Positions 1 through 64,000 of a stretch of 64,000 bases of DNA are shown one piece after another. The position numbers and the translations under genes were made by a program. The stretch is from Hymenobacter sp. ISL-91 (GTDB lineage: Bacteria > Bacteroidota > Bacteroidia > Cytophagales > Hymenobacteraceae): positions 38,960 through 102,959 of the forward strand of contig NZ_JAGGPS010000022.1 of the NCBI RefSeq assembly GCF_018613725.1. The letters are read 5' to 3'. The stretch's first letter is position 1; each line of letters starts with the position of its first letter. Below the pieces are notes generated by a model. It saw nothing but the letters and a program-made list of their open reading frames with translations, did no database searches and was not told the DNA's origin.

Positions 1-344
1 GTGGGGATAGGAATATGAATAATTAGAAGCTTTTGCTTCTCCTGTATGTAAGAAGGCATGCTGGCAGCGACACCAATTGCGGGTCTGTTGCCATAGATGG
101 CATGGAAAAGGACTTCCCAATCGGCCAGCGAGTCTATCGCAAATTCTTGAAGTAGGATGTCTGCTTCTGCTTTAAGCAAAGCCATGATAGCGTTATCATC
201 GAAGTCATGATTAGGGAAATTGATCACATAAGATGAAGCTACTACTCTTGAAGTCATACGGAATTTGGAACGTTGCTCCCTACAAGGTAGCCCTTCGTGT
301 AAGGTAGTAGATACACGGTATGGTGGTAATTTTTGCTTATTCAT
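1..344 (-). CDS. partial hypothetical protein, C-terminus off the window
   Basis: An open frame runs leftwards from an ATG at 342-344 and leaves the window with no stop, giving at least 114 residues that begin MNKQKLPPYRVSTT. The frame stays open upstream to a stop at 396-398, so a longer start is possible, but this is the first ATG. It contains a segment NFPNHDFDDNAIMALLKAEA followed by a Trp-containing helix-like stretch (SLADWEVLFHAIYG). I do not recognise a family. The base composition is visibly AT-richer than the rest of the window, with TTA, AGA, ATA and ACT codons that neighbouring genes avoid, which suggests horizontal transfer. The small size and alpha/beta pattern would suit a toxin-immunity or accessory protein, but that is a guess. 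Confidence 0.6.
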   Translation of the reverse strand, partial: MNKQKLPPYRVSTTLHEGLPCREQRSKFRMTSRVVASSYVINFPNHDFDDNAIMALLKAEADILLQEFAIDSLADWEVLFHAIYGNRPAIGVAASMPSYIQEKQKLLIIHIPIP

Positions 345-725
345 GCCATCCGCTTCCCGAAACCCTCGATTTCTTGAACCACCTTTAATGTGCCTTTATC
401 AGGTGTCAGCAAGCTACTGTAGTATCTGGTGAGTTTAAGAAACTCGTCTACGATTCAAAGTTTACGAAATGCCCCTAAGCGATGAGTTTCGTAAACGGCC
501 CAACACCCCGTTTTTTGCCTTCTCATCAAAGCTTTCCGGGCACGGGGTATCTTTGTTCTGGTTCGAAAGCTATAGTTATTAACTCTGTCAAACAGCAAAA
601 GCCCCACGTTCCTCAATCGAGAGCGGGGGCTTTTTTATTGCTATAAGCTTACCAAAACACATCCTATACTGTCAGACAGTGCTCGTTTATGCGGGTATTG
701 TCTGGCAGCGGCTGATTCTCATAAT
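345..725. other. non-coding gap with a terminator
   Basis: Beyond the hairpin at 597-636 I see no gene here. A TATCTTTG word at 548-555 fits the Bacteroidota -7 element, but nothing convincing is read from it before the hairpin, so a short transcript of roughly 80 bases is the most that could be proposed. Confidence 0.4.
597..636. terminator. intrinsic terminator
   Basis: AAAAGCCCC at 597-605 pairs with GGGGCTTTT at 626-634, closing a loop of about 20 bases, and a T run follows. It can work in both directions because an A run precedes the stem, so it would end the minus-strand rhodopsin transcript. Confidence 0.7.
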
Positions 726-1562
726 TTACCCAATGGTATAGGCCGATTGGGTGGCATCCTTGGGCACCCGCTCATCGAGCATGGTTTTGCCTACCAAGTA
801 CACGGCTACCGACAACCCCACTTTATTGATAACATCGGCAATGGAGAAGCTGATGTGTATCCAGTTCATATTGATGGCCATTGTTGACAGCACGTAGCCC
901 ACCGGGTATACTCCCCAGGTGGTTACGGTGCTCAGAGCCCCCAGCTTAAAAGCCCGGCGTTCTACCACCGTAATCTGGCCTTTGAACCGGTTCCAGAGCC
1001 GCCAGAGCACGAAGGGCACCACCAAGTAAGCAGCCGTGGAAATGGCGCCCCAAAACAGCTTGGGGCCAGCCACAATGTGGCCGTTTGCGTCGAGCTGCTG
1101 CTCACCGATATACCCGGTCAATATCATTAGAAAGTCGGCCAGCAACAGCGCAGCCAGCGAGCCTTTGGCCTTCGCCGGATCTACGCGCAACAGCAGCACC
1201 ATAGTCAGTAGCATGATGGGCGTGGTAATCGACCAGCTGATGTAGCGGTATTGACCGATGGCGTTGTAGCTGGTCCGGATGAGTTCCTGCTGCTCGGCTG
1301 CGGTACCCAGGCGGGCCAGGTCGGTTAGCATATGCTGGTAGTAATTCTGGATGAAGTAGTATGAAAGGGCTGCAATACCCGCTACTACTGCCCCCATTGT
1401 GCGGGTGAGGCGGTGCTCGGGTACTGTGAGGCCATTGGAAATAACAGAGAAAAGGAAGTTGCCTAAAAAGGCGTACATCGAGGCGAGCAGAAAGAAATAT
1501 GTCAGCATCGACACCATGTCTATGCGGGCGGCGGTGGGGACGAACAGGTCGGAGAGTTGCAT
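726..1562 (-). CDS. microbial (type 1) rhodopsin with Ser-Thr-Thr helix C motif
   Basis: A 278-residue protein with seven predicted membrane helices, the usual length for a bacteriorhodopsin-like ion pump. The retinal lysine is K247 in ADVINKVG (helix G), preceded by D243, the equivalent of bacteriorhodopsin Asp212. Helix F carries W216 and Y219-P220, matching the retinal-pocket WxxYP motif. Helix C reads R106-Y-I-S109-W-S-I-T113-T-P, so the primary proton acceptor (Asp85 in bacteriorhodopsin) is Ser109, the Thr89 position is Thr113, and the proton donor (Asp96) is Thr120. The protein therefore should bind retinal but lacks both carboxylates of an outward proton pump. An anion pump or a sensor is more likely than a proton pump. 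No carotenoid or blh gene lies beside it. It is monocistronic, ending at the 597-636 hairpin. Confidence 0.93.
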   Translation of the reverse strand: MQLSDLFVPTAARIDMVSMLTYFFLLASMYAFLGNFLFSVISNGLTVPEHRLTRTMGAVVAGIAALSYYFIQNYYQHMLTDLARLGTAAEQQELIRTSYNAIGQYRYISWSITTPIMLLTMVLLLRVDPAKAKGSLAALLLADFLMILTGYIGEQQLDANGHIVAGPKLFWGAISTAAYLVVPFVLWRLWNRFKGQITVVERRAFKLGALSTVTTWGVYPVGYVLSTMAINMNWIHISFSIADVINKVGLSVAVYLVGKTMLDERVPKDATQSAYTIG

Positions 1563-2135
1563 AGAAGAAGGCGTTGGCAGGGAGGATAAGAGAGTTATGA
1601 AAAAAACGGGTAGCCGTCGACTACCATCGTTACAGAAAGCAAATGCGGGGCAGGCAGGTTTGCGCGTATTTAGACGCCCGAAAAGGGGCTGAAAGCGGGG
1701 CAGAGTGCACGGCTAGAACAACGTGTACCCGGCTGATGCCGTTGCGGTTGCAGTGCTCATCCGGCGTCTGCTGGCCGCCGGCTGGGCGAAACAAGCTTTA
1801 GGTTTTCTTTTGAAAACCAATTACTTACTATAAATAAGCACTTATTTTATAGAATGATATTATTTTGACATTCTAATAATTATCGTCTCAATCCCGATAA
1901 CTTCCTGTATATCATCGGTGGTAACAGCCATTTGCCACTATAGGGCCATAAGCCCCTGCTGAAAAAGCCTATCCTTCGGTTATTGGTTGGGCCAGGCGGT
2001 TTGGCTACGTATCTTTGCGCCCGCATAACCTTTGTGGTCTTGACTGATTGCATTTTTCGGCCAACGATTTAGCCGGTTTCGTTGTTGTGCGCATGGCCCG
2101 TTGCGGGCCTTAATGGTTCGTCTTTCGCTCATTCC
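1563..2135. other. non-coding region between rhodopsin and FNR
   Basis: About 570 bases between divergent genes. The part next to the rhodopsin is GC-rich; 1800-1910 is strongly AT-rich and could hold regulatory sites. I find no gene, tRNA or repeat here other than the FNR promoter. Confidence 0.5.
2010..2017 (+). promoter_or_regulatory. -7 promoter element for FNR
   Basis: TATCTTTG matches the Bacteroidota -7 consensus TAnnTTTG. The -33 half is weak. It would start transcription near 2023, giving a leader of about 110 bases before the ATG at 2136. Confidence 0.55.
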
Positions 2136-3164
2136 ATGACCAATACTAGCACCAATTCGATTTCGACCGATATCTGCATTATCGGGGCCGGCCCGGTGGG
2201 GCTGTTTGCCGTATTTGAGGCCGGGCTGCTGAAGCTCCGCTGCCACGTAGTGGATGCCCTGCCACAGGTAGGCGGGCAGCTGTCAGAAATCTACCCCAAG
2301 AAGCCGATCTACGACATTCCCGGGTTTCCCGAAATTCTGGCCGGCGACCTGGTAACCAATCTGATGCGCCAGATTGAGCCCTTCCATCCCACCTTCACGC
2401 TCGGCGAGCGGGTGGAACAATTCCGCAAGCTCGACGACGGCTCATTTGAGCTCGTAACCACCGATGGCACCCAAATCAACTGTAAGGCTGTGGCCATTGC
2501 CGGCGGCCTCGGCTCGTTTGAGCCCCGCAAGCCCGCCATTGAAGACCTGACCACTTTCGAAAACGGCAAGGGCGTGCATTATATGGTGCGCGACCCCGAA
2601 ACGTTCCGCGACCAGCGCCTGGTAATTGCCGGCGGCGGCGACTCGGCCCTCGACTGGACCATATTCTTGGCCAACGTGGCCAAAGAGGTGACGCTGGTAC
2701 ACCGCGGCACCACGTTCCGCGGGGCCGCCGACTCGGCCGAGAAGGTGCAGAAGCTGCATGAGGCCGGCAAGGTGAAGCTGGTGCTCAGCAGCAACGTAAC
2801 CCACGTACACGGCAACGGCCGCCTCAACGGCGTAACCATTACGGCCAACGGCGGCGAGGCCCAGCAGGTCGAGGTTGATTCGTTTATTCCGCTGTTCGGC
2901 CTTACGCCCAAGCTCGGCCCGATTGGCGAGTGGGGCCTGGGCATCGACGACAACGCGGTGGAAGTGAACACCGTGGACTACTCGACTTCCGTGCCCGGCA
3001 TTTATGCTATCGGCGACATCAATACTTACCCCGGCAAGCTGAAACTGATTTTGTGCGGCTTCCACGAGGCGGCCCTTATGTGCCAGGGCGCCTTTAAGTA
3101 CATTTACCCCGACAAAAAATACACCCTCAAGTACACGACCGTGAACGGGGTACCTACTCTTTAG
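2136..3164 (+). CDS. ferredoxin--NADP(+) reductase, thioredoxin-reductase-like type
   Basis: A 342-residue flavoprotein. The FAD-binding GxGxxG motif is IIGAGPVG at residues 15-22; a second dinucleotide fold begins at AGGGDSALD near residue 164 and should bind NADPH; the C-terminal AIGDINTYPG near residue 292 is the usual flavin contact. The CxxC redox pair of thioredoxin reductase is absent, which separates it from TrxB and places it with the YumC-type ferredoxin-NADP reductases, cytosolic homodimers moving electrons between NADPH and ferredoxin. An upstream in-frame ATG at 2082 would add 18 residues, but the start at 2136 gives the family's normal N-terminus. The next gene is a [2Fe-2S] ferredoxin, its likely partner, 100 bases downstream. 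Confidence 0.92.
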   Translation: MTNTSTNSISTDICIIGAGPVGLFAVFEAGLLKLRCHVVDALPQVGGQLSEIYPKKPIYDIPGFPEILAGDLVTNLMRQIEPFHPTFTLGERVEQFRKLDDGSFELVTTDGTQINCKAVAIAGGLGSFEPRKPAIEDLTTFENGKGVHYMVRDPETFRDQRLVIAGGGDSALDWTIFLANVAKEVTLVHRGTTFRGAADSAEKVQKLHEAGKVKLVLSSNVTHVHGNGRLNGVTITANGGEAQQVEVDSFIPLFGLTPKLGPIGEWGLGIDDNAVEVNTVDYSTSVPGIYAIGDINTYPGKLKLILCGFHEAALMCQGAFKYIYPDKKYTLKYTTVNGVPTL

Positions 3165-3174
3165 AAAATAGCCG

Positions 3175-3262
3175 CAAGCTACAAGCCCCAAGCTGCAAGT
3201 AGGTTCGACCAAATTCGGACTTCTGCGGCTTGAAGCTTGAAGCTTGAAGCTTGAAGCTTACA
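3175..3262. repeat. paired heptamer arrays (locus 1)
   Basis: Four units CAAGCTA, CAAGCCC, CAAGCTG, CAAGTAG run head to tail at 3175-3202. After 25 bases, four exact GCTTGAA units and GCTTACA fill 3228-3262. The two arrays are inverted relative to each other (CAAGC against GCTTG). The right array ends 2 bases before the ferredoxin ATG. Confidence 0.85.
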
Positions 3263-3264
3263 AC

Positions 3265-3591
3265 ATGACTGACGAAGTACGGGTGTACGTGGAGGAAGCT
3301 CCCGGCCACCGCCGCGAAATAGTGGGCCCCACCGATATGGGGCTGAGTTTGATGGAGCTGATGAAGGCCGATGGCTACGACATTCAGGCCACCTGCGGCG
3401 GAATGGCGCTGTGCGGTACCTGCCACGTAGAGGTGCTGGCCGGCCCCGAACTGCCCGAGCCTTCCGATGATGAGTTGGCCATGCTCGAAAGCTTGCCCAT
3501 CATGACGCAGGGTAGCCGCCTCTCGTGCCAGATTCGCCTTAACCCGCGGATGGACGGGCTGGTGGTGCGCCTGATGCCCCAAGAGTCGTAA
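3265..3591 (+). CDS. [2Fe-2S] ferredoxin
   Basis: A 108-residue plant/adrenodoxin-type ferredoxin. Four cysteines bind the cluster: C44, C50 and C53 in CGGMALCGTC (the C-x5-C-x2-C pattern) and C88 in SRLSCQI. The C-terminal proline-bearing VRLMPQES resembles adrenodoxin-class proteins. It follows the ferredoxin-NADP reductase on the same strand and is presumably its electron carrier. An in-frame ATG at 3244 lies inside the heptamer array and would add only repeat-encoded residues, so the ATG at 3265 was chosen. Confidence 0.93.
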   Translation: MTDEVRVYVEEAPGHRREIVGPTDMGLSLMELMKADGYDIQATCGGMALCGTCHVEVLAGPELPEPSDDELAMLESLPIMTQGSRLSCQIRLNPRMDGLVVRLMPQES

Positions 3592-3604
3592 TATTCGTTG
3601 CCGT

Positions 3605-3652
3605 TATCAAACAGAAAGCCGGCCCTTTGTGGGGCCGGCTTTCTGTTTGATA
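3605..3652. terminator. long-armed terminator hairpin
   Basis: Perfect 21-bp arms (3605-3625 and 3632-3652) enclose a 6-base loop. The core is AAAGCCGGCCC with its complement, ending in a T-rich arm. It closes the FNR-ferredoxin unit. Confidence 0.85.
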
Positions 3653-3740
3653 GCGCAATGCAACATCCTGGTGGGCGTTATGAGGAAACATCAGCATCGG
3701 CGCTTTCTATTGAATTACTATGGCAGCATGTGTTACCCGG

Positions 3741-4601
3741 ATGACAGGTACGACGTTGGCTGTTTTGCTACTCTCGGTTACTGTTCAGGCCCAGCTACGG
3801 CCTCAGGTATCCTTGAGTGCCGGGCCAGCCTATTCGCTAACGGCCATGCAGCGCACAGCGGGCACGCCCAGGGCATTTCGGGTCGACGCCGTTTTCAGAC
3901 TAGCAGGCGAGTTGCGGCTGGCGTGGCCCATAGCCTCCGATTGGGCATTGGAAACCACGATTGGAATTACCGAACTACAGCCCGGTATCAGCTACCAGTT
4001 GCGAAGCGCAAGTAGTAGCGCGGGGTTTGGAATGGGGCCGCTGCTGCAAACAGGCCTGTCGGTGCGTCGCCTTGATTTGCTCATGTTGGGCTCCCGACTC
4101 AGCCTCGATGCCAGCTTAGGAGCCGCAGGAGCCCGGTTGGTTCGTTCCAGCCCTGTTGATAATGTGCATGATTTTTTCGATCAGCGCCAGTCTGCCCCAA
4201 ACCAACTGGTGGTTATCTATCGAAGCCACTCACTGCACCGTAATACCATTTTGCTGAACGGCGACCTGCGCCTACGCTATGAACTGGCAGCCAACCACCA
4301 TCTGCTGCTCAGCCTGGGGTATGCCCAGGGTCTGCGGCCGTTACTGGAGTTGCGCACGCAGCAGCTACTGTACCCCGACGCTAATGGAACGCTCCGGCAA
4401 GGCGGCTTTGCAGTACGCGAACGGGGCTCAAACATAGCGCTACAGCTGGGTTATGGCTGGCTGCTGGGCCGCACCGGTGAACGGGCCACGCCCCATACGC
4501 CCCGCTACGGCAGCGCACCCCAGCAATCCGAAGCACTGACTGAAGCGCAAGAAGCACCTGCTCTTTCGGAACCCCCAACTGATGATACACAGCCCGATTA
4601 G
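3741..4601 (+). CDS. predicted outer-membrane beta-barrel protein, unknown
   Basis: A 286-residue protein with a Sec signal peptide (MTGTTLAVLLLSVTVQA, cleaved before QLRPQ). The mature part has alternating hydrophobic/polar strands with many aromatic and leucine positions (for example LLLSLGYAQGLRPLLELR and NIALQLGYGWLLG), the pattern of a small outer-membrane barrel. The last 40 residues are hydrophilic and acidic (SEALTEAQEAPALSEPP). An alternative ATG at 3720 adds seven residues before the signal peptide. I recognise no named family. It stands alone between two strong terminators. Confidence 0.7.
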   Translation: MTGTTLAVLLLSVTVQAQLRPQVSLSAGPAYSLTAMQRTAGTPRAFRVDAVFRLAGELRLAWPIASDWALETTIGITELQPGISYQLRSASSSAGFGMGPLLQTGLSVRRLDLLMLGSRLSLDASLGAAGARLVRSSPVDNVHDFFDQRQSAPNQLVVIYRSHSLHRNTILLNGDLRLRYELAANHHLLLSLGYAQGLRPLLELRTQQLLYPDANGTLRQGGFAVRERGSNIALQLGYGWLLGRTGERATPHTPRYGSAPQQSEALTEAQEAPALSEPPTDDTQPD

Positions 4602-4630
4602 GCTGTCGGCCCGCATGAGGAGCTAACGCG

Positions 4631-4666
4631 CAACGCCCCGCCCGATTGTTGTCGGGCGGGGCGTTG
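4631..4666. terminator. bidirectional terminator hairpin
   Basis: CAACGCCCCGCCCGA (4631-4645) pairs exactly with 4652-4666. It sits between the convergent genes ending at 4601 and 4694. Confidence 0.75.
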
Positions 4667-4693
4667 GTGGGTTGGGTGGAAACCTACCGGGAT

Positions 4694-5059
4694 TTAGCGG
4701 CGGCTACGGCCGGTTTTGCGCTTGACAACTGCTTTTCGCTCCTCTGCTGGTGTGGGTGCTATTACCGGTGGAGCGTTCTTTTCAGCTTCTACCTGGGCGG
4801 CCAGGCGGGCCGCTTTGGCAGCGGCTTCCACCGCGGCTTCGGCGGCGCGGGCCTTCTCTTCTACCGCTTCGATGGCGGCGGCCCGCTTGCGGCGGGTAGG
4901 CATGAGAAAGTCGCGCTCGGCGCGCTCCTGAGCCGACAGTTCTTCTTCGCCGGGCAGGCTGGTGGGCGTTATGGTGGCGGCCGCTTTGGTGTCGTCCTGG
5001 GCCCAGGCGGGGGCGCTGCCGAGTAGCAGCGCAGAGAGTAATACAAGTAGTTTACGCAT
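4694..5059 (-). CDS. small secreted alanine-rich helical protein
   Basis: 121 residues starting with a clear signal peptide (MRKLLVLLSALLLGSAPAWA, then QDDTK). The middle (about residues 45-95) is an alanine/glutamate/arginine-rich helix, probably coiled coil. The end is basic (KRKTGRSRR). No family recognised. A promoter of Bacteroidota type lies just upstream, so it is transcribed on its own. It was possibly an envelope or nucleic-acid-binding helper, but nothing in the sequence shows a function. Confidence 0.75.
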   Translation of the reverse strand: MRKLLVLLSALLLGSAPAWAQDDTKAAATITPTSLPGEEELSAQERAERDFLMPTRRKRAAAIEAVEEKARAAEAAVEAAAKAARLAAQVEAEKNAPPVIAPTPAEERKAVVKRKTGRSRR

Positions 5060-5094
5060 CGACTTTTCCTTTCTTTCCTTCAGTAAACGAGGGG

Positions 5095-5125
5095 CAAAGG
5101 TACGGCGTCAGGTCGCCAAACTCAA
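5095..5125 (-). promoter_or_regulatory. promoter for the small secreted protein
   Basis: On the minus strand TACCTTTG (5102-5095) is preceded by TTGA with a 19-base spacer, matching the TTTG-N19-TAnnTTTG Bacteroidota layout. The start codon is 36 bases downstream. Confidence 0.6.
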
Positions 5126-5280
5126 CCCCAATCTTTGAATTGAGGTCAGAATCAGGCTCATGGGACTGTGAGCAGCGAAAAAACCAATGGGAGGCCACAC
5201 CCAGCCGGCCCATGGAAAAACGAGCTTCCAGAAGCCTCACCAGATAGCAGCAACGCTCCCGACAAGGCTTACGGCCTGCG

Positions 5281-8200
5281 CTATTTCTGCCCGGCAATGC
5301 TCACCCGCGTACCGGCCGAGTGGGTAGTGAATTCGGGCGCATAGAGGCACTGCAGCTGCGAGAGGCCGCCGCTGAAATTGCCCGCCTGCGCCGCCCGCAA
5401 CCGGTACTCGAAGGTGTGGGTGCCCTTGGGAAAGTAGCTGATGAAAAAGTTGGTGGCCGCGTCGCGGGGATTCTCGTAATAGCCCAGGCCGCTTTGGTAG
5501 CGGTAGCCGCTGGTCTGGCCGATGAGCTCCAGGCCGGCGGCGCGCTGGTCCTTGAGATGCACGTACTCCAGGTCGCGGTCAGCGCGCAGCACCAGGCGCA
5601 CCACCAGCACGTCGCCCACCCGCAGGGGGCTGGCGGGCATGAGGGGCTCCAGCACCGGGCCGGCGGCGGTGCGCTGCTCGCGGTAGAGGCGGCGCTCCAG
5701 CTGCAGGCCGGTGGCGGCGGGCGTTATCTTATCCAGCTGCTCGAAATACTGCCAATACAGCGCCCCCCAGGCCACCCCGGCATCGGGCTTGCGCACCGTT
5801 ACGCGGCCCTGGGCGGGCGTTATTTCGGCGGCGGGCCAGGTTATTTTGTAGTAGCCAGTGCCGGCCTGCTGGCTCGTGGGTTGGGCGGGCTGGCCGCCTA
5901 CTGTTACTACGAGCGGCTCGGTGGCGGGCTTCAGCCAGTCGGAGCCGCGCAGCAGCAGGGCGTAGCAGGCGTCGGCGGTGGCGCGGGTGCTGGCCCAGTT
6001 CTGCACCTGCTTCTGCTTGAGCAACCAGAGCTTCATTTCGTCCACCGATTTCTGGTCGTTTTGGATGTCGTCGTAGGCCTCGATGAGGGTGGCCTGGGTT
6101 TCGGTGGGGGCTTCGCGCCAGTAGTAGCCGGGGCGCACGTCTTTCCAGTACATACCCAGCTCGTCGCTGTGCAGGGCATTTTCGCTGAGCGCGGTCATGA
6201 TTTGGCCCACGGCGGCGGGCTGCGTTTTGGCGCGGTGCAGGGCCAGGGCAGTTTGGGCCTGCAAGTAGCGGGTGCGGCCGGGCCAGTAGGTGGCGGCCTG
6301 CTGCTGGTAGTAGCTTCGGGCCGGCTGAGCCACTTTCGGTACGGCCGGCGCCGGCCAGAAGCTGCGCGCATACAGGGCCTGAATCTGGAGGTCGTTCAGG
6401 TTATCTGCTTTCAAATCGACCTTGGGCTGCTTGCGCAGGCGGGCGTAATCCTGCTGCAGCTCACCATCGAGGTAGGCCAGCGCGTTTTGCAGCAGCGGGC
6501 GGGCCTGCTCATCCTGCGTGGCATCAAAGGCCCCCAGGCGCTGCAGCTTGCCGAAGCCGGCCACGATGAGCTGGGTGATGTAGCGGTCGGCGGGCATCTT
6601 CTCGAACCACGGGAAGGAGCCATCGGGGAGCTGCTGCTGGCGCAGCTTGGCCAGGGCACGGGCGGTTTCGGCTCTCAGACGGGGCTCGTCGAAGAGTTCA
6701 GCGAGACGGCGCATGCGCTCGGTTTCGCTCTGGGCATCGCGCAGCCAGGGTGTTTCCTGCAGCAGCAGGTTTTTGAGTTCCTGGTTCTGCTCCAGCTTGC
6801 TGTTTAGCGCAGTCTGGTCGCCGGCCTGAGCGGCGCGCTGCCACTCGGCCAGGGTAGTTTTCAGGGCCGGGTTGCTGGTGATAATTTTGGCCGCCAGCAG
6901 GTTGGCATATAGGCGGCTAAACACCTGCTCGGAGCACTCGTAGGGGTACTCCATCAGGTAGGGCAGCGCCTGCACGGCGTACCAGGCCGGGTTGGGCGTC
7001 ATTTCCAGCGTGAGCGAGTAGTTGCGCCGGGTGGCCGAGGTAGTACTCGTCAGTTTCTTCAGCTCGAACTCGCGGGTGGCCGGCCCCACAATGGGCAGCG
7101 GCAGGCTCTCGGTGATGAGCAGCCGGTTGGGCAGCACCGGCAGCGTGTTCTGCTCGCCGTCTTCGACAGTTGCTAGTTGCTGGTTGTCAGTTGTTGGTTT
7201 GTTCTGGCGGCGGCGTTGGCGCTTCTCTTTGCCTGACAACTGACTACCAACCAGTGGCAACTGAGCGGAAGCCACCACCTTATAGGTTACGGCCTCGATG
7301 GGCATTTGGCCCTCAGCGGTTTCAGGCAGCGTAATGCTCCAGCTTAACGCCTGGCTTTGGTTGGCTGGCAGGTTGAAGGCGAGCTGGGCCGGGCTTTGCA
7401 GCAAGCGGGCCTCCAGGGGCTGCTGGGTGCGGGCATCGAGCAGGAATAGCTGGGCGGTGCCGGCCAGGGCGTCGGCGGTGAGGTTGCTGAGCTTGGCCTG
7501 GAAGGTAAGCTGGTCGCCCTCGCGGAAGAAGCGTGGGGCGTTGGCCGTGATTTGCAGCTTCTTCTGGGTCACGAGCTCCCGCTGGAGCAGGCCGGTGCGC
7601 AGCTGCTGGTCGTGGGCCAGGGCCAGCAGCTGCCAGCGCGTCACGGCCTCGGGCATCTGGAATTCCAGCACGGTTTCGCCCTGGGCGTTGGTGCGCAGCG
7701 CGGGCAGCCAGAACGCCGTTTCCCGGAAATCGGTGCGGGCCTGCACGTTGCTTAGGTCGGGCCGGGGGGCTGACTGGTCTTGCGCAGCACCGGATTCCTC
7801 TACCTGCACGCCGGCCACTTTCCCAGCAAGCGCGCTGGCCATTGGTGCCGCCATATCGGCCGCCTCAGCATACCCCGCCACGACAACTTCACTAAGCTGC
7901 TTGCTATCAGCATCCATTGCTACATTCATGCGCAAGCTTTTCCTAGTCGAAGCCACCTCTTCTCTGGTGTCTTCTCCCCAAACGCCCCACATAGTCAGGT
8001 GCGGGTATTCTACCTCTTCAGGCGACTCCCCACTAGGCTGATTATCGAACAGCCCCCGCCCTTCTTCCAGCCCAAAACGGCCTTGCCAAGCCAGCGTGGC
8101 AGGAGAATAGGGCTGCGGGAATTCCAGCGGCGTGAAACTATGGGGCCGGAACACATCGAGCGACTTGTCGTAGAGCGTGGCCAGTAGCTCGGCATCGGCT

Positions 8201-11200
8201 GGTTTGCCATCGGTTTGCTTGATGGTAACGCGCCAGGTTTCGCGCTGGCCGGGCTGCAGCTTGTCGCGGAAGGTGGCAATGCTGAGCACCAGTGGCGCAG
8301 GCGGCGTGGCCACCTGCACGGCAGCTGTGTGAAGGTAAAGGCGGTTGTCGCGCACCTGGGTGAGGTGGACGTAGAACTGGGTTTCGCCGAGGGCGACGGG
8401 CACAGGCACTTCCACCACGCGCTGCTCGCCGGCGCCCAGCGTCAGCCACTCGGCGCGCAGGGCTTCGCCCTTGGCCTCGGCCTGCACCAGCACGCGGGCC
8501 CCTGCAAAGGAGCTGCCCACCAGGAAGCGGGCTACGCCGCCCGGTCGGATGCTGTCCTGCAAAGCCACGAACCAATCAGGGCTGGGCACGGGCAGGCGGT
8601 TGGCGGCGGGGTCGAAGAGGGTGAAGAAGTGCTCGGCGCGCGGGGCGGGCTGGCCAGCTTTGGCGGGCGCGGCCGTAGCTTCGAGCCGGTAGCGGCCGGG
8701 TTCCTGGCGAGCCAGCCGGGCGGCCAGTTCGGGCAGTAGCGGCGTTTTATCGGTATCGAAAGCCTGGGTAAGCACCAGCGTGCGGGCCCAGGTGCTGTCG
8801 TTGTCCTCGGCTCCGTAGGCATCGAGCGGGAAGCGGCGGCGGAACTCCTCCGCGCTCAGGGCCTCGCGCTCGGGTCGTGCCCACGGACGAGGTCGGAACG
8901 CCCGGGCGGGCGGCGTGAGGCGGTAGAGGCGCAGCTGCCCCTGGGCGGGCAGGGCCTCGCCGGTGGCGTTGGTGCTGAGCAGGCGCAATTCGGGCAAGTC
9001 GGCCCGGTTTACCAGTTCCGGCACATCCAGGCGCAGCGTCAGGGCCTCGGTGCCAAGGCTGAGGCGCTGCTCCCCGGTGCGGGTTTCGCCGGCCGCGTCG
9101 GTTACATCGGCCGTTACCTCGAACACATAGCCGGGCTCCCAGGAGCCACGCTTGCCACCCGCGGCAGTTTCGCCCGCCTGAGCCACGAACGTGACAGTGA
9201 AGCCGCCCGCCGAATCGGTGCGGGCCGTGCCGGTGGCAATTTCCTGCTCCGGTGCGCCGCCCCCGTAGAAGCCGCGGCCGTAGTAGGGCCAGAACGTGCG
9301 GCGCACCACCCGGTAGTTCACGGCCGCTCCATCTACGGGTTGGCCGGCGTAAGCGGTAGCGGTGCCACGCACCGTTACGGGCTGCCCCAGCACGGGCGTG
9401 CCCGCCACCGGCGCAAACGTCACCTGGAATGTGGGGCGCTTGTAGTCCTCAACGGCGAAGTATACCTCTCCCCCTTCATCCGATTCATCGGCCACCAATG
9501 TCATCTGGCCGTTCAGCAGGCCGGTTGGCAGCACGAAGGAGCCGTGGAAAGAACCGAACTTGTTGGTTTGAAATTCGGCCCGCTGCACGACCTGGCCATT
9601 CACATCATGCAACTCCACGATTTCCTTGAAATTAGCCAGCACCTTTGTCCGGCCCTTCTGCTGCTGCGCAACAATTCCTTTGAAGTAAACCGTTTGCCCG
9701 GGCCGGTAAATGGCGCGGTCGGTGTACAGGAAGGTCCGGCTTTCGGGTTCATCGTTCTCATCCGGCTGGCTGCGGCGCGGACCGTAGTAGCCCATGTTGT
9801 CCGTCATCAGCAACGAGTCTGGGCCCTGCGTGAACAGGGCCGCCCGCAACTGCGTGTTTTCGCCCGTTTTAACGCCAACCGGAATCCGAACTTGCCCCGT
9901 AGTACTGGTGGTCTGGGCCTCGCCGCGCCGCTGCTGGTATTGGCGTTTGGGTTGGTTGTAGAACTGAAAAAACGGCAGCACCCGCACGTCGGCCAGGGGC
10001 GCGCCGGTCTGCCGGTGCAGCACCAGCAGCTCGGGGCCGTCGGCATCGGGGGTGCTACGGCGCAGGTAGCTCAACTGGCTCACCTGCACCTGGCTGGTGG
10101 CCGTAATGGCACCGGGCTGCTCTTTGGTGGGGTTGGCGGGCGCGGTGCTGAGTACGATGAGGTAGTGGCCCAGCGGCAGGGACGGACCGGCCTGCTGCAC
10201 GGTGTGGCTCCGGAAATCGGCCGGACCGGGCACCTCCAGCGTCCAGGCGGCGGCCGGTTTAGCAGCCAGGGTGCGGGCGTAGCGCTGCTGCAGGGTTTTG
10301 TTCTGATATAGCTCCGGCCGCTCCAGCTGCCGGAGCACCTGGGCGCTGCTGAGGCGGTAGGCGGTGGCGTAGAGGCGCGGGGCATTGCGGACCGTCAACT
10401 GCAGCAGCCAGGGCTGGTTTGGCAGCAGCACTTCCTCGGCCGTGAAGCTTAGCTCCACCCGCTCCAGCTGCTGGCGCAGGGCAGCGGCCTGCCGGGCACC
10501 CCGGGTTTTAGGAAACTCTTGCTCTACGGCCAGGGCCAGGGCGTGGGCTTTGGCGGGGTCCTGCTCCTTCCAGGCCGCCGCCTCGGCCGCCCGGAATTCG
10601 GCGGCTATGGGCAAGGCCTGATAGGTGGCAGCAGCCCGGGCCAGGGCGGCGCGGTATAGGGTCTGCTGATTTTCCAGCGCAGCGTGCTGGTTGATGAACT
10701 CCAGACGCTGTAAATCGGCGTCGGCCAGGGCTGTGGGGTTGGCTTTATCGGTCAGGCGGAAAGCCAGCTGCTGTTGCAGCACCCGCAGCGCATGAAACTG
10801 GCCATTGAGCGAGTCGGCGGCCGGGGCTTCCAACGGCAGGCGGACAAACTCGGCGGCGGGGCCAAACAACGCTGGGTTGGTGAGGCGGAACTGCTGAGCA
10901 GGCCGGGTGATATACAGTTCAGCGTTGCTCAACCCGTCCACGGCCCGGAAGGCCAGCAGGTCGAAGAGCGTGGGCCGGCGCTGGCGGCCCTCGGCATCGG
11001 CCCCGCGACTGAGGTAGCCCAGGTCCGTGAGTTTCAACTGCTGCTGACGGCGGGGCTCCTCTTCGGTCGAGGCGCGGTAGTGATTTACCACGGCGGCCCC
11101 GAGGCGGGCGGCGTCCCAGGTGCGCAGGTCGGCGCGGCTCTGGTCGGCCGTGTCGGGGCGGGCAGCGTTGGTGCGGCTGTACAGCTGGTAGCGGTGCTGC

Positions 11201-11580
11201 TGATAGTAGCGGGTGTAGAGTTGGGCCAGCAGGCTGTGCAGCACCGGCCGGGCCGGAAACTGTGCCGTTTCTAAATCTTTCTCCAGCAGCTCAATTCCTT
11301 TTACATCCGCTTCTTCCTCCTTGTTTTCGAGCAGGCGCAGCTTATAGAGCAGCGTGCGCACGTACTCGGGCGCGGCCTGGGGCCGGCGGCGGGCCTGCTG
11401 GTAAAGCGGCGCCAGCAGCCTGGCGGCCGAAGCCGTCTGGCCCTTGGCCAGCAGCTGGTCTATTTTACGCCAGGTGGCCGCGTTCGGGCCGCTATCGGGG
11501 CGGTCAGCGGGGCTGATTTGGGAGGAACCGGGAGTTAGCAGCATCAGCAGGGCCAACAGGCAGAGCAGGAAAGGGCGCAT
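5281..11580 (-). CDS. alpha-2-macroglobulin family protein (MG2 and thioester domains)
   Basis: 2099 residues with a signal peptide (MRPFLLCLLALLMLLTPGSS), so exported to the periplasm or cell surface. The family traps proteases and resembles complement. The MG2 signature RAIYRPGQTVYFKG lies near residue 627. The bait/ANA side follows, with AVTRWQLLALAHD around residue 1340. The thioester motif is intact: C1549-S-E-Q1552 in YPYECSEQ, followed by the alpha-helical thioester domain and a receptor-binding-like beta domain. Two oddities: a short stretch near residue 1227 (QLSEVVVAGYAE ... LAGKVAGVQVEE) copies the plug start of a TonB-dependent receptor, and residues about 1438-1472 (basic, KEKRQRRRQNKP) are encoded by inverted heptamer arrays. 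The frame extends 39 residues upstream, but the ATG at 11580 starts the signal peptide. Confidence 0.92.
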   Translation of the reverse strand: MRPFLLCLLALLMLLTPGSSQISPADRPDSGPNAATWRKIDQLLAKGQTASAARLLAPLYQQARRRPQAAPEYVRTLLYKLRLLENKEEEADVKGIELLEKDLETAQFPARPVLHSLLAQLYTRYYQQHRYQLYSRTNAARPDTADQSRADLRTWDAARLGAAVVNHYRASTEEEPRRQQQLKLTDLGYLSRGADAEGRQRRPTLFDLLAFRAVDGLSNAELYITRPAQQFRLTNPALFGPAAEFVRLPLEAPAADSLNGQFHALRVLQQQLAFRLTDKANPTALADADLQRLEFINQHAALENQQTLYRAALARAAATYQALPIAAEFRAAEAAAWKEQDPAKAHALALAVEQEFPKTRGARQAAALRQQLERVELSFTAEEVLLPNQPWLLQLTVRNAPRLYATAYRLSSAQVLRQLERPELYQNKTLQQRYARTLAAKPAAAWTLEVPGPADFRSHTVQQAGPSLPLGHYLIVLSTAPANPTKEQPGAITATSQVQVSQLSYLRRSTPDADGPELLVLHRQTGAPLADVRVLPFFQFYNQPKRQYQQRRGEAQTTSTTGQVRIPVGVKTGENTQLRAALFTQGPDSLLMTDNMGYYGPRRSQPDENDEPESRTFLYTDRAIYRPGQTVYFKGIVAQQQKGRTKVLANFKEIVELHDVNGQVVQRAEFQTNKFGSFHGSFVLPTGLLNGQMTLVADESDEGGEVYFAVEDYKRPTFQVTFAPVAGTPVLGQPVTVRGTATAYAGQPVDGAAVNYRVVRRTFWPYYGRGFYGGGAPEQEIATGTARTDSAGGFTVTFVAQAGETAAGGKRGSWEPGYVFEVTADVTDAAGETRTGEQRLSLGTEALTLRLDVPELVNRADLPELRLLSTNATGEALPAQGQLRLYRLTPPARAFRPRPWARPEREALSAEEFRRRFPLDAYGAEDNDSTWARTLVLTQAFDTDKTPLLPELAARLARQEPGRYRLEATAAPAKAGQPAPRAEHFFTLFDPAANRLPVPSPDWFVALQDSIRPGGVARFLVGSSFAGARVLVQAEAKGEALRAEWLTLGAGEQRVVEVPVPVALGETQFYVHLTQVRDNRLYLHTAAVQVATPPAPLVLSIATFRDKLQPGQRETWRVTIKQTDGKPADAELLATLYDKSLDVFRPHSFTPLEFPQPYSPATLAWQGRFGLEEGRGLFDNQPSGESPEEVEYPHLTMWGVWGEDTREEVASTRKSLRMNVAMDADSKQLSEVVVAGYAEAADMAAPMASALAGKVAGVQVEESGAAQDQSAPRPDLSNVQARTDFRETAFWLPALRTNAQGETVLEFQMPEAVTRWQLLALAHDQQLRTGLLQRELVTQKKLQITANAPRFFREGDQLTFQAKLSNLTADALAGTAQLFLLDARTQQPLEARLLQSPAQLAFNLPANQSQALSWSITLPETAEGQMPIEAVTYKVVASAQLPLVGSQLSGKEKRQRRRQNKPTTDNQQLATVEDGEQNTLPVLPNRLLITESLPLPIVGPATREFELKKLTSTTSATRRNYSLTLEMTPNPAWYAVQALPYLMEYPYECSEQVFSRLYANLLAAKIITSNPALKTTLAEWQRAAQAGDQTALNSKLEQNQELKNLLLQETPWLRDAQSETERMRRLAELFDEPRLRAETARALAKLRQQQLPDGSFPWFEKMPADRYITQLIVAGFGKLQRLGAFDATQDEQARPLLQNALAYLDGELQQDYARLRKQPKVDLKADNLNDLQIQALYARSFWPAPAVPKVAQPARSYYQQQAATYWPGRTRYLQAQTALALHRAKTQPAAVGQIMTALSENALHSDELGMYWKDVRPGYYWREAPTETQATLIEAYDDIQNDQKSVDEMKLWLLKQKQVQNWASTRATADACYALLLRGSDWLKPATEPLVVTVGGQPAQPTSQQAGTGYYKITWPAAEITPAQGRVTVRKPDAGVAWGALYWQYFEQLDKITPAATGLQLERRLYREQRTAAGPVLEPLMPASPLRVGDVLVVRLVLRADRDLEYVHLKDQRAAGLELIGQTSGYRYQSGLGYYENPRDAATNFFISYFPKGTHTFEYRLRAAQAGNFSGGLSQLQCLYAPEFTTHSAGTRVSIAGQK
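7167..7269. repeat. heptamer arrays inside a coding region (locus 2)
   Basis: Five units CAGTTGC, TAGTTGC, TGGTTGT, CAGTTGT, TGGTTTG occupy 7167-7201. Inverted units GACAACT, GACTACC, AACCAGT, GGCAACT occupy 7235-7262. They lie in frame within the alpha-2-macroglobulin gene and closely resemble the icd-manC array at 37301. Confidence 0.8.
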
Positions 11581-11740
11581 AGGGCTAAAACGAAGGAAAT
11601 GCGTGTTCAGATACCTCCATGATGCCCGCCGCCGTCCGATTCCACACGGCTCCGAGAGAAATGCGTAAAAAAACGCCCACCGCACAGCCGGCCGCAACTT
11701 CCCTGAATACTTGGCCGATTTTCCTTCTCCCCCTCCCCTT

Positions 11741-12322
11741 CTACTCGCTTCCCTTCAGTCCATCAAGCACGCGCTCGGCCTGCAGCAGGTGGCGCTTGGT
11801 ATGCTCTACCAGCAGTTCGAAAACGTCGGGCAAGGGCGGCAGCAGCAGCGGTATCACCGGGTTGGGAATCCGAATGGCGTTCATGTTGACGCGGCGGGCC
11901 TGACTAAGCAGGTTGCTGAGCTCGTCGAGCTGGCGCGTGAACACCTCCACCACCGTACCCGGCAGCCGCGAGCCGCTGGGCGCATACTGTTGCGGCGACT
12001 TTAGCGGTTTTTCGGCGGCTGGCACACGCATAGCGGCCGTTAGTTTCTGGCCGAAGTAGCCATGCTTTACGGTGGCGGCCGGGCGGGTGCCGCGCTGCTG
12101 GGCTGCCTGAATTTTGCGGCTGATAACCGGCAGATACAGGCCGCCAATGAGGTTGAGGTGCTCCAGGCATTGGCCTACACTCCAGCGGCCCGGCCCCGGG
12201 CCCCGGTTGAGCTGCTCGCTGCCCAGCGTCCGGAAACGGCGGTTGGCTACCTCGCGTACCCGCTCCACATCGGCGGTGAGGGCATCCAGAAATTCGGTCG
12301 TAGCAACAGGATAGGCAGACAT
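11741..12322 (-). CDS. DinB family protein
   Basis: 193 residues of a DinB/YfiT-like four-helix bundle. WSVGQCLEHL (residues 47-56) is the family signature, and the expected metal-binding histidines are present: H55, H174 and H178 (VEHTKRHLL). Members are cytosolic metal-dependent enzymes, many acting in thiol (mycothiol or bacillithiol) transfer, others unknown. The frame is open for 21 residues upstream, but the ATG at 12322 gives a normal N-terminus. It ends about 160 bases before the alpha-2-macroglobulin start on the same strand. Its substrate cannot be told from the sequence. Confidence 0.85.
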   Translation of the reverse strand: MSAYPVATTEFLDALTADVERVREVANRRFRTLGSEQLNRGPGPGRWSVGQCLEHLNLIGGLYLPVISRKIQAAQQRGTRPAATVKHGYFGQKLTAAMRVPAAEKPLKSPQQYAPSGSRLPGTVVEVFTRQLDELSNLLSQARRVNMNAIRIPNPVIPLLLPPLPDVFELLVEHTKRHLLQAERVLDGLKGSE

Positions 12323-12449
12323 GGCAGCAGGCAGCGGTGGGCGGGTTTGTGCCGTAATGATACGCGAAGCCGGCCGCTTCGGCAACGGCGGCCAGCCAAT
12401 TTAGGCGTCAATTGCCGGTAAATTGCCGGCCGGGCGCTACTTTCGGACT

Positions 12450-13433
12450 ATGCTTCTGCCCTTTCCGCGCCTCGTTCTGCTCTTTTTGCCGCTGTTGGGG
12501 GCGCTGCTGCTGCCGGCGGGGCAGGCGCGGGCCCAGGCTGCACCCAACCCCGGCGAGAATATCCCCTTCCTGATTACGTTCGGAGCCCAGGCCGACCCCA
12601 GCTGGGGCGACGACGACTTCAGTCAGACCTTCTTTTTTCTGGTGCCGAAAGAGCGCCGTCAGCCGGTATACATCCGCGTATTCGACCCCGACTGCGGCGG
12701 CCGCCACGACGAGCTGAAGGGTGGCTGGAACACGACCACCAACTTCAGCCTGTATGGCGGCACCAACGCCCACTCGGCCCCCGATGCCCGCGCTACCACC
12801 CCCAAAGGCCAGTACCGCGCCGGCACGCTGCTGGCCCAGAAAACCTTTGGCGCCGAGCCCACCTACGACAACCGCTGGTACACCTTCGGCCCCCTCAACC
12901 CGCTCGAAGGCGAGCTTACCCCTGAGTTTGACGGCTACGTGTTCAAGCTGATTGCCCAGGGTCTGCGCGGCGACGATGGCAACCTATACCGCTACTTCCT
13001 GAGCTCCTCACCCACCGAAAACGTGCCTGTCGAGGGTGGCAACGCTTTCACCTACGAGTACGCGTTCCGGCTTACGTCGGTAGTTGGGGCCAAAACGCAC
13101 CTCTACCCCTTCGTCAACGACCGGGTGGTCAGCATCAGGCAAAGCAACTTCGACCTGGATGGAGGCCTCAAGATGAAGATTTTCAGCGTGGCCAAAAACG
13201 GCCATCCGGCTACCATCAGCGGCAATAATGCCTGGGCCACCAGCACGCACTCCGTGGTGGCCAAGGAACACGGCCTTTCGCTCGACTTCCAGCTCACGAC
13301 TCTTTCCAAGGCTCCCAACGACCTGGTCTTCTACGTCACTGACCAGTACGACGTAGCCCTGCCCTTCTTCGCTATTCCGCTTGGTGGCCCGCCCCGCTAC
13401 CGCTACGAGGTGGAAGTAAAGATGCGCGAGTAG
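12450..13433 (+). CDS. secreted protein of unknown function
   Basis: 327 residues with a signal peptide ending at QARAQA. The mature protein is rich in aromatic and aspartate residues, with motifs GAQADPSWGDDDFSQTFFFL near the start and RVFDPDCGGRHDE further on, and looks all-beta. No transmembrane segment follows the signal peptide, so it is periplasmic or exported; the C-terminus is not a T9SS sorting domain. Divergent from the DinB gene. No known family identified. Confidence 0.75.
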   Translation: MLLPFPRLVLLFLPLLGALLLPAGQARAQAAPNPGENIPFLITFGAQADPSWGDDDFSQTFFFLVPKERRQPVYIRVFDPDCGGRHDELKGGWNTTTNFSLYGGTNAHSAPDARATTPKGQYRAGTLLAQKTFGAEPTYDNRWYTFGPLNPLEGELTPEFDGYVFKLIAQGLRGDDGNLYRYFLSSSPTENVPVEGGNAFTYEYAFRLTSVVGAKTHLYPFVNDRVVSIRQSNFDLDGGLKMKIFSVAKNGHPATISGNNAWATSTHSVVAKEHGLSLDFQLTTLSKAPNDLVFYVTDQYDVALPFFAIPLGGPPRYRYEVEVKMRE

Positions 13434-13525
13434 CAGGAGGTAGCAGCTGCTAAGACAATTGATTTGATTTTGTGCGGAATATCGGCTAAACTGAGCGGCT
13501 TATAGCGTGCTAAACCCTATCCGTT

Positions 13526-14584
13526 ATGCATTCCGCTGCCCCTACGCCCCTGCCGCCTACCCGCCGGAACCGTAGGAGCACGACCGGCCCCCTAGCGGGG
13601 CTGCGCCGGGCAGTGCGGCGCTACTTTGGCTTCTCGCGGCGCGAAACCTCGGGGCTTGTGGTGCTACTGAGCCTGCTGGGGCTGCTACTGGCCTTACCCG
13701 CGTTGCTGCGCCCGGCCCTACCAGCCTACGACCCCGCTCCCGACCAGCGCCGCCTCGATGCCTGGGCCGCCGAGCTGGCCGCCCGCCGCACCGCCCGGCC
13801 CGATTTTGAAAACCGCTACTCCAGCCGCTACCCGCGCCGCGCCTATGTGGCCCGCGAGCGGGTGCCCCAGGTGCCACTGGCTCCCTTCGACCCCAACACC
13901 TTCTCGGCCCGCGACTGGCAGGCGCGGGGGCTGCCTGCCTGGCTGGCCGAGCGGCTCGTGAAATATCGCACGGTGATAGGCAGCTTTCGGGCCAAGGAGC
14001 AGCTACGCAAAGCCTACGGCCTCTCCGACACCACCTATGCCCGCCTCGCGCCCTACATCCAACTGCCCGAGCAGCTGCCGCCCCGCGAGCAGCGCGCTTT
14101 CGCCAAAAACGGACAGCTTTCTGAGCGCTCACCCTTCGAAACCAAGCCGGGCTACGTGCCCAAACCCCGCAACCTGGCGGCTTTCGATTTGAACGCGGCC
14201 GATACCACCCAACTGATGCAGATTCGGGGCATTGGGCGCGGGTATGCGCGGCGAGTGGTAGAGTACGGCCAGCGGCTGGGCGGCTTCCGGCAGGAAGACC
14301 AGCTAGCCGAGATTTTTGCTTTCCGCGACGCGCCCGACCTCATCGATAGCCTGCGCAAATACACCTTTGTGGCTCCCGGCTTCAGCCCGGCCCGCTTAGC
14401 TGTGAACACGGCTTCGTTTGAAGTTCTGCAGGCCCACCCCTACCTGGGTAAGCGGCTGGCCCGCGTGCTGGTAGCCTACCGCCAGCAGCATGGCCCTTTC
14501 CAGCAGCCCACCGACCTGCGCAAAATCCGCATCCTCGACGAAGCCACCTACGACAAGCTGCTGCCCTATATCGAGTTGAAATAG
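13526..14584 (+). CDS. membrane-anchored helix-hairpin-helix protein (ComEA-like)
   Basis: 352 residues. A basic N-terminus (RRNRRSTT) precedes one membrane helix at about residues 43-60; the rest should face the periplasm. Three helix-hairpin-helix units follow: 121-180, 220-282 (DLNAADTTQLMQIRGIGRGYA) and 292-351 (VNTASFEVLQAHPYLGKRLA). ComEA-type HhH proteins bind DNA without sequence specificity, in some bacteria during DNA uptake. Three copies behind a single anchor would suit a periplasmic DNA receptor, though no other competence gene is near. Start is the only ATG that keeps the anchor. Confidence 0.85.
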   Translation: MHSAAPTPLPPTRRNRRSTTGPLAGLRRAVRRYFGFSRRETSGLVVLLSLLGLLLALPALLRPALPAYDPAPDQRRLDAWAAELAARRTARPDFENRYSSRYPRRAYVARERVPQVPLAPFDPNTFSARDWQARGLPAWLAERLVKYRTVIGSFRAKEQLRKAYGLSDTTYARLAPYIQLPEQLPPREQRAFAKNGQLSERSPFETKPGYVPKPRNLAAFDLNAADTTQLMQIRGIGRGYARRVVEYGQRLGGFRQEDQLAEIFAFRDAPDLIDSLRKYTFVAPGFSPARLAVNTASFEVLQAHPYLGKRLARVLVAYRQQHGPFQQPTDLRKIRILDEATYDKLLPYIELK

Positions 14585-14611
14585 GCGTACCCAGCCCCCC
14601 TTATAACCCGG

Positions 14612-15496
14612 TTACTTTTTAGGCGGACCGGGGCTAGCCCCATAATCGGGCGAGTCGGAGGCATTGGTACGCTCATCCGACGCTTCACCATAGTTGCCGG
14701 CGCCCTGCTGCTTGTCGAAGTCTCCCTTAGCAGGCGAGCCAGTAGCAGCAGCCGGTGCCGAGTCGTCGTACTCGTCGTTGTACGAGCCACCTTGCGAGCC
14801 GAAGCCTTGCGCCTCGTCACCCTCTGCATCAGTCGAGCCGGCAGCCTCGTAGCCGCTACGGTCGGCGTGGGTAGGCGGAGTAGCTCCGGCTTCGCCACTG
14901 CCGTATCCGGCGTTGCTGCTTGCCCGACCAGTCTGCTGGCCGGCTGGCCCTCCCTCCGGGTGTCCCGGGGTGTAGTCTTCGCGCTGGTTGCGGTGTGCTC
15001 CACCGGGCTCAACCTCTGCATTGGGTTGTCCGCCAAGCGAAGAGGTACCATAGTTTTGGGCATACGCTGAGCCGGTGCCGGTAGGCGCATCGTTGTCGTT
15101 GCCAAACAGTGGCCCAACGGCCGACTCAGGCTCATCGTGGCCGGCACCCACGGCAACGGTGCCAAAGCTGCCATTTTCGGCCGACGGCACACCGTCCTTG
15201 TTTTGCGTCCGCTCGCCATCGTAACCAGAGGTTGCCGGGGCCTGCACCGGCGGCCCAGCGTAGGTATCGGTACTGCGGCTGGCCTCGTTGCCGTAGCCCC
15301 CCTGGGTGGCGCCCTGCTCCGACTGGCGGCCGAATTCGCCCCGGCTGGCCCCGGCTACTTCATTTTGTTCGTGGTTGAACTCGTCGTTGGCCACGGGTTG
15401 CCCGGCGGCGGTGTTGTCTGGAGTGCGCAGCTCGGCTGGCAGCGCGCTGGCAGGATTTTCGGGCGTATTAGTGGGCTTCTGGGTGTTATCGGACAT
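14612..15496 (-). CDS. disordered hydrophilic protein
   Basis: 294 residues of low-complexity sequence rich in Gly, Asn, Gln, Ser, Thr, Glu and Pro, with no hydrophobic core, no signal peptide and no membrane segment. Recurrent short words include YGNEAS, GYGSGEAG, SYNDEYDDSAP and YGASPGPPKK at the end. Such composition is typical of intrinsically disordered, desiccation- or stress-related hydrophilins, but that role is inferred from composition alone. The start at 15496 (MSDNTQKPTNTPEN) was chosen over an upstream ATG because it begins the uniform low-complexity part. Confidence 0.7.
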   Translation of the reverse strand: MSDNTQKPTNTPENPASALPAELRTPDNTAAGQPVANDEFNHEQNEVAGASRGEFGRQSEQGATQGGYGNEASRSTDTYAGPPVQAPATSGYDGERTQNKDGVPSAENGSFGTVAVGAGHDEPESAVGPLFGNDNDAPTGTGSAYAQNYGTSSLGGQPNAEVEPGGAHRNQREDYTPGHPEGGPAGQQTGRASSNAGYGSGEAGATPPTHADRSGYEAAGSTDAEGDEAQGFGSQGGSYNDEYDDSAPAAATGSPAKGDFDKQQGAGNYGEASDERTNASDSPDYGASPGPPKK

Positions 15497-15568
15497 GGCT
15501 GCGAAGGGCTTAAGTGGCGGTGCTGGTACATACGCAGCCCCGGCAGCCACGTTTTGCACCCGGGCTTT

Positions 15569-15598
15569 TTTGTTGATTTAAAAAACAGCGTAGATTTA
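15569..15598 (+). promoter_or_regulatory. promoter for the cold-shock gene
   Basis: TTTG (15569-15572) and TAGATTTA (15591-15598) are separated by 18 bases, close to the Bacteroidota consensus. The leader would be about 70 bases, enough for the structured 5-prime region typical of cold-shock genes. Confidence 0.5.
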
Positions 15599-15674
15599 CC
15601 GCGCTTAGGTATAGCCTTTACTTCAGGCTCACTTGCTGTTCTTTCCACCATTTTCTCAACCACTTAACACCTTT

Positions 15675-15866
15675 ATGAAAACAGGCACCGTTAAATTTTT
15701 CAATGAAGCCAAAGGCTTCGGCTTCATCATACAGGACGAAGACAACCAGGAAATCTTCGTGCACCAAACCGGCTTGGTGCATGAAATTCGCGAAAATGAC
15801 CGCGTCAGCTTTGATATTGTTGATGGACGCAAAGGGCAGAACGCGGTAAAAGTAGAGCGGATTTAA
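15675..15866 (+). CDS. cold-shock protein, CspA family
   Basis: 63 residues forming a single cold-shock domain, a five-stranded OB fold that binds single-stranded RNA and DNA and keeps mRNA unfolded. RNP1 is KGFGFI (13-18) and RNP2 EIFVH (26-30), both intact with the aromatic residues that stack on bases. Length is that of a minimal Csp. It is monocistronic, with its own promoter and a very long terminator hairpin downstream. Confidence 0.95.
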   Translation: MKTGTVKFFNEAKGFGFIIQDEDNQEIFVHQTGLVHEIRENDRVSFDIVDGRKGQNAVKVERI

Positions 15867-15911
15867 GCGCCTATCTTTTTCAATAGTCAGCTAAAAAACT
15901 GCCATCTGTTG

Positions 15912-15974
15912 CCAAAAGCAGGGCTCCGTTCCGGCGAAACAGTTTGTTTCGCCGGAACGGAGCCCTGCTTTTGG
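15912..15974. terminator. 29-bp perfect palindromic terminator
   Basis: Arms 15912-15940 and 15946-15974 are exact complements around a 5-base loop. It lies between the cold-shock gene and the convergent gldH, and can serve both strands. Confidence 0.85.
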
Positions 15975-16013
15975 TTGACATTACCAGTTGTTCGTCGGTG
16001 GTGGTGGCTTTTG

Positions 16014-16535
16014 CTACTGGCCTGCTTCGCGACGGGCTACGCGCACGCCCACAGCCATAATACCAGGCAGCTGGTCCTGGCGCATATACTGCTCCAGTTG
16101 CACCCGGTAGGTACCGGGCTTGCTGAACTCCTGGTTGGGAAGGGCCAGAATGCGGTGGTCGAAGATGTCGCCGCTGCCGTTGCCCAGCGGTTCGCCGGTT
16201 TTAGGGTCCATCAGGTTCATATCGTGCAGCTTGCGCGAGATAATCTGCCCGTCGGGCCCCGTGAGTGTTACGCGGGCGTAGAGGTTGTAATAGCTGTAAT
16301 CGGCGGTATTCCGGACATTGAGAAACACGTCGTAGCGGGGCACCGGATCGGTTATTTCAAACTCAAACGTGGGCTTGTTCTGCACGGCCCACACGTAAGG
16401 GTCGCCCGCGGGCGATTCCAAGTCGATGTTCTTTTCGTAGACCTCGGCCGGGTCGCAGGCAGCCAGCAGCAGCCCCCCCGTTAAAACGATAAATCCGCGC
16501 GTTAAAGCGTGCATAGAGTTAGAAAGGCTAAGCAT
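16014..16535 (-). CDS. gldH: gliding motility lipoprotein GldH
   Basis: 173 residues with a lipoprotein signal: a hydrophobic stretch ending LLLAAC, lipidated at C27. The mature part matches the GldH family (YEKNIDLESPAGDPYVW and DYSYYNLYARVTLTGPDG), a lipoprotein needed for gliding in Flavobacterium johnsoniae and found across the Bacteroidota. The ATG at 16535 overlaps the ricT stop as TGATG, so translation is probably coupled; a second ATG at 16514 would also give a good lipoprotein signal. A ricT-gldH pair is a common Bacteroidota arrangement. Confidence 0.9.
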   Translation of the reverse strand: MLSLSNSMHALTRGFIVLTGGLLLAACDPAEVYEKNIDLESPAGDPYVWAVQNKPTFEFEITDPVPRYDVFLNVRNTADYSYYNLYARVTLTGPDGQIISRKLHDMNLMDPKTGEPLGNGSGDIFDHRILALPNQEFSKPGTYRVQLEQYMRQDQLPGIMAVGVRVARREAGQ

Positions 16536-18178
16536 CAGGAGTCGGCGGAGGGTGAGGGTGGAGTGCTGCCGCCATCGGTGCGGCCTTCGCGGCCAGCCGA
16601 GCGGCCCGTGCGGCGGCTGCCCGAACGGCCCCGGCGCTCGGCCGAGCGGCCGTCGCTGCCCTCGGGCTTACCGCCCTCGGCGTTGCCCTGCGAACCGTCG
16701 TTGCGGGGTGGACGCCCCGCTTCACGGGCAGGCCGGGGGGCATCGGTGGCCCCGCCTTCGGGAGCAGCTTTGCCCGCACCGCGCCGGTTTTCGCCCCGGC
16801 CTTCGCCACCACTGCGGCCCTCGCCGCCCCGGCCACGACCCGAGCGGCGGTTGAGGGGCTTGGCGGCGGCTCCGCGGGGCCGCGCACGCTCCTCAGCAGC
16901 ATCGGTGCCTTCGGCTGGGCCACTTGGTTTGGCGGAAGCGGAACTGTTATCGGTATCGGACGCGGCAACCCGCGCCGGGCGTTCAGGCCGGCCCGAGCGG
17001 GGCGTACGAGCAGTGGCGGGCGCTTCGTCGGCGGGCTTCTTTTTGCCGCGCTTGGGCCGCTTAGTGCCCGACGAGGAGGTTATCTTATCATCGAGGCGCT
17101 CCAGCGAGCCTTCCACAATGGCGGTTACCTCGGGAGCCCGCTCTTCCTCGCGCACCGGCACGAGCAGCGTATCGGGCTTTTCGCCGCGCTTGTTCATCTC
17201 CAGCACCTCGCGCACGCGCTCCACCGGCAGCACCACCCAGTTGTTGTCGCCGCGCACGGCAAACCACATTTTACGGCGGAAGATGTCGGTTTTCTGCAGC
17301 GTGTATTCGCCCTTTTCGGTCAGCAATGGGCGCTGCACCTGCGGAATGTCCTTGAGGGCGTCGAGGTAGGTATCGAGCTCGTAGTTGAGGCAGCACTTAA
17401 GGCGGCCGCACTGGCCAGAAAGCTTGGCCGGGTTCAGGCTCAGGTTCTGGTAGCGGGCGGCGGTAGTGCTTACGCTCTTGAAATCGGAAAGCCAGGTGGA
17501 GCAGCACAGCTCACGGCCGCAGCTGCCGATGCCACCAAGCCGGCCGGCCTCGTGGCGCAGCGAAATCTGGCGCATTTCTACCCGCACCCGAAACTCGTCG
17601 GCCAGCCGCCGGATCAGGTCGCGGAAGTCTACGCGGTCATCGGCCGAGTAGAAGAACGTGGCGCGGGTACGGTCGGCCTGGTACTCCACGTCGGAGAGCT
17701 TCATGCGCAGGCGCAGCTCCTCCACCACGGCGCGGGCCCGGAACATGGTGCCCGTTTCGAGGTCGCGTACGGCCTGCCAGCGCTCGGCATCGTCGTCGGT
17801 GGCCACCCTCAGAATAGGGCGGATATCCTTTGAGTCGAGGGGGACCTTTTTCTTTTTCATCTGCAGGCGTACCAGCTCGCCCTTCAGCGACACATGGCCT
17901 AGGTGCCAGCCACTGCCGGCCGCCTCCACCACTACGGCGTCGCCGGTGATGAGCGGCAGGCGGCTCTGGTTGCGGAAAAAGTCTTTGCGGCCGCCCTTGA
18001 AGCGGACTTCCACAAGGTCGAACTCTTTAAAGTCGCTGGGCATATCCAGATCCTGGAGCCAGTCGAATACATTGAGGCGGGTACAGCCGCTGCTACAGCT
18101 ACCCTTGGAGCCGCAGCCCGAAGTAGTAGCGTTGGTAGAGCAACCGCCGCCGCCGGAAGAACAGGAGGAACAAGCCAC
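16535..18178 (-). CDS. ricT: RicT (YaaT/PSP1) family regulator with disordered tail
   Basis: 547 residues, about twice the usual family length. The PSP1/RicT core spans about 60-275 and holds the diagnostic cysteine clusters GSCGRELCC and GQCGRLKCCLNYE; in Bacillus subtilis, RicT with RicA and RicF carries iron-sulfur clusters and aids RNase Y in RNA processing. Two unusual ends: residues 1-32 contain seven cysteines in a Gly/Ser background (ACSSCSSGGGGC...), and residues about 360-547 are a basic Arg/Gly/Ser/Pro tail full of RSG and GRG words. Coupled to gldH by overlapping stop and start codons. Confidence 0.9.
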   Translation of the reverse strand: MACSSCSSGGGGCSTNATTSGCGSKGSCSSGCTRLNVFDWLQDLDMPSDFKEFDLVEVRFKGGRKDFFRNQSRLPLITGDAVVVEAAGSGWHLGHVSLKGELVRLQMKKKKVPLDSKDIRPILRVATDDDAERWQAVRDLETGTMFRARAVVEELRLRMKLSDVEYQADRTRATFFYSADDRVDFRDLIRRLADEFRVRVEMRQISLRHEAGRLGGIGSCGRELCCSTWLSDFKSVSTTAARYQNLSLNPAKLSGQCGRLKCCLNYELDTYLDALKDIPQVQRPLLTEKGEYTLQKTDIFRRKMWFAVRGDNNWVVLPVERVREVLEMNKRGEKPDTLLVPVREEERAPEVTAIVEGSLERLDDKITSSSGTKRPKRGKKKPADEAPATARTPRSGRPERPARVAASDTDNSSASAKPSGPAEGTDAAEERARPRGAAAKPLNRRSGRGRGGEGRSGGEGRGENRRGAGKAAPEGGATDAPRPAREAGRPPRNDGSQGNAEGGKPEGSDGRSAERRGRSGSRRTGRSAGREGRTDGGSTPPSPSADS

Positions 18179-18243
18179 GGCTTGGAGAATCTATATAGGT
18201 AAGTCCGCGGCCAACAAGCCAACGGCACGAAATGGGTTATCGA

Positions 18244-18251
18244 CAAAGATA
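18244..18251 (-). promoter_or_regulatory. -7 element for ricT-gldH
   Basis: TATCTTTG on the minus strand, 66 bases upstream of the ricT ATG, matches TAnnTTTG. The -33 half (TTAG, 19-base spacer) is weak. Confidence 0.55.
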
Positions 18252-18459
18252 GCCAAATAGCCGGGGCAGCTAAGCCCCACCAGTTAGCACCCCCACAGCC
18301 ACCGCAACACCTGAGGTGGCAGCGGCGACCAGATTGAGCGAGCAGCATATGAAAACATTTTCCTCCTCACATAATCCAAATAAACCGCTTTAATTCTACT
18401 GCCTGAGCAGATTACGCAATTTTATGCAATCGGTATAAGGAAAGTATAATGTATATTAT

Positions 18460-18486
18460 TTTGTCAAATAACCGGCAACTATTTTG
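18460..18486 (+). promoter_or_regulatory. possible promoter for the HEIGH protease
   Basis: TTTG at 18460-18463 and TATTTTG at 18480-18486 lie in AT-rich DNA with a 16-base spacer. Both halves are close to, but not exactly, the Bacteroidota consensus. Confidence 0.4.
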
Positions 18487-18554
18487 AAATATCTTCAATA
18501 AAACACTATGTTTACCTCACTGTTCCACCATTCCACCTCTCACAACCAAACACC

Positions 18555-19361
18555 ATGAAGAAAAATACGCTACTGGCTTTGCTGGCTGCTACCGGACTGG
18601 GCCTCGGCCTCTCCTCGTGTCAGGAAAAAGACAACGTTACCATCAAGAACGAGGTGTCGGAAGCTACTATCGGCCAGATTAAAGCCTTGGGCTTTACGGC
18701 AACGGGTGCCGTGAAAACGGACGAAGGCGTAGTTGTAGAAGGCGATATTCTGCTAACCAACGAAATGCTGGCCAGCCAGCCTGAGCAGAACCTGCTGCGT
18801 GTGGGCCAGGATGAGCAGTACCGCACTACCAACCTGGTAGGCCGCCTGCCCCGGGTACTGACGGTAAGCGTATCGAGCCAGTTCCCGAACGGTTACGTGC
18901 AGGCTGCCGACGAGGCCATCCGCCGCTACAACGCGCTGGGCCTGCGCATCACCATGCGCCGCATCACCTCGGGTCAGGCCGACCTGCCGATTACGTACTC
19001 GGCCAACCTGGGCCCCGGCGTACTGGGCCGCTCGGGTGGTTTCCCATCCAACGGTAATCCTGCTCCCGGCTTTCAATTGGCTCCGAGCGTAATTGGGGCT
19101 CGCTCTATCAATAACGTAGCCACCATCATGGCCCACGAGATGGGTCACTGCCTCGGCTTCCGCCACACCGACTACTTCAACCGCGCATACAGCTGCGGCG
19201 GAGCAGCTTCCAACGAAGGATCCAGCGGCGTTGGAGCCATCCTGATTCCCGGTACGCCTTCCGGTGCCGATCCGAACTCGTGGATGCTGGCCTGCATTGG
19301 CTCGACTGGCGACCGTCCTTTCACCGCCAACGACCGTACGGCTCTTAACTACGTGTACTAA
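18555..19361 (+). CDS. HEIGH-type zinc metalloprotease lipoprotein (M57-like)
   Basis: 268 residues. The signal ends LSSC, so C22 should be lipidated and the protein anchored in the envelope. The zinc site is H194-E-M-G-H198-C-L-G-F-R-H204-T-D206, the extended HExxHxxGFxHTD metzincin-like motif of the M57 / dual-action HEIGH peptidase group. E195 is the catalytic base. Two cysteine pairs in the C-terminal half (YSCGG and LACIG) may form a disulfide. It is a likely secreted protease of the cell surface. Monocistronic, ended by a 37-bp palindrome. Confidence 0.88.
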   Translation: MKKNTLLALLAATGLGLGLSSCQEKDNVTIKNEVSEATIGQIKALGFTATGAVKTDEGVVVEGDILLTNEMLASQPEQNLLRVGQDEQYRTTNLVGRLPRVLTVSVSSQFPNGYVQAADEAIRRYNALGLRITMRRITSGQADLPITYSANLGPGVLGRSGGFPSNGNPAPGFQLAPSVIGARSINNVATIMAHEMGHCLGFRHTDYFNRAYSCGGAASNEGSSGVGAILIPGTPSGADPNSWMLACIGSTGDRPFTANDRTALNYVY

Positions 19362-19368
19362 GCTGTTA

Positions 19369-19446
19369 GCCTCATAAGCAGCCCAAATAAAAACCGCCCC
19401 AACTCAAACGAGTTGGGGCGGTTTTTATTTGGGCTGCTTATGAGGC
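19369..19446. terminator. 37-bp perfect palindromic terminator
   Basis: Arms 19369-19405 and 19410-19446 are exact complements with a 4-base loop. The inner part AAAAACCGCCCC plus its complement and T run is a normal terminator; the outer 20 bp exceed what termination needs. Confidence 0.85.
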
Positions 19447-19538
19447 TTTTCAGGGAGGCATGACAGTCAGCTTTGCTTCCGGTTACTTTCTAACCTGCTT
19501 CTATAATCCAAGTTGCACAGTAAGTCCGTTGGCTCGCT

Positions 19539-19648
19539 GTAGGGGCGGGGCTTGTCCCCGCCCTCCGTTGAACGAGGCATTGAGGAGCCGTTGAACTAGC
19601 GTTTACCGTATCGTTCAGGCGGCGGGCGGGAACAAGCCCCGCCCCTGC
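19539..19648. repeat. GC-rich dispersed palindrome, copy 1
   Basis: Begins GTAGGGGCGGGGCTTGTCC and ends with the near-complement AACAAGCCCCGCCCCTGC. The terminal 25 bases match the copy at 43232-43328; the centre differs apart from a shared CCGTTGAAC/GTTCAC word. Confidence 0.8.
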
Positions 19649-19672
19649 CTTGCCCTCCGCAACCTGAGTTAG

Positions 19673-22327
19673 CTATAGCACCAAAATGCGCCGGGTGATT
19701 TGGGCGCCGGATTGCAGCCGGATGCGCAGCAAGTAGGTGCCGGGCCGCAGCGCATCGGTGGCGATGCGCTTGATGACGCCTACTTCAGCTACCTCATCAC
19801 GCAACAATCGGCCTGTCAGGTCGAACAAGCGTACTTGGGCGGTTTCGTTGGGGGGCAGCACAATGCGCAATGGCTCACCAGCCACTAACGGCACCGGGTA
19901 AACCAGCACGGCGGCTGCCTCGGCCACCCGGAATACCCGTTCGGGCTGGCTGTATATCTCGCTGCCGTTATCGAGCCGAAGCCGTGCCCGATACCGCGCA
20001 TACCCCGTAACAGGGGTAGGGTCCGTCAGCACCAGGTCAGTGCTCGGCCCGGCATTCAGCAGGTGGACGTCCTCAAAGCTGCCATCAGAACGTTGGCGTT
20101 GCAGCGCTATCGTCTGCAACCGAAACGTAGAGCCCAGCGTCAGGTCGAACTGCACCGTATCGGTTACCAGCTGGCGGGGCAGAAAGGAGCGTACGTAGCA
20201 ACCATTGCCAGCCTGCTCCAGATCCTGCGTCGGGCCCCGTACGCCAACGCGCCCGGCTATAACCGGCGCGACAGCAAAGTAGCGGGCAGTGGCCTCGGCG
20301 GCCGTTAGCACCAGCACCGTATCGGCAACCCGGCGGAACGGCGTGAGCAGCGTAGATCCAAGGCTATATACCTGATACTGCGTAGCACCGGGTACGCGCC
20401 GCCACGTCAGGAGCGCTTCCTGAGGGCAGCTATACGCCACGGAAAGCACCAACGGACGGGCCACAAAAAATGTATCGGACACGGCCGTAACGGCCCCGGA
20501 TACCAGCCGTAACTGGGCGGGCTGGGTGATGTCGGGGGCCGTCCAGCGGTACAGCTTATCGGCCAGATTCACGCTGGGGCTCAGGACGGTCCAGGCGGGC
20601 TGGCCCACGGGCTTGTATTCGAGGCGGGCTGTGGTGGCCGGGCCAGCCCACTGCCAGCGCAGCAGCTGGCCGGCTCCGGCAGCTTCCAGGCCCCGGGCTT
20701 TGGTGGGCGCTACCCAGCTTAACCCCGTTTCGAACTCGTAGGCTACGCTGAACGCCTGCGGGCCCTGGGGCACGGCAAAACCACGCACCCGCAGCTCATA
20801 GGTTCCGGCTACTGGCGTATCGAGGGTAATTTGCTCGGCATTGTCGCGGTGATTAGGGCGGCGGCGGGCAGGACGGGCCAGCGAGTCGCGGTGCGGGTAG
20901 GCACTCAGCGTCCAGGGCAGCCACTGCTGATTGGTAGCGGGCCGGCGTAGGGTCAGGTCGAGGTCGTTGATGAGGGCCGAGGCCGTGCCCGCAGCCGCTT
21001 CGGGGTCGGTCCAGGCCAGGGTTATTTTGAGGCGATGCACACCGGGGGGCACGGTAACCGAAAACATCCGCTCCTGGCCGGTGGTGGCGGTGCCTTCTAC
21101 AAACCGACCGTCGAGCATAGTTTGCACGGCTCCCAACGCATCGGCTTGGCCGTAACCGGCCACAAAGTCAACCTGCGGCCGGCCTACATCGTCAGCCGAA
21201 TTGAGCAATGCGGCCCGCACCAGCGCGGCGGTGGGCAGGGTGTTGCGCCGCTGCTGGTGGGCTTGCTGCACCAGCAGGCTAATACCCGACACCAGCGCCG
21301 CCGCGTCGGAACTGCCCCCGTCGCCGAATGCCACCAGCTCGGGCTTTAAACGGCCATCGGCAGCGGGGCCACGGGAACTGAACGGGCTGACTGCGCCCAA
21401 AGCATCGGTAACGCCTACGCTAAGGCTGTTTTTGGCATTCTTGAACTCGCCGGTAAGGTTAGCCACGCTGTCGAGGCCGGCATAGGGGCCAGCCGGAGCC
21501 GGCCTTGGGCCCGAGTTGCCGCTCGAAAACACGTGGAGCAGCGTGGGATACTGCCGCGCCTGCTGGTCGTAGGCACGGGCCTCCAGGCCATAAAAATTCT
21601 CCACTTCCACCCCATAGGAGTGGTTCTGCACCGATACACTCCGCGCGGCAAGCTGCACCCCATCGTCGGGCAGCAGGTTGTCGTAGCTCGACTGGGCAAT
21701 GCGCGCCTGCCAGGTCACCCCGCGGCCATCGGGCGAGGTGTTGCCGGCCCCGGCAATGATGGTGGCCATGGTAGTAGCGTGCGAGTTAAGCAGCGGGGCC
21801 AATGGATCGGGCTCCAGCAGCCGGCCCCGGAAGTCGAGGTCGGCTATATCCAGCGGGCTTTCTTTCACCGAAACGGTGAGCCCCTGCCCCGTGAGCGTAG
21901 GATAACGCGCATGGACGGCTGTTACTTTGTTTGCCCCCAAATCGAGCCCGCCCAACTCCCGTTCGGGCCGCGCCCTGCGGTCGGCTGCCTGCACGAAAAG
22001 CACTAAGGGGCTTTCGGCCAGGGCTGCCGCCCCGATGCCACGCACCCGCAGCATGTTGGGCTGGCGCGGCTCCGCCTCAGCCACTGCTCCCGGATGGCTG
22101 CGCCCGAGCCATTGCCGGAACGCCGTTTCGTTGGCCACGCTGACCCGCAGCGCACGTAACCCGGAGTTGCCTGGCCGGCGCAGTTCGGGGGCCAGCCGGG
22201 CGGGCGGCAGCACGGGCCGGGCCGGATTCTGGGCTTCCGCCTGGAAAGAGAAAGCCGCGCTCAGCAGCGTAGAAAGCAGCGCAAACGGCAAAAAGCGTGC
22301 GGCGCGGCGGCGCGGAGCAATGGGCAT
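19673..22327 (-). CDS. S8 family serine protease with T9SS sorting domain
   Basis: 884 residues: signal peptide (to about 32), short pro-region, subtilisin domain (about 130-400), a jelly-roll P-like domain, fibronectin-like domains, and a T9SS type A sorting domain at about 805-884 (YPVPL ... VRLFDLTGRLL ... GTYLLRI). Catalytic His is H183 in NSHATTMATIIAG, the oxyanion Asn is N271 in SSGNSG, and Ser is S340 in GGSSDAAALVSG, where the usual GTSMAAP is changed. The Asp region reads VSVKESPLDIADLDFRGR instead of VAVIDTG, so D160 or a near neighbour must serve. It is probably exported and fixed to the surface by the T9SS. The sorting-domain end abuts the GC-rich repeat gap. Confidence 0.9.
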   Translation of the reverse strand: MPIAPRRRAARFLPFALLSTLLSAAFSFQAEAQNPARPVLPPARLAPELRRPGNSGLRALRVSVANETAFRQWLGRSHPGAVAEAEPRQPNMLRVRGIGAAALAESPLVLFVQAADRRARPERELGGLDLGANKVTAVHARYPTLTGQGLTVSVKESPLDIADLDFRGRLLEPDPLAPLLNSHATTMATIIAGAGNTSPDGRGVTWQARIAQSSYDNLLPDDGVQLAARSVSVQNHSYGVEVENFYGLEARAYDQQARQYPTLLHVFSSGNSGPRPAPAGPYAGLDSVANLTGEFKNAKNSLSVGVTDALGAVSPFSSRGPAADGRLKPELVAFGDGGSSDAAALVSGISLLVQQAHQQRRNTLPTAALVRAALLNSADDVGRPQVDFVAGYGQADALGAVQTMLDGRFVEGTATTGQERMFSVTVPPGVHRLKITLAWTDPEAAAGTASALINDLDLTLRRPATNQQWLPWTLSAYPHRDSLARPARRRPNHRDNAEQITLDTPVAGTYELRVRGFAVPQGPQAFSVAYEFETGLSWVAPTKARGLEAAGAGQLLRWQWAGPATTARLEYKPVGQPAWTVLSPSVNLADKLYRWTAPDITQPAQLRLVSGAVTAVSDTFFVARPLVLSVAYSCPQEALLTWRRVPGATQYQVYSLGSTLLTPFRRVADTVLVLTAAEATARYFAVAPVIAGRVGVRGPTQDLEQAGNGCYVRSFLPRQLVTDTVQFDLTLGSTFRLQTIALQRQRSDGSFEDVHLLNAGPSTDLVLTDPTPVTGYARYRARLRLDNGSEIYSQPERVFRVAEAAAVLVYPVPLVAGEPLRIVLPPNETAQVRLFDLTGRLLRDEVAEVGVIKRIATDALRPGTYLLRIRLQSGAQITRRILVL

Positions 22328-22513
22328 ACAGACGAAGTGGTTGTGGCGGAGCAGAGCGAGCGGGCAGTTCTCAAATATAGCCAGAAATACCGTTGGCCGG
22401 CCACCCTGTAGTACCCGCCCGCGTTAAGCAGCCGGCCCAACTTCAAGTCTCACAAACAACTATCAGCCAACCTGATACAGCAACACCATCCAACCTACAT
22501 TGGCCCATTGGCT

Positions 22514-23437
22514 TTACCTGCCCGGTATTTTGTACACCTGCACGCCGGCCGCTGTCAGCAGGTAGGCATATTGCTCGCTTACGAGCACCTGCTGCACGCC
22601 GGCCAGCGGCAGCGGCAGGGCGCGTTCGGTGAGGTTGTACAAGTGAAAAAACCGTAGCTCGCCGGCCGGCCCTAAGTAGTAAAGTTCGTCGGAGCGGAAG
22701 CCCACATAGTTCAGGCCCGGCAGCGGCAGCTTCTTGCGAAAGTTGCCCAGGTTATCGAATACGTACACGCCCCCTACCCTATCTACCAGATAGAGGTTGT
22801 TCTGGTACTCACGCAGAAACCGGAAATCGGGCCGCGAGCGGCCAATCAGAATATCAAGCGGCGTGGAAATGGTAAAGCGTTTCTGGGTGGCATCAAACTG
22901 CCGCAGCGTCAGGTCCGACTCGTTGAAGAGCCAGTACCGGTCGTCGGGGGCCAATGTTACCACGCGGGCCTGGCCATCGAGCAGCTGGGGCAGCGGCAGC
23001 TCGCTGATGGGCGACAGAAACCGGTCGAGCAGCAGCACCTGCTGGCGGTCGTCGTAGAAAACCAGCACTTTAGCCGTGTTCCAGGCTTCTACCTGCATCA
23101 CGTGGCCGGGCAACGGCGGGGCATACACGTTCAGAGCCTCCCCTTCGGGCCCATATTGGCGCAGGTTGTTCTGGCGGTCAGTTACATACAGGTTGCCGCG
23201 CCTATCCAGCGAGGCCGCGCCCGGCTGGGGCAGGGCCAAGCTGCGCACCAGCTGCCAGCCCCGGGCGGCACCGGCTGTATCGGGGAGCAGGCGCGCTACC
23301 GGCGCGGCCTGCCCAGCCGGCGCCACCGAGCCCGCCGGGGGCGCAGTGGTTTGGGCGCTGGTGAGAAGTGGTGTTAGAAGTGAGAGATGAGAAATGAGAA
23401 GTGAGACCAGAAGAAAGCGAATAGAAAAAACTGTCAT
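22514..23437 (-). CDS. secreted beta-propeller (NHL-like) protein
   Basis: 307 residues. The mature part has repeated blades such as DRRGNLYVTDRQNNLRQYGPEG and FLREYQNNLYLVDRVGGVYVFDNLGNF, the pattern of NHL/6-bladed propellers, so a secreted binding protein is likely. The signal peptide (MTVFSIRFLLVSLLISHLSL...) is remarkable: its ATG is the outer GTCAT end of the dispersed palindrome at 23432-23530 read in reverse, and its hydrophobic core is translated from the adjacent heptamer array. The frame extends upstream through the palindrome but only as repeat sequence. It follows lpxH by 136 bases. Confidence 0.8.
   Translation of the reverse strand: MTVFSIRFLLVSLLISHLSLLTPLLTSAQTTAPPAGSVAPAGQAAPVARLLPDTAGAARGWQLVRSLALPQPGAASLDRRGNLYVTDRQNNLRQYGPEGEALNVYAPPLPGHVMQVEAWNTAKVLVFYDDRQQVLLLDRFLSPISELPLPQLLDGQARVVTLAPDDRYWLFNESDLTLRQFDATQKRFTISTPLDILIGRSRPDFRFLREYQNNLYLVDRVGGVYVFDNLGNFRKKLPLPGLNYVGFRSDELYYLGPAGELRFFHLYNLTERALPLPLAGVQQVLVSEQYAYLLTAAGVQVYKIPGR
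23361..23409. repeat. heptamer array, left half (locus 3)
   Basis: Seven consecutive 7-base units: GTGAGAA, GTGGTGT, TAGAAGT, GAGAGAT, GAGAAAT, GAGAAGT, GAGACCA. Read on the minus strand they encode the core of the propeller protein's signal peptide. Confidence 0.8.
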
Positions 23438-23530
23438 CCTGAGCAGCGCGCGGGATCTTGTCCCGCGAGCCCAACTAGCAGCGAGTGTTGGGCTCGCGGG
23501 ACAAGATCCCGCGCGCTGATCAGGATGACA
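23432..23530. repeat. GTCATYCTGAG dispersed palindrome, copy 1
   Basis: Arms 23432-23475 and 23487-23530 (44 bp, one mismatch) begin TGTCATCCTGA and end with its complement. The inside (GGGATCTTGTCCCGCGAGCC) is unlike the other copies. Confidence 0.85.
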
Positions 23531-23556
23531 AGGGCTTTGCACGTCCACCCGCTCGT

Positions 23557-23584
23557 TTCTCAGCTTAACCTTCTCACTTCTCAT
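23557..23584. repeat. heptamer array, right half (locus 3)
   Basis: TTCTCAG, CTTAACC, TTCTCAC, TTCTCAT: the inverse of the left half. It supplies the lpxH stop codon (23574-23576) and last codons. Confidence 0.75.
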
Positions 23585-24356
23585 ATTCCCGTAACGCCAG
23601 TTGCTGCCCATCATACACGCCATAGGTGCAATAATTGACCCATTCGCCGAGGTTGAGGTAACGGCTGCCGGGGGCTACTTCTACGTCGAGGGGCAGGTGG
23701 CGGTGGCCGAAAACATAGTACTCGTGCGGGAACTGCTGCTGCATCTCGCGGCAATACGTCAGCAGCCACTCGTCGTCGCCGAGGAAGTGGTCGTCGGAAG
23801 GGCCGTTTTGCAGGCGGCTGTGGCGGCTCCAGCGGTTGGCCAGCCCGATGCCGAAGTTAGGGTGCAGCCGCGCAAACAGCCACTGGGCCACCGGCGAGGC
23901 AAATACTTTCTTTAGCACCTTATAGGTGTGGTCGCCGGGGCCGAGCCCGTCGCCGTGGCCGATATGGAACTGGTGCCCACCTATGCGCTGGCTGACCGGG
24001 TGGCGCAAAATGGGAATGTTAAGCTCCTGGGTGAAGTAATCGAACATCCACATATCGTGGTTGCCGGTGAAGAAGGTAACCGGCAAACCCGTATCCGTCA
24101 GTTCGGCCAGCTTGCCCTGCAGGCGCGTAAAGCCCCGCGGGATGGCGTGGCGGTACTCAAACCAGAAATCGAAGATGTCGCCCAGCAGGTAAATGGCGGC
24201 CGCGTCGCGGGCCACTTCATCGAGCCAGCGCACAATACGCTTTTCCCGCTCGCGCGAGCGGGCGGCATCGGGGGCGCCAAGATGGAAATCGGAGGCAAAA
24301 TACACCCGGCGGCCGGGCGGCAGGGCCAGATCAGGCAGTTGGAGCGGGCGCGTCAT
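23574..24356 (-). CDS. lpxH: UDP-2,3-diacylglucosamine diphosphatase (LpxH-like)
   Basis: 260 residues of the calcineurin-like metallophosphoesterase fold. Metal ligands are all present: D23-x-H25, GD60xxD63, GN99H100D, H134GDG and GH218RH220. Together with motifs DFWFEYR and the Trp/Arg-rich cap (LANRWSRHSR) this fits LpxH, which cleaves UDP-2,3-diacylglucosamine to lipid X in lipid A synthesis at the inner membrane. The ATG at 24356 overlaps the end of lutC by 26 bases, so the two are co-translated. Its last two or three codons and stop lie in a heptamer array, suggesting repeat insertion remodelled the 3-prime end. Confidence 0.88.
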   Translation of the reverse strand: MTRPLQLPDLALPPGRRVYFASDFHLGAPDAARSREREKRIVRWLDEVARDAAAIYLLGDIFDFWFEYRHAIPRGFTRLQGKLAELTDTGLPVTFFTGNHDMWMFDYFTQELNIPILRHPVSQRIGGHQFHIGHGDGLGPGDHTYKVLKKVFASPVAQWLFARLHPNFGIGLANRWSRHSRLQNGPSDDHFLGDDEWLLTYCREMQQQFPHEYYVFGHRHLPLDVEVAPGSRYLNLGEWVNYCTYGVYDGQQLALREYEK

Positions 24357-24996
24357 CTAGTAGAAAAAGGGCCAGGCGGCGCGGACCATGCGCCCCGAGT
24401 ACCAGCGTTTTTTCGATATCGGCGGTGCGGCTGGGCCCCGAGGTCAGAGACATCATGGAGGGCAGCTGGCCGGGGCCGTATTTGGTTTGCATCAGCTGTA
24501 GCGCGTCGACGATGTCGGCCACTACCTGCGAGGTGCGGGCCAGTACCAGGTGCTGGTCGGGATAGATGCTCAGCCGGCGCCCGCTACCCGTAGCCCCCGA
24601 CACCAGAATACTGCCGGTACGGGCCACCAGGGCCTCACAACTCGTCAGGCCCGCATCGGCCTGCTCCCGAAAATCATTTTCATCACCCTGAAAAACCAGG
24701 CCGCCAGCGTGTAGCAGCTTTTTCAACTCCGGCTCCCATACGTATAGGTTTTCCAACTGCTGCTCCTTTTTATAGAGAAAAAGCTGATCGTAGAAGTGCT
24801 CCTCCGATTCGCAATAGTAAAACGCCCCGCCTACCCGCACAAAGCTTTGGGCAAAGGCCACGGCCAAATCATCGGCGGCGGCAGGCCTGGGGTGTAGCGG
24901 AGCCGCAAAATCGGGCCGGGGCACGGGGGCGGGCCCGGGCGTCTGCAGGGCCTCACGGATACGGCGTAGAACAAGGTCACGGGAGCTTTCGGCCAT
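24331..24996 (-). CDS. lutC: LUD-domain protein, LutC/YkgG family
   Basis: 221 residues of one LUD domain. In Bacillus LutC is part of the LutABC lactate oxidation complex; Bacteroidota often carry this single LUD gene beside ftsH and rsfS, as here, without LutA or LutB, so its job may differ. Visible features: AFYYCESEEHFYDQL, the ligand-side segment LTSCEALVARTGSILVSG, and the end ALFLLDDAPAPTA. The start at 24996 (MAESSRDLVLRRI) is preferred to upstream ATGs since a -7 element ends four bases before it. Overlaps lpxH by 26 bases. Confidence 0.85.
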   Translation of the reverse strand: MAESSRDLVLRRIREALQTPGPAPVPRPDFAAPLHPRPAAADDLAVAFAQSFVRVGGAFYYCESEEHFYDQLFLYKKEQQLENLYVWEPELKKLLHAGGLVFQGDENDFREQADAGLTSCEALVARTGSILVSGATGSGRRLSIYPDQHLVLARTSQVVADIVDALQLMQTKYGPGQLPSMMSLTSGPSRTADIEKTLVLGAHGPRRLALFLLDDAPAPTA

Positions 24997-25000
24997 GCAG

Positions 25001-25008
25001 CAAAGGTA
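25001..25008 (-). promoter_or_regulatory. -7 element placing lutC transcription at its ATG
   Basis: TACCTTTG on the minus strand ends only 4 bases before the lutC ATG, so the transcript would be leaderless or nearly so. A TTTT with an 18-base spacer could be the -33 part. Confidence 0.5.
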
Positions 25009-25285
25009 AGCGGGTTTCACTTGTAGAAAACACGGCCAAAGCTCGCTATGGGAATCGGGGCCGCTCACTGCCCCACTACGGGAATCAGAGCTAACTCCGT
25101 TAGTAGGAGAAAAAAGCGACTTATAAAATTCGGGCATGTGCCAACCGTCCAGTTGTACTCTGCAGCCCCACTAGAGGCCATAAGTGCTGGTGAATTCATT
25201 TTAACTAGCTGAACTGTAGCCAGCCTGCCGGGATAGTGGCATCTTTTTGGTATTTCCGCCATCGAACCTACTCTTTAAACCCGCC

Positions 25286-25483
25286 ATGCACAATACGCCT
25301 GCCGTCAGCTACTCCGCCCCGACCGCGCCGGCCACCCAGTATCTCCCGGCCACCGAAGCAGATTTCCAGGACTGGCTACAAGAGCTGCTGCCCGGCGTGC
25401 GGGCGGCACTGGCTCATCAGGGCTTCGAGAAAATCCGTACACTGAAACCCTTTCAGCAGTTTCTGCAAGAAAGGGCCGCATAA
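25286..25483 (+). CDS. small hypothetical protein
   Basis: 65 residues. A Pro/Ala/Thr-rich start (MHNTPAVSYSAPTAP) is followed by a helical half (EADFQDWLQELLPGVRAALAHQGFEKIRTLKPFQQFLQERAA) that looks well folded. No signal peptide or membrane segment. It runs opposite to ftsH and lutC and has its own strong terminator. A frame-extending start at 25247 is possible. No family recognised. Confidence 0.6.
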   Translation: MHNTPAVSYSAPTAPATQYLPATEADFQDWLQELLPGVRAALAHQGFEKIRTLKPFQQFLQERAA

Positions 25484-25530
25484 CCAATTAGCTGGTCCTG
25501 CATTATCAAGAACAGACCTGTTTAGATAAT

Positions 25531-25577
25531 ACACAAAAGAGCCCGCTGCCAACATCTGGCAGCGGGCTCTTTTGTGT
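25531..25577. terminator. bidirectional 21-bp terminator
   Basis: Exact arms 25531-25551 and 25557-25577 with core AGAGCCCGCTGCC and flanking A and T runs; shared by the small gene and the convergent ftsH. Confidence 0.85.
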
Positions 25578-25591
25578 TCTTCGGCTGTAGA

Positions 25592-27727
25592 CTACATAGG
25601 GGTCACGGCTGAGCCTGTAGATCCGGTAGAGGAACCACCGGCAACATCCCCATTTTGATCCAGACCGGGCAGGTTTAACTCGGGCAGATCATTATCCAAG
25701 GCTACGGGGTGCTCCTGCTTCCGCTCGCTCAGCGTTTCCGAGCGGTCGGTGCCGGCCATGTGGGCCTGGTAGCTGGTTTGGGTGTCGTAAGGACGGGGCC
25801 CCACGAGGCGCAACAGGTCGTCCTGCAAAAGCACTTCCTTCTCCAGCAGCTCCTTGGCAATTACTTCCAGCTCGTGGCGGCGCTCCGTGAGCAGTTCCTT
25901 GGTCCGGACGTACGCCTGGCTGATGATGGCGCGTACCTCTTCGTCAATCATCTGCGAAGTAGCCTCCGAATAGGGCTTGCTGAAACCATACTGGTCCTGC
26001 CCCTTTGAGTCGTAGAACGATACGTTGCCCAGCTTTTCGTTCATGCCGTACATGGTTACGATACTGTAGGCCGTTTTCGTGATGCGCTCCAAGTCGCTTA
26101 GCGCGCCGGTCGAAATCTTACCAAACACCAACTCCTCGGCAGCGCGGCCGCCCAGCGTCATGCACATTTCGTCCATGAGCTGCTCGGTGTTATACAGGAA
26201 CTGTTCGCGGGGCAGGTACTGCGCATAGCCCAGCGCAGCCACGCCGCGCGGCACGATGCTAACCTTCACCAACGGATCGGCGTGCTCCAGGAACCAGCCA
26301 GCCACCGCGTGGCCGGCTTCGTGGTAAGCCACAATCCGCTTCTCGCCGGGGCTGATGATTTTGTTTTTCTTTTCCAGGCCACCAATTACACGATCAACGG
26401 CATCGGTGAAGTCCTGCATGGTCACCATCTTCTTGTCGCGGCGGGCGGCAATCAGGGCGGCTTCGTTGCAGACGTTGGCAATTTCGGCACCGGCAAAGCC
26501 GGGCGTCATGGCCGCCAGCTTGCGGTCATCCACATCGGGGCCCAGCGTGAGGGGCTTGAGGTGGACGCTGAAGATCTGGGTGCGGCCGTTGATGTCGGGC
26601 TTGTCGATGCTGATCTGACGGTCGAAGCGGCCGGGACGAAGCAGGGCCGAGTCGAGCGTATCGGGGCGGTTGGTAGCGGCCAGAATAATAACGCCGGAAT
26701 CGGTGCCGAAGCCATCCATTTCTACCAGCAGCGAGTTGAGCGTATTCTCGCGCTCATCGTTGCCGCCGGGCGTGTTGCCACGGCTACGGCTGCGGCCGAT
26801 GGCGTCAATCTCATCAATGAAGATGATACATGGCGCTTTTAGCTTGGCCTGCTTGAACAGGTCGCGCACCCGGGCCGCGCCCACACCCACGAACATTTCT
26901 ACAAAGTCGGAGCCCGAGAGCGAGAAGAATGGCACGTCGGCTTCACCAGCTACGGCTTTGGCCAGCAGGGTTTTGCCGGTGCCAGGAGGGCCTACCAGCA
27001 AGGCACCTTTCGGAATTTTGCCGCCGAGCACAGTGAATTTCGAAGGGTTCTTGAGGAACTCCACGATTTCCTCTACTTCTTCTTTGGCTTCCTCAAGGCC
27101 AGCCACGTCCTTAAACGTGATTTTTACCTTGTCGCCCCCCTCAAACAGGGCGGCGCGGCTCTTGCCGATGTTGAAAATCTGGCCGCCGGGTCCGCCCGCG
27201 CCACTCATGCGGCGCATCAGGAACCAGAAACCCACGAAGAGCAGAATCATAAAGCCCCATGTGCCAAGGAAGTCGCCGAAGCCACGCTCCTCGGTTATTT
27301 TCAGGCCAATCTGCCGGTCAGCAGGCAGGGTAGCCTGCAGCTTGTCGAAGTCTTCCTTGAATACCTTGCCTTCGACTACGCGGAACGCAAACTGCGGCCC
27401 GGTAGCAGAAACGCCAGCCCCGGGCAATGCCAATGGGCTGCGCTGAGTGGTGAGGCGGCTCTTGTATTCAGGTTTCTGCAGGGCCTCTTTTTTCAAGGTT
27501 ACCTGCACCTCGCGGTCATTCACCAGGGCCACGTCGGCTACGTCGCCGGCCGTAAGCATCTGCTCAAAATCGCGCTGCTTGATTTCTACCAACCGGCTAC
27601 CGCCGGAGAAATAGACCATCCCGAGGATAAGCGCCACCAACCCGGAGAGGACCCACAACTGCATACCGGGCTTGGGAGCCGGACTGGGCAGGGGGGATTT
27701 TTTCTTTTTGGGCGTCGTATCAGACAT
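25592..27727 (-). CDS. ftsH: ATP-dependent zinc metalloprotease FtsH
   Basis: 711 residues. A basic cytosolic start, membrane helix at 24-40, periplasmic domain to about 150, second helix at about 156-171, then the AAA+ domain: Walker A GPPGTGKT (246-253), Walker B IIFIDE (301-306), and the second region of homology with RPGRFDRQ (364-371). The zinc site is H469-E-A-G-H473 with the third ligand in SDLERITK. It degrades misfolded and regulatory membrane proteins as a hexamer. The C-terminal 60 residues are loosely structured and Asp/Gly-rich. rsfS lies directly upstream on the same strand, a standard Bacteroidota pair. Confidence 0.98.
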
Positions 27728-27891
27728 GAATTGCTAAGTAATTATGGAGTACAGAATGAGGCAAGCAACGGACAAACGGTGGCAAGTTGGACTCCGGTAT
27801 TTGCGCGGCCTTAAACCAGTCAGCACAAAGTTCCTTTCCTTGCCTGGCACCATTATCTCGTTGCCAGCCTAATGACACTGCAACCCACCTT

Positions 27892-28284
27892 TTAGTTTGC
27901 CGCGGCAGACGCTTCTTCTTCCACGTACGTGATGTTGGCATCGCCCCACAACTCTTCGAGTGCGTAGAACTGGCGACGGTCGCGCAGAAAAATGTGTACG
28001 ACCACATCAACATAGTCGAGCAGCACCCACTCGCGGTTGGTGCGGCCTTCGGTCTGCCAGGGGTTCTGGCCGATGAGTTTTTCCACTTCTTCTTCCACCG
28101 AGCGGGCAATTGCCTCGATCTGGGTGTCGGAAGAAGCTGAACAAATAATAAAATAATCGGCTACGGCATTCTTGAGTTCTCTGAGGTCGAGCACCACGAT
28201 ATCGGACGCTTTCTTCTCCTGCATGCCGCTCACGACAATTTCTGCCAACTTGTCCGAATCCTGTCGAACTGAGGTACTTTTCAT
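27892..28284 (-). CDS. rsfS: ribosomal silencing factor RsfS
   Basis: 130 residues. Family segments are clear: KKASDIVVLDLRELKNAVADYFIICSA, then IGQNPWQTEGRTNREWVLLDYVDVVVHIF and FYALEELWGDA. RsfS binds uL14 on the 50S subunit and blocks 30S joining when nutrients are scarce. The start at 28284 matches the family; the open frame extends upstream over birA. It precedes ftsH by 164 bases and is divergent from birA, 42 bases apart. Confidence 0.96.
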   Translation of the reverse strand: MKSTSVRQDSDKLAEIVVSGMQEKKASDIVVLDLRELKNAVADYFIICSASSDTQIEAIARSVEEEVEKLIGQNPWQTEGRTNREWVLLDYVDVVVHIFLRDRRQFYALEELWGDANITYVEEEASAAAN

Positions 28285-28326
28285 AGGGTCTTGGTAGGTT
28301 TGACTAGCACAAAGTACGAAAAACAG

Positions 28327-29088
28327 ATGGCGGCACTTTCCCCCCAAACGCTCTTCACGGGCCAACAGCTTGTCTGGCTGCCCGAATGCGGCTCCACGAA
28401 CTCGGAAGCACAAACACTGCTAGGCGAAAACCGGGCCACGGATGGCTGCTGCGTGGTTACCGACAAACAGACCGCCGGCCGGGGCCAGCGGGGCAACCAA
28501 TGGGAGGCCGCGCCCGGTGAAAACCTAACGCTATCGGTGGTCTGGAAGCCAGTGTTTCTGCCCGCCGCCGACCAGTTTCTGCTCAGCCAGGCTGTGGCCC
28601 TGGCCCTGCACGACTGGCTAAGCGCGCTGCTTGGCCCCACACCCGCCCTTCGGGTAAAGTGGCCCAACGACCTGTATTACGGCGCGCAAAAGCTGGGCGG
28701 TGTTCTCATCGAGAACACGCTCAACGGCTCAAAAATTCAGCACAGCATTGTGGGTATCGGTCTCAATATCAACCAGCAGCAATTTGCGGTACCAACGGCT
28801 ACGTCGCTCAGCTGCCTCACGGGCCGCGTGTACCAGCTGGAGCCGCTGGCCGAGCGCCTGCTCGAATGCTTGGAGCGCCGCTACCTGCAGCTGCGAGCCG
28901 GCCGGGTGCGCGAACTACGCACCGAGTACCTGGCCGTACTTTACCGGTTCGGAGAACTACATGCCTACGAAGCCGATGGCCAGCGCCTGAGCGGCCGCAT
29001 TGTGGGCCTTGATGAGGCGGGCCGGCTGGCACTGGAAACCGGCGGGCAGGTACGCCATTTTGACCTGAAGCAGATCCGGTACCTGTAG
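28327..29088 (+). CDS. birA: biotin--[acetyl-CoA-carboxylase] ligase
   Basis: 253 residues: catalytic domain only, with no N-terminal DNA-binding domain, so an enzyme without the repressor function of E. coli BirA. The biotinyl-AMP loop is GRGQRG (51-56), the KWPND motif is at 111-115, GGVLIE at 124-129 and GLNIN at 145-149; a small SH3-like C-terminal domain follows. It activates biotin and attaches it to the carboxyl-carrier protein. Start at 28327 gives the family N-terminus; an earlier in-frame ATG at 28291 would overlap the rsfS promoter space. Confidence 0.95.
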   Translation: MAALSPQTLFTGQQLVWLPECGSTNSEAQTLLGENRATDGCCVVTDKQTAGRGQRGNQWEAAPGENLTLSVVWKPVFLPAADQFLLSQAVALALHDWLSALLGPTPALRVKWPNDLYYGAQKLGGVLIENTLNGSKIQHSIVGIGLNINQQQFAVPTATSLSCLTGRVYQLEPLAERLLECLERRYLQLRAGRVRELRTEYLAVLYRFGELHAYEADGQRLSGRIVGLDEAGRLALETGGQVRHFDLKQIRYL

Positions 29089-29361
29089 CACGCGCTGCCA
29101 CCCGCCGGCCCATTGTCATCCGTCGGGCAGCACAGCCGATTATTTATACGTGGCCATACGACTACAAACCAACTATTTACGTATCTTGAACCCCAAAGCG
29201 TTAAACCGCAGGCAACTTACAGCCTCCAAGAGGTATCTCCCAGTTGCTTGCCACTCCCGGCAGGGTGGGCACGGTAGTTGCAAATTACCGCTCCGGCTAC
29301 CCGAAACACCTTTTTTCTGGTTCCGGCCTGCCGCTTCCTCCCTATAGCTTCACTGAATGTC

Positions 29362-29769
29362 ATGAAATTTACGCCCCGCTTTTTCACCTTCCTGTTTCTG
29401 CTGCTGTGGCAGTTGCCGCTGCTGGCCGCTGCCAGCTACGTACCGCGCACAGCGGCTGCCAAGCAGGCCCCGGCCGCTGGCTTGCCTACGCTGGCCGGCC
29501 GCATGCTGACACCTACGTTTTCGCTGGCCCCCAACCCGGCCCACGGTCAGGTTACGCTCTCGATGAGCAAGTTTGCCATAGGCACCGAGTACCGGCTGCG
29601 CTTAAGCAACATCATCGGCCGCGAGGTACGTACTGTGGCGCTGCGCCCCGAAGCCGCCGACCGTGGCATGGCCCTGAACCTCGCCGACCTACCTTCCGGT
29701 ATGTATTTCTACAGCCTGCTGCAAAACGATAAGGTGGTTTCGACCAAGCGGCTGGTGCTGCAGAACTGA
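29362..29769 (+). CDS. small secreted protein made of a T9SS-type sorting domain
   Basis: 135 residues: signal peptide (about 1-24), a 30-residue Ala/Pro linker, then a complete type A sorting domain from about 52 on: FSLAPNPAHGQVTLSM, YRLRLSNIIGREVRT, DLPSGMYFYSLLQNDKVVSTKRLVL. There is no passenger domain between signal and sorting domain. Sorting domains direct proteins through the T9SS and are usually removed on attachment. Either this is the remnant of a larger protein or a free-standing domain with its own role. A weak terminator follows. Confidence 0.82.
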   Translation: MKFTPRFFTFLFLLLWQLPLLAAASYVPRTAAAKQAPAAGLPTLAGRMLTPTFSLAPNPAHGQVTLSMSKFAIGTEYRLRLSNIIGREVRTVALRPEAADRGMALNLADLPSGMYFYSLLQNDKVVSTKRLVLQN

Positions 29770-29803
29770 TTTTTCGAGTCACCCATCTACAACGAACCAC
29801 CAG

Positions 29804-29832
29804 ACCCTCGCCCCTACCGGCGGGGGTTTTGT
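29804..29832 (+). terminator. terminator
   Basis: ACCCTCGCC (29804-29812) pairs with GGCGGGGGT (29819-29827) through one G-T pair, then a short T run. Confidence 0.5.
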
Positions 29833-29939
29833 GTTTTCGGCTGGTTTGGTTTGCCCGTTGCAGATGAGTGAATCTGGGGGTTGGTTGAAGCGGAGGCGGG
29901 CATTGGTTGATTTAGGCATGCGGCTCGGTACTTATTGGC

Positions 29940-29947
29940 TACTTTTG
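29940..29947 (+). promoter_or_regulatory. -7 element for the DUF2723 gene
   Basis: TACTTTTG matches TAnnTTTG, 68 bases upstream of the ATG at 30016. No good -33 partner seen. Confidence 0.4.
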
Positions 29948-30015
29948 AACTTTCGCTGACTGCTTTCCCGATTTCCCCGCCCTGTTACAAGCGGCGGTCC
30001 TCTCTTTCTACCTAT

Positions 30016-33012
30016 ATGCGGAGTTACAAAAGCCTGAATAACCTCGTGGGCTGGCTGGTATTTGCCCTGGCCACCGTCGTTTTCCTGATGACCCTGGAGC
30101 CCACGGCTTCGTTCTGGGACTGTGGCGAGTTCATTGCCTGCTCGTATAAGCTGCTGGTGCCGCATCCGCCCGGCGCGCCCACGTTCCTGCTGCTGGGCCG
30201 GCTGTTCTCCATGCTCAGCTTCGGCGACGTAACCAAGGTATCGGTGCTGGTGAATGCGCTGTCCGCGCTCAGCTCCTCGTTCACGGTGCTATTCTTGTTC
30301 TGGATCATCACGATGCTGGCCAAGAAGCTCGTTATGCACCGCCCCGGCATGCACGACGACCGGCAGCTGGAGCCCAGCTTCGGGCAGACGCTGCTGATTA
30401 TGGGTGCGGGCGCCGTGGGCGCGTTGGCCTACGCTTTCTCCGACTCGTTCTGGTTCAATGCCGAGGAAGCCGAGGTGTACGCTATGTCGTCGTTGTGCAC
30501 GGCTGCCGTGGTGTGGCTGATGCTGAAGTGGGAAAACCGCGCCGACGAGTCGGATTCGGACCGTTGGCTGGTGCTCATTGCCTATGTTATCGGTCTGAGC
30601 ATCGGGGTTCACTTGCTCAACCTGCTGGCCATTCCGGCACTGGGCTTCATTTACTACTACCGCCGCACCCAGAACCCTACCCTGTGGGGCGGGGTGGCCA
30701 CGCTGGCTATCAGCAGCGTAATTGTGGGCCTGATTCTGGCCGGCATTATTCCGGGCCTGCCCACGCTGGCGGGCGCGTTCGAGGTGTTTTTCGTGAACAC
30801 CGTGGGCCTGCCCTTTAACTGGGGCATCATCATCTTCCTGCTGCTGTTTGTGGGCCTCATCTGGTTCGGGTTCCGGCAGTCGTTTCAGCGTCGTAGCCGA
30901 CTGCTGAACACCGTGATGCTGAGCTTCATGTTCATTCTGATTGGTTATTCGAGCTACCTGATTGTTCCCATCCGCAGCTCCTACCACCCTACCATCAACG
31001 AAAACAACCCCGAGGATGTGCTTTCGTTTGTAAGCTACCTCAAGCGCGAGCAGTACGGCGACCGGCCCCTATTGTACGGCCCCCAGCTGAACGCCCAGCC
31101 CATTGCCCAAAACGAGGGCGCGCCGCGCTACGTGCGCCAGGGCGATAAGTATGTAGTAGCCGAATACCGCCCGGTGCTGGAGTACCGCTCCGAGGACAAG
31201 ATGCTGATTCCGCGCATTTACAGCCCCGACCCGCTGCATGTATACAACTACCAGAAATGGGTGGATGTGCAGAAAGACGTGAAGCCGACGATGGGCCAGA
31301 ACCTGGCGTTCCTGTTCCGCTACCAAATGGGCCACATGTTCTGGCGCTACTTTATGTGGAACTACGTGGGCCGCGAGGGCGACCTGCAGCAGTCGGGCAT
31401 TTTGTGGGGTAGCGCCGATGGCAATGGTTTGCCGGAGCGCGTAGCCGACAGCCCGGCCCGCAACGCCTTCTTCGCGCTGCCGCTGATACTGGGCTTGCTG
31501 GGTTTATTCTTCCACATCCGCCGCGACGGGCGCAACGCCTTCATCGTGGGCCTGCTGTTCCTGTTCACGGGCCTGGCCATTGTGTTCTACCTCAACCAGC
31601 CCCCCATCGAGCCGCGCGAGCGGGACTACACCTTCGCGGGGGCCACGTTTGCCTTTGCCATCTGGATTGGCTTGGGCGTGCTGGCGCTAGCCGAGCTGCT
31701 GCAATCCGTCATCAAGGCCGATACTGCCCGCGCCGGCGTGGTAACCCTGGCGGGCCTGGTGGTACCCGGCATTATGGTGAGCCAGGGCTGGGACGACCAC
31801 GACCGGTCGGACCGCTACCTGTCGGTTGACTCGGCCAAGAACCTGCTCAACTCCTGCGCCCCCAACGCCATCCTGTTCACCAACGGCGACAACGACACCT
31901 TCCCGCTCTGGTACGCCCAGGAAGTGGAGGGCGTGCGCACCGATGTACGCGTGGCCGTGCTTAGCTACCTGAACACCGACTGGTACATCGACCAGATGAA
32001 GCGCCGCGCCTACCAATCGGCCCCGCTGCCGGTTTCGATGGACAACAAGGACTACAAGCAGGGCACCAACGACTACCTGCCCTACGCCGAAAACCCGGCG
32101 GTGCCGGCCGTGGATGTGCGCCAGTTTATGCAGCTGGTGAAAGCCAACAGCCCCCTGCTACAGGTAAGCTATGGCGACGGCAAAAACCTTCTTTCCTTCC
32201 CCTCGCGCAACTTCTATCTGCCCGTTGATACCGCCGCTGTGGCCAAGTCGGGCATCATTCCGGCCAGCCGGCGCAAGCAGCTGGTGCCGCAGATGGACTG
32301 GAGCGTGGGCAAGAGCGCCATCGAAAAGAAGAGCCTGTTCATTCTCGATATTCTGGCCACCAACAACTGGGAGCGGCCGGTGTACTTTTCGAGCACCGTC
32401 GACTCGCGCGACTTTATGGGCCTGCAGCCCTACTTCCAGCTCGAAGGCATGGCCTACCGCATTCTGCCCGCCCGCAACCCCGACTACGACGCCAAAACCG
32501 GCGCCGCCGACGAAGGCTACGTGCAGACGGACCTGATGTACGAGAAGCTGATGAAGACCTTCGCCTACCGCGGCCTCGACAACGACGGTATTTTCTACGA
32601 CGAAAACAACCTGCGCTTCCCGGCCAACTACCGCGACAAATTCTCGCGCCTGGCCGATGCGCTGCTGATGGAGGGCGACAAAGTGCGGGCCAAGCAGGTG
32701 CTCAACAAGGCGTTCGAGGTGATGCCCGACAAGGCCATTCCCTACGACTACTACGTGCCCCAGTTCATCCCGGCGCTTATTGTGGTGGGCGAAACCCAGC
32801 GGGCCAACGAAATCATGGACACCATGACCGACCGGGCCGAACGCGGCCTAGCCTACTACAGCACCCACAACCAGGCGCTGTTCGACCAGGAGTTCCAGAC
32901 CTACCTGATGACGCTCAACAGCATCGGCCGCGCCGCCGAGGAAATCGGCGACCAGAAACGGGCTGAGCGGGCCATCCGGTTGCTGCAGCAGTACTACAAT
33001 CCGCGCCAATAG
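30016..33012 (+). CDS. DUF2723 membrane protein (TMEM260-like glycosyltransferase)
   Basis: 998 residues. The N-terminal half holds about a dozen membrane helices; the family signature EPTASFWDCGEFIACSYKL near residue 27-45, with its paired acidic residues, resembles the catalytic loop of GT-C glycosyltransferases. The C-terminal half (from about 600) is soluble, beginning SQGWDDHDRSDRY and containing NGDNDTFPLWYAQEVEGVR, and ends with TPR-like helices. The human homologue TMEM260 O-mannosylates receptor domains; in Bacteroidota a protein O-glycosylation role is plausible but inferred. The upstream TTG-initiated extension is ignored because the ATG at 30016 fits the family start. Confidence 0.9.
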   Translation: MRSYKSLNNLVGWLVFALATVVFLMTLEPTASFWDCGEFIACSYKLLVPHPPGAPTFLLLGRLFSMLSFGDVTKVSVLVNALSALSSSFTVLFLFWIITMLAKKLVMHRPGMHDDRQLEPSFGQTLLIMGAGAVGALAYAFSDSFWFNAEEAEVYAMSSLCTAAVVWLMLKWENRADESDSDRWLVLIAYVIGLSIGVHLLNLLAIPALGFIYYYRRTQNPTLWGGVATLAISSVIVGLILAGIIPGLPTLAGAFEVFFVNTVGLPFNWGIIIFLLLFVGLIWFGFRQSFQRRSRLLNTVMLSFMFILIGYSSYLIVPIRSSYHPTINENNPEDVLSFVSYLKREQYGDRPLLYGPQLNAQPIAQNEGAPRYVRQGDKYVVAEYRPVLEYRSEDKMLIPRIYSPDPLHVYNYQKWVDVQKDVKPTMGQNLAFLFRYQMGHMFWRYFMWNYVGREGDLQQSGILWGSADGNGLPERVADSPARNAFFALPLILGLLGLFFHIRRDGRNAFIVGLLFLFTGLAIVFYLNQPPIEPRERDYTFAGATFAFAIWIGLGVLALAELLQSVIKADTARAGVVTLAGLVVPGIMVSQGWDDHDRSDRYLSVDSAKNLLNSCAPNAILFTNGDNDTFPLWYAQEVEGVRTDVRVAVLSYLNTDWYIDQMKRRAYQSAPLPVSMDNKDYKQGTNDYLPYAENPAVPAVDVRQFMQLVKANSPLLQVSYGDGKNLLSFPSRNFYLPVDTAAVAKSGIIPASRRKQLVPQMDWSVGKSAIEKKSLFILDILATNNWERPVYFSSTVDSRDFMGLQPYFQLEGMAYRILPARNPDYDAKTGAADEGYVQTDLMYEKLMKTFAYRGLDNDGIFYDENNLRFPANYRDKFSRLADALLMEGDKVRAKQVLNKAFEVMPDKAIPYDYYVPQFIPALIVVGETQRANEIMDTMTDRAERGLAYYSTHNQALFDQEFQTYLMTLNSIGRAAEEIGDQKRAERAIRLLQQYYNPRQ

Positions 33013-33032
33013 TGCACGGTTTTTGAGCGCCG

Positions 33033-33063
33033 AAGCCGGCTCCGGGAACGGGGCCGGCTTTTT
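33033..33063 (+). terminator. terminator after the DUF2723 gene
   Basis: AAGCCGGC pairs with GCCGGCTT, closing a loop of about 12 bases that itself has CC/GG pairs, followed by TTTT. Confidence 0.7.
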
Positions 33064-33130
33064 CGCGTAGAATTGGCCTACCTGAGCCTTCCGCAACGTC
33101 GCCTATCTGTCCACATTCTTCCATTCTAGT

Positions 33131-34345
33131 ATGACAAACCTGGCCTCCCTGCTACTGCTACTCCTGACTTTGCTTGCGGCGGGGCCGTTGCAGTCCGCCC
33201 CGCGCCGCGACTTTGCCAACCAGTACCAGCCCGGGCGTACTGTTGAGGTGGATACCCGCCGTGAGGGCGACAGCCTGCGGGTGTACCTCCGGTTTCCGAA
33301 CCGCAGCGCACAGCGACGCCAGGTGCCACTGCGCGTGATGGGCTGGCTCGATTTTGATGCCCGCCGGCCTCTTTGGCAGGACACCGTGCGCGGGGCCACC
33401 CGCCGCCTGCGCACCGACGGCGACGTGGACCGCCTGAGCTTCGCACTGCCGATAAGCCGCCTGGTATCGGGGCATGCGCTGAGTGTGGCCTTCGGAGAGG
33501 CGAAGGACGCCATGAGCGGCGACGCGGCCTGGCTGCGCCTCACGCCCTCAACCCTCAACCGCAGCTTTATTTTTATCGACTCGCTAAGCCGGCCGCTGAT
33601 GCGCCGCTACGTGCGCGCCCAGGAGGTATTTGGGGTTGATGCCTACGCCCCCAGCCAGACACTGAATGCCTACCGCTACCCGCTTAGCTCGCTGGCCGCT
33701 GCCCCACCCATGGCCACCAGCAGCACCCTGGGCGAGCAGCCCCGCACCCTGAGCCTCCAGGATTCGGCCCGCTTCAACGCCGACCAGCTGCTGCGGCTGC
33801 CGGCCGGCCTGTACCTGCTGCGCCTGGGCAACCGGGGCCCCAGCCAGGGCTTGCTGGTGGAGGAAAACCGTTTCCCGCAGCTTACCACGGCCGACGAGCT
33901 GATTGCTCCACTCATTTATGTTTCGACTTCGGAGGAGCGGCAGAAGCTCTTTGATGCGCCCGACCCAAAGAAGGCCGTGGATTACTTCTGGCTGGGTGTT
34001 GCCGACGACGACCAAAATAAAGCCCGCCAATTGATTCGCATGTTCTATAGCCGGGTAATAGCGGCCAGTCAGCTGTTTTCAGCTCATAAAGCTGGTTGGC
34101 TCACCGACCGGGGCATGCTGTTCCAGGTGCTGGGTGCCCCCGAAACTGTGTACCGCAGCGGCAACGAAGAACGGTGGGTGTACCGCGGCTACCAATCCTT
34201 AAGTAGCACCTTCGTCTTCCGCGCCAAACCCAGTATCTTTGCGCCCGACAATTACGAACTGGTGCGCCGTCCCGAGCATGAATTTCTCTGGTATGCCGCC
34301 GTGGAGCTATGGAGAAAAGGACTAATCGCCCGGGCCGGCCAGTAA
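33131..34345 (+). CDS. GWxTD domain protein, exported
   Basis: 404 residues with a signal peptide rich in leucine (MTNLASLLLLLLTLLAAG). The GWxTD motif itself is G322-W-L-T-D326, followed by the conserved RGMLFQVLGAPETVY and the end EFLWYAAVELWRKGLI. The domain is widespread in Bacteroidota envelope proteins, but its function is not established. The first 200 residues are a beta-rich region. Its last 37 bases overlap the start of rlmB, which makes translational coupling likely. Confidence 0.85.
   Translation: MTNLASLLLLLLTLLAAGPLQSAPRRDFANQYQPGRTVEVDTRREGDSLRVYLRFPNRSAQRRQVPLRVMGWLDFDARRPLWQDTVRGATRRLRTDGDVDRLSFALPISRLVSGHALSVAFGEAKDAMSGDAAWLRLTPSTLNRSFIFIDSLSRPLMRRYVRAQEVFGVDAYAPSQTLNAYRYPLSSLAAAPPMATSSTLGEQPRTLSLQDSARFNADQLLRLPAGLYLLRLGNRGPSQGLLVEENRFPQLTTADELIAPLIYVSTSEERQKLFDAPDPKKAVDYFWLGVADDDQNKARQLIRMFYSRVIAASQLFSAHKAGWLTDRGMLFQVLGAPETVYRSGNEERWVYRGYQSLSSTFVFRAKPSIFAPDNYELVRRPEHEFLWYAAVELWRKGLIARAGQ
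34234..34241 (+). promoter_or_regulatory. possible internal promoter for rlmB
   Basis: TATCTTTG inside the GWxTD coding sequence, 68 bases before the rlmB ATG, with TTCG 19 bases further up. A perfect -7 match in coding DNA may be real or chance. Confidence 0.35.
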
Positions 34346-35412
34346 CCGAACGCCGCCAGTATTTCGACTCGCAGAACCGCCCGGTGCCCAACCGCCGCAA
34401 CCCGCGCGAAGACCAGGGCCGCGACGGCAGCCGCTCCGACGAGGCCCCGCGCTTCGAGCGCAGCCGCGCCGATGACGGCCGAAACGACGAGCAGTTTGGC
34501 GAGCCCCGCCGCCGCGACGACGAGCAGCGCCCCGAAGGCCGGCGCGACGAAAACCGCCGCGAGGAAGGCCGCTGGAGCGAAGGGGGCAACCGCGAGGAGG
34601 GCCGCCGTCCGGCTTCGTCATCGTCTTCTGACAAGCCCCGCTACCCCCACCTCCCGCCCCAGGACCGCAGCATCGACATGATTTTCGGGTTGCGCCCAAT
34701 TCTGGAGGCGCTGAGCGCGGGCCGTACGCTGGATAAGATATTCCTGCTGCGGGCCACCAAGAACTCCATGACCCAGGACATCAACGCCCTGGCCCGCGAG
34801 GCCAATGTGCCCGTGTCGATGGTGCCGGTAGAAAAGCTGGATAATATCACCCGCAAAAACCACCAGGGCGCGGTGGCCTTCGTGTCGCCGATTGATTACA
34901 TGCCGCTGGACAACATTCTGGCCGGCTTGTACGAGGAAGGCAAAACGCCCCTGCTGCTGGTGCTCGACCGGATTACCGACGTGCGTAACTTCGGCTCCAT
35001 TGCCCGGAACGCTGAGTGTTTGGGTGTGCACGCCATTGTGGTGCCCAGCCACGGCGCGGCCCAGATCAACGGCGACGCGCTCAAAACCTCAGCCGGCGCC
35101 CTTAACCTGATTCCAGTCTGCCGAGAACACAACCTCAAGCAAACCCTCACGTTTCTGCGCGAATCGGGCGTGCAGGTTGTCGCCTGTACCGAGAAGTCGG
35201 ATGCCAGCCTGGAGGCCGAAACCGTAGATTTGACGGGCCCGCTGGCCATTCTGATGGGCTCGGAGGAAGATGGCATCAGCCCCGAGTACCTGCGCCTGGC
35301 CGACTACAAGCTCCGCATCCCAATGGCCGGCCAGATTAGCTCGCTCAACGTGTCGGTGGCCAGCGGCATTATGCTGTATGAAGTGCTGCGGCAGCGGCTG
35401 AAAGGGAATTAA
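34309..35412 (+). CDS. rlmB: 23S rRNA 2-prime-O-methyltransferase, TrmH/RlmB family
   Basis: 367 residues. The SPOUT core (about 122-367) has a substrate-binding L30e-like half (IFGLRPILEALSAG) and the knotted SAM domain with motif 1 DRITDVRNFGSIARNAE, motif 2 ILMGSEEDGIS and motif 3 IPMAGQISSLNVSVASGIMLYE. It methylates a guanosine in 23S rRNA, G2251 by homology. Unusual is a 115-residue N-terminal extension made of Arg, Glu, Asp, Gly, Asn (GRDGSRSDEAPRFERSRADD and the like), evidently disordered. Starting at an internal Met (residue 123) would remove it, but the frame is long and continuous. Overlaps the preceding gene by 37 bases. Confidence 0.9.
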   Translation: MEKRTNRPGRPVTERRQYFDSQNRPVPNRRNPREDQGRDGSRSDEAPRFERSRADDGRNDEQFGEPRRRDDEQRPEGRRDENRREEGRWSEGGNREEGRRPASSSSSDKPRYPHLPPQDRSIDMIFGLRPILEALSAGRTLDKIFLLRATKNSMTQDINALAREANVPVSMVPVEKLDNITRKNHQGAVAFVSPIDYMPLDNILAGLYEEGKTPLLLVLDRITDVRNFGSIARNAECLGVHAIVVPSHGAAQINGDALKTSAGALNLIPVCREHNLKQTLTFLRESGVQVVACTEKSDASLEAETVDLTGPLAILMGSEEDGISPEYLRLADYKLRIPMAGQISSLNVSVASGIMLYEVLRQRLKGN

Positions 35413-35512
35413 AAATTAAAAGTGAAAAATTAAAAATAGCCGTTGAACGACTCCCGGATGGGACGTTCAACGGCCATTTTTAATTTTTCACTTTTAATTT
35501 TTAATTCCCTTT
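35401..35512. repeat. 49-bp inverted repeat of AT-rich heptamers (locus 4)
   Basis: Arms 35401-35449 and 35464-35512 pair with one mismatch. Each arm holds units AATTAAA, AATTAAA, AGTGAAA, AATTAAA. The arms run through the stop codon of rlmB and touch that of the convergent gene, so the whole space is one hairpin that also acts as a terminator. Confidence 0.85.
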
Positions 35513-35886
35513 CAGCTCAGCAACCCGGCCTGCTTGGCCGCCGCTAGCAGCTGCGGCGCGTTTTTGAGCGTGGCGGCTACAAAGCGCTTGCCCGATTCCT
35601 TTACTTCGTCGCGGCTCACCTCGCGCACTTCCTCGCCCACGAACTCGCTGAGTTGCCGAAAGGCCTCGCGCAACGCCTGATGCCGGGGCTGCCCGGTTCG
35701 CAACTGCTGCTGCACCAGCGCCAGTTGCTCCCTTATTTTCTCGCGGCGTGAGCTAAACACCGATTCGTGGCCGACATGGGGACGAATGCGCTCGACCAGC
35801 TCCAGCAGCGGGCGCAGGCGGTGGGTACCGGCCAGGGCGGCATCGGCTAGGTGGTCGCGCTTGCGTAGCGGCGCGGAACTGGGCAT
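35512..35886 (-). CDS. hypothetical helical protein
   Basis: 124 residues, all-helical by pattern, with charged segments SRREKIREQLALVQQQLRTG and REVSRDEVKESGKRF and no signal peptide when started at 35886 (MPSSAPLRKRDHLAD). An upstream ATG at 35937 would add a hydrophobic 17-residue start resembling a signal peptide, so export cannot be excluded. No family recognised. Convergent with rlmB and divergent from icd. Confidence 0.6.
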   Translation of the reverse strand: MPSSAPLRKRDHLADAALAGTHRLRPLLELVERIRPHVGHESVFSSRREKIREQLALVQQQLRTGQPRHQALREAFRQLSEFVGEEVREVSRDEVKESGKRFVAATLKNAPQLLAAAKQAGLLS

Positions 35887-36064
35887 AAGGACGACGAACA
35901 GGGACGAAATAAGGCCTAAAATAAGCGAAAACCCCAAACCGCTTGCCTAGCCAGCCTGGCCCTCATGTGGGACGCTTAGCGGCTCGTAGCTATATTACGG
36001 GCTGTTAAGGCCCGCTACACTGGTTGGCTGAGGCTGTTTCCTTCTTTTTCTTATCCCCCACCCC

Positions 36065-37297
36065 ATGACTAAAATCAAGGTAGCCAATCCAGTTGTTGAG
36101 CTGGACGGCGACGAGATGACCCGCATCATCTGGAAATTTATCAAAGACAAGCTCATCACCCCGTACCTCGACCTCGATATCAAGTACTACGACCTGGGCA
36201 TTGAGTACCGCGACGAAACCAACGACCAGGTAACCATCGACGCGGCCAACGCCATCAAGCAGTACGGCGTGGGCATCAAGTGCGCCACCATCACGCCCGA
36301 CGAGCAGCGGGTGGAGGAGTTCGGCCTCAAGCAGATGTGGAAGTCGCCCAACGGCACCATCCGCAACATTCTGGACGGCACCGTATTCCGCGAGCCGATT
36401 GTGATGAGCAACGTGCCCCGCCTCGTGCCCAACTGGACGGCCCCCATTTGCATCGGCCGCCACGCCTTCGGCGACCAGTACCGGGCTACCGATTTCGTGA
36501 CCAAGGGCAAAGGCAAGCTCACGGTTACCTTCCAGCCCGAAGACGGTGGCGAAACGCAGTCGTTTGAGGTGTACAACTTCAAGGGCGACGGCGTGGCGCT
36601 GGCCATGTACAACACCGACGAGTCCATCCGGGGCTTTGCGCACGCCTGCTTCAACCAGGCGCTCAGCAAGGGCTGGCCGCTGTACCTGAGCACCAAAAAC
36701 ACCATCCTTAAGAAGTACGACGGCCGCTTCAAGGACATTTTCCAGGAGATTTACGAGCAGGACTACACCGCCAAGTTCCAGGAAGCCGGCATCACCTACG
36801 AGCACCGCCTGATCGACGACATGGTGGCCTCGGCCCTGAAATGGCACGGCAACTTTGTGTGGGCCTGCAAAAACTACGACGGCGACGTGCAGAGCGACAC
36901 CGTGGCCCAGGGCTTCGGCTCGCTGGGGTTGATGACCTCGACGCTGGTAACGCCCGATGGCAAAACCATGGAGGCGGAAGCCGCCCACGGCACCGTGACG
37001 CGCCACTACCGCGACCACCAGAAGGGCAAGCCCACCAGTACCAACCCCATTGCCAGCATCTTCGCCTGGACCCGGGGCCTGGAGTTCCGCGGCAAGCTCG
37101 ACGGCAACCAGGAGCTCGTTGACTTCTGTCACGCGCTGGAGGCCGTGTGCGTTGAAACCGTGGAGAGCGGCAAGATGACCAAGGACCTCGCCGTCAACAT
37201 CCACGGAAACAAGGTCGAGCACGGCCGCGACTACCTCTACACCGAGGAGTTCCTGGCCGCGCTGGACGAGAACCTAAAAGCGAAGCTGGCTAAGTAG
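36065..37297 (+). CDS. icd: NADP-dependent isocitrate dehydrogenase, eukaryote-like type
   Basis: 410 residues, the length of the homodimeric type II enzymes shared by animals and some bacteria rather than the E. coli type. Recognisable parts: [21 protein letters not shown] at the start, KSPNGTIRN around the substrate-binding loop, [17 protein letters not shown] with the isocitrate-binding arginine, [28 protein letters not shown] carrying metal aspartates, and [17 protein letters not shown] for NADP. It oxidises isocitrate to 2-oxoglutarate in the TCA cycle and makes NADPH. Single gene, ended by the inverted repeat at 37301-37415. Confidence 0.96.
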
Positions 37298-37300
37298 TGC

Positions 37301-37415
37301 TTAGTTGTTAGTGCTTAGTTGCTAGTTGTCAGTGCATAGAAAAGCCCGTTATCTGCTGATTGGATAACGGGCTTTTCTATGCACTGACAACTAGCAACTA
37401 AGCACTAACAACTAA
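37301..37415. repeat. 53-bp perfect inverted repeat of heptamers (locus 5)
   Basis: Arms 37301-37353 and 37363-37415 are exact complements with a 9-base loop. Each arm has heptamers TTAGTTG, TTAGTGC, TTAGTTG, CTAGTTG, TCAGTGC and then a normal terminator stem (AAAAGCCCGTTATC). It fills the gap between the convergent icd and manC, two or three bases from either stop. Confidence 0.92.
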
Positions 37416-37417
37416 AG

Positions 37418-38545
37418 TCAATTATACCCGTTACCTTTCTTTGATTTCGCGTCGGCCACGAAATCCTTGACGCGCTGCTCCTCGGTACGCTTGCAGATGA
37501 GCAGCACGTTGTCGTACTCGGCCACAATGTACCCTTCGAGGCCCTGCACTACCACCAGGCGCTCGGGCGGGGTTTTAATAACGCACTCGCGGGTGTCGTA
37601 GAGCAGGGCGTTGCCGTCGACCACGTTCTCGTCGGCGTCGTGCTGGCCCATGCGGTGCAGCGAGTCCCAGGTGCCCAGGTCGCTCCAGCCGAAGTCGGCC
37701 GGCAGTACATACACGTTGTCGGCCTTTTCCATCACGCCGTAGTCGATGCTGATGTTGCGGCAGAGGCTGTAGGCACGGGTGATGAACTCTTCCTCGGCGG
37801 GCGTGCCAAGCTGCTCGCGGCCCTCATCGAACACCTCGGCAATGTCGCTCAGGTACTGATGGAACGCCTGCACAATGGCATCGGCCCGCCACACAAACAG
37901 GCCCGAATTCCAGAGAAACTCGCCGCTGCTCACAAACATCTGCGCCAGCTCGGCATTGGGCTTTTCGGTGAAGGTTTTCACCTTGCGCAGCTCCTTCGGA
38001 AACGAACCATTGGCGTGGCCGGGCATAGTCTGGACCTGTTCGGGCTGCACCGCGTCATCGATGAACTGGATGTAGCCGTAGCCGGTATCGGGCCGCGAGG
38101 GCTGGATGCCAAGCGTAATGAGCACATTGTGGGTACGGGCGCCGTCGAGAGCGGTGCGGATGGTTGCGCGGAACTTCTCCTCATGCATCACGGCGTGGTC
38201 GGCGGGCGTTACCACAATCACGGCCTCGGGGTCGAGGCGGGCAATGCGGTAACTGGCGTAGGCGATGCAGGGAGCCGTGTTGCGGCCGATGGGCTCACCC
38301 AGAATCTGGTCGGCGGCCAGCTCGGGCAGATGTTGCTGCACCAGCTCGATATAGTCGCGGTTGGTAACCACAAACACATTTTCGGGCGGGCAGATGCCGG
38401 CAAAGCGGTCCACTGTCAACTGCAGCATGGAGCGCCCCAGGCCCAGCACGTCGTGGAACTGCTTGGGGTGGTGAGTGCGGCTGAACGGCCAGAAGCGGCT
38501 GCCAATGCCGCCGGCCATCACCACTATATAGGTATGTTGGTCCAT
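37418..38545 (-). CDS. manC: mannose-1-phosphate guanylyltransferase
   Basis: 375 residues of the nucleotidyltransferase domain only, without the isomerase half of the bifunctional enzyme. The nucleotide-binding signature is VVMAGGIGSRFWPFSR followed by PKQF (8-29); EPIGRNTAPCIAYA and TPADHAV are the expected substrate loops. It joins mannose-1-phosphate and GTP to GDP-mannose for surface polysaccharide or protein glycosylation. kdsD lies upstream on the same strand, separated by a dispersed palindrome. Confidence 0.93.
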   Translation of the reverse strand: MDQHTYIVVMAGGIGSRFWPFSRTHHPKQFHDVLGLGRSMLQLTVDRFAGICPPENVFVVTNRDYIELVQQHLPELAADQILGEPIGRNTAPCIAYASYRIARLDPEAVIVVTPADHAVMHEEKFRATIRTALDGARTHNVLITLGIQPSRPDTGYGYIQFIDDAVQPEQVQTMPGHANGSFPKELRKVKTFTEKPNAELAQMFVSSGEFLWNSGLFVWRADAIVQAFHQYLSDIAEVFDEGREQLGTPAEEEFITRAYSLCRNISIDYGVMEKADNVYVLPADFGWSDLGTWDSLHRMGQHDADENVVDGNALLYDTRECVIKTPPERLVVVQGLEGYIVAEYDNVLLICKRTEEQRVKDFVADAKSKKGNGYN

Positions 38546-38588
38546 GGAGTCGAGCTTGTTTTCCAGAAAGGTAGGGCTAGGGAAAAGA

Positions 38589-38707
38589 ACGTCATTCTGA
38601 GCGCAGCGGAGCGTAGTCGAAGAATCTCTACCGTAAAGCTGGTTCTGTCTGTTGCAACGAAGCAGTAGAGATTCTTCGACTACGCTCCGCTGCGCTCAGA
38701 ATGACGT
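38589..38707. repeat. GTCATYCTGAG dispersed palindrome, copy 2
   Basis: Perfect 43-bp arms (38589-38631 and 38665-38707). Begins ACGTCATTCTGAGCGC and contains GAAGAATCTC like copies 3 and 4. It lies between kdsD and manC. Confidence 0.88.
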
Positions 38708-38716
38708 GCCCCATCC

Positions 38717-39745
38717 CTACACCAACCCCTCGCGCAGCAAATCGTGCAAATGAATGAAGCCGCTGAAGCGGCCCTGCTCGGTTACCAGCAGTTGGGTGAT
38801 GTTGCGGGCCTGCATGCGGGCCAGGGCCTCCACGGCAAAATCGTCCACTTCCACCGTAACGGGGCCGGGCGTGAGGATGTCGCGGGCCGTTACGGCGTCG
38901 AGGCGGCCGGCGTGGGCCGTGAGCATGCGGCGCAGGTCGCCGTCGGTGATGATGCCTACCAATGCGCCGGCCTCACTCAGCACGGCGGTGGCGCCGAGGC
39001 GCTTGCCCGATATTTCGAGGATAATGTCGCGCAGCGGCGCCGACTCGGCCACCTGGGGCTGCTGGTTCTGCCGGCTCAAGTCGCCCACTTTCAAATACAG
39101 CTGCTTGCCCAGTGTGCCGCCGGGGTGCAGGTTGGCGAAGTCGTGGCGCGAGAAGTCGCGGCTTTCCAGCAGGCACACGGCCAGCGCGTCGCCCAGGGCC
39201 AGCGCGGCGGTGGTGCTGGTGGTGGGCGCCAGGTTGTGGGGGCAAGCCTCGCGGGTTACCGGCGCGTGCAGAATAAAGTCGGCCTGCTGGCCCAGGTAGG
39301 AGTCGGCGTTGCTGACCAGCGCGGCCAGCGGCACGCCCTTGCGCTTGAGCAGCGGCACGAGCACCTTTATTTCGGGCGTATCGCCCGACTTACTGATGGC
39401 AATGACGAAATCATCGGCCTGAATCATGCCCAGGTCGCCGTGGATGGCGTCGGCGGCGTGCATGAACAGGGCGGGCGTACCGGTAGAGTTGAAGGTAGCC
39501 ACCATCTTGCCCGCAATGTGGGCGCTCTTACCGATGCCCGTGACCACCACCCGCCCCCGGCGAGCCAGAATGGCGCCTACGCATTGTGCAAAATCGGGGC
39601 GTTCATCGAGGGCCGCAGCCACGCCCTGGATGGCTTCCGCTTCGAGCAGAAGCACTTTTTTTGCGAGGCTATGAAGTTCGGTTGGCAGTTTCAATCTAAA
39701 TTTGATAGTGCGGTTCGAAATCGGGGCCGGAGCGAGAGGGGACAT
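38717..39745 (-). CDS. kdsD: arabinose-5-phosphate isomerase, KpsF/GutQ family
   Basis: 342 residues: an N-terminal SIS sugar-phosphate domain (GRVVVTGIGKSAHIAGKMVATFNSTGTP, the phosphate loop AISKSGDTPEI, and HDFANLHPGGTLGK) followed by two CBS domains (ITDGDLRRML and a second ending GFIHLHDLLREG). It converts ribulose-5-phosphate to arabinose-5-phosphate, the first step to Kdo for lipopolysaccharide. The ATG at 39745 is used; 30 residues of weakly conserved sequence precede the core, so a later start is possible. Divergent from recQ. Confidence 0.93.
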   Translation of the reverse strand: MSPLAPAPISNRTIKFRLKLPTELHSLAKKVLLLEAEAIQGVAAALDERPDFAQCVGAILARRGRVVVTGIGKSAHIAGKMVATFNSTGTPALFMHAADAIHGDLGMIQADDFVIAISKSGDTPEIKVLVPLLKRKGVPLAALVSNADSYLGQQADFILHAPVTREACPHNLAPTTSTTAALALGDALAVCLLESRDFSRHDFANLHPGGTLGKQLYLKVGDLSRQNQQPQVAESAPLRDIILEISGKRLGATAVLSEAGALVGIITDGDLRRMLTAHAGRLDAVTARDILTPGPVTVEVDDFAVEALARMQARNITQLLVTEQGRFSGFIHLHDLLREGLV

Positions 39746-39869
39746 TTGGCCGCAGCCGGCCCCGCCGTTTCGCCTGCCCGGCCTCAAATCCCGGTAAAAT
39801 CCTTAGATTGAGGAAGCGGCCCGAAGTAGCCGCTCTATCAGTCTATTAACTAAACAAGCGTACGTGCGG

Positions 39870-42074
<2,205 letters not shown>

Positions 42075-42119
42075 TGTAGTCTGACCGCCTAAGGGCTGAA
42101 TAGCCCGCAGTCAAACGAG

Positions 42120-42157
42120 CGTAAAGGGGCTTACTCACTGGAGTAAGCCCCTTTGCG
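42120..42157 (+). terminator. recQ terminator
   Basis: 17-bp arms (CGTAAAGGGGCTTACTC with one mismatch) around ACTG. Confidence 0.75.
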
Positions 42158-42204
42158 TTGCGCCGAGAGCTGTTGGAATGAATGAGGGAATAGTAAACGT
42201 AAAC

Positions 42205-42243
42205 ACAACAAAGCCCGCAGCTACAGGCTGCGGGCTTTGTTGT
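42205..42243. terminator. terminator between recQ and the bacilliredoxin gene
   Basis: Exact 16-bp arms ACAACAAAGCCCGCAG (42205-42220) and complement (42228-42243); it can end either strand. Confidence 0.75.
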
Positions 42244-42325
42244 ATTGGGGGCTTCGTTGCTGGTGCTTTATGCCTGGAGAGGTTGGCTACATGCCTAAGC
42301 ACCAGCATTCAAGCCCTGAAAAAAC

Positions 42326-42748
42326 CTAGCAGTACTCTTCGAAAGCACCCTGCAGGTTGTTCACGATGCGCATCAGGTCGTTGCCCTCGATGTGGTAACG
42401 CTCAATCATGTGTACCAGCTCGCCGTCTTTGAACAGGGCGATGCAGGGGCTGCTGGGCGGGTAGGGCAGCATGTGCTGGCGGGCCTGGGCCACGGCCTCC
42501 GACTCCATGCCGGCAAACACGGTAACAAGCTTAGCGGGCTTCTTATCGGAGCTGGAAACGGCCATTTTGAGGGCCGGACGGGCTTTGGAAGCAGCGCAGC
42601 CGCACACCGAGTTCACGGCTACCAGTACAGTACCGCTGTCGGCCGACAGGACCTGATCAACTTCTTCGGGGGTCATGAGCTGCTCGAAGCCGGCCTCGGT
42701 GAGGTCCTGGCGGATGGGCGCAACCATGTATTCGGGGTAGGTGGCCAT
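42326..42748 (-). CDS. BrxA/BrxB family bacilliredoxin
   Basis: 140 residues of the thioredoxin-fold YphP/YqiW family. The active site is C49-G-C51 in NSVCGCAAS, and the last residue is another cysteine (EEYC). Bacilliredoxins remove bacillithiol from oxidised proteins in Firmicutes; Bacteroidota carry both these proteins and bacillithiol genes, so the same job is likely here. Other conserved parts: MVAPIRQDLTEAGF and MLPYPPSSPCIALFKDGELVHMIERHxIEG-like sequence. Single gene. Confidence 0.92.
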   Translation of the reverse strand: MATYPEYMVAPIRQDLTEAGFEQLMTPEEVDQVLSADSGTVLVAVNSVCGCAASKARPALKMAVSSSDKKPAKLVTVFAGMESEAVAQARQHMLPYPPSSPCIALFKDGELVHMIERYHIEGNDLMRIVNNLQGAFEEYC

Positions 42749-42915
42749 AGGTGAAAGCTAGGCGTTGGAAATAAACTTTTTCGGCGGACACGTTGTCCGG
42801 CGGCGACGTAAAATTACGCAACTGCCGCCGCATGGCCGCCGCCAGCAGTTGAAACCCCAACCGGCACCCAGAAGTTTACTCTTCAATAACCCATCAGGAT
42901 CTTCCCCACTGCCCT

Positions 42916-43209
42916 ATGACCTACCAAAACTTCCTCGACTCCCAAACCCAGCCTGAACAGCCAGCCGGCCTCTCGCCCCTGCTGGAAGCCTTATGGTACG
43001 CCGGCCGCGACGAGTGGCATAAGGCCCACGCCATTGCCCAGCAGCACGAAGACACCCCGCTTTTCGACTGGCTCCACGCATTTTTGCACCGCTAGCAGGG
43101 CGACGCCGGCAATGCTGCCTACTGGTACCGCCGCGCCGGCCGGCCGGAATTCGACGGTTCGTTGCGCCACGAGTGGCAGAAAATGGTGAAGTCTCAGCTG
43201 CCTGACTGA
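42916..43209 (+). pseudogene. small conserved protein gene broken by an in-frame TAG
   Basis: ATG at 42916 opens a frame of 97 codons ending in TGA at 43207-43209, broken only by TAG at 43093-43095 (codon 60). Translation gives PLLEALWYAGRDEWHKAHAI ... FDWLHAFLHR, stop, QGDAGNAAYWYRRAGRPEF. I recognise this as a widespread small family whose members read HAxLHRKEGDxxNAxYWYRRAG, so the stop replaces the conserved Lys (AAG to TAG, one base change). Both halves remain well conserved, which suggests a recent mutation, read-through or a sequencing error. Confidence 0.75.
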
Positions 43210-43231
43210 TTTTCTGAGCGACAACGCACGA

Positions 43232-43328
43232 CGTAGGGGCGGGGCTTGTCCCCGCCCGCCGTTCACATCATTGAACAAAATCGTTGTAGCGGCGCGAACG
43301 GTGGGCGGAGACAAGCCCCGCCCCTACG
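43232..43328. repeat. GC-rich dispersed palindrome, copy 2
   Basis: Begins CGTAGGGGCGGGGCTTGTCC; arms 43232-43264 and 43296-43328 pair with three mismatches or so. Its ends match the copy at 19539-19648, while the loop does not. Confidence 0.82.
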
Positions 43329-43469
43329 GCACAAAACCGCCCTAGACCTTGTCTAAAGCACTATTGAATCTTGACAAAAATCAATATTAAAGTAATTAAA
43401 TAACTCAATTAGCCATCTTCAGCAGAAAAAATTACATTTATCCCGCGTCTTTGAAATGGACGGGATACG

Positions 43470-44525
43470 ATGCGGAAAATTTCTTTACTGTCGGGCCTGC
43501 TGCTGAGTGCAGGGGCGGCCCAGGCCCAGGTAGATAGTGTGCGAGCCTCTACCTTACCGCCCGATCAGCAGGCCGAGCGGCTTTACAACAGCGGGCTGGC
43601 CAAGTTCAAGCAGCAGAGCTACCGCGCCGCCGTGCTCGACTTCGACAAGGCCCTGGCCGTGAAGCCCGATTTCGCCCGCGCCTACGCCAACCGCGCCGCC
43701 GCCCGCTACGAGCTGAAAGACTACCAGCCCGCCGTGCAGGACTACGACCAGGCTATTAAGCTGGAGCCCAATACGTTCGGGGCCTACTTTGGGCGGGCGC
43801 GGGCCGAGGAGGCCCTGCAGCAGCCCGCCGAAGCCGAGCGCGACTACGGCCGGGCTACCGAACTGCAGGCTGACTATGCCCCGGCCTGGTACTACCGTGG
43901 GGCCCTGCGTTTCGAGAAGGCTGATTATGCTGCCGCCAAGGCCGATTTTGATGCCGCCATCAAGGCCGACCCCGCCTATGCCTACGCCTGGCACGACCGG
44001 GCCAGCACCCAGCGCCAACTCGGCAACCTGCCCGCCGCTATCCAGGACTACGGCCAGGCCCTTACGCTGCAGCCCGACTTGCTACCGGCCCTGCTGAATC
44101 GGGCCGGTACCCGCCGCCGCGCCGCCGACCTGAAAGGGGCGCTGCAGGACTACGACGCCTACCTAGGCAAAAAGCAGGACAACGCCCTGGCCTACACCAA
44201 CCGCGGCGCCACCCGCTACGAGCTAAAGGATTACAAAGGAGCCGTGGAGGATTTCGGTCGGGCCGTGGCTCTCGATGCCGGCTACGCCTTTGCCTGGAAC
44301 AACCGCGCCGCCGCCTACCTCAAGCTCGAAGACTATAAAAGCGCCGACGCCGACGCCAGCAAGGCCATCAGCCTGAACAAGGAGTACGCCGAAGCCTACC
44401 TCAACCGAGGCCACGCCCGCGAAATGCTCCGCCAGCCCGACGCCGCCTGCCAGGACTGGCGCCGCGCTGCCGAGCTGGGCCTGGAAGTCGGCAACACGCA
44501 CGCTGCCAACTCGGGCTGCCCGTAG
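43470..44525 (+). CDS. exported TPR-repeat protein
   Basis: 351 residues: signal peptide (MRKISLLSGLLLSAGAAQA) then nine tetratricopeptide repeats, nearly uninterrupted from about 35 to 340, each of the form A-x-x-x-Y-x-x-A-x-x-DYxxAIxLxP. TPRs bind partner proteins. The AT-rich stretch 43330-43460 upstream should hold the promoter. The next gene, 107 bases on, is the PorE-like lipoprotein whose N-terminus is also TPR-like, so the two may share an envelope complex, though that is inference. Confidence 0.85.
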   Translation: MRKISLLSGLLLSAGAAQAQVDSVRASTLPPDQQAERLYNSGLAKFKQQSYRAAVLDFDKALAVKPDFARAYANRAAARYELKDYQPAVQDYDQAIKLEPNTFGAYFGRARAEEALQQPAEAERDYGRATELQADYAPAWYYRGALRFEKADYAAAKADFDAAIKADPAYAYAWHDRASTQRQLGNLPAAIQDYGQALTLQPDLLPALLNRAGTRRRAADLKGALQDYDAYLGKKQDNALAYTNRGATRYELKDYKGAVEDFGRAVALDAGYAFAWNNRAAAYLKLEDYKSADADASKAISLNKEYAEAYLNRGHAREMLRQPDAACQDWRRAAELGLEVGNTHAANSGCP

Positions 44526-44588
44526 CGCGACCAGAAGGCCGCCTAAATACGTTTGGTTTTTAGCCTAAACCCCAGGCAATCACAACGG

Positions 44589-44623
44589 CAGCTAACAGCT
44601 ATCAGCTGAAAGCTAACAGCTCA
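44589..44623. repeat. heptamer array (locus 6)
   Basis: Five units CAGCTAA, CAGCTAT, CAGCTGA, AAGCTAA, CAGCTCA. It ends nine bases before the next ATG. No inverted partner is seen nearby. Confidence 0.8.
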
Positions 44624-44632
44624 ACAACCCGT

Positions 44633-46675
44633 ATGTATAAGTATTTGATTGCCTGCTTGTTGCTCACGGCTTGCACCACGACTTCGGCACAGAGTGTAGA
44701 GTTCAGCAAGGACCGGTTCGGCAACGACAAAGACGGCCTGAAAGCTGCTCAGAAAGACCTGAAGGCCGGCGACGCGTTCTACGAATCGGACCCGCCGCGC
44801 TACGAGCAGGCGCTGGTTTTCTACCTGAAAGCCCAGCAGTTCAACCCCAACAACGACCAACTTAACCTCAAAATCGGCGACTGTTACCTGCACTCGGGCT
44901 TTAAGCCGCGGGCGCTGGAGTACCTGCAGCGCGCCTACCAGCTCAACCCCGATGTGAGCCCGCGCATCCACTACCTGCTGGGCCGGGGCCTGCATTTGAA
45001 TGCCAAGTGGAACGAGGCCATTGCCGAATACAAGCGCGCTGTTCCGGCTACCGGGGCCAAAAACACAGCCGGGCTGGTGCTCGATATTCAGAAGAAGATA
45101 AAAGAGTGCGAAAACGGCCGTCGGCTGGCTGCCAAACCCAGCCGCGTGTTTATTGACAATGCCGGCCCGGGTGTGAACTCGCCCTACCCCGACTACGGAC
45201 CCGTTATCACGGCCGACGAGTCAGTTATCCTGTTCACCTCGCGCCGCGAAGGCTCGACGGGTGGCAAAACCGACCCCGAGCTGGGTGGCTATTTCGAAGA
45301 TATTTACCAGAGCAGCCGCGAAGGGAAAGATGGCTGGAGCGCGGCCCGCAACCTGGGCGAGAACATCAATACCGACGGCCACGACGCCACCGTGGGCCTG
45401 GCCCCCGATGGCCAGCGCCTGCTGGTGTACCTGGAAGACAACGGCGGCGACCTGCACCAGGCCGAGCTGCGCGGCACCGAGTGGAGCCGCCCCCAGAAGC
45501 TGGGCTCGCGCATTAACTCCAGGTTGCACGAATCGTCGGCGTCCTACACGCCCGATGGCCGCCACCTGTTTTTTGTGAGTGATAAGGAAGGCGGCCTGGG
45601 CTCGCGCGACATTTACCGCATCGAAATGGAGGGACGCGGGCCGGCCCAGAACCTGGGGTCGGTGATTAACACCTCGTACGGCGAGGAGGGCGTGTTTCTG
45701 CATCCCGATGGCAAAACGATGTACTTCAGCTCGGAGGGCCACGACGCCATGGGCGGCTACGACATCTTTAAATCGGTGCTCGAAAACGGCAAGTGGAGCA
45801 AGCCCGAGAACCTGGGCTGGCCCATTAACACGCCCGACGACGACGTGTTCTTTGTGATTTCGGCTTCGGGCCGGCACGGCTACTACTCGTCCTTCCGCGA
45901 AGACGGGCAGGGCGGAAAAGACATCTACCGGATTACGTTTCTGGGCCCCGAGAAGCCGCCTGTGCTCAGCCAGGAAGACCAGTTGCTGGCCAGCCGGGTG
46001 CAGCCGGTGAAGGAAACGCTGCTGGCCCCGCCGGTGGCCATTGTAGCGGCGCAGGTAACCATTCTCAAGGGCGTGGTAACCGAAGAAGCCAGCCGCCAGC
46101 CCCTCGAAGCCACCATCGACGTAATTGACAACTCGCTTAACCAGGTGATTGCCTCGTTCCAGTCGAACGCCAAATCGGGGCGCTACTTGGTGTCGTTGCC
46201 CTCGGGCGTGAACTACGGCATTGTGGTGCGTAAGGATGGCTACCTGTTTCACTCCGAAAACTTCGATTTGCCGGCCGGCGCGGCCTATTCGGAAGTTGTG
46301 AAGGACGTGGCGCTCAAGAAGCTCGACGTGGGCGTGAAGGTGGTGCTCAACAACATCTTCTTCGACTTCGACAAGGCCACGCTGCGCAAGGAAAGCACCA
46401 GCGAGTTGGAGCGCCTGCACAAGCTGCTGGCCGAAACGCCCGCCCTGCGCCTCGAAATTTCGGGCCACACCGACAACGTGGGCAACGCCGCCTACAACAA
46501 AGACCTCTCGCAGCGCCGCGCCAAAGCCGTAGTCGACTACCTCGTGGGCAAGGGCATCGACAAGGGCCGCCTGACTTTTGCCGGCTACGGCGACACTCAG
46601 CCCGTAGCCCCCAACACCACCAAAGCCAACCGCCAGCTCAACCGCCGCACCGAGTTCAAGGTAACGGGCAAGTAA
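44633..46675 (+). CDS. OmpA-family lipoprotein, PorE-like architecture
   Basis: 680 residues. Signal ends LLTAC, so C14 should be lipidated. Domains: TPR helices (about 35-150), a PD40/WD40-like propeller (about 180-440; repeats such as GPVITADESVILFTSRREGS and ASYTPDGRHLFFVSDKEG), a carboxypeptidase-regulatory-like Ig fold (about 475-560), and an OmpA C-terminal domain (about 570-680; FFDFDKATLRKES and the peptidoglycan-binding ISGHTDNVGNAAYNKDLSQRRA). This order is that of PorE of the type IX secretion system, which links the machine to peptidoglycan. Paralogues with the same order exist, so PorE itself is not proven. Confidence 0.88.
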   Translation: MYKYLIACLLLTACTTTSAQSVEFSKDRFGNDKDGLKAAQKDLKAGDAFYESDPPRYEQALVFYLKAQQFNPNNDQLNLKIGDCYLHSGFKPRALEYLQRAYQLNPDVSPRIHYLLGRGLHLNAKWNEAIAEYKRAVPATGAKNTAGLVLDIQKKIKECENGRRLAAKPSRVFIDNAGPGVNSPYPDYGPVITADESVILFTSRREGSTGGKTDPELGGYFEDIYQSSREGKDGWSAARNLGENINTDGHDATVGLAPDGQRLLVYLEDNGGDLHQAELRGTEWSRPQKLGSRINSRLHESSASYTPDGRHLFFVSDKEGGLGSRDIYRIEMEGRGPAQNLGSVINTSYGEEGVFLHPDGKTMYFSSEGHDAMGGYDIFKSVLENGKWSKPENLGWPINTPDDDVFFVISASGRHGYYSSFREDGQGGKDIYRITFLGPEKPPVLSQEDQLLASRVQPVKETLLAPPVAIVAAQVTILKGVVTEEASRQPLEATIDVIDNSLNQVIASFQSNAKSGRYLVSLPSGVNYGIVVRKDGYLFHSENFDLPAGAAYSEVVKDVALKKLDVGVKVVLNNIFFDFDKATLRKESTSELERLHKLLAETPALRLEISGHTDNVGNAAYNKDLSQRRAKAVVDYLVGKGIDKGRLTFAGYGDTQPVAPNTTKANRQLNRRTEFKVTGK

Positions 46676-46688
46676 GTTTCGGGTGGCG

Positions 46689-46737
46689 AAGCCGCGGGGT
46701 GAGCACCAGGATTAGCCCGGTGTTCACCCCGCGGCTT
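46689..46737 (+). terminator. terminator after the PorE-like gene
   Basis: 19-bp arms with one mismatch (46689-46707, 46719-46737), core AAGCCGCGGGGTGA. Confidence 0.8.
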
Positions 46738-46840
46738 TGTGATGAACCGGACGCCTACGCAGATGGCTTCACCGAGAAAAGCCGCTGGCTGAACGCAGAA
46801 GCCGGCAGCGGCTCGCAACTGCGCGTATCTTGCCTGCCCG

Positions 46841-50326
<3,486 letters not shown>

Positions 50327-50365
50327 CCCGATTTTGCGTTGATGGAATTCTGCAAAGAAAGACTG

Positions 50366-50373
50366 TAGCTTTG
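50366..50373 (+). promoter_or_regulatory. -7 element five bases before the LytTR gene
   Basis: TAGCTTTG ends 5 bases before the ATG at 50379, predicting an almost leaderless transcript; a TTGA 23 bases further up is the only -33 candidate. Confidence 0.5.
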
Positions 50374-50378
50374 CATAT

Positions 50379-51089
50379 ATGGCCGAAACTCCCGCTTCCC
50401 TTCGCTGCCTGGTAGTCGACGACGACCCGCTGGCCGTGCAGATTGTTGAAAACTGCGTTGCCAACACGCCCTTTTTAGCGCACGCCGGCAGCTGCAGCAG
50501 CGCCCTGGCGGCGGCCGAAATGCTGCGCGAGCACCCCATCGACCTGCTGTTTCTCGATGTGGAGATGCCGCTCATGTCGGGGCTTGAACTGCTGCGCACG
50601 CTGCGTAATCCGCCCCTGGTAGTGCTCATCACCAGCAACAAAGGCTACGCCGTGGAAGCCTTCGAGTATGCCGTGCTCGATTACCTGGTGAAGCCCATCA
50701 GCTACGCCCGCTTTCTGCAGGCGGCCCAGCAGGCGCGCGAGGCGTTGGCGGCCCGCGCCCAGCCGGTTGCAGCCGATGCCGACTTCACCTTTGTAAAGGT
50801 GGACAGCAAGCTGATAAAGGTGCAGTTTGACGATGTGCTGTTTGTAGAGGCTCTGGGCGACTACGTGCATATCATCACCAAAAACAGCAAGCTTATCGTG
50901 TACAGCACGCTGCGGGGCATTGCCGAGAAGTTTCCGGCGGCCCTGTTTGTGCGGGTACACCGCTCGTTTATCGTCAATATCCGCCAGATCCAGACCATTG
51001 AGGACAACTCCATTCTGCTGAGCGACAAGCACATTCCTATTGGCCAGACTTACCAGAAAGAGGTCTTACAGCGTCTGAACCGCTTTTAG
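50379..51089 (+). CDS. LytTR-family response regulator
   Basis: 236 residues. Receiver domain at 8-125 with D60 as phosphoacceptor (LLFLDVEMP), acidic D14-D16 pocket, and K at VKPIS. A LytTR DNA-binding domain fills 138-236, with FVEALGDYVHIITKNSKLIVYSTLRGI and VRVHRSFIVNI. It starts 52 bases after the hybrid kinase, so a functional pair is likely, though the kinase is of HisKA rather than the LytS type that usually partners LytTR. A promoter just before the ATG suggests it can also be expressed alone. Confidence 0.95.
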   Translation: MAETPASLRCLVVDDDPLAVQIVENCVANTPFLAHAGSCSSALAAAEMLREHPIDLLFLDVEMPLMSGLELLRTLRNPPLVVLITSNKGYAVEAFEYAVLDYLVKPISYARFLQAAQQAREALAARAQPVAADADFTFVKVDSKLIKVQFDDVLFVEALGDYVHIITKNSKLIVYSTLRGIAEKFPAALFVRVHRSFIVNIRQIQTIEDNSILLSDKHIPIGQTYQKEVLQRLNRF

Positions 51090-51117
51090 CAGCCTTCATT
51101 ACTCCTCCACTCATACC

Positions 51118-51747
51118 GTGCCTGCTCCCGTGCTGCTCCGCGTATTCTGCCCCGGAAGGCTGCTGCTTTTGCTGCCACTACTGCTGTTACTGGCCTTGTC
51201 GGCTGCAGCCCAGCAGGCCGGCGACACTACCAGCGTAGCCTGCCCGCCGCCGCGCGTGCCCCAGCTGTGCGTGGAGCTCGACGCCCGCCAGGCCGTCGAC
51301 CCCGCCGCCGGGCCGCTCACCTTCCGCTGGGATATGGGCGACGGCACCACGCTAACCGGCCCCGCCGTGGCGCACTGCTACGCCGAGCGCCGCCGCTACA
51401 CCGTGCGCCTGGATGTGGTAGACGGAGCCAGCGGCGAAGTACGGGAAGCCGAAAAATTGCTCGACGTTGATTTCACGAAGCAAACCGTGGTCAACTTCCG
51501 GGCCGCCGACACGGTGCGGGTGGGGCAGCCGGTAGCCTTCGATGCCGCCGACTCGCAGTTGCCCGCCTGCCGAAACATGGTAGTCATCTGGGACTTTCGC
51601 GACGGCGCCACCGGTACCGGCCCGCAGGTAGAGCACCGCTTCCGCCGGCCCGGCCGCTACGCCGTGCGCATGGCCCTGCGCGCCAACGGTCCCGGCTCCT
51701 GCCCCGACAGCCACTGCGTAAGCCGCCAGGTGGTGGTGGTGCCCTAA
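51118..51747 (+). CDS. secreted protein with two PKD-like domains
   Basis: 209 residues from a GTG start. Signal peptide with a long leucine run, then two PKD folds: FRWDMGDGTTLTGPAVAHCY ... RYTVRLDV and VIWDFRDGATGTGPQVEHRF ... RYAVRMAL. PKD domains are beta-sandwiches found on surface proteins and enzymes and bind proteins or sugars. Cysteines at the domain edges may pair. There is no sorting domain, so it is probably periplasmic or a fragment-like adaptor. It follows the LytTR regulator by 28 bases and could be co-transcribed. Confidence 0.8.
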   Translation: MPAPVLLRVFCPGRLLLLLPLLLLLALSAAAQQAGDTTSVACPPPRVPQLCVELDARQAVDPAAGPLTFRWDMGDGTTLTGPAVAHCYAERRRYTVRLDVVDGASGEVREAEKLLDVDFTKQTVVNFRAADTVRVGQPVAFDAADSQLPACRNMVVIWDFRDGATGTGPQVEHRFRRPGRYAVRMALRANGPGSCPDSHCVSRQVVVVP

Positions 51748-51778
51748 ACCAAAGCAGCAATATCCGGTGGCCGTGGCC

Positions 51779-52690
51779 CTATAATGGGGCTTCGTCGGCC
51801 TGCCTGGCGACCAAGTCAATGCCTTCGGCCAGCGTGTGGGGCCGGTAGCCCAGCTCGCGCACCGCTTTATCCACTACAAAGCCGGTGCGCAGCGGGCGGC
51901 GGGCCGGCTGCGAAAACGTGGCGGCATCTACCCGACTGATAAGGCCGGCATCGAGCTGAAAATACGCGGCGACCTGTAGCGCCAGCTGGTAGGGCGTGCA
52001 TAGCTCGGCGCCGCTGATGTGGTAGATACCGGTAGCGTTGTGCAGGGCCGCCAGCCAGCAGCCCTGGGCCAGATCTTCGGCCAGCGTAGGCGTGCGCAGC
52101 TGGTCGTCGACCACGTTTATCGGTTTGCCGGCCCGCAGCGCATCGCGCACCCACAGCACCAGGTTGGTGCGGCCGTAATCGTGGGCCGTGCCGTACACTA
52201 GCACCGTGCGCACAATGGTCCAGGGGGCAGGGCTCTGGCGCACGAGCTGCTCGGCGGCCAGCTTGCTTTCCCCGTAGAAATTCACCGGCCCCGGCACGGC
52301 ATCCTCCGCCAGCGGCCCCGTTTCACCGCTGAAGATAAAATCGGTGCTCAAGTGTATCAAATGCACCCCGTGCTGCTCGCTGGCGGCCACCAGATGCGCC
52401 ACCGCCGTTACGTTCAGGTTCCAGCAGTCGGCGGGGTGCAGCGCGCACTCGTCCACGTTGGTCAGGGCGGCTGTGTGGATGAGGTGGGTGGGCTTTTCGG
52501 CTTCGATTACCTGTGCTACCTGAGCGGCATCAGTTACATCGAGCGGCACAAACGGCACCTGCGGGTACAAGCCGGCCAGCTTATTGGGGCCGCGCGAAGT
52601 GGCCACCAGCGCCATACCCGGCTGCCGGCTCAGCAACGCCACCAGCTTTTGCCCCAATAAGCCGTTGGAACCCGTAACAAGGATTTTCAT
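51779..52690 (-). CDS. dTDP-4-dehydrorhamnose reductase-like SDR
   Basis: 303 residues of an extended short-chain dehydrogenase. NAD(P) site TGSNGLLGQ (6-14), catalytic STD at 115-117, and Y139-x-x-x-K143 in FYGESK. Motifs AALTNVDECALHPADCWNLN and GIYHISGAELCTPYQLA match RfbD, which makes dTDP-rhamnose, but no other rfb gene is nearby, so a related sugar reductase is possible. It lies last in a minus-strand run behind the cyclophilin gene (49-base gap). Confidence 0.82.
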   Translation of the reverse strand: MKILVTGSNGLLGQKLVALLSRQPGMALVATSRGPNKLAGLYPQVPFVPLDVTDAAQVAQVIEAEKPTHLIHTAALTNVDECALHPADCWNLNVTAVAHLVAASEQHGVHLIHLSTDFIFSGETGPLAEDAVPGPVNFYGESKLAAEQLVRQSPAPWTIVRTVLVYGTAHDYGRTNLVLWVRDALRAGKPINVVDDQLRTPTLAEDLAQGCWLAALHNATGIYHISGAELCTPYQLALQVAAYFQLDAGLISRVDAATFSQPARRPLRTGFVVDKAVRELGYRPHTLAEGIDLVARQADEAPL

Positions 52691-52739
52691 TTTGGGGGAA
52701 GAAGGCGGAAGGTGAGAAGCCAGACATGAGCAGGAGGTC

Positions 52740-53408
52740 TCAGTACTGATACCCGTACTGCTCGGTAATCTTCTTCTTCTTCAGCTTCTCCACCTTCACC
52801 GTCATCTTGATGTCGGTGAGGGGGCGGTTGGCTGGGCCGGCAGGCTGTTGCGCAATTTTATCTACCACCTCCTGCCCGCTGATAACCTGGCCAAAGACGG
52901 TGTATTGGCCATTGAGGTGTGGCGTGCCTTGAGGATTCTGCACGATGTAGAACTGCGACGCGCTGCTCCGGCGCTCAGGGTTCACAAAATCGGCGGTGCG
53001 GGCAGCGGCTACTGCCCCGCGCACATGGGTCAGCTCGGGCCTGATTTCAGCTGGTAGCGTCTGCTCGCTGGCCGGCCCCTGGCCGTCGTTGCCGGGGTCA
53101 GCATCTTTCGAGTTGGGGTCGCCACCCTGCACCATGAAGTTGAGGATGACGCGGTGGAACGTGGTGCCGTTGTAGAAACCACTACGGGCCAGTTGCAGGA
53201 AATTGGCCCGGTGCACTGGCGTCAGCTCAGAAAGCACCAGCCGGATGTCGCCCAGCGAAGTGCTGATGGTAACGAGTTCGTCTTTCTTGCTTTTACGGGG
53301 CTTCTTGGCAGCATGGGCGGCCGGAATAAACAGCACCAGTACCAGGGGCAACAGCGTATTGCGCAAAATCTGTCTCACGGCGATAAAGCAGTTAAAATGA
53401 GTAGTCAT
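52740..53408 (-). CDS. cyclophilin-type peptidyl-prolyl isomerase, exported
   Basis: 222 residues with a signal peptide ending at AHA. The cyclophilin core has the catalytic arginine in FHRVILNFMVQGGDP, then ASQFYIVQNP and the substrate-side GQYTVFGQVISGQEVVDKI. It speeds proline isomerisation in envelope proteins. A basic C-terminal tail (EKLKKKKITEQYGYQY) is extra. An alternative TTG one codon upstream is less likely than the ATG. Between hemC (62-base gap) and the rfbD-like gene. Confidence 0.93.
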   Translation of the reverse strand: MTTHFNCFIAVRQILRNTLLPLVLVLFIPAAHAAKKPRKSKKDELVTISTSLGDIRLVLSELTPVHRANFLQLARSGFYNGTTFHRVILNFMVQGGDPNSKDADPGNDGQGPASEQTLPAEIRPELTHVRGAVAAARTADFVNPERRSSASQFYIVQNPQGTPHLNGQYTVFGQVISGQEVVDKIAQQPAGPANRPLTDIKMTVKVEKLKKKKITEQYGYQY

Positions 53409-53470
53409 CAAGCAAGCGCGCTTAGCCTTGCGCAGATTTCCGATGGGTACTGATGCCCCCTGATCGTTAT

Positions 53471-54409
53471 TCAGTCGGCTTTCCGGCTACGAATTTCTTC
53501 CAGGATTTCGCGCCCCCCACGGCTCAGGATATTTTCGGCTATTTCGATGCCGAGCTGGGCAGCGGCGGCGGCCGGAGCCGTGCGGGTTTCTTCGAGCAGC
53601 TGCGCGCCGTCGAGGCTGATGAGGCCGGCGTGCAGCTGCACGGTTTGGCCATCGGGGCTTAGGGTGGCCAGCGCGAAGCTGGGAATGCTGCAGCCGCCTT
53701 CCATGGTGCGCAGGTAGGCGCGCTCGGCCCGCAGGCAGGTGTGGGTTGCGGGGTGGTCGAGCAGGCGGTGCAACTCAGCTTTAAAGGCCGGCTCCAGGTT
53801 GCGGGCGCACTCTACCGCCACGCTGCCCTGGCCGGTGGCCGGTACGTACTGGGTTTCAGGCAGCACATGCCGAATCAGGCCATCGTACTCCATGCGGTGC
53901 ACGCCGGCGAAGGCCAGCACCAAGCCGTGGTAGTGGCCTTCTTCGAGCTTGCGCAGGCGGGTTTGCAGGTTGCCGCGCACGTCGGCGGTGGTGGCGTGGG
54001 GCATGAAACGGCGCAGCATGGCCCGGCGGCGGGTGCTGCTGGTACCCAACACCAGGTCGGGCCGGTTCAGGTCGAGGTCGGCGTCGAAGCTGAGCACCAC
54101 GTCGTTCACCTTTTCGCGCTCCATGAAGGCCAGCAGCTCCAGGTCGTCGGGAATGCTGCTCTGCACATCTTTGGCACTATGTACCGCCACGTCGATGTGG
54201 CCGGTGCGCAGGCCGTCCTCCAGCTCCTCGGTAAACACGCCCTTCGAGCCGATTTTATCCAGCGAGCGGTCCAGCACAATGTCGCCCTTGGTGGTAATGA
54301 TGACGATTTCCGGCTCCAGGCCGGCGGCTTTCAGCCGGTCGGCTACGTGGTTGGCCTGCCACAAAGCGAGCTTGCTGCCCCGGGTGCCGATGCGGATATG
54401 CTTTTTCAC
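53471..54409 (-). CDS. hemC: hydroxymethylbilane synthase
   Basis: 312 residues. Porphobilinogen deaminase of haem synthesis, joining four porphobilinogens into hydroxymethylbilane. The cofactor-binding cysteine is C240 in MEGGCSIP; the catalytic aspartate is D81 in HSAKD; GTSSTRRRA holds the substrate-binding arginines. Otherwise full length. A -7 element TATCTTTG lies 67 bases upstream. Other haem genes are not in the window. Confidence 0.96.
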   Translation of the reverse strand: MKKHIRIGTRGSKLALWQANHVADRLKAAGLEPEIVIITTKGDIVLDRSLDKIGSKGVFTEELEDGLRTGHIDVAVHSAKDVQSSIPDDLELLAFMEREKVNDVVLSFDADLDLNRPDLVLGTSSTRRRAMLRRFMPHATTADVRGNLQTRLRKLEEGHYHGLVLAFAGVHRMEYDGLIRHVLPETQYVPATGQGSVAVECARNLEPAFKAELHRLLDHPATHTCLRAERAYLRTMEGGCSIPSFALATLSPDGQTVQLHAGLISLDGAQLLEETRTAPAAAAAQLGIEIAENILSRGGREILEEIRSRKAD

Positions 54410-54475
54410 TAGGAATTAACGTCAGAAAACAAGAAACTCGGACCCGAAACCGCTTCGGTAGGCCCATGCTTCCGG

Positions 54476-54483
54476 CAAAGATA
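54476..54483 (-). promoter_or_regulatory. -7 element for hemC
   Basis: TATCTTTG on the minus strand, leader about 60 bases. The upstream sequence is GC-rich without a clear -33. Confidence 0.5.
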
Positions 54484-54607
54484 ACCCCTCCCCGCGGGCA
54501 GTCCTGCCTATACCAGTTTTAACACCTGCTATAGCAAATTAGCAGAATGTATTTTCGCGGTTTCCAGCTCCCAGAGGCCGATAATTCGCTACGTGCTGGG
54601 TTCCGCG

Positions 54608-55744
54608 CTACGGTCGCAGCAGTTCGGCCAGGCGCAGCGAGGCATCTACGAACACCATGCGCGGGTTGGCGTTGCGCTCGATGTGGTAATGCGCCTCGTT
54701 GATTTCCTGGGTCAGGGCGTCGGCGTTGCGCGGCGTCACGAAGGGGCTGAAGCTTTTGATGAAGCCCTGCTCCTGGGCCGGCAGGTGCGGCACCAGCTGC
54801 GGATCGAGGCCGAAGAGCAGCACCTTGCGCAGCAGCGCCAGCGCGTACTGGAAGAACTCCTTCTGGTTTTCGCGGCCCAGCTTCTGAAATTCGTCGCTCC
54901 GGGCGAGCATATCGGCCACTTTGTTGCCGTAGCAGGTGCGCATCCAGCCCACAAACAGCTCGTAGTAGTCGTGCTCGGCACTGGCGCCGGCCAAACTGGC
55001 GGCCAGCGCCGCGCCCACATTGCCGTCGGTGAACTGAGCCAGCTGCCGGGCTTTGGCTTCGGGCACGTTCTGGGTAGTGCGCAGCCAATCCGTCAGTTCC
55101 TGCTCGGTTGGGGCACGCACTACCACTGGCTGCACCCGGCTGATGATAGTGGGCAGCAGCTGCTCTGGGGCGAAGCTCACGAGCAGAAATACGGTGGCCG
55201 GCGGCGGCTCTTCCAGCAGCTTGAGCACGGCATTGGCCGCCGCCGGGTGCATCAGCTCGGGCAGCCAGATAACGACCACTTTAAAGCGCGCCTCGAACGC
55301 CTTGAGGCTCACCAGCCGCAGCAGCTGCACGCTTTCGTCCTTGGAAATGCTGCCCTGCTTGTTTTCGGCCCCGATGTGCTGCATCCAGTCGTTGAGGCCC
55401 TGGTACGGGTTGCCAAGCACGAACTCGCGCCACTCCGCCCCGAACTTGCTGCTCGTGGCGTCTTTGGCCACCGCCTTGGTGGTGGTTACGGGCACGATGA
55501 AGTTGAGGTCGGGGTGGATAAGCTTATCGATTTTCTGGCAGCTCGGGCAGCTGCCGCACGAGTCGTCTGCTTCGGCTGGTCGGTTTTCGCAGTTCAGAAA
55601 CGCCGCGTAAGCCAGCGCCAGCGCCAGCGCCGCCGAACCCTCGGGCCCCCGAAACAGCTGGGCGTGGGCCACATGGTTGCGCCGCACGCCGCCCACCAGC
55701 AGCTGCTTTACCTGATTCAGCCCCGGAATAGCAGAAAAGCGCAT
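54608..55744 (-). CDS. holB: DNA polymerase III delta-prime subunit
   Basis: 378 residues. Clamp-loader AAA+ fold with zinc-binding cysteines C52, C63, C66 and C69 (SCGSCPSC). The Walker A region is degenerate (FRGPEGSAALA, no lysine), as expected for delta-prime, which does not hydrolyse ATP. The SRV element (PTIISRVQPVVV) is the arginine-finger region shared with gamma/tau. It helps load the beta clamp. Single gene followed by hemC about 200 bases downstream. Confidence 0.92.
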   Translation of the reverse strand: MRFSAIPGLNQVKQLLVGGVRRNHVAHAQLFRGPEGSAALALALAYAAFLNCENRPAEADDSCGSCPSCQKIDKLIHPDLNFIVPVTTTKAVAKDATSSKFGAEWREFVLGNPYQGLNDWMQHIGAENKQGSISKDESVQLLRLVSLKAFEARFKVVVIWLPELMHPAAANAVLKLLEEPPPATVFLLVSFAPEQLLPTIISRVQPVVVRAPTEQELTDWLRTTQNVPEAKARQLAQFTDGNVGAALAASLAGASAEHDYYELFVGWMRTCYGNKVADMLARSDEFQKLGRENQKEFFQYALALLRKVLLFGLDPQLVPHLPAQEQGFIKSFSPFVTPRNADALTQEINEAHYHIERNANPRMVFVDASLRLAELLRP

Positions 55745-55778
55745 TACGCTAGTTTAGTGAAAAATAAAGAGCAGAAGC

Positions 55779-55878
55779 TGTCATTCAGAGCGGAGCGAAG
55801 AATCTCGCTTGCTAAAGTAAACCCTGATGTAGGGAGTTGCTATTGCACGCGAGATTCTTCGCTCCGCTCTGAATGACA
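55779..55878. repeat. GTCATYCTGAG dispersed palindrome, copy 3
   Basis: Exact 30-bp arms (55779-55808, 55849-55878) beginning TGTCATTCAGAGCGG and containing GAAGAATCTCGC. Between the GlmU-like gene and holB. Confidence 0.88.
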
Positions 55879-55891
55879 AATTTGGCATTCC

Positions 55892-57100
55892 TTACTCTGC
55901 CCGGTCCCACACCCGGTCTTTGGCGGTGGCTTCATACACATGGCGCATGATTTCCTGCTCGGCTTCGTCGTAGGCGAGCTTGCGGCGGGCCATTACGCGC
56001 TCGGCCACCTCGCCGGCTTTGGCCAGCCGGAAAGTTTCGAAACCAGCCGGACCACCCCAGGCAAAGCTCGGAACAAATGCGCGCGGAAAGCCGGCTCCGA
56101 AGATATTGGCCGCCACGCCTACCACGGTGCCCGTGTTGAACATGGTGTTGATACCGCACTTGCTATGGTCGCCCATGGTCAGGCCGCAGAAGGTTTGGCC
56201 CGTGTTCACGAACCGGCTGGCCGCATGGCTCCAGATTTTAACGGGCGCGTAGTTGTTTTTCAGGTTGCTGGTGTTGGTATCGGCCCCGATGTTGCACCAC
56301 TGGCCGATGAGCGAATTACCCAGGTAGCCCTCGTGGCCCTTGTTGGAGTAGCCCATGATGATGCTGTTGGCCACCTCGCCCCCCACCCGGCACTGTGGCC
56401 CGATGGTATTATCGCCGCGTAGCTTGGCACCGGTGTTGATGTGGGTTCCCTCGCAGACGGCCAACGGCCCTTTCAGAATGGCTCCCTCATGCACTTCTAC
56501 GTTACGGCCCAGGTAAATTGGGCCGTCTTCGGCGTTGAGAATGGCGGCCCGGATTTTCACGCCCGGTTCGATGAAGATGTTTTCCGGCGCATAGACAATC
56601 GTGTGCGCATCCCCCACCGGGGCCGACTCGCGGCCGGCGGTCAGCAGCGCAAAATCGAGGCGGATTTCGGCTCCATTGCTCAGGAACAGGTGCCACAGCT
56701 CGCCGATTACGGTTACCGGCTCGGCTACTTCGTGGGTGTTCCGGAAGCCTTCCTGAATCAGTTCGGCCACCTGGGTAGCGTCGGCCAGGTGAGCGGCCAC
56801 CAGCAGCTCGCCATCATACAGGGCACTGCCGGGTGCCAGGGCCTGCACCTGCCGGGTCAGCAGCTCATCGGGGCACACGGCCCCGTTGATAACCAGAGCC
56901 GGACCGCGGGTGTCGCCGGCCGGAAACTTGGCCTGCAGGTAGCTTTCGGTCAGGTAGCCAACCTGCTCCACGCCGAGGCGGTGCTGCCACTTTTCGGCCA
57001 GCGTAAGAATGCCGCAGCGCAGTGCCGCCACAGGCCGGGTGAAGGTAAGCGGCAGCAGCCGGGGCCGGATGGCCGGATCATCGAAGAGCAGAACGCGCAT
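55892..57100 (-). CDS. GlmU-like sugar-phosphate nucleotidyl/acyltransferase
   Basis: 402 residues. The N-terminal half is a degenerate nucleotidyltransferase (LLFDDPAIRPRLLPLTFTRPVAALRCGI) that lacks the usual GxGTRM loop. The C-terminal half is a left-handed beta helix of hexapeptide repeats (EPGVKIRAAILNAEDGPIYLG, GPQCRVGGEVANSIIMGYSNKGHEGYLG, GQWCNIGADTNTSNLK). Bacteroidota annotate this as a GlmU family protein; whether it makes a UDP-sugar is unclear because the activation loop is missing. The ATG at 57100 starts the conserved MRVLLFDD. Preceded by the L31 gene. Confidence 0.85.
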   Translation of the reverse strand: MRVLLFDDPAIRPRLLPLTFTRPVAALRCGILTLAEKWQHRLGVEQVGYLTESYLQAKFPAGDTRGPALVINGAVCPDELLTRQVQALAPGSALYDGELLVAAHLADATQVAELIQEGFRNTHEVAEPVTVIGELWHLFLSNGAEIRLDFALLTAGRESAPVGDAHTIVYAPENIFIEPGVKIRAAILNAEDGPIYLGRNVEVHEGAILKGPLAVCEGTHINTGAKLRGDNTIGPQCRVGGEVANSIIMGYSNKGHEGYLGNSLIGQWCNIGADTNTSNLKNNYAPVKIWSHAASRFVNTGQTFCGLTMGDHSKCGINTMFNTGTVVGVAANIFGAGFPRAFVPSFAWGGPAGFETFRLAKAGEVAERVMARRKLAYDEAEQEIMRHVYEATAKDRVWDRAE

Positions 57101-57107
57101 GATAGAA

Positions 57108-57261
57108 TAAGCTTCAGGTCGCAAGCTACAAGCTGCAAGCTGATAGAGCAAAATGAAGGAGATGGAGAAAAGAATAAACAAAAACTCCCGCTGGCAGGAT
57201 TGCCAGCGGGAGTTTTGAAAACATAAGCTTGCAGCTTGTGGCTTTCGGCTTGCAGCTCTAC
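57108..57261. repeat. inverted heptamer arrays around a terminator (locus 7)
   Basis: Left: TAAGCTT, CAGGTCG, CAAGCTA, CAAGCTG, CAAGCTG, ATAGAGC (57108-57149). Right: GCTTGCA, GCTTGTG, GCTTTCG, GCTTGCA, GCTCTAC (57227-57261). Between them sits the hairpin 57181-57216. The right array supplies the stop codon of the L31 gene. Confidence 0.85.
57181..57216. terminator. terminator inside the heptamer pair
   Basis: Exact 16-bp arms AAAACTCCCGCTGGCA and complement around GGAT; ends the L31 transcript. Confidence 0.8.
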
Positions 57262-57509
57262 TGAGCCTTCTTGCTGTAACGGTTGCGGAACTTCTCCACG
57301 CGGCCGGCGGTGTCGATAAACACGTTTTTGCCGGTGTAGAACGGGTGCGACGCCGAGCTAACTTCCACCTTGATAACGGGGTAAGTCTTGCCGTCTTCCA
57401 TGGTGATGGTCTCGTTGGAGCTCATCGTGGAGCGGGTCACGAACTTGAAGTCGCTGGAAGTGTCCTGGAATACCACTTCGCGATACTCGGGATGAATTTC
57501 TTTTTTCAT
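57258..57509 (-). CDS. rpmE2: 50S ribosomal protein L31 type B
   Basis: 83 residues: [21 protein letters not shown], then a loop with [14 protein letters not shown] and the end [15 protein letters not shown]. The CxxC zinc motif of type A L31 is absent, so this is the zinc-free paralogue. It bridges the ribosomal subunits. A good promoter lies 50-80 bases upstream and the stop codon is within a heptamer array. Confidence 0.97.
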
Positions 57510-57561
57510 GGTCGTAGGGCCGTTTGTACCTGAGTGCCTGCCGATTTTGCGGAAGGGACTG

Positions 57562-57593
57562 CAAAAGTACATGTTAGGTCCGGATTTTAAAAA
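57562..57593 (-). promoter_or_regulatory. promoter for rpmE2
   Basis: TACTTTTG (57569-57562) with TTTT 20 bases upstream, closely fitting the Bacteroidota consensus; the leader is about 45 bases. Confidence 0.6.
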
Positions 57594-57745
57594 CGTCCGC
57601 CTTTTTTTTCCTCGTGCCAGCCCAACAACCCTTTGGCGCCAAGTCGTTTCCGGCTGTGGCCGCCGCCGATATTAGTGGCTTCAAAGACAGCCCGCGCTGC
57701 TTTCGAAGCCGCTGATATCGTGCTGTGCTTTTAACCGAAACCAAC

Positions 57746-57753
57746 TATGTTTG
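57746..57753 (+). promoter_or_regulatory. -7 element for the small secreted protein
   Basis: TATGTTTG overlaps a possible early ATG at 57747, which argues for the start at 57795 instead. Confidence 0.4.
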
Positions 57754-57794
57754 CACTGCCTTCCGCTCTATCTACTACGTTTATCCTTCTTGCT

Positions 57795-58196
57795 ATGAAA
57801 CGCTTACCTGCCTTACTGGGGCTTCTGTTGCTGCTTTCCGGGCTGGCCTCGGGTTCGGGGCTGCTGCTTTTTCGTACCCAGGCCCTGCCCGGCGGAGTGC
57901 AGCTGGAGTGGGCCGCCGCCAACGCCCCCAACGTCATCCGCTACGGCATCGACCGGCAGGACGGACCGGCGGATGATTTCGACTGCCTGACCAGCCTGAC
58001 GGCTGGCTCCCGGTCGCGCTACTCCTACTTCGACCGCCATGCCCGCCCCGTAGCGGCCGACGGCAGCGCGGTTACTTACCGCCTCACCGTACACACAGCC
58101 GCCGGTGCTCAGGCTTATCTCAGCTCGCCTCCCCCACCTGCTGCCAGTACCCCCTTGGACAGCTGCTGGCTCCTTATCAAGCAGATGTTTCGCTGA
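57795..58196 (+). CDS. small secreted protein, fibronectin-like
   Basis: 133 residues with a signal peptide (MKRLPALLGLLLLLSGLASG). The mature part (VQLEWAAANAPNVIRYGIDRQ, SYFDRHARPVAADGSAVTYRL) looks like a single fibronectin-type-III or similar beta-sandwich, a common module of sorting-domain proteins, but it has no sorting domain itself. Two cysteines (DFDCLTS and LDSCWLL) may pair. Start chosen because a promoter element covers the earlier ATG. Followed by a terminator and rdgB. Confidence 0.65.
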   Translation: MKRLPALLGLLLLLSGLASGSGLLLFRTQALPGGVQLEWAAANAPNVIRYGIDRQDGPADDFDCLTSLTAGSRSRYSYFDRHARPVAADGSAVTYRLTVHTAAGAQAYLSSPPPPAASTPLDSCWLLIKQMFR

Positions 58197-58205
58197 GTGC
58201 AGCAG

Positions 58206-58229
58206 CGTCGGCCTCAGGCCGGCTTTTTT
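58206..58229 (+). terminator. terminator
   Basis: CGGCC-TCA-GGCCG hairpin followed by TTTTTTA. Confidence 0.5.
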
Positions 58230-58276
58230 ATGGCTGATATTTGCTTCGCTTTCCGTTCACTTTCTTCCTGCCTGCC

Positions 58277-58858
58277 ATGCGCCTCTGTTTCGCCTCCAAC
58301 AACGCTCATAAACTCGACGAAATCAGGCCGCTGCTGCCGGCTACGGTGCAGCTGCTGAGCCTGGCTGCTATTGGCTGTACTGAGGAGTTGCCCGAAACCC
58401 AGGATACGCTCGAAGGCAACGCCCGCCAGAAGGCCCAGTACGTGTGGGACCACTTCGGTGTGGCCTGTTTCGCCGACGACACCGGCCTCGAAGTAACGGC
58501 CCTGGGCGGGGCGCCCGGCGTGTATTCGGCCCGCTATGCCGGCCCGCAGCGCCTGGCCGAAGACAACGTGGCCAAGCTACTACACGAGCTGCGCAACCAC
58601 CCCGACCGTACGGCCCGGTTCCGGACTGTGGTGGCGTTGGTGCTACCCGACGGTACGGTACACGAGTTTGCCGGGGCCGTGGAAGGCCACATCAACCCGG
58701 AGCTGCACGGTACTGGCGGTTTCGGCTACGACCCGGTATTTATTCCGGCCGAGGGCGACGGGCGCACGTTTGCCGAAATGCCGCTAACCGAAAAGAACGG
58801 CCTTAGCCACCGCAGCCGGGCCGTAGCCAAGCTGGTGGCGTTTCTGAATCAGAAGTGA
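58277..58858 (+). CDS. rdgB: non-canonical purine NTP pyrophosphatase (RdgB/HAM1)
   Basis: 193 residues. It hydrolyses ITP, dITP and XTP to monophosphates and keeps them out of DNA. Family signature FASNNAHKLDEI at the N-terminus (substrate phosphate loop), FADDTGLEVTALGGAPGVYSARYAG with the metal aspartates, and GGFGYDPVFIP plus SHRSRAVAKL near the end. Start at 58277 matches family length. Its stop codon sits inside a heptamer array. Confidence 0.95.
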   Translation: MRLCFASNNAHKLDEIRPLLPATVQLLSLAAIGCTEELPETQDTLEGNARQKAQYVWDHFGVACFADDTGLEVTALGGAPGVYSARYAGPQRLAEDNVAKLLHELRNHPDRTARFRTVVALVLPDGTVHEFAGAVEGHINPELHGTGGFGYDPVFIPAEGDGRTFAEMPLTEKNGLSHRSRAVAKLVAFLNQK

Positions 58859-59065
58859 GAAGTGAGAAACGGTACGGCCCCGTTGAGAAAAAAAACTGTC
58901 ATTCTGAGCGAAGCCGGAGGCGAGGTCGAAGAATCTCGCGTGCCATGCTACCCCTATCGTCAGGAATTACTTTGGCACGCGAGATTCTTCAACTACGCCT
59001 CCGGCTTGGCTCAGAATGACGTCTCTTTTCTCACTATCTCATCTTTCATCTCTCACTTCTCACTA
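58853..59065. repeat. heptamer pair enclosing a dispersed palindrome (locus 8)
   Basis: Left: GAAGTGA, GAAGTGA, GAAACGG at 58853-58873. Right: TCACTAT, CTCATCT, TTCATCT, CTCACTT, CTCACTA at 59031-59065, inverted to the left. The palindrome 58898-59020 lies between them. Same build and words as locus 3. Confidence 0.85.
58898..59020. repeat. GTCATYCTGAG dispersed palindrome, copy 4
   Basis: 48-bp arms (58898-58945, 58973-59020) with a few mismatches, beginning GTCATTCTGAGCGAAG and containing GAAGAATCTCGCG. Confidence 0.85.
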
Positions 59066-59071
59066 CTTTTG
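59064..59071 (+). promoter_or_regulatory. -7 element for udk at the edge of a heptamer array
   Basis: TACTTTTG begins inside the last CTCACTA heptamer, 40 bases before the udk ATG, so the repeat may supply part of the promoter. Confidence 0.4.
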
Positions 59072-59110
59072 CAGGGTTGGCCCTGCCGGTACGGGCCTCG
59101 TTTTTCCCTT

Positions 59111-59743
59111 ATGCAACAACCTTTCATCGTCGGTATCACGGGCGGCAGCGCCTCGGGCAAAACCACGTTTCTGCGCCGGCTGCTGGCCTCTTTTCCCGAA
59201 GAAGATATTTGCCTGATTTCGCAGGACAACTATTACCACCCGCGCGAAAACCAGCTGGTCGATGCCCAGGGCGTCACCAACTTCGACCTGCCTACTTCCA
59301 TCGATTCGGCGGCCTACGCGGCCGATGTGCTGCGCATCAGCCAGGGCAAAGAGGTGCGCCGGCCCGAGTACACGTTTAATAACCCCAATGTGGTGGCGGC
59401 TGAACTGGTGTTCCGGCCCGCGCCTATTGTAGTGGTAGAGGGCATTTTTGTGTTCTACTTTGAAGCCGTGGCCCGCCTGCTCGACCTGAAGGTATTCATT
59501 GATGCCCAGGAGCACGTGAAACTGCAGCGCCGCATCATCCGCGACCGGGACGAGCGGGGCTACGACCTGGAGGACGTGCTGTATCGCTACACGCACCATG
59601 TGGCCCCCACCTACGAGAAGTACATTAAGCCCTTCCAGCAGGACGCCGACCTGATTATCCCAAACAACCACCGCTTTGATAAGGGCCTGGAGGTGCTGGT
59701 AGCCTACCTGCGCGGCAAAGTGGTAGCCAGCCGGGCCGAGTAG
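59111..59743 (+). CDS. udk: uridine kinase
   Basis: 210 residues. P-loop GGSASGKT (11-18), substrate loop SQDNYYHPR, PTSIDSA, and the lid RIIRDRDERGYDLEDVLYRY. It phosphorylates uridine and cytidine with ATP or GTP in pyrimidine salvage. The open frame extends 83 codons upstream through the palindrome at 58898-59020, but the ATG at 59111 is the family start. Confidence 0.94.
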   Translation: MQQPFIVGITGGSASGKTTFLRRLLASFPEEDICLISQDNYYHPRENQLVDAQGVTNFDLPTSIDSAAYAADVLRISQGKEVRRPEYTFNNPNVVAAELVFRPAPIVVVEGIFVFYFEAVARLLDLKVFIDAQEHVKLQRRIIRDRDERGYDLEDVLYRYTHHVAPTYEKYIKPFQQDADLIIPNNHRFDKGLEVLVAYLRGKVVASRAE

Positions 59744-59765
59744 CCGGAACAGCTTTTTTGCGAGC

Positions 59766-59792
59766 AGCCCCCGAAAATTTCGGGGGCTTTTT
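59766..59792 (+). terminator. udk terminator
   Basis: AGCCCCCGAAA/TTTCGGGGGCT hairpin (59766-59788) followed by TTTT. Confidence 0.8.
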
Positions 59793-59823
59793 CGTGGATT
59801 TGCGGCAGCAGCGGGCCGGGGCG

Positions 59824-59854
59824 TTGCAGCCGCGAGGTCAAAAACCTATATTTG
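59824..59854 (+). promoter_or_regulatory. promoter upstream of a small membrane protein gene
   Basis: TATATTTG (59847-59854) with TTGC 19 bases before it, a good Bacteroidota-type match. Confidence 0.5.
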
Positions 59855-59873
59855 TAGTTCTTACATCTGTTCT

Positions 59874-60248
59874 GTGCTGCTGCTCACCGCCTTTTTACCG
59901 CGTCTGCGCCTCGCCTTTCTCACCCTAACGGTGCTGATGGTGCTGGGCCTTAACCACCAGTCGGTGGCGACGCTGCGGGTGCTACCAGCAGCCGAAGCGC
60001 CGGCCCGCGCCGCCGTTGCCGGCCGCACCGCCGTGGTAGAAGAGCGCGTGAACCTGGAGGCAACGCCCGTTTTGGTGGCCGAGCTGCCCGCTGTTGCCGA
60101 TGCCTGGCTGCCCGCGCCGCTGTTGCTGCCCACGAGGTCACAATGGCCGGCTTTCGTTCAGACGGTTTCTTCTCCATATCCTGGTCGGCCGGTTGGCCTG
60201 CTGCGGGCCCGGCTGCTGCGCGTGGCCCTCTCACCCCAGGCTCCCTAG
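59874..60248 (+). CDS. small hypothetical protein with hydrophobic N-terminus
   Basis: 124 residues from a GTG codon. A hydrophobic segment (about 8-27, LRLAFLTLTVLMVLGL) would act as a signal anchor; the rest is Ala/Val/Pro/Leu-rich and of low sequence character (PARAAVAGRTAVVEERVNLE). No family recognised. The well-placed promoter supports expression; the composition is typical of fast-evolving small exported proteins, and a shadow frame cannot be wholly excluded. Confidence 0.45.
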   Translation: MLLLTAFLPRLRLAFLTLTVLMVLGLNHQSVATLRVLPAAEAPARAAVAGRTAVVEERVNLEATPVLVAELPAVADAWLPAPLLLPTRSQWPAFVQTVSSPYPGRPVGLLRARLLRVALSPQAP

Positions 60249-60444
60249 CTTCGGCAGGGAAGAAATACGGGCGCTGCCCCGGTTCGCCAAAGCGCACTGA
60301 CAGGCCTCAACTGAGGTAAAACTTCATCCGCGCGCTTTTGGGCATCCTCTTCCCCTGTTTTCCTGCCATCCGGCCACTGCCCGCTATAGTAGTGGGCTGA
60401 GCACGGGGTTTATTTTTTGCTTTCCAGAACCGTAGCCGCATGCC

Positions 60445-60472
60445 AATAGCTGCCGGCTAACAGCTCAACAAA
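60445..60472. repeat. heptamer array (locus 9)
   Basis: AATAGCT, GCCGGCT, AACAGCT, CAACAAA, ending five bases before the secDF start; the words match locus 6. Confidence 0.6.
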
Positions 60473-60476
60473 ATCA

Positions 60477-63443
60477 ATGCGTAATAAAGGACTCATCATC
60501 ACGCTGACACTTATTCTGTCGGCGTTGTGCATTTACTTCCTCTCGCTGACGCTCATCTCGCGGGGTGTACAGCGGGATGCCGAGCGCTACGCCACGAGTG
60601 GCGGCAAGATTGTAGAAAAACAGCGCCAGCACTACCTCGACTCGGTATGGCGCGCGCCCGTGTTCGGGCCCCTGACTTATAAAGAAGTGCGGCAGTCGGA
60701 GCTGGGCCTGGGCCTTGACCTGAACGGCGGCATGCACCTGACGCTCGAAGTGTCGCCGGTGGAAATCGTGCGGGCCATGAGCGGCAAGAGCAAGGACGCC
60801 AACTTCAACAAGGCCATGGCCCAGGCCCAGGCGCAGCAGCGCAGCAACCCGGGCACGCCCTTCACCACGCTGTTTGCCCAGGCATTCCGCGAGGTGGCTC
60901 CCAACGACAAGCTGGCCCGCATCTTCGCCAACACCATCAACAAGGGTGCTATCGACATCAACTCGACCGACGAACAGGTTATCGGCGAAATCAACAAGCA
61001 GCTGGAGGATGCCATCGACCGTTCGTTCGACATCCTGCGCACCCGAATCGACAAATTCGGCACCAGCCAGCCCAGCATTCAGCGCGTAAAAGGCACCGGT
61101 CGCATTCAGATTGAGCTGCCCGGCGTGGATAACCCCGACCGCGTGCGCAAGCTGGTGCAGGGCCAGGCCAAGCTGGAATTCTGGGAAGTATGGCGCCAGG
61201 ATGAGTTTGCGCCCTACCTCAACCAGCTCAACCAGGTGCTGAGCGCCAAGGAAGCCCTGGCTACGCCGGCCGCTGCGGCCGCCACCACGGCAGCAGCTAC
61301 TGCCGCCCCCGGCGACACCTCGGCCCTGGCCCGCCAGCTGGCCCAGAAAAACACCGCCGCTGCCCCGACCGACTCCGCTTCACCCCAGAAAAACGTGCTC
61401 GGCAGCTTGTTCACCATGCCCGGCACGCTGGGCGCCAACATCCGCGACACGGCCCGTGTAAACGCCGTGCTGCGTAGCGCCGACACCCGCGCTGTACTGC
61501 CCTCCAACCTGAGCCTGATGTGGGCCGTGAAGCCCGACATGATTGACGGCCAGGAATACCTGCAGCTCTATGCCATCCGCAAGAGCCGCGACATGGAGGC
61601 CCCTATCGGGGGTGAAGTAGTAAGCGACGCCCGCGGCGACTTCAGCCAGCAGGGTGCCGGCGCCGAGGTATCGATGCAGATGAACTCGAACGGGGCCCGC
61701 AAGTGGCAGCGCCTGACGGCCGCCAACATCGGCCGCCAGGTAGCCATTGTGCTCGACGATTACGTGTACTCGGCCCCCGTGGTACAGGCCGAAATTGCCG
61801 GCGGCAACTCCAGCATCTCGGGCAACTTCACCATCGAGGAAGCCCAGGATCTGGCCAGCGTACTGAAGGCCGGTAAGCTGCCCGCTCCTACCCGCATTGT
61901 GGAAGAAGCCGTGGTAGGCCCCTCGCTGGGCCAGGAAGCCACCAACCAGGGCCTGTACTCCACGCTCGGCGGTCTGCTGATTATTATGGCCTTTATGGCG
62001 GCCTACTACGGCCGCGCCGGCATTGTGGCCGACGTGGTGCTGCTGTTCAACCTGTTCCTGATCATGGGCATTCTGGCCCAGTTCAGCTTCGCGCTTACCC
62101 TGCCCGGCATTGCCGGTTTGCTGCTCGTTATTGCGGCCTCGGTAGATGCCAACGTGCTTATTTTCGAGCGAATCCGGGAAGAGATGGACCACGGCCTGCT
62201 GCCCAAGGACGCCATCAACAAAGGCTACTCGCGCGCTTTCTCGGCTATTTTCGATGCCAACGTAACCACGCTCATCATTGCGACCATCCTATTCATTTTT
62301 GGTACGGGTCCGGTGCAGAACTTCGCCATTACGCTGCTGATTGGTGTGTTTACCTCGTTCCTGGCGGCCGTGTACATTTCGCGCCTGATTATCGAGTGGA
62401 TGATAAAGGGCAAGGAAACTACCTCGCTCACGTTCAGCACCTTCCTCTCGCGCAACCTGTTCCAGAACATCAACTTTGATATTGTAGGCAAGCGCAAGCT
62501 GGCGTACGCCTTCTCCACGGTGTTCATCCTCATCGGTTTCGGGATGATGTATCTGCAGGGTGGCCCCAACCTGGGCGTCGATTTCCGCGGCGGCCGGGCC
62601 TATGTAGTGAGCTTCGATAAGCCCGTAGTGGCTTCCGATGCCCGCGACCTGCTGACCAACCAGTACTTTGGCGGCACCGGCACCGAGGCCAAAACCTTCG
62701 GTACCAACAACCGCCTGCGCATCACGACCGGCTATTTGGCCGATGACGAGAGCGTAGGCGCCGACGACAAGGTGAAAACTGCCCTGCTGGCCGGCTTGAA
62801 TGCCAAGTACGGAGCCCTCAACCCCACTATCGAAAGCACCGCTAAAGTTGGCGCTACCATTGCCGACGACATCAAACGGACCTCGGTGCTGAGCCTGGGC
62901 CTGACGCTGCTGGCCATTTTCGTGTACGTACTCTTCCGCTTCGAGAAGTGGCAGTACTCGATGGCCGCCGTAGTGGCCCTGTTCCACGATGCGCTCATCG
63001 TTATTGCCTCCTTCCCGATTGCGCGGGCCTTTGGCCTCAACTACGAGATGGACCAGGTGTTCGTGGCTGCTATCCTGACAACCATCGGCTTCTCGATGAA
63101 CGACACCATCGTGATTTACGACCGAATCAGGGAGTATCTGCAGGAAAACAAGCACCTCACGTTTGCACAGGTTGTCAACCCGGCCCTGAACAGCACGTTC
63201 TCGCGCACCATGATTACGTTCACCACCGTGTTCCTGGTAATGCTCGTGCTCTACATCTTCGGCGGCGAAACGCTGCGCTCGTTCTCGTTCGCCATGTTGC
63301 TCGGCGTTGTGTTCGGTACCTACTCCTCACTGTTCATTGCGGCTGGTCTGATCATCGACACCTATGGCAGCAAGGAAACCACCACGCTGGCCACCACCGA
63401 CGAAGCGGGTGTTCCCAAGCTCAACAGCTCGCACTCCATCTAA
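60477..63443 (+). CDS. secDF: protein translocase SecDF fusion
   Basis: 988 residues, the fused form usual in Bacteroidota, with 12 expected membrane helices. SecD part: helix 1 (8-29), GLGLDLNGGMHLTLEV, a large periplasmic head, then VDANVLIFERIREEMDHG in the fourth-helix region with the proton-relay aspartate. SecF part from about 660: GGPNLGVDFRGGRAYVV, FHDALIVIASF and NDTIVIYDRIREYL. The head contains an Ala/Thr-rich loop (about 264-310) that adds low-complexity sequence. It uses the proton gradient to pull proteins from SecYEG. Strong terminator after it. Confidence 0.97.
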   Translation: MRNKGLIITLTLILSALCIYFLSLTLISRGVQRDAERYATSGGKIVEKQRQHYLDSVWRAPVFGPLTYKEVRQSELGLGLDLNGGMHLTLEVSPVEIVRAMSGKSKDANFNKAMAQAQAQQRSNPGTPFTTLFAQAFREVAPNDKLARIFANTINKGAIDINSTDEQVIGEINKQLEDAIDRSFDILRTRIDKFGTSQPSIQRVKGTGRIQIELPGVDNPDRVRKLVQGQAKLEFWEVWRQDEFAPYLNQLNQVLSAKEALATPAAAAATTAAATAAPGDTSALARQLAQKNTAAAPTDSASPQKNVLGSLFTMPGTLGANIRDTARVNAVLRSADTRAVLPSNLSLMWAVKPDMIDGQEYLQLYAIRKSRDMEAPIGGEVVSDARGDFSQQGAGAEVSMQMNSNGARKWQRLTAANIGRQVAIVLDDYVYSAPVVQAEIAGGNSSISGNFTIEEAQDLASVLKAGKLPAPTRIVEEAVVGPSLGQEATNQGLYSTLGGLLIIMAFMAAYYGRAGIVADVVLLFNLFLIMGILAQFSFALTLPGIAGLLLVIAASVDANVLIFERIREEMDHGLLPKDAINKGYSRAFSAIFDANVTTLIIATILFIFGTGPVQNFAITLLIGVFTSFLAAVYISRLIIEWMIKGKETTSLTFSTFLSRNLFQNINFDIVGKRKLAYAFSTVFILIGFGMMYLQGGPNLGVDFRGGRAYVVSFDKPVVASDARDLLTNQYFGGTGTEAKTFGTNNRLRITTGYLADDESVGADDKVKTALLAGLNAKYGALNPTIESTAKVGATIADDIKRTSVLSLGLTLLAIFVYVLFRFEKWQYSMAAVVALFHDALIVIASFPIARAFGLNYEMDQVFVAAILTTIGFSMNDTIVIYDRIREYLQENKHLTFAQVVNPALNSTFSRTMITFTTVFLVMLVLYIFGGETLRSFSFAMLLGVVFGTYSSLFIAAGLIIDTYGSKETTTLATTDEAGVPKLNSSHSI

Positions 63444-63480
63444 GCACAGCTGTTGCAGATGCATTGTGTGTGTGCTTCTA

Positions 63481-63520
63481 AAGCAAAAGAGCCCGGCCAA
63501 TTGGTCGGGCTCTTTTGCTT
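63481..63520. terminator. secDF terminator
   Basis: AAGCAAAAGAGCCCGgCCAA pairs with its complement across 63481-63520 with one mismatch and practically no loop beyond CCAATTGG. Confidence 0.8.
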
Positions 63521-63579
63521 GTAGGTATAGACGCCGTTTAAGTAGTGTTGCATAAGTAAACGGGTGGTACGTATGGGCG

Positions 63580-63587
63580 TATCTTTG
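63580..63587 (+). promoter_or_regulatory. -7 element of the insertion sequence
   Basis: TATCTTTG ends 4 bases before the transposase ATG at 63592, another near-leaderless layout. Confidence 0.5.
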
Positions 63588-63591
63588 GGCC

Positions 63592-64000
63592 ATGATTTTA
63601 GCCCCTCTGCCGCTGACAGCCCTCGAAATAACCACCCTGGAAGCGGCTTGTGCCCAGGGGCCGCACCCGCGTATGCGCCGCCGGGCGCAAGCGGTACTCG
63701 GTCATCATCGCGGAGCCAGTATCAGCACGCTGGCCACCCTATTTGGCGTGCAGTATAATACCCTCAGCCAGTGGCTGCGCAACTGGCGGCGCCACGGCTT
63801 GGCGGGCTTAGCTGAAGCCGGCCGCTCCGGTCGACCCACCAAATTGCCGTCGGCTGTTAAAAAAAAGTAGTTGCCTGGCTGGGTATGGCCACCCAACAAC
63901 TGCGCCACTGGCTGCCCGATATCCGCCGGGCCTGGGGTATCAAGTTACACATAAGCACCTTACGGCGGCTGGCTCGTCGAGCAGGCTACCGCTGGAAACG
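63592..64000 (+). mobile_element. IS630-type transposase, left part, with likely -1 frameshift
   Basis: The first frame (63592-63870) encodes 92 residues: an IS630-type helix-turn-helix, MRRRAQAVLGHHRGASISTL and QYNTLSQWLRNWRRHGLAGL, ending at TAG right after a run of eight A. In the -1 frame the protein continues without a stop to the window edge: VVAWLGMATQQLRHWL, then IRRAWGIKLHISTLRRLARR, the second helix-turn-helix. The slippery A-AAA-AAG at 63861-63867 is the classic site for programmed -1 slippage. The right end and DDE domain are outside the window. The left end lies in 63521-63591, but I cannot fix the inverted repeat. Confidence 0.88.

Follow-up and report, generated by a model that had tools for sequence, protein, structure and literature searches.

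What could hold a repeat period at exactly seven while the repeated word itself changes? The question is raised by a 64,000-nucleotide stretch of a Hymenobacter genome (the window, whose own coordinates are used below), where the first-pass annotation had placed arrays of consecutive 7-base units at nine coordinates. Period-7 arrays are evident at eight of the nine by TRF, a lag-7 scan and the sequence itself; that at 60445 is missed by TRF (score 30) and by the lag scan, being a weak AGCTAAC-type array of about three degenerate units (AGCTGCC GGCTAAC AGCT; 60445-60466, minus strand) that precedes the SecDF gene start (60477; Pfam). A nearby inverse-complement partner is, as had been reported, present at seven of the nine loci, weakly so at 23370, and was found at neither 44589 nor 60445. 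The proposal that each locus has its own heptamer does not survive: the nine draw on about five unit families, found again elsewhere in the genome and the genus: CAAGCTN (loci 3170 and 57115), AGTTGNN (7165 and 37301), GAAGTGA (23370 and 58847), AGCTAAC (44589 and 60445) and AATTAAA (35407). Rfam families gave no match in the window at gathering threshold. A T9SS sorting domain accords with a Bacteroidota source.

The CAAGCTN 5′ arm at 3170-3202 (plus strand; lag-7 scan) lies 6 nt downstream of a pyridine-nucleotide oxidoreductase gene (2136-3164; Pfam), and its 3′ partner of GCTTGAA units (3224-3266, minus) reaches the start of a 2Fe-2S ferredoxin gene (ATG at 3265; Pfam Fer2). The second CAAGCTN arm (57115-57150, plus) and its partner (57226-57257, minus; lag-7 scan) have a terminator-like hairpin as the core between them, and at this site relative G002 has a similar core with TGCTTAG-type arms. 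Two pairs lie between convergent genes. One, an AATTAAA arm (35407-35437, plus) with its partner (35476-35506, minus; inverted-repeat search, lag-7 scan), belongs to a 53-nt inverted repeat that is 98% complementary (RNA fold z −17.7); the other, an AGTTGNT arm (37301-37333, plus) with its partner (37383-37415, minus; TRF, inverted-repeat search), belongs to a perfect 53-nt inverted repeat round a terminator-like core (z −21.9), and the arms at this site differ in G004, G008, G016 and G043. A GAAGTGA-family arm at 23370-23411 (plus) adjoins the palindrome TGTCATCCTGAGC and has its weak partner at 23570-23584, while that at 58847-58874 (plus) lies outside the palindrome TGTCATTCTGAGCG (58889-59029), its partner (TCTCACTTCTCACT) being at 59035-59067 (minus; inverted-repeat search, lag-7 scan). 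The single AGCTAAC array (44589-44623, minus) ends 10 nt ahead of a TPR/OmpA gene start; at the orthologous site G043 has ACTACTC-type units, as does G004 in a more degenerate form. For the AGTTGNN arm at 7165-7199 (plus; lag-7 scan, Pfam) and its CAACTNN partner at 7236-7263 (minus; inverted-repeat search) an intergenic location was ruled out, the pair being in frame within an alpha-2-macroglobulin gene (5281-11580, minus), and at the matching place in this linker relatives have, by eye, AGTTG, AATTAAA or GAAGTAA-type arrays.

The lag-7 excess that the first-pass annotation named as a check on its idea is present in both 464 kb and 1.25 Mb of the genome. In the 1.25 Mb of the present genome (G000; gene calls used, N excluded), 119 intergenic arrays of period 7 compare with 4-16 for periods 4 to 20 except 7 and 14, and the harmonics are prominent (111 at period 14, 38 at period 21). 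At 18/24 lag matches, the 464 kb gave 48 period-7 arrays, against 2-4 at periods 4, 5, 8, 10, 11 and 13, in a count that includes two masked N runs matching at any period; dinucleotide-model sequence gave none. Among relatives, G016 has 49 period-7 arrays and G075, in stretches partly picked around known arrays, 85, against 1-19 and 0-25 respectively for periods 4-13 other than 7. A single decayed repeat sequence does not explain all of the units, though families recur, and the units are not locus-specific in the way first envisaged: among 67 pairs in the 1.25 Mb, 17 are CAAGC, 10 AGTTG, 9 TTAGC and 8 TGAATT. STRR-like short tandem heptamer repeats have one conserved unit per family and occur as single arrays. 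An excess of tandem, chiefly intergenic 7-nt units is common to both, but here unit spacers vary within arrays while the period stays, and the arrays form convergent pairs, so that single arrays of one conserved unit per family do not describe them.

Facing heptamer pairs occur in some gene gaps of the present bacterium and of most relatives examined. With seven families scanned, 75 of 77 neighbouring array pairs less than 260 bp apart are convergent, two are on the same strand and none is divergent, and both members belong to the same family in all 77. The usual polarity of a family is kept in 49/49 pairs in G000, 23/23 in G016, 36/36 in G075 and 7/7 in other relatives, the pattern having been first seen in G000 and a further 18, 12, 28 and 9 pairs, respectively, being unclassified. 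(Keto-richness was dropped as a universal polarity marker, the left arm being the richer in just 47/67 pairs; G over C was used instead.) Array length is peaked, with 133 of 240 spanning four units, 51 three and 27 five. Ordinary replication slippage of microsatellite-like heptamers, their inverted pairs arising by chance, is highly improbable in the face of such counts. A heptamer excess and the slippage idea have been published (Mrazek 2007, as relayed in the available part of PMC4692102), and long heptamer runs do exist, e.g. L025 5953-6023 and L063 812-955, but the pairing and polarity counts already disfavour this explanation, the peaked arm length counts against open slippage, from which decaying lengths are expected, and spacers within the units vary at constant period.

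The fit of the arrays to gene borders is tight, with median distances of 2 nt to a stop codon and 8 nt to a start, and a pair leaves a median of 12 nt of its gap uncovered, compared with 154 nt for array-free gaps. The share of gaps with an array is 12.7% among tandem, 9.8% among convergent and 5.8% among divergent ones (stop-bearing versus divergent, p 0.027), five pairs have RNA folds with z from −3.8 to −21.9, and at 29770 and 46676 the place of an ordinary terminator hairpin in relatives is taken by an array palindrome. All three features would be anticipated were strong RNA hairpins, as terminators or mRNA 3′-end protectors, alone under selection, with the arms free to drift if paired. 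However, period 7, fixed polarity and the copies in coding linkers are left unexplained by that proposal, and unpaired single arrays exist (20 rows), making it very unlikely as the sole account.

At orthologous gaps, 17 comparisons have an array in both species, 19 in the present one only, 8 in the relative only and 184 in neither; array presence is conserved (odds ratio 20.6, Fisher p 2e-10, several comparisons sharing one gap), and at control lags no gap has arrays in both. In 11 of the 17 the units agree at 21-26/28 and in the other six they are unrelated (13-16/28). The earlier impression of a constant period with a varying unit thus holds for the same gap in different species, and since related species can differ in unit at one site, the old question ‘why seven’ could be tested directly with closer strains. 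At gap 37298 the stems have 53, 40, 55, 43 and 41 pairs in G000, G008, G016, G043 and G004, with 0-3 mismatches and different arms. By eye, the core is retained between species while the arms differ at 37298, 35413 and 57101, and the linker of a mutase gene likewise has a similar loop between different arms; the linker loop comparison covered both strands of 60 loci, one missing and two genomes counted twice, its 30 genus loci being the best matches to G000 and not a random set.

Selected binding sites are a further possibility, in which a putative DNA- or RNA-binding protein for each family would read two convergent sites of ~30 nt, the reader switching over time. This would accord with the peak in arm length, the fixed polarity and the pairing within families at variable spacing, and there is precedent in Geobacter metallireducens, where putative regulator sites, most of them in pairs, consist of arrays with 7- or 8-nt units: classes 1 (octanucleotides) and 2 lie on opposite strands at variable distance, 15 of 16 class 3 sites are five tandem heptanucleotides, and IHF/HU-type global regulator sites were proposed for the paired arrays (PMC2700814). 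Paired 7-nt arrays on opposite strands with variable spacing are equally a feature of the present genome. The available part of that account, which treats the arrays as global-regulator sites, is without unit switching, polarity or gap-filling (PMC2700814). Binding sites are nevertheless decidedly unlikely here, given that arms are replaced wholesale between species of about 90% coding identity and that enzyme genes, among them those for a mutase and GcpE/IspG, contain arrays.

In-frame array copies, found within six genes in all, are among the points in favour of mobile palindromic elements of MITE- or REPIN-like type, the arms then being family-specific heptad terminal inverted repeats moved as blocks by a putative enzyme, with families expanding and replacing each other. 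Discrete families at many loci, abundance that differs by species, and a fixed polarity and same-family pairing of the kind that fits terminal repeats would suit such elements. So would a GTTC motif just inside the arms, at 17 versus 2 of 96 ends in G000, 19 versus 3 of 102 in G075 and 6 versus 1 of 26 in other relatives, though hardly in G016 (8 versus 5 of 66). In some gaps, moreover, the array comes with about 100 nt of extra length: 29770 (246 vs 341 nt) and 52691 (49, 42 and 29 vs 157 and 165 nt) resemble growth or insertion. Yet in 13 strict comparisons (an array in one species and a lag-7 score of at most 11/21 in the other) every array-free orthologous gap is longer than 50 nt. The medians there are 136 and 136 nt, with a median difference of 30 nt, the array-bearing gap being the longer in 8 of 13, by 84-382 nt in five of those eight; a looser set of 27 pairs, in which sub-threshold arrays count as array-free, has medians of 126 and 147 nt. 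Cores, in addition, are mostly unrelated from locus to locus and yet can be kept between species under changing arms, and a conserved element core was rejected because 6-mers were weakly enriched across 67 cores. For Y1 (REP-type) transposases there are 3, 1, 3 and 0 hits in G000, G004, G016 and G008, too few for a claim that they track the arrays, and a REP/RAYT link was discarded on these low numbers. Plain transposon insertion is disfavoured, and mobile elements in the broader sense are unlikely, if still a serious contender. Rickettsia palindromic elements, of conserved sequence and tolerated in frame within genes, are insertions; here, by contrast, loop and linker look native.

Tentatively, and with somewhat less than even confidence, the arrays are best read as convergent heptamer hairpins that fill gene gaps, in which template switching at replication, combined with 7-nt slippage, would rewrite the units in situ. 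Facing 7-base arrays that nearly fill certain gaps can form long hairpins. On the replicating strand the earlier-made 5′ arm would fold back and template its 3′ partner, the intervening loop or terminator core would be bypassed and so survive, and slippage would spread single units along an arm. Site and period would then persist while the word changes, since both processes rewrite the unit where it stands. A role for the hairpins as terminator-like borders between genes would follow from the replacement of relatives’ ordinary terminators at the two gaps mentioned above. Elsewhere template switching mends stems and inverts loops, with a possible preference for G-C over C-G pairs (PMC8794818, PMC8604942). 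Mutual mending of arms, loop inversion and the G-C over C-G asymmetry would be points of likeness, but in the available parts of those accounts the hairpins are from microRNA, rRNA and yeast coding repeats, with no periodic arms described (PMC8794818, PMC8604942).

Were the 5′ base always the one kept when pairing is mended, a drift of 5′ arms towards G would be expected, and these arms are indeed rich in G (0.306) and poor in C (0.155), compared with 0.247 and 0.291 in other inverted repeats; the excess of G over C is not universal, being present in 135 of 182 untied elements. T (0.274) and A (0.265) are nearly even in these arms, so that U-A is hardly favoured over A-U. Arms of one locus score 0.67-0.73 with each other and 0.55-0.68 against same-family arms elsewhere, and at 11 of 33 CAAGC loci the arm’s own partner is among the best 10%. 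The suggested homogenisation of units within a site is accordingly only modest: in four of the five families arms of one locus are modestly more alike than arms of different loci, in TGAATT not at all. This tempers the rewriting model, as frequent recopying should give near-identical arms, and a strongly concerted evolution of paired arms, which the scores favour weakly, was set aside. The peaked array length tells against the model as well, open slippage being expected to give decaying lengths, and so do the gaps that resemble growth or insertion. Only one loop appears inverted, between G002 and G006, matching at 11/16 as reverse complement and 6/16 forward over 16 nt only, the shuffle used as control being a rough check that permutes the letters of that one loop.

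Heptamer repeats have so far been explained separately, by G-quadruplexes, regulator sites or translation, in cyanobacteria, Xanthomonas, Geobacter and Beggiatoa. The Xanthomonas arrays, paired and inverted, consist of GGGAATC repeats, in the available part of the account a single G-tract family whose four-unit preference is tied to G-quadruplexes (PMC4692102). Convergent pairs of mainly four units close to gene ends are seen here too. Unlike that case, unit families number at least seven and for the most part lack G-tracts (by eye, none in register in AGCTNNN, AGTTGNN, CAAGCNN and TGAATT units), and the unit differs at some orthologous gaps. Since several families in one genome share a convergent architecture of mostly four units without G-tracts, a unit-specific explanation is insufficient. 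In-frame linker versions point to a mutational process writing protein sequence. A more ambitious scheme, rather unlikely as a whole, is a class of self-templating hairpins with arms akin to exchangeable alleles, in which, at fixed sites in gene gaps and even in linkers of housekeeping enzymes, the 5′ arm would act as master copy for the 3′ one, the word being swapped wholesale between species and G-rich 5′ arms being the fingerprint; the same drive would lie behind bacterial heptamers generally, with protein linkers as a by-product.

The first-pass annotation knew of no described Bacteroidota equivalent, but TAACTGA heptamer arrays, proposed as translational regulator sites, are reported from Beggiatoaceae, Cyanobacteria and five Bacteroidetes (PMC4679880). 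These, as far as the available part of that account goes, are likewise intergenic, with many by start codons and 7-nt indels between close strains, but use one unit in direct arrays (the main genome has 169 direct sets and one indirect; PMC4679880). A literature search, with most subscription papers outside its scope, found no paired heptad arrays in the present group. The occurrence of the same families in many relatives and in other phyla suggests spread or an intrinsic preference, beyond local copying alone. In a family pattern search whose reversed control pattern matched too in some genomes, AGTTG was found in 59 of 120; G101 has 42/44 forward/reverse AGTTG hits and no CAAGC, and G016 has 27/30 forward/reverse CAAGC hits. 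Convergent layout is not a rule for AGTTG arrays elsewhere, only 3 of 80 loci examined (of at least 117 stretches) being paired with another AGTTG array; all three of those pairs are convergent.

Arrays of seven-base units greatly outnumber those of other periods, the excess for which the first-pass annotation had asked. In 464 kb there are 48 at period 7 versus 2-4 for periods 4, 5, 8, 10, 11 and 13 (two masked N runs being counted at every period), and dinucleotide-model sequence, the control to that scan, gave 0 period-7 arrays. With genes called by a simple codon-usage caller (1027 genes, 82% coding), the intergenic arrays in 1.25 Mb numbered 119 at period 7 versus 4-16 at the other periods of 4-20 except 14, and called coding sequence held 39 versus 9-15 for periods 5, 8, 10, 11 and 13. 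Over all intergenic bases, the match fraction is barely raised (0.2723 at lag 7, with lags 6 and 8 giving 0.2689 and 0.2635), so the excess is confined to few places. It recurs in relatives, with 49 period-7 arrays in G016 and 85 in G075; G002, G004, G008, G043 and G068 have 2-7 each (20-180 kb scanned), and the 60 kb scanned of G006 has none at threshold. A period-8 family, GGTGANNT, is present in G016 (e.g. the convergent pair at stretch C8, 69770-69895) and G075, in the same convergent paired layout as the heptads, intergenic period-8 arrays in all numbering 19 and 25, respectively. For the window itself, eight of the nine arrays initially listed were detected by TRF and lag-7 scan, that at 60445 being three degenerate units discerned by eye, and the inverse partners reported for seven loci are present, one of them weak. 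The notion of a private heptamer for each locus has to be given up, as the nine loci share about five unit families.

A typical unit has a tetramer-like core plus two or three variable bases, e.g. AGCTNNN, AGTTGNN, CAAGCNN, TGAATTN, GAAGTGA and GAGTAGT. The scan of seven families gave 240 arrays with three units or more, of which 133 span four units, 51 span three and 27 span five. Array neighbours closer together than 260 bp always share their family (77/77) and, counted without requiring complementarity, 75 such cases are convergent, 2 same-strand and 0 divergent; outside this count, the alpha-2-macroglobulin linker of relative G013 (stretch L142) is by eye mixed, with AATTAAA on the left and AGCAACT on the right. 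Among pairs picked by complementarity, all those classified keep their family's polarity, 49 in the genome under study (G000), 23 in G016, 36 in G075 and 7 in other relatives (18, 12, 28 and 9 being unclassified); as the rule was first seen in G000, the remaining 66 serve as its test. The 5′ arms are rich in G (G 0.306, C 0.155 in 186 elements; with ties left out, 135 of 182 have more G than C), while control inverted repeats remote from arrays in G000 have G 0.247 and C 0.291 (n=130). A GTTC motif just inside the arms occurs in several families (17 vs 2 of 96 ends in G000, 19 vs 3 of 102 in G075) and is weak in G016 (8 vs 5 of 66).

Among G000 gaps of 60-600 bp, arrays are borne by 56/442 tandem, 13/132 convergent and 9/155 divergent ones, at median distances of 2 nt to stops and 8 nt to starts. 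The paired element leaves a median of 12 nt of its gap uncovered in 63 gaps (26 nt where the gap is divergent, n=6), versus 154 nt in array-free gaps. Five window pairs have fold z of -3.8 to -21.9, and the single array at 44589 has -2.3. At 812-955 of stretch L063, divergent genes flank a CAAGCNN array some 20 units long, far above the usual four.

Four-unit preference, convergent pairs, gene-border position and rarity in divergent gaps are all shared with the GGGAATC repeats of Xanthomonas, as portrayed in portions of PMC4692102. For most of the present families, the preference for four units cannot be explained by G-quadruplexes. Excerpts of other reports describe paired octanucleotide and heptanucleotide arrays in Geobacter (PMC2700814) and TAACTGA arrays in five Bacteroidetes (PMC4679880). 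AGTTG arrays were found across many phyla, mostly without an AGTTG partner among the matches listed; within the genus the AGTTG pattern is in 59 and CAAGC in 39 of 120 genomes, with abundance of both differing strongly by species.

Array presence is correlated between species. In 228 comparisons of orthologous gaps (one side measuring 40 bp or more), 17 have arrays in both, 19 in G000 only, 8 in the relative only and 184 in neither (odds ratio 20.6); pooled control lags 5, 8, 10, 11 and 13 gave 0 with arrays on both sides. The G000 unit window finds a best match of 21-26/28 in 11 of the 17 and just 13-16/28 in 6. By eye, gap 3165 has CAAGC arms in both G000 and G016, while G043 and G004 have AGCT-type arms, G068 GGTTNTT, G008 GGAGNTA, and G002 and G006 GAAGTGA. 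In gap 37298, G000, G043 and G004 have a common terminator core yet different arms, and in G008 and G016 both differ, with stems of 40-55 pairs and 0-3 mismatches in all five. At gap 57101 a terminator core persists in five species, four of which have CAAGC arms and one, G002, TGCTTAG arms. At 29770-30015 G000, G004 and G043 retain a terminator, where G016 and G008 instead have a heptad plus TGTCATCCTGAG-type palindrome.

Six pairs fall within open frames, those of alpha-2-macroglobulin, an IcmF-like methylmalonyl-CoA mutase, GcpE/IspG, an M14 peptidase, a D-Ala-D-Ala ligase-like protein and a sulfatase. The mutase linker bears arrays in 16/34 genus rows (15/32 genomes) and 0/25 outgroup rows; its length is 51 nt in 18/25 of the outgroup and 72-186 nt in the genus. 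Linkers with arrays have either AGTTG or AGCT arms, or else a 3′ CAAGCAC/CTAAGCA array, and the loop (e.g. ..CAGAACGACC.. or GAAAACGG..) is similar in linkers with other or no arrays. From by-eye comparison of this short sequence, we read the arms as probably written on either side of a native loop.

Template switching, be it within one strand or from one to the other, reportedly mends stem arms and inverts loops, and mending to the 5′ base would favour G-C over C-G pairs (parts of PMC8794818 and PMC8604942). It would account for arms of a single family, cores that persist, stems that are long and near-perfect, 5′ arms rich in G, and the one inverted loop observed. By itself it does not explain the seven, the peaked arm length or the genus-wide families, and the chief evidence against it is that arms of the same locus are just modestly closer than those of different loci of a family (likeness 0.73/0.63, 0.72/0.64, 0.71/0.66, 0.67/0.68 and 0.71/0.55, respectively). 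Template switching is therefore held as a possible account, somewhat short of an even chance, and a mobile element, though unlikely, is kept. In 13 strict one-sided comparisons from 11 gaps (array in one species, at most 11/21 in the other), the median gap is 136 nt with the array and 136 nt without; it is longer with the array in 8/13, and every array-free gap exceeds 50 nt; these figures leave both probabilities where they were. Growth is clear at some gaps, such as 52691, which is 49 (G000), 29 (G043) and 42 nt (G002) versus 157 (G016) and 165 nt (G004).

RecQ acts on hairpins and in template switching, and a recQ helicase gene (TIGR01389) lies at 39864-42074. At several gaps, the heptad arms enclose a dispersed palindrome (TGTCATTCTGAGCG...GAATCTC or TGTCATCCTGAG...), so that the palindromes are layered (sites at 58889-59029, 38589-38707, 55779-55878 and 23432-23530). 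A second repeated hairpin, GGGGCGGGGCTTGTCCCCGCCC, is at 43232-43328 and 19541-19646.
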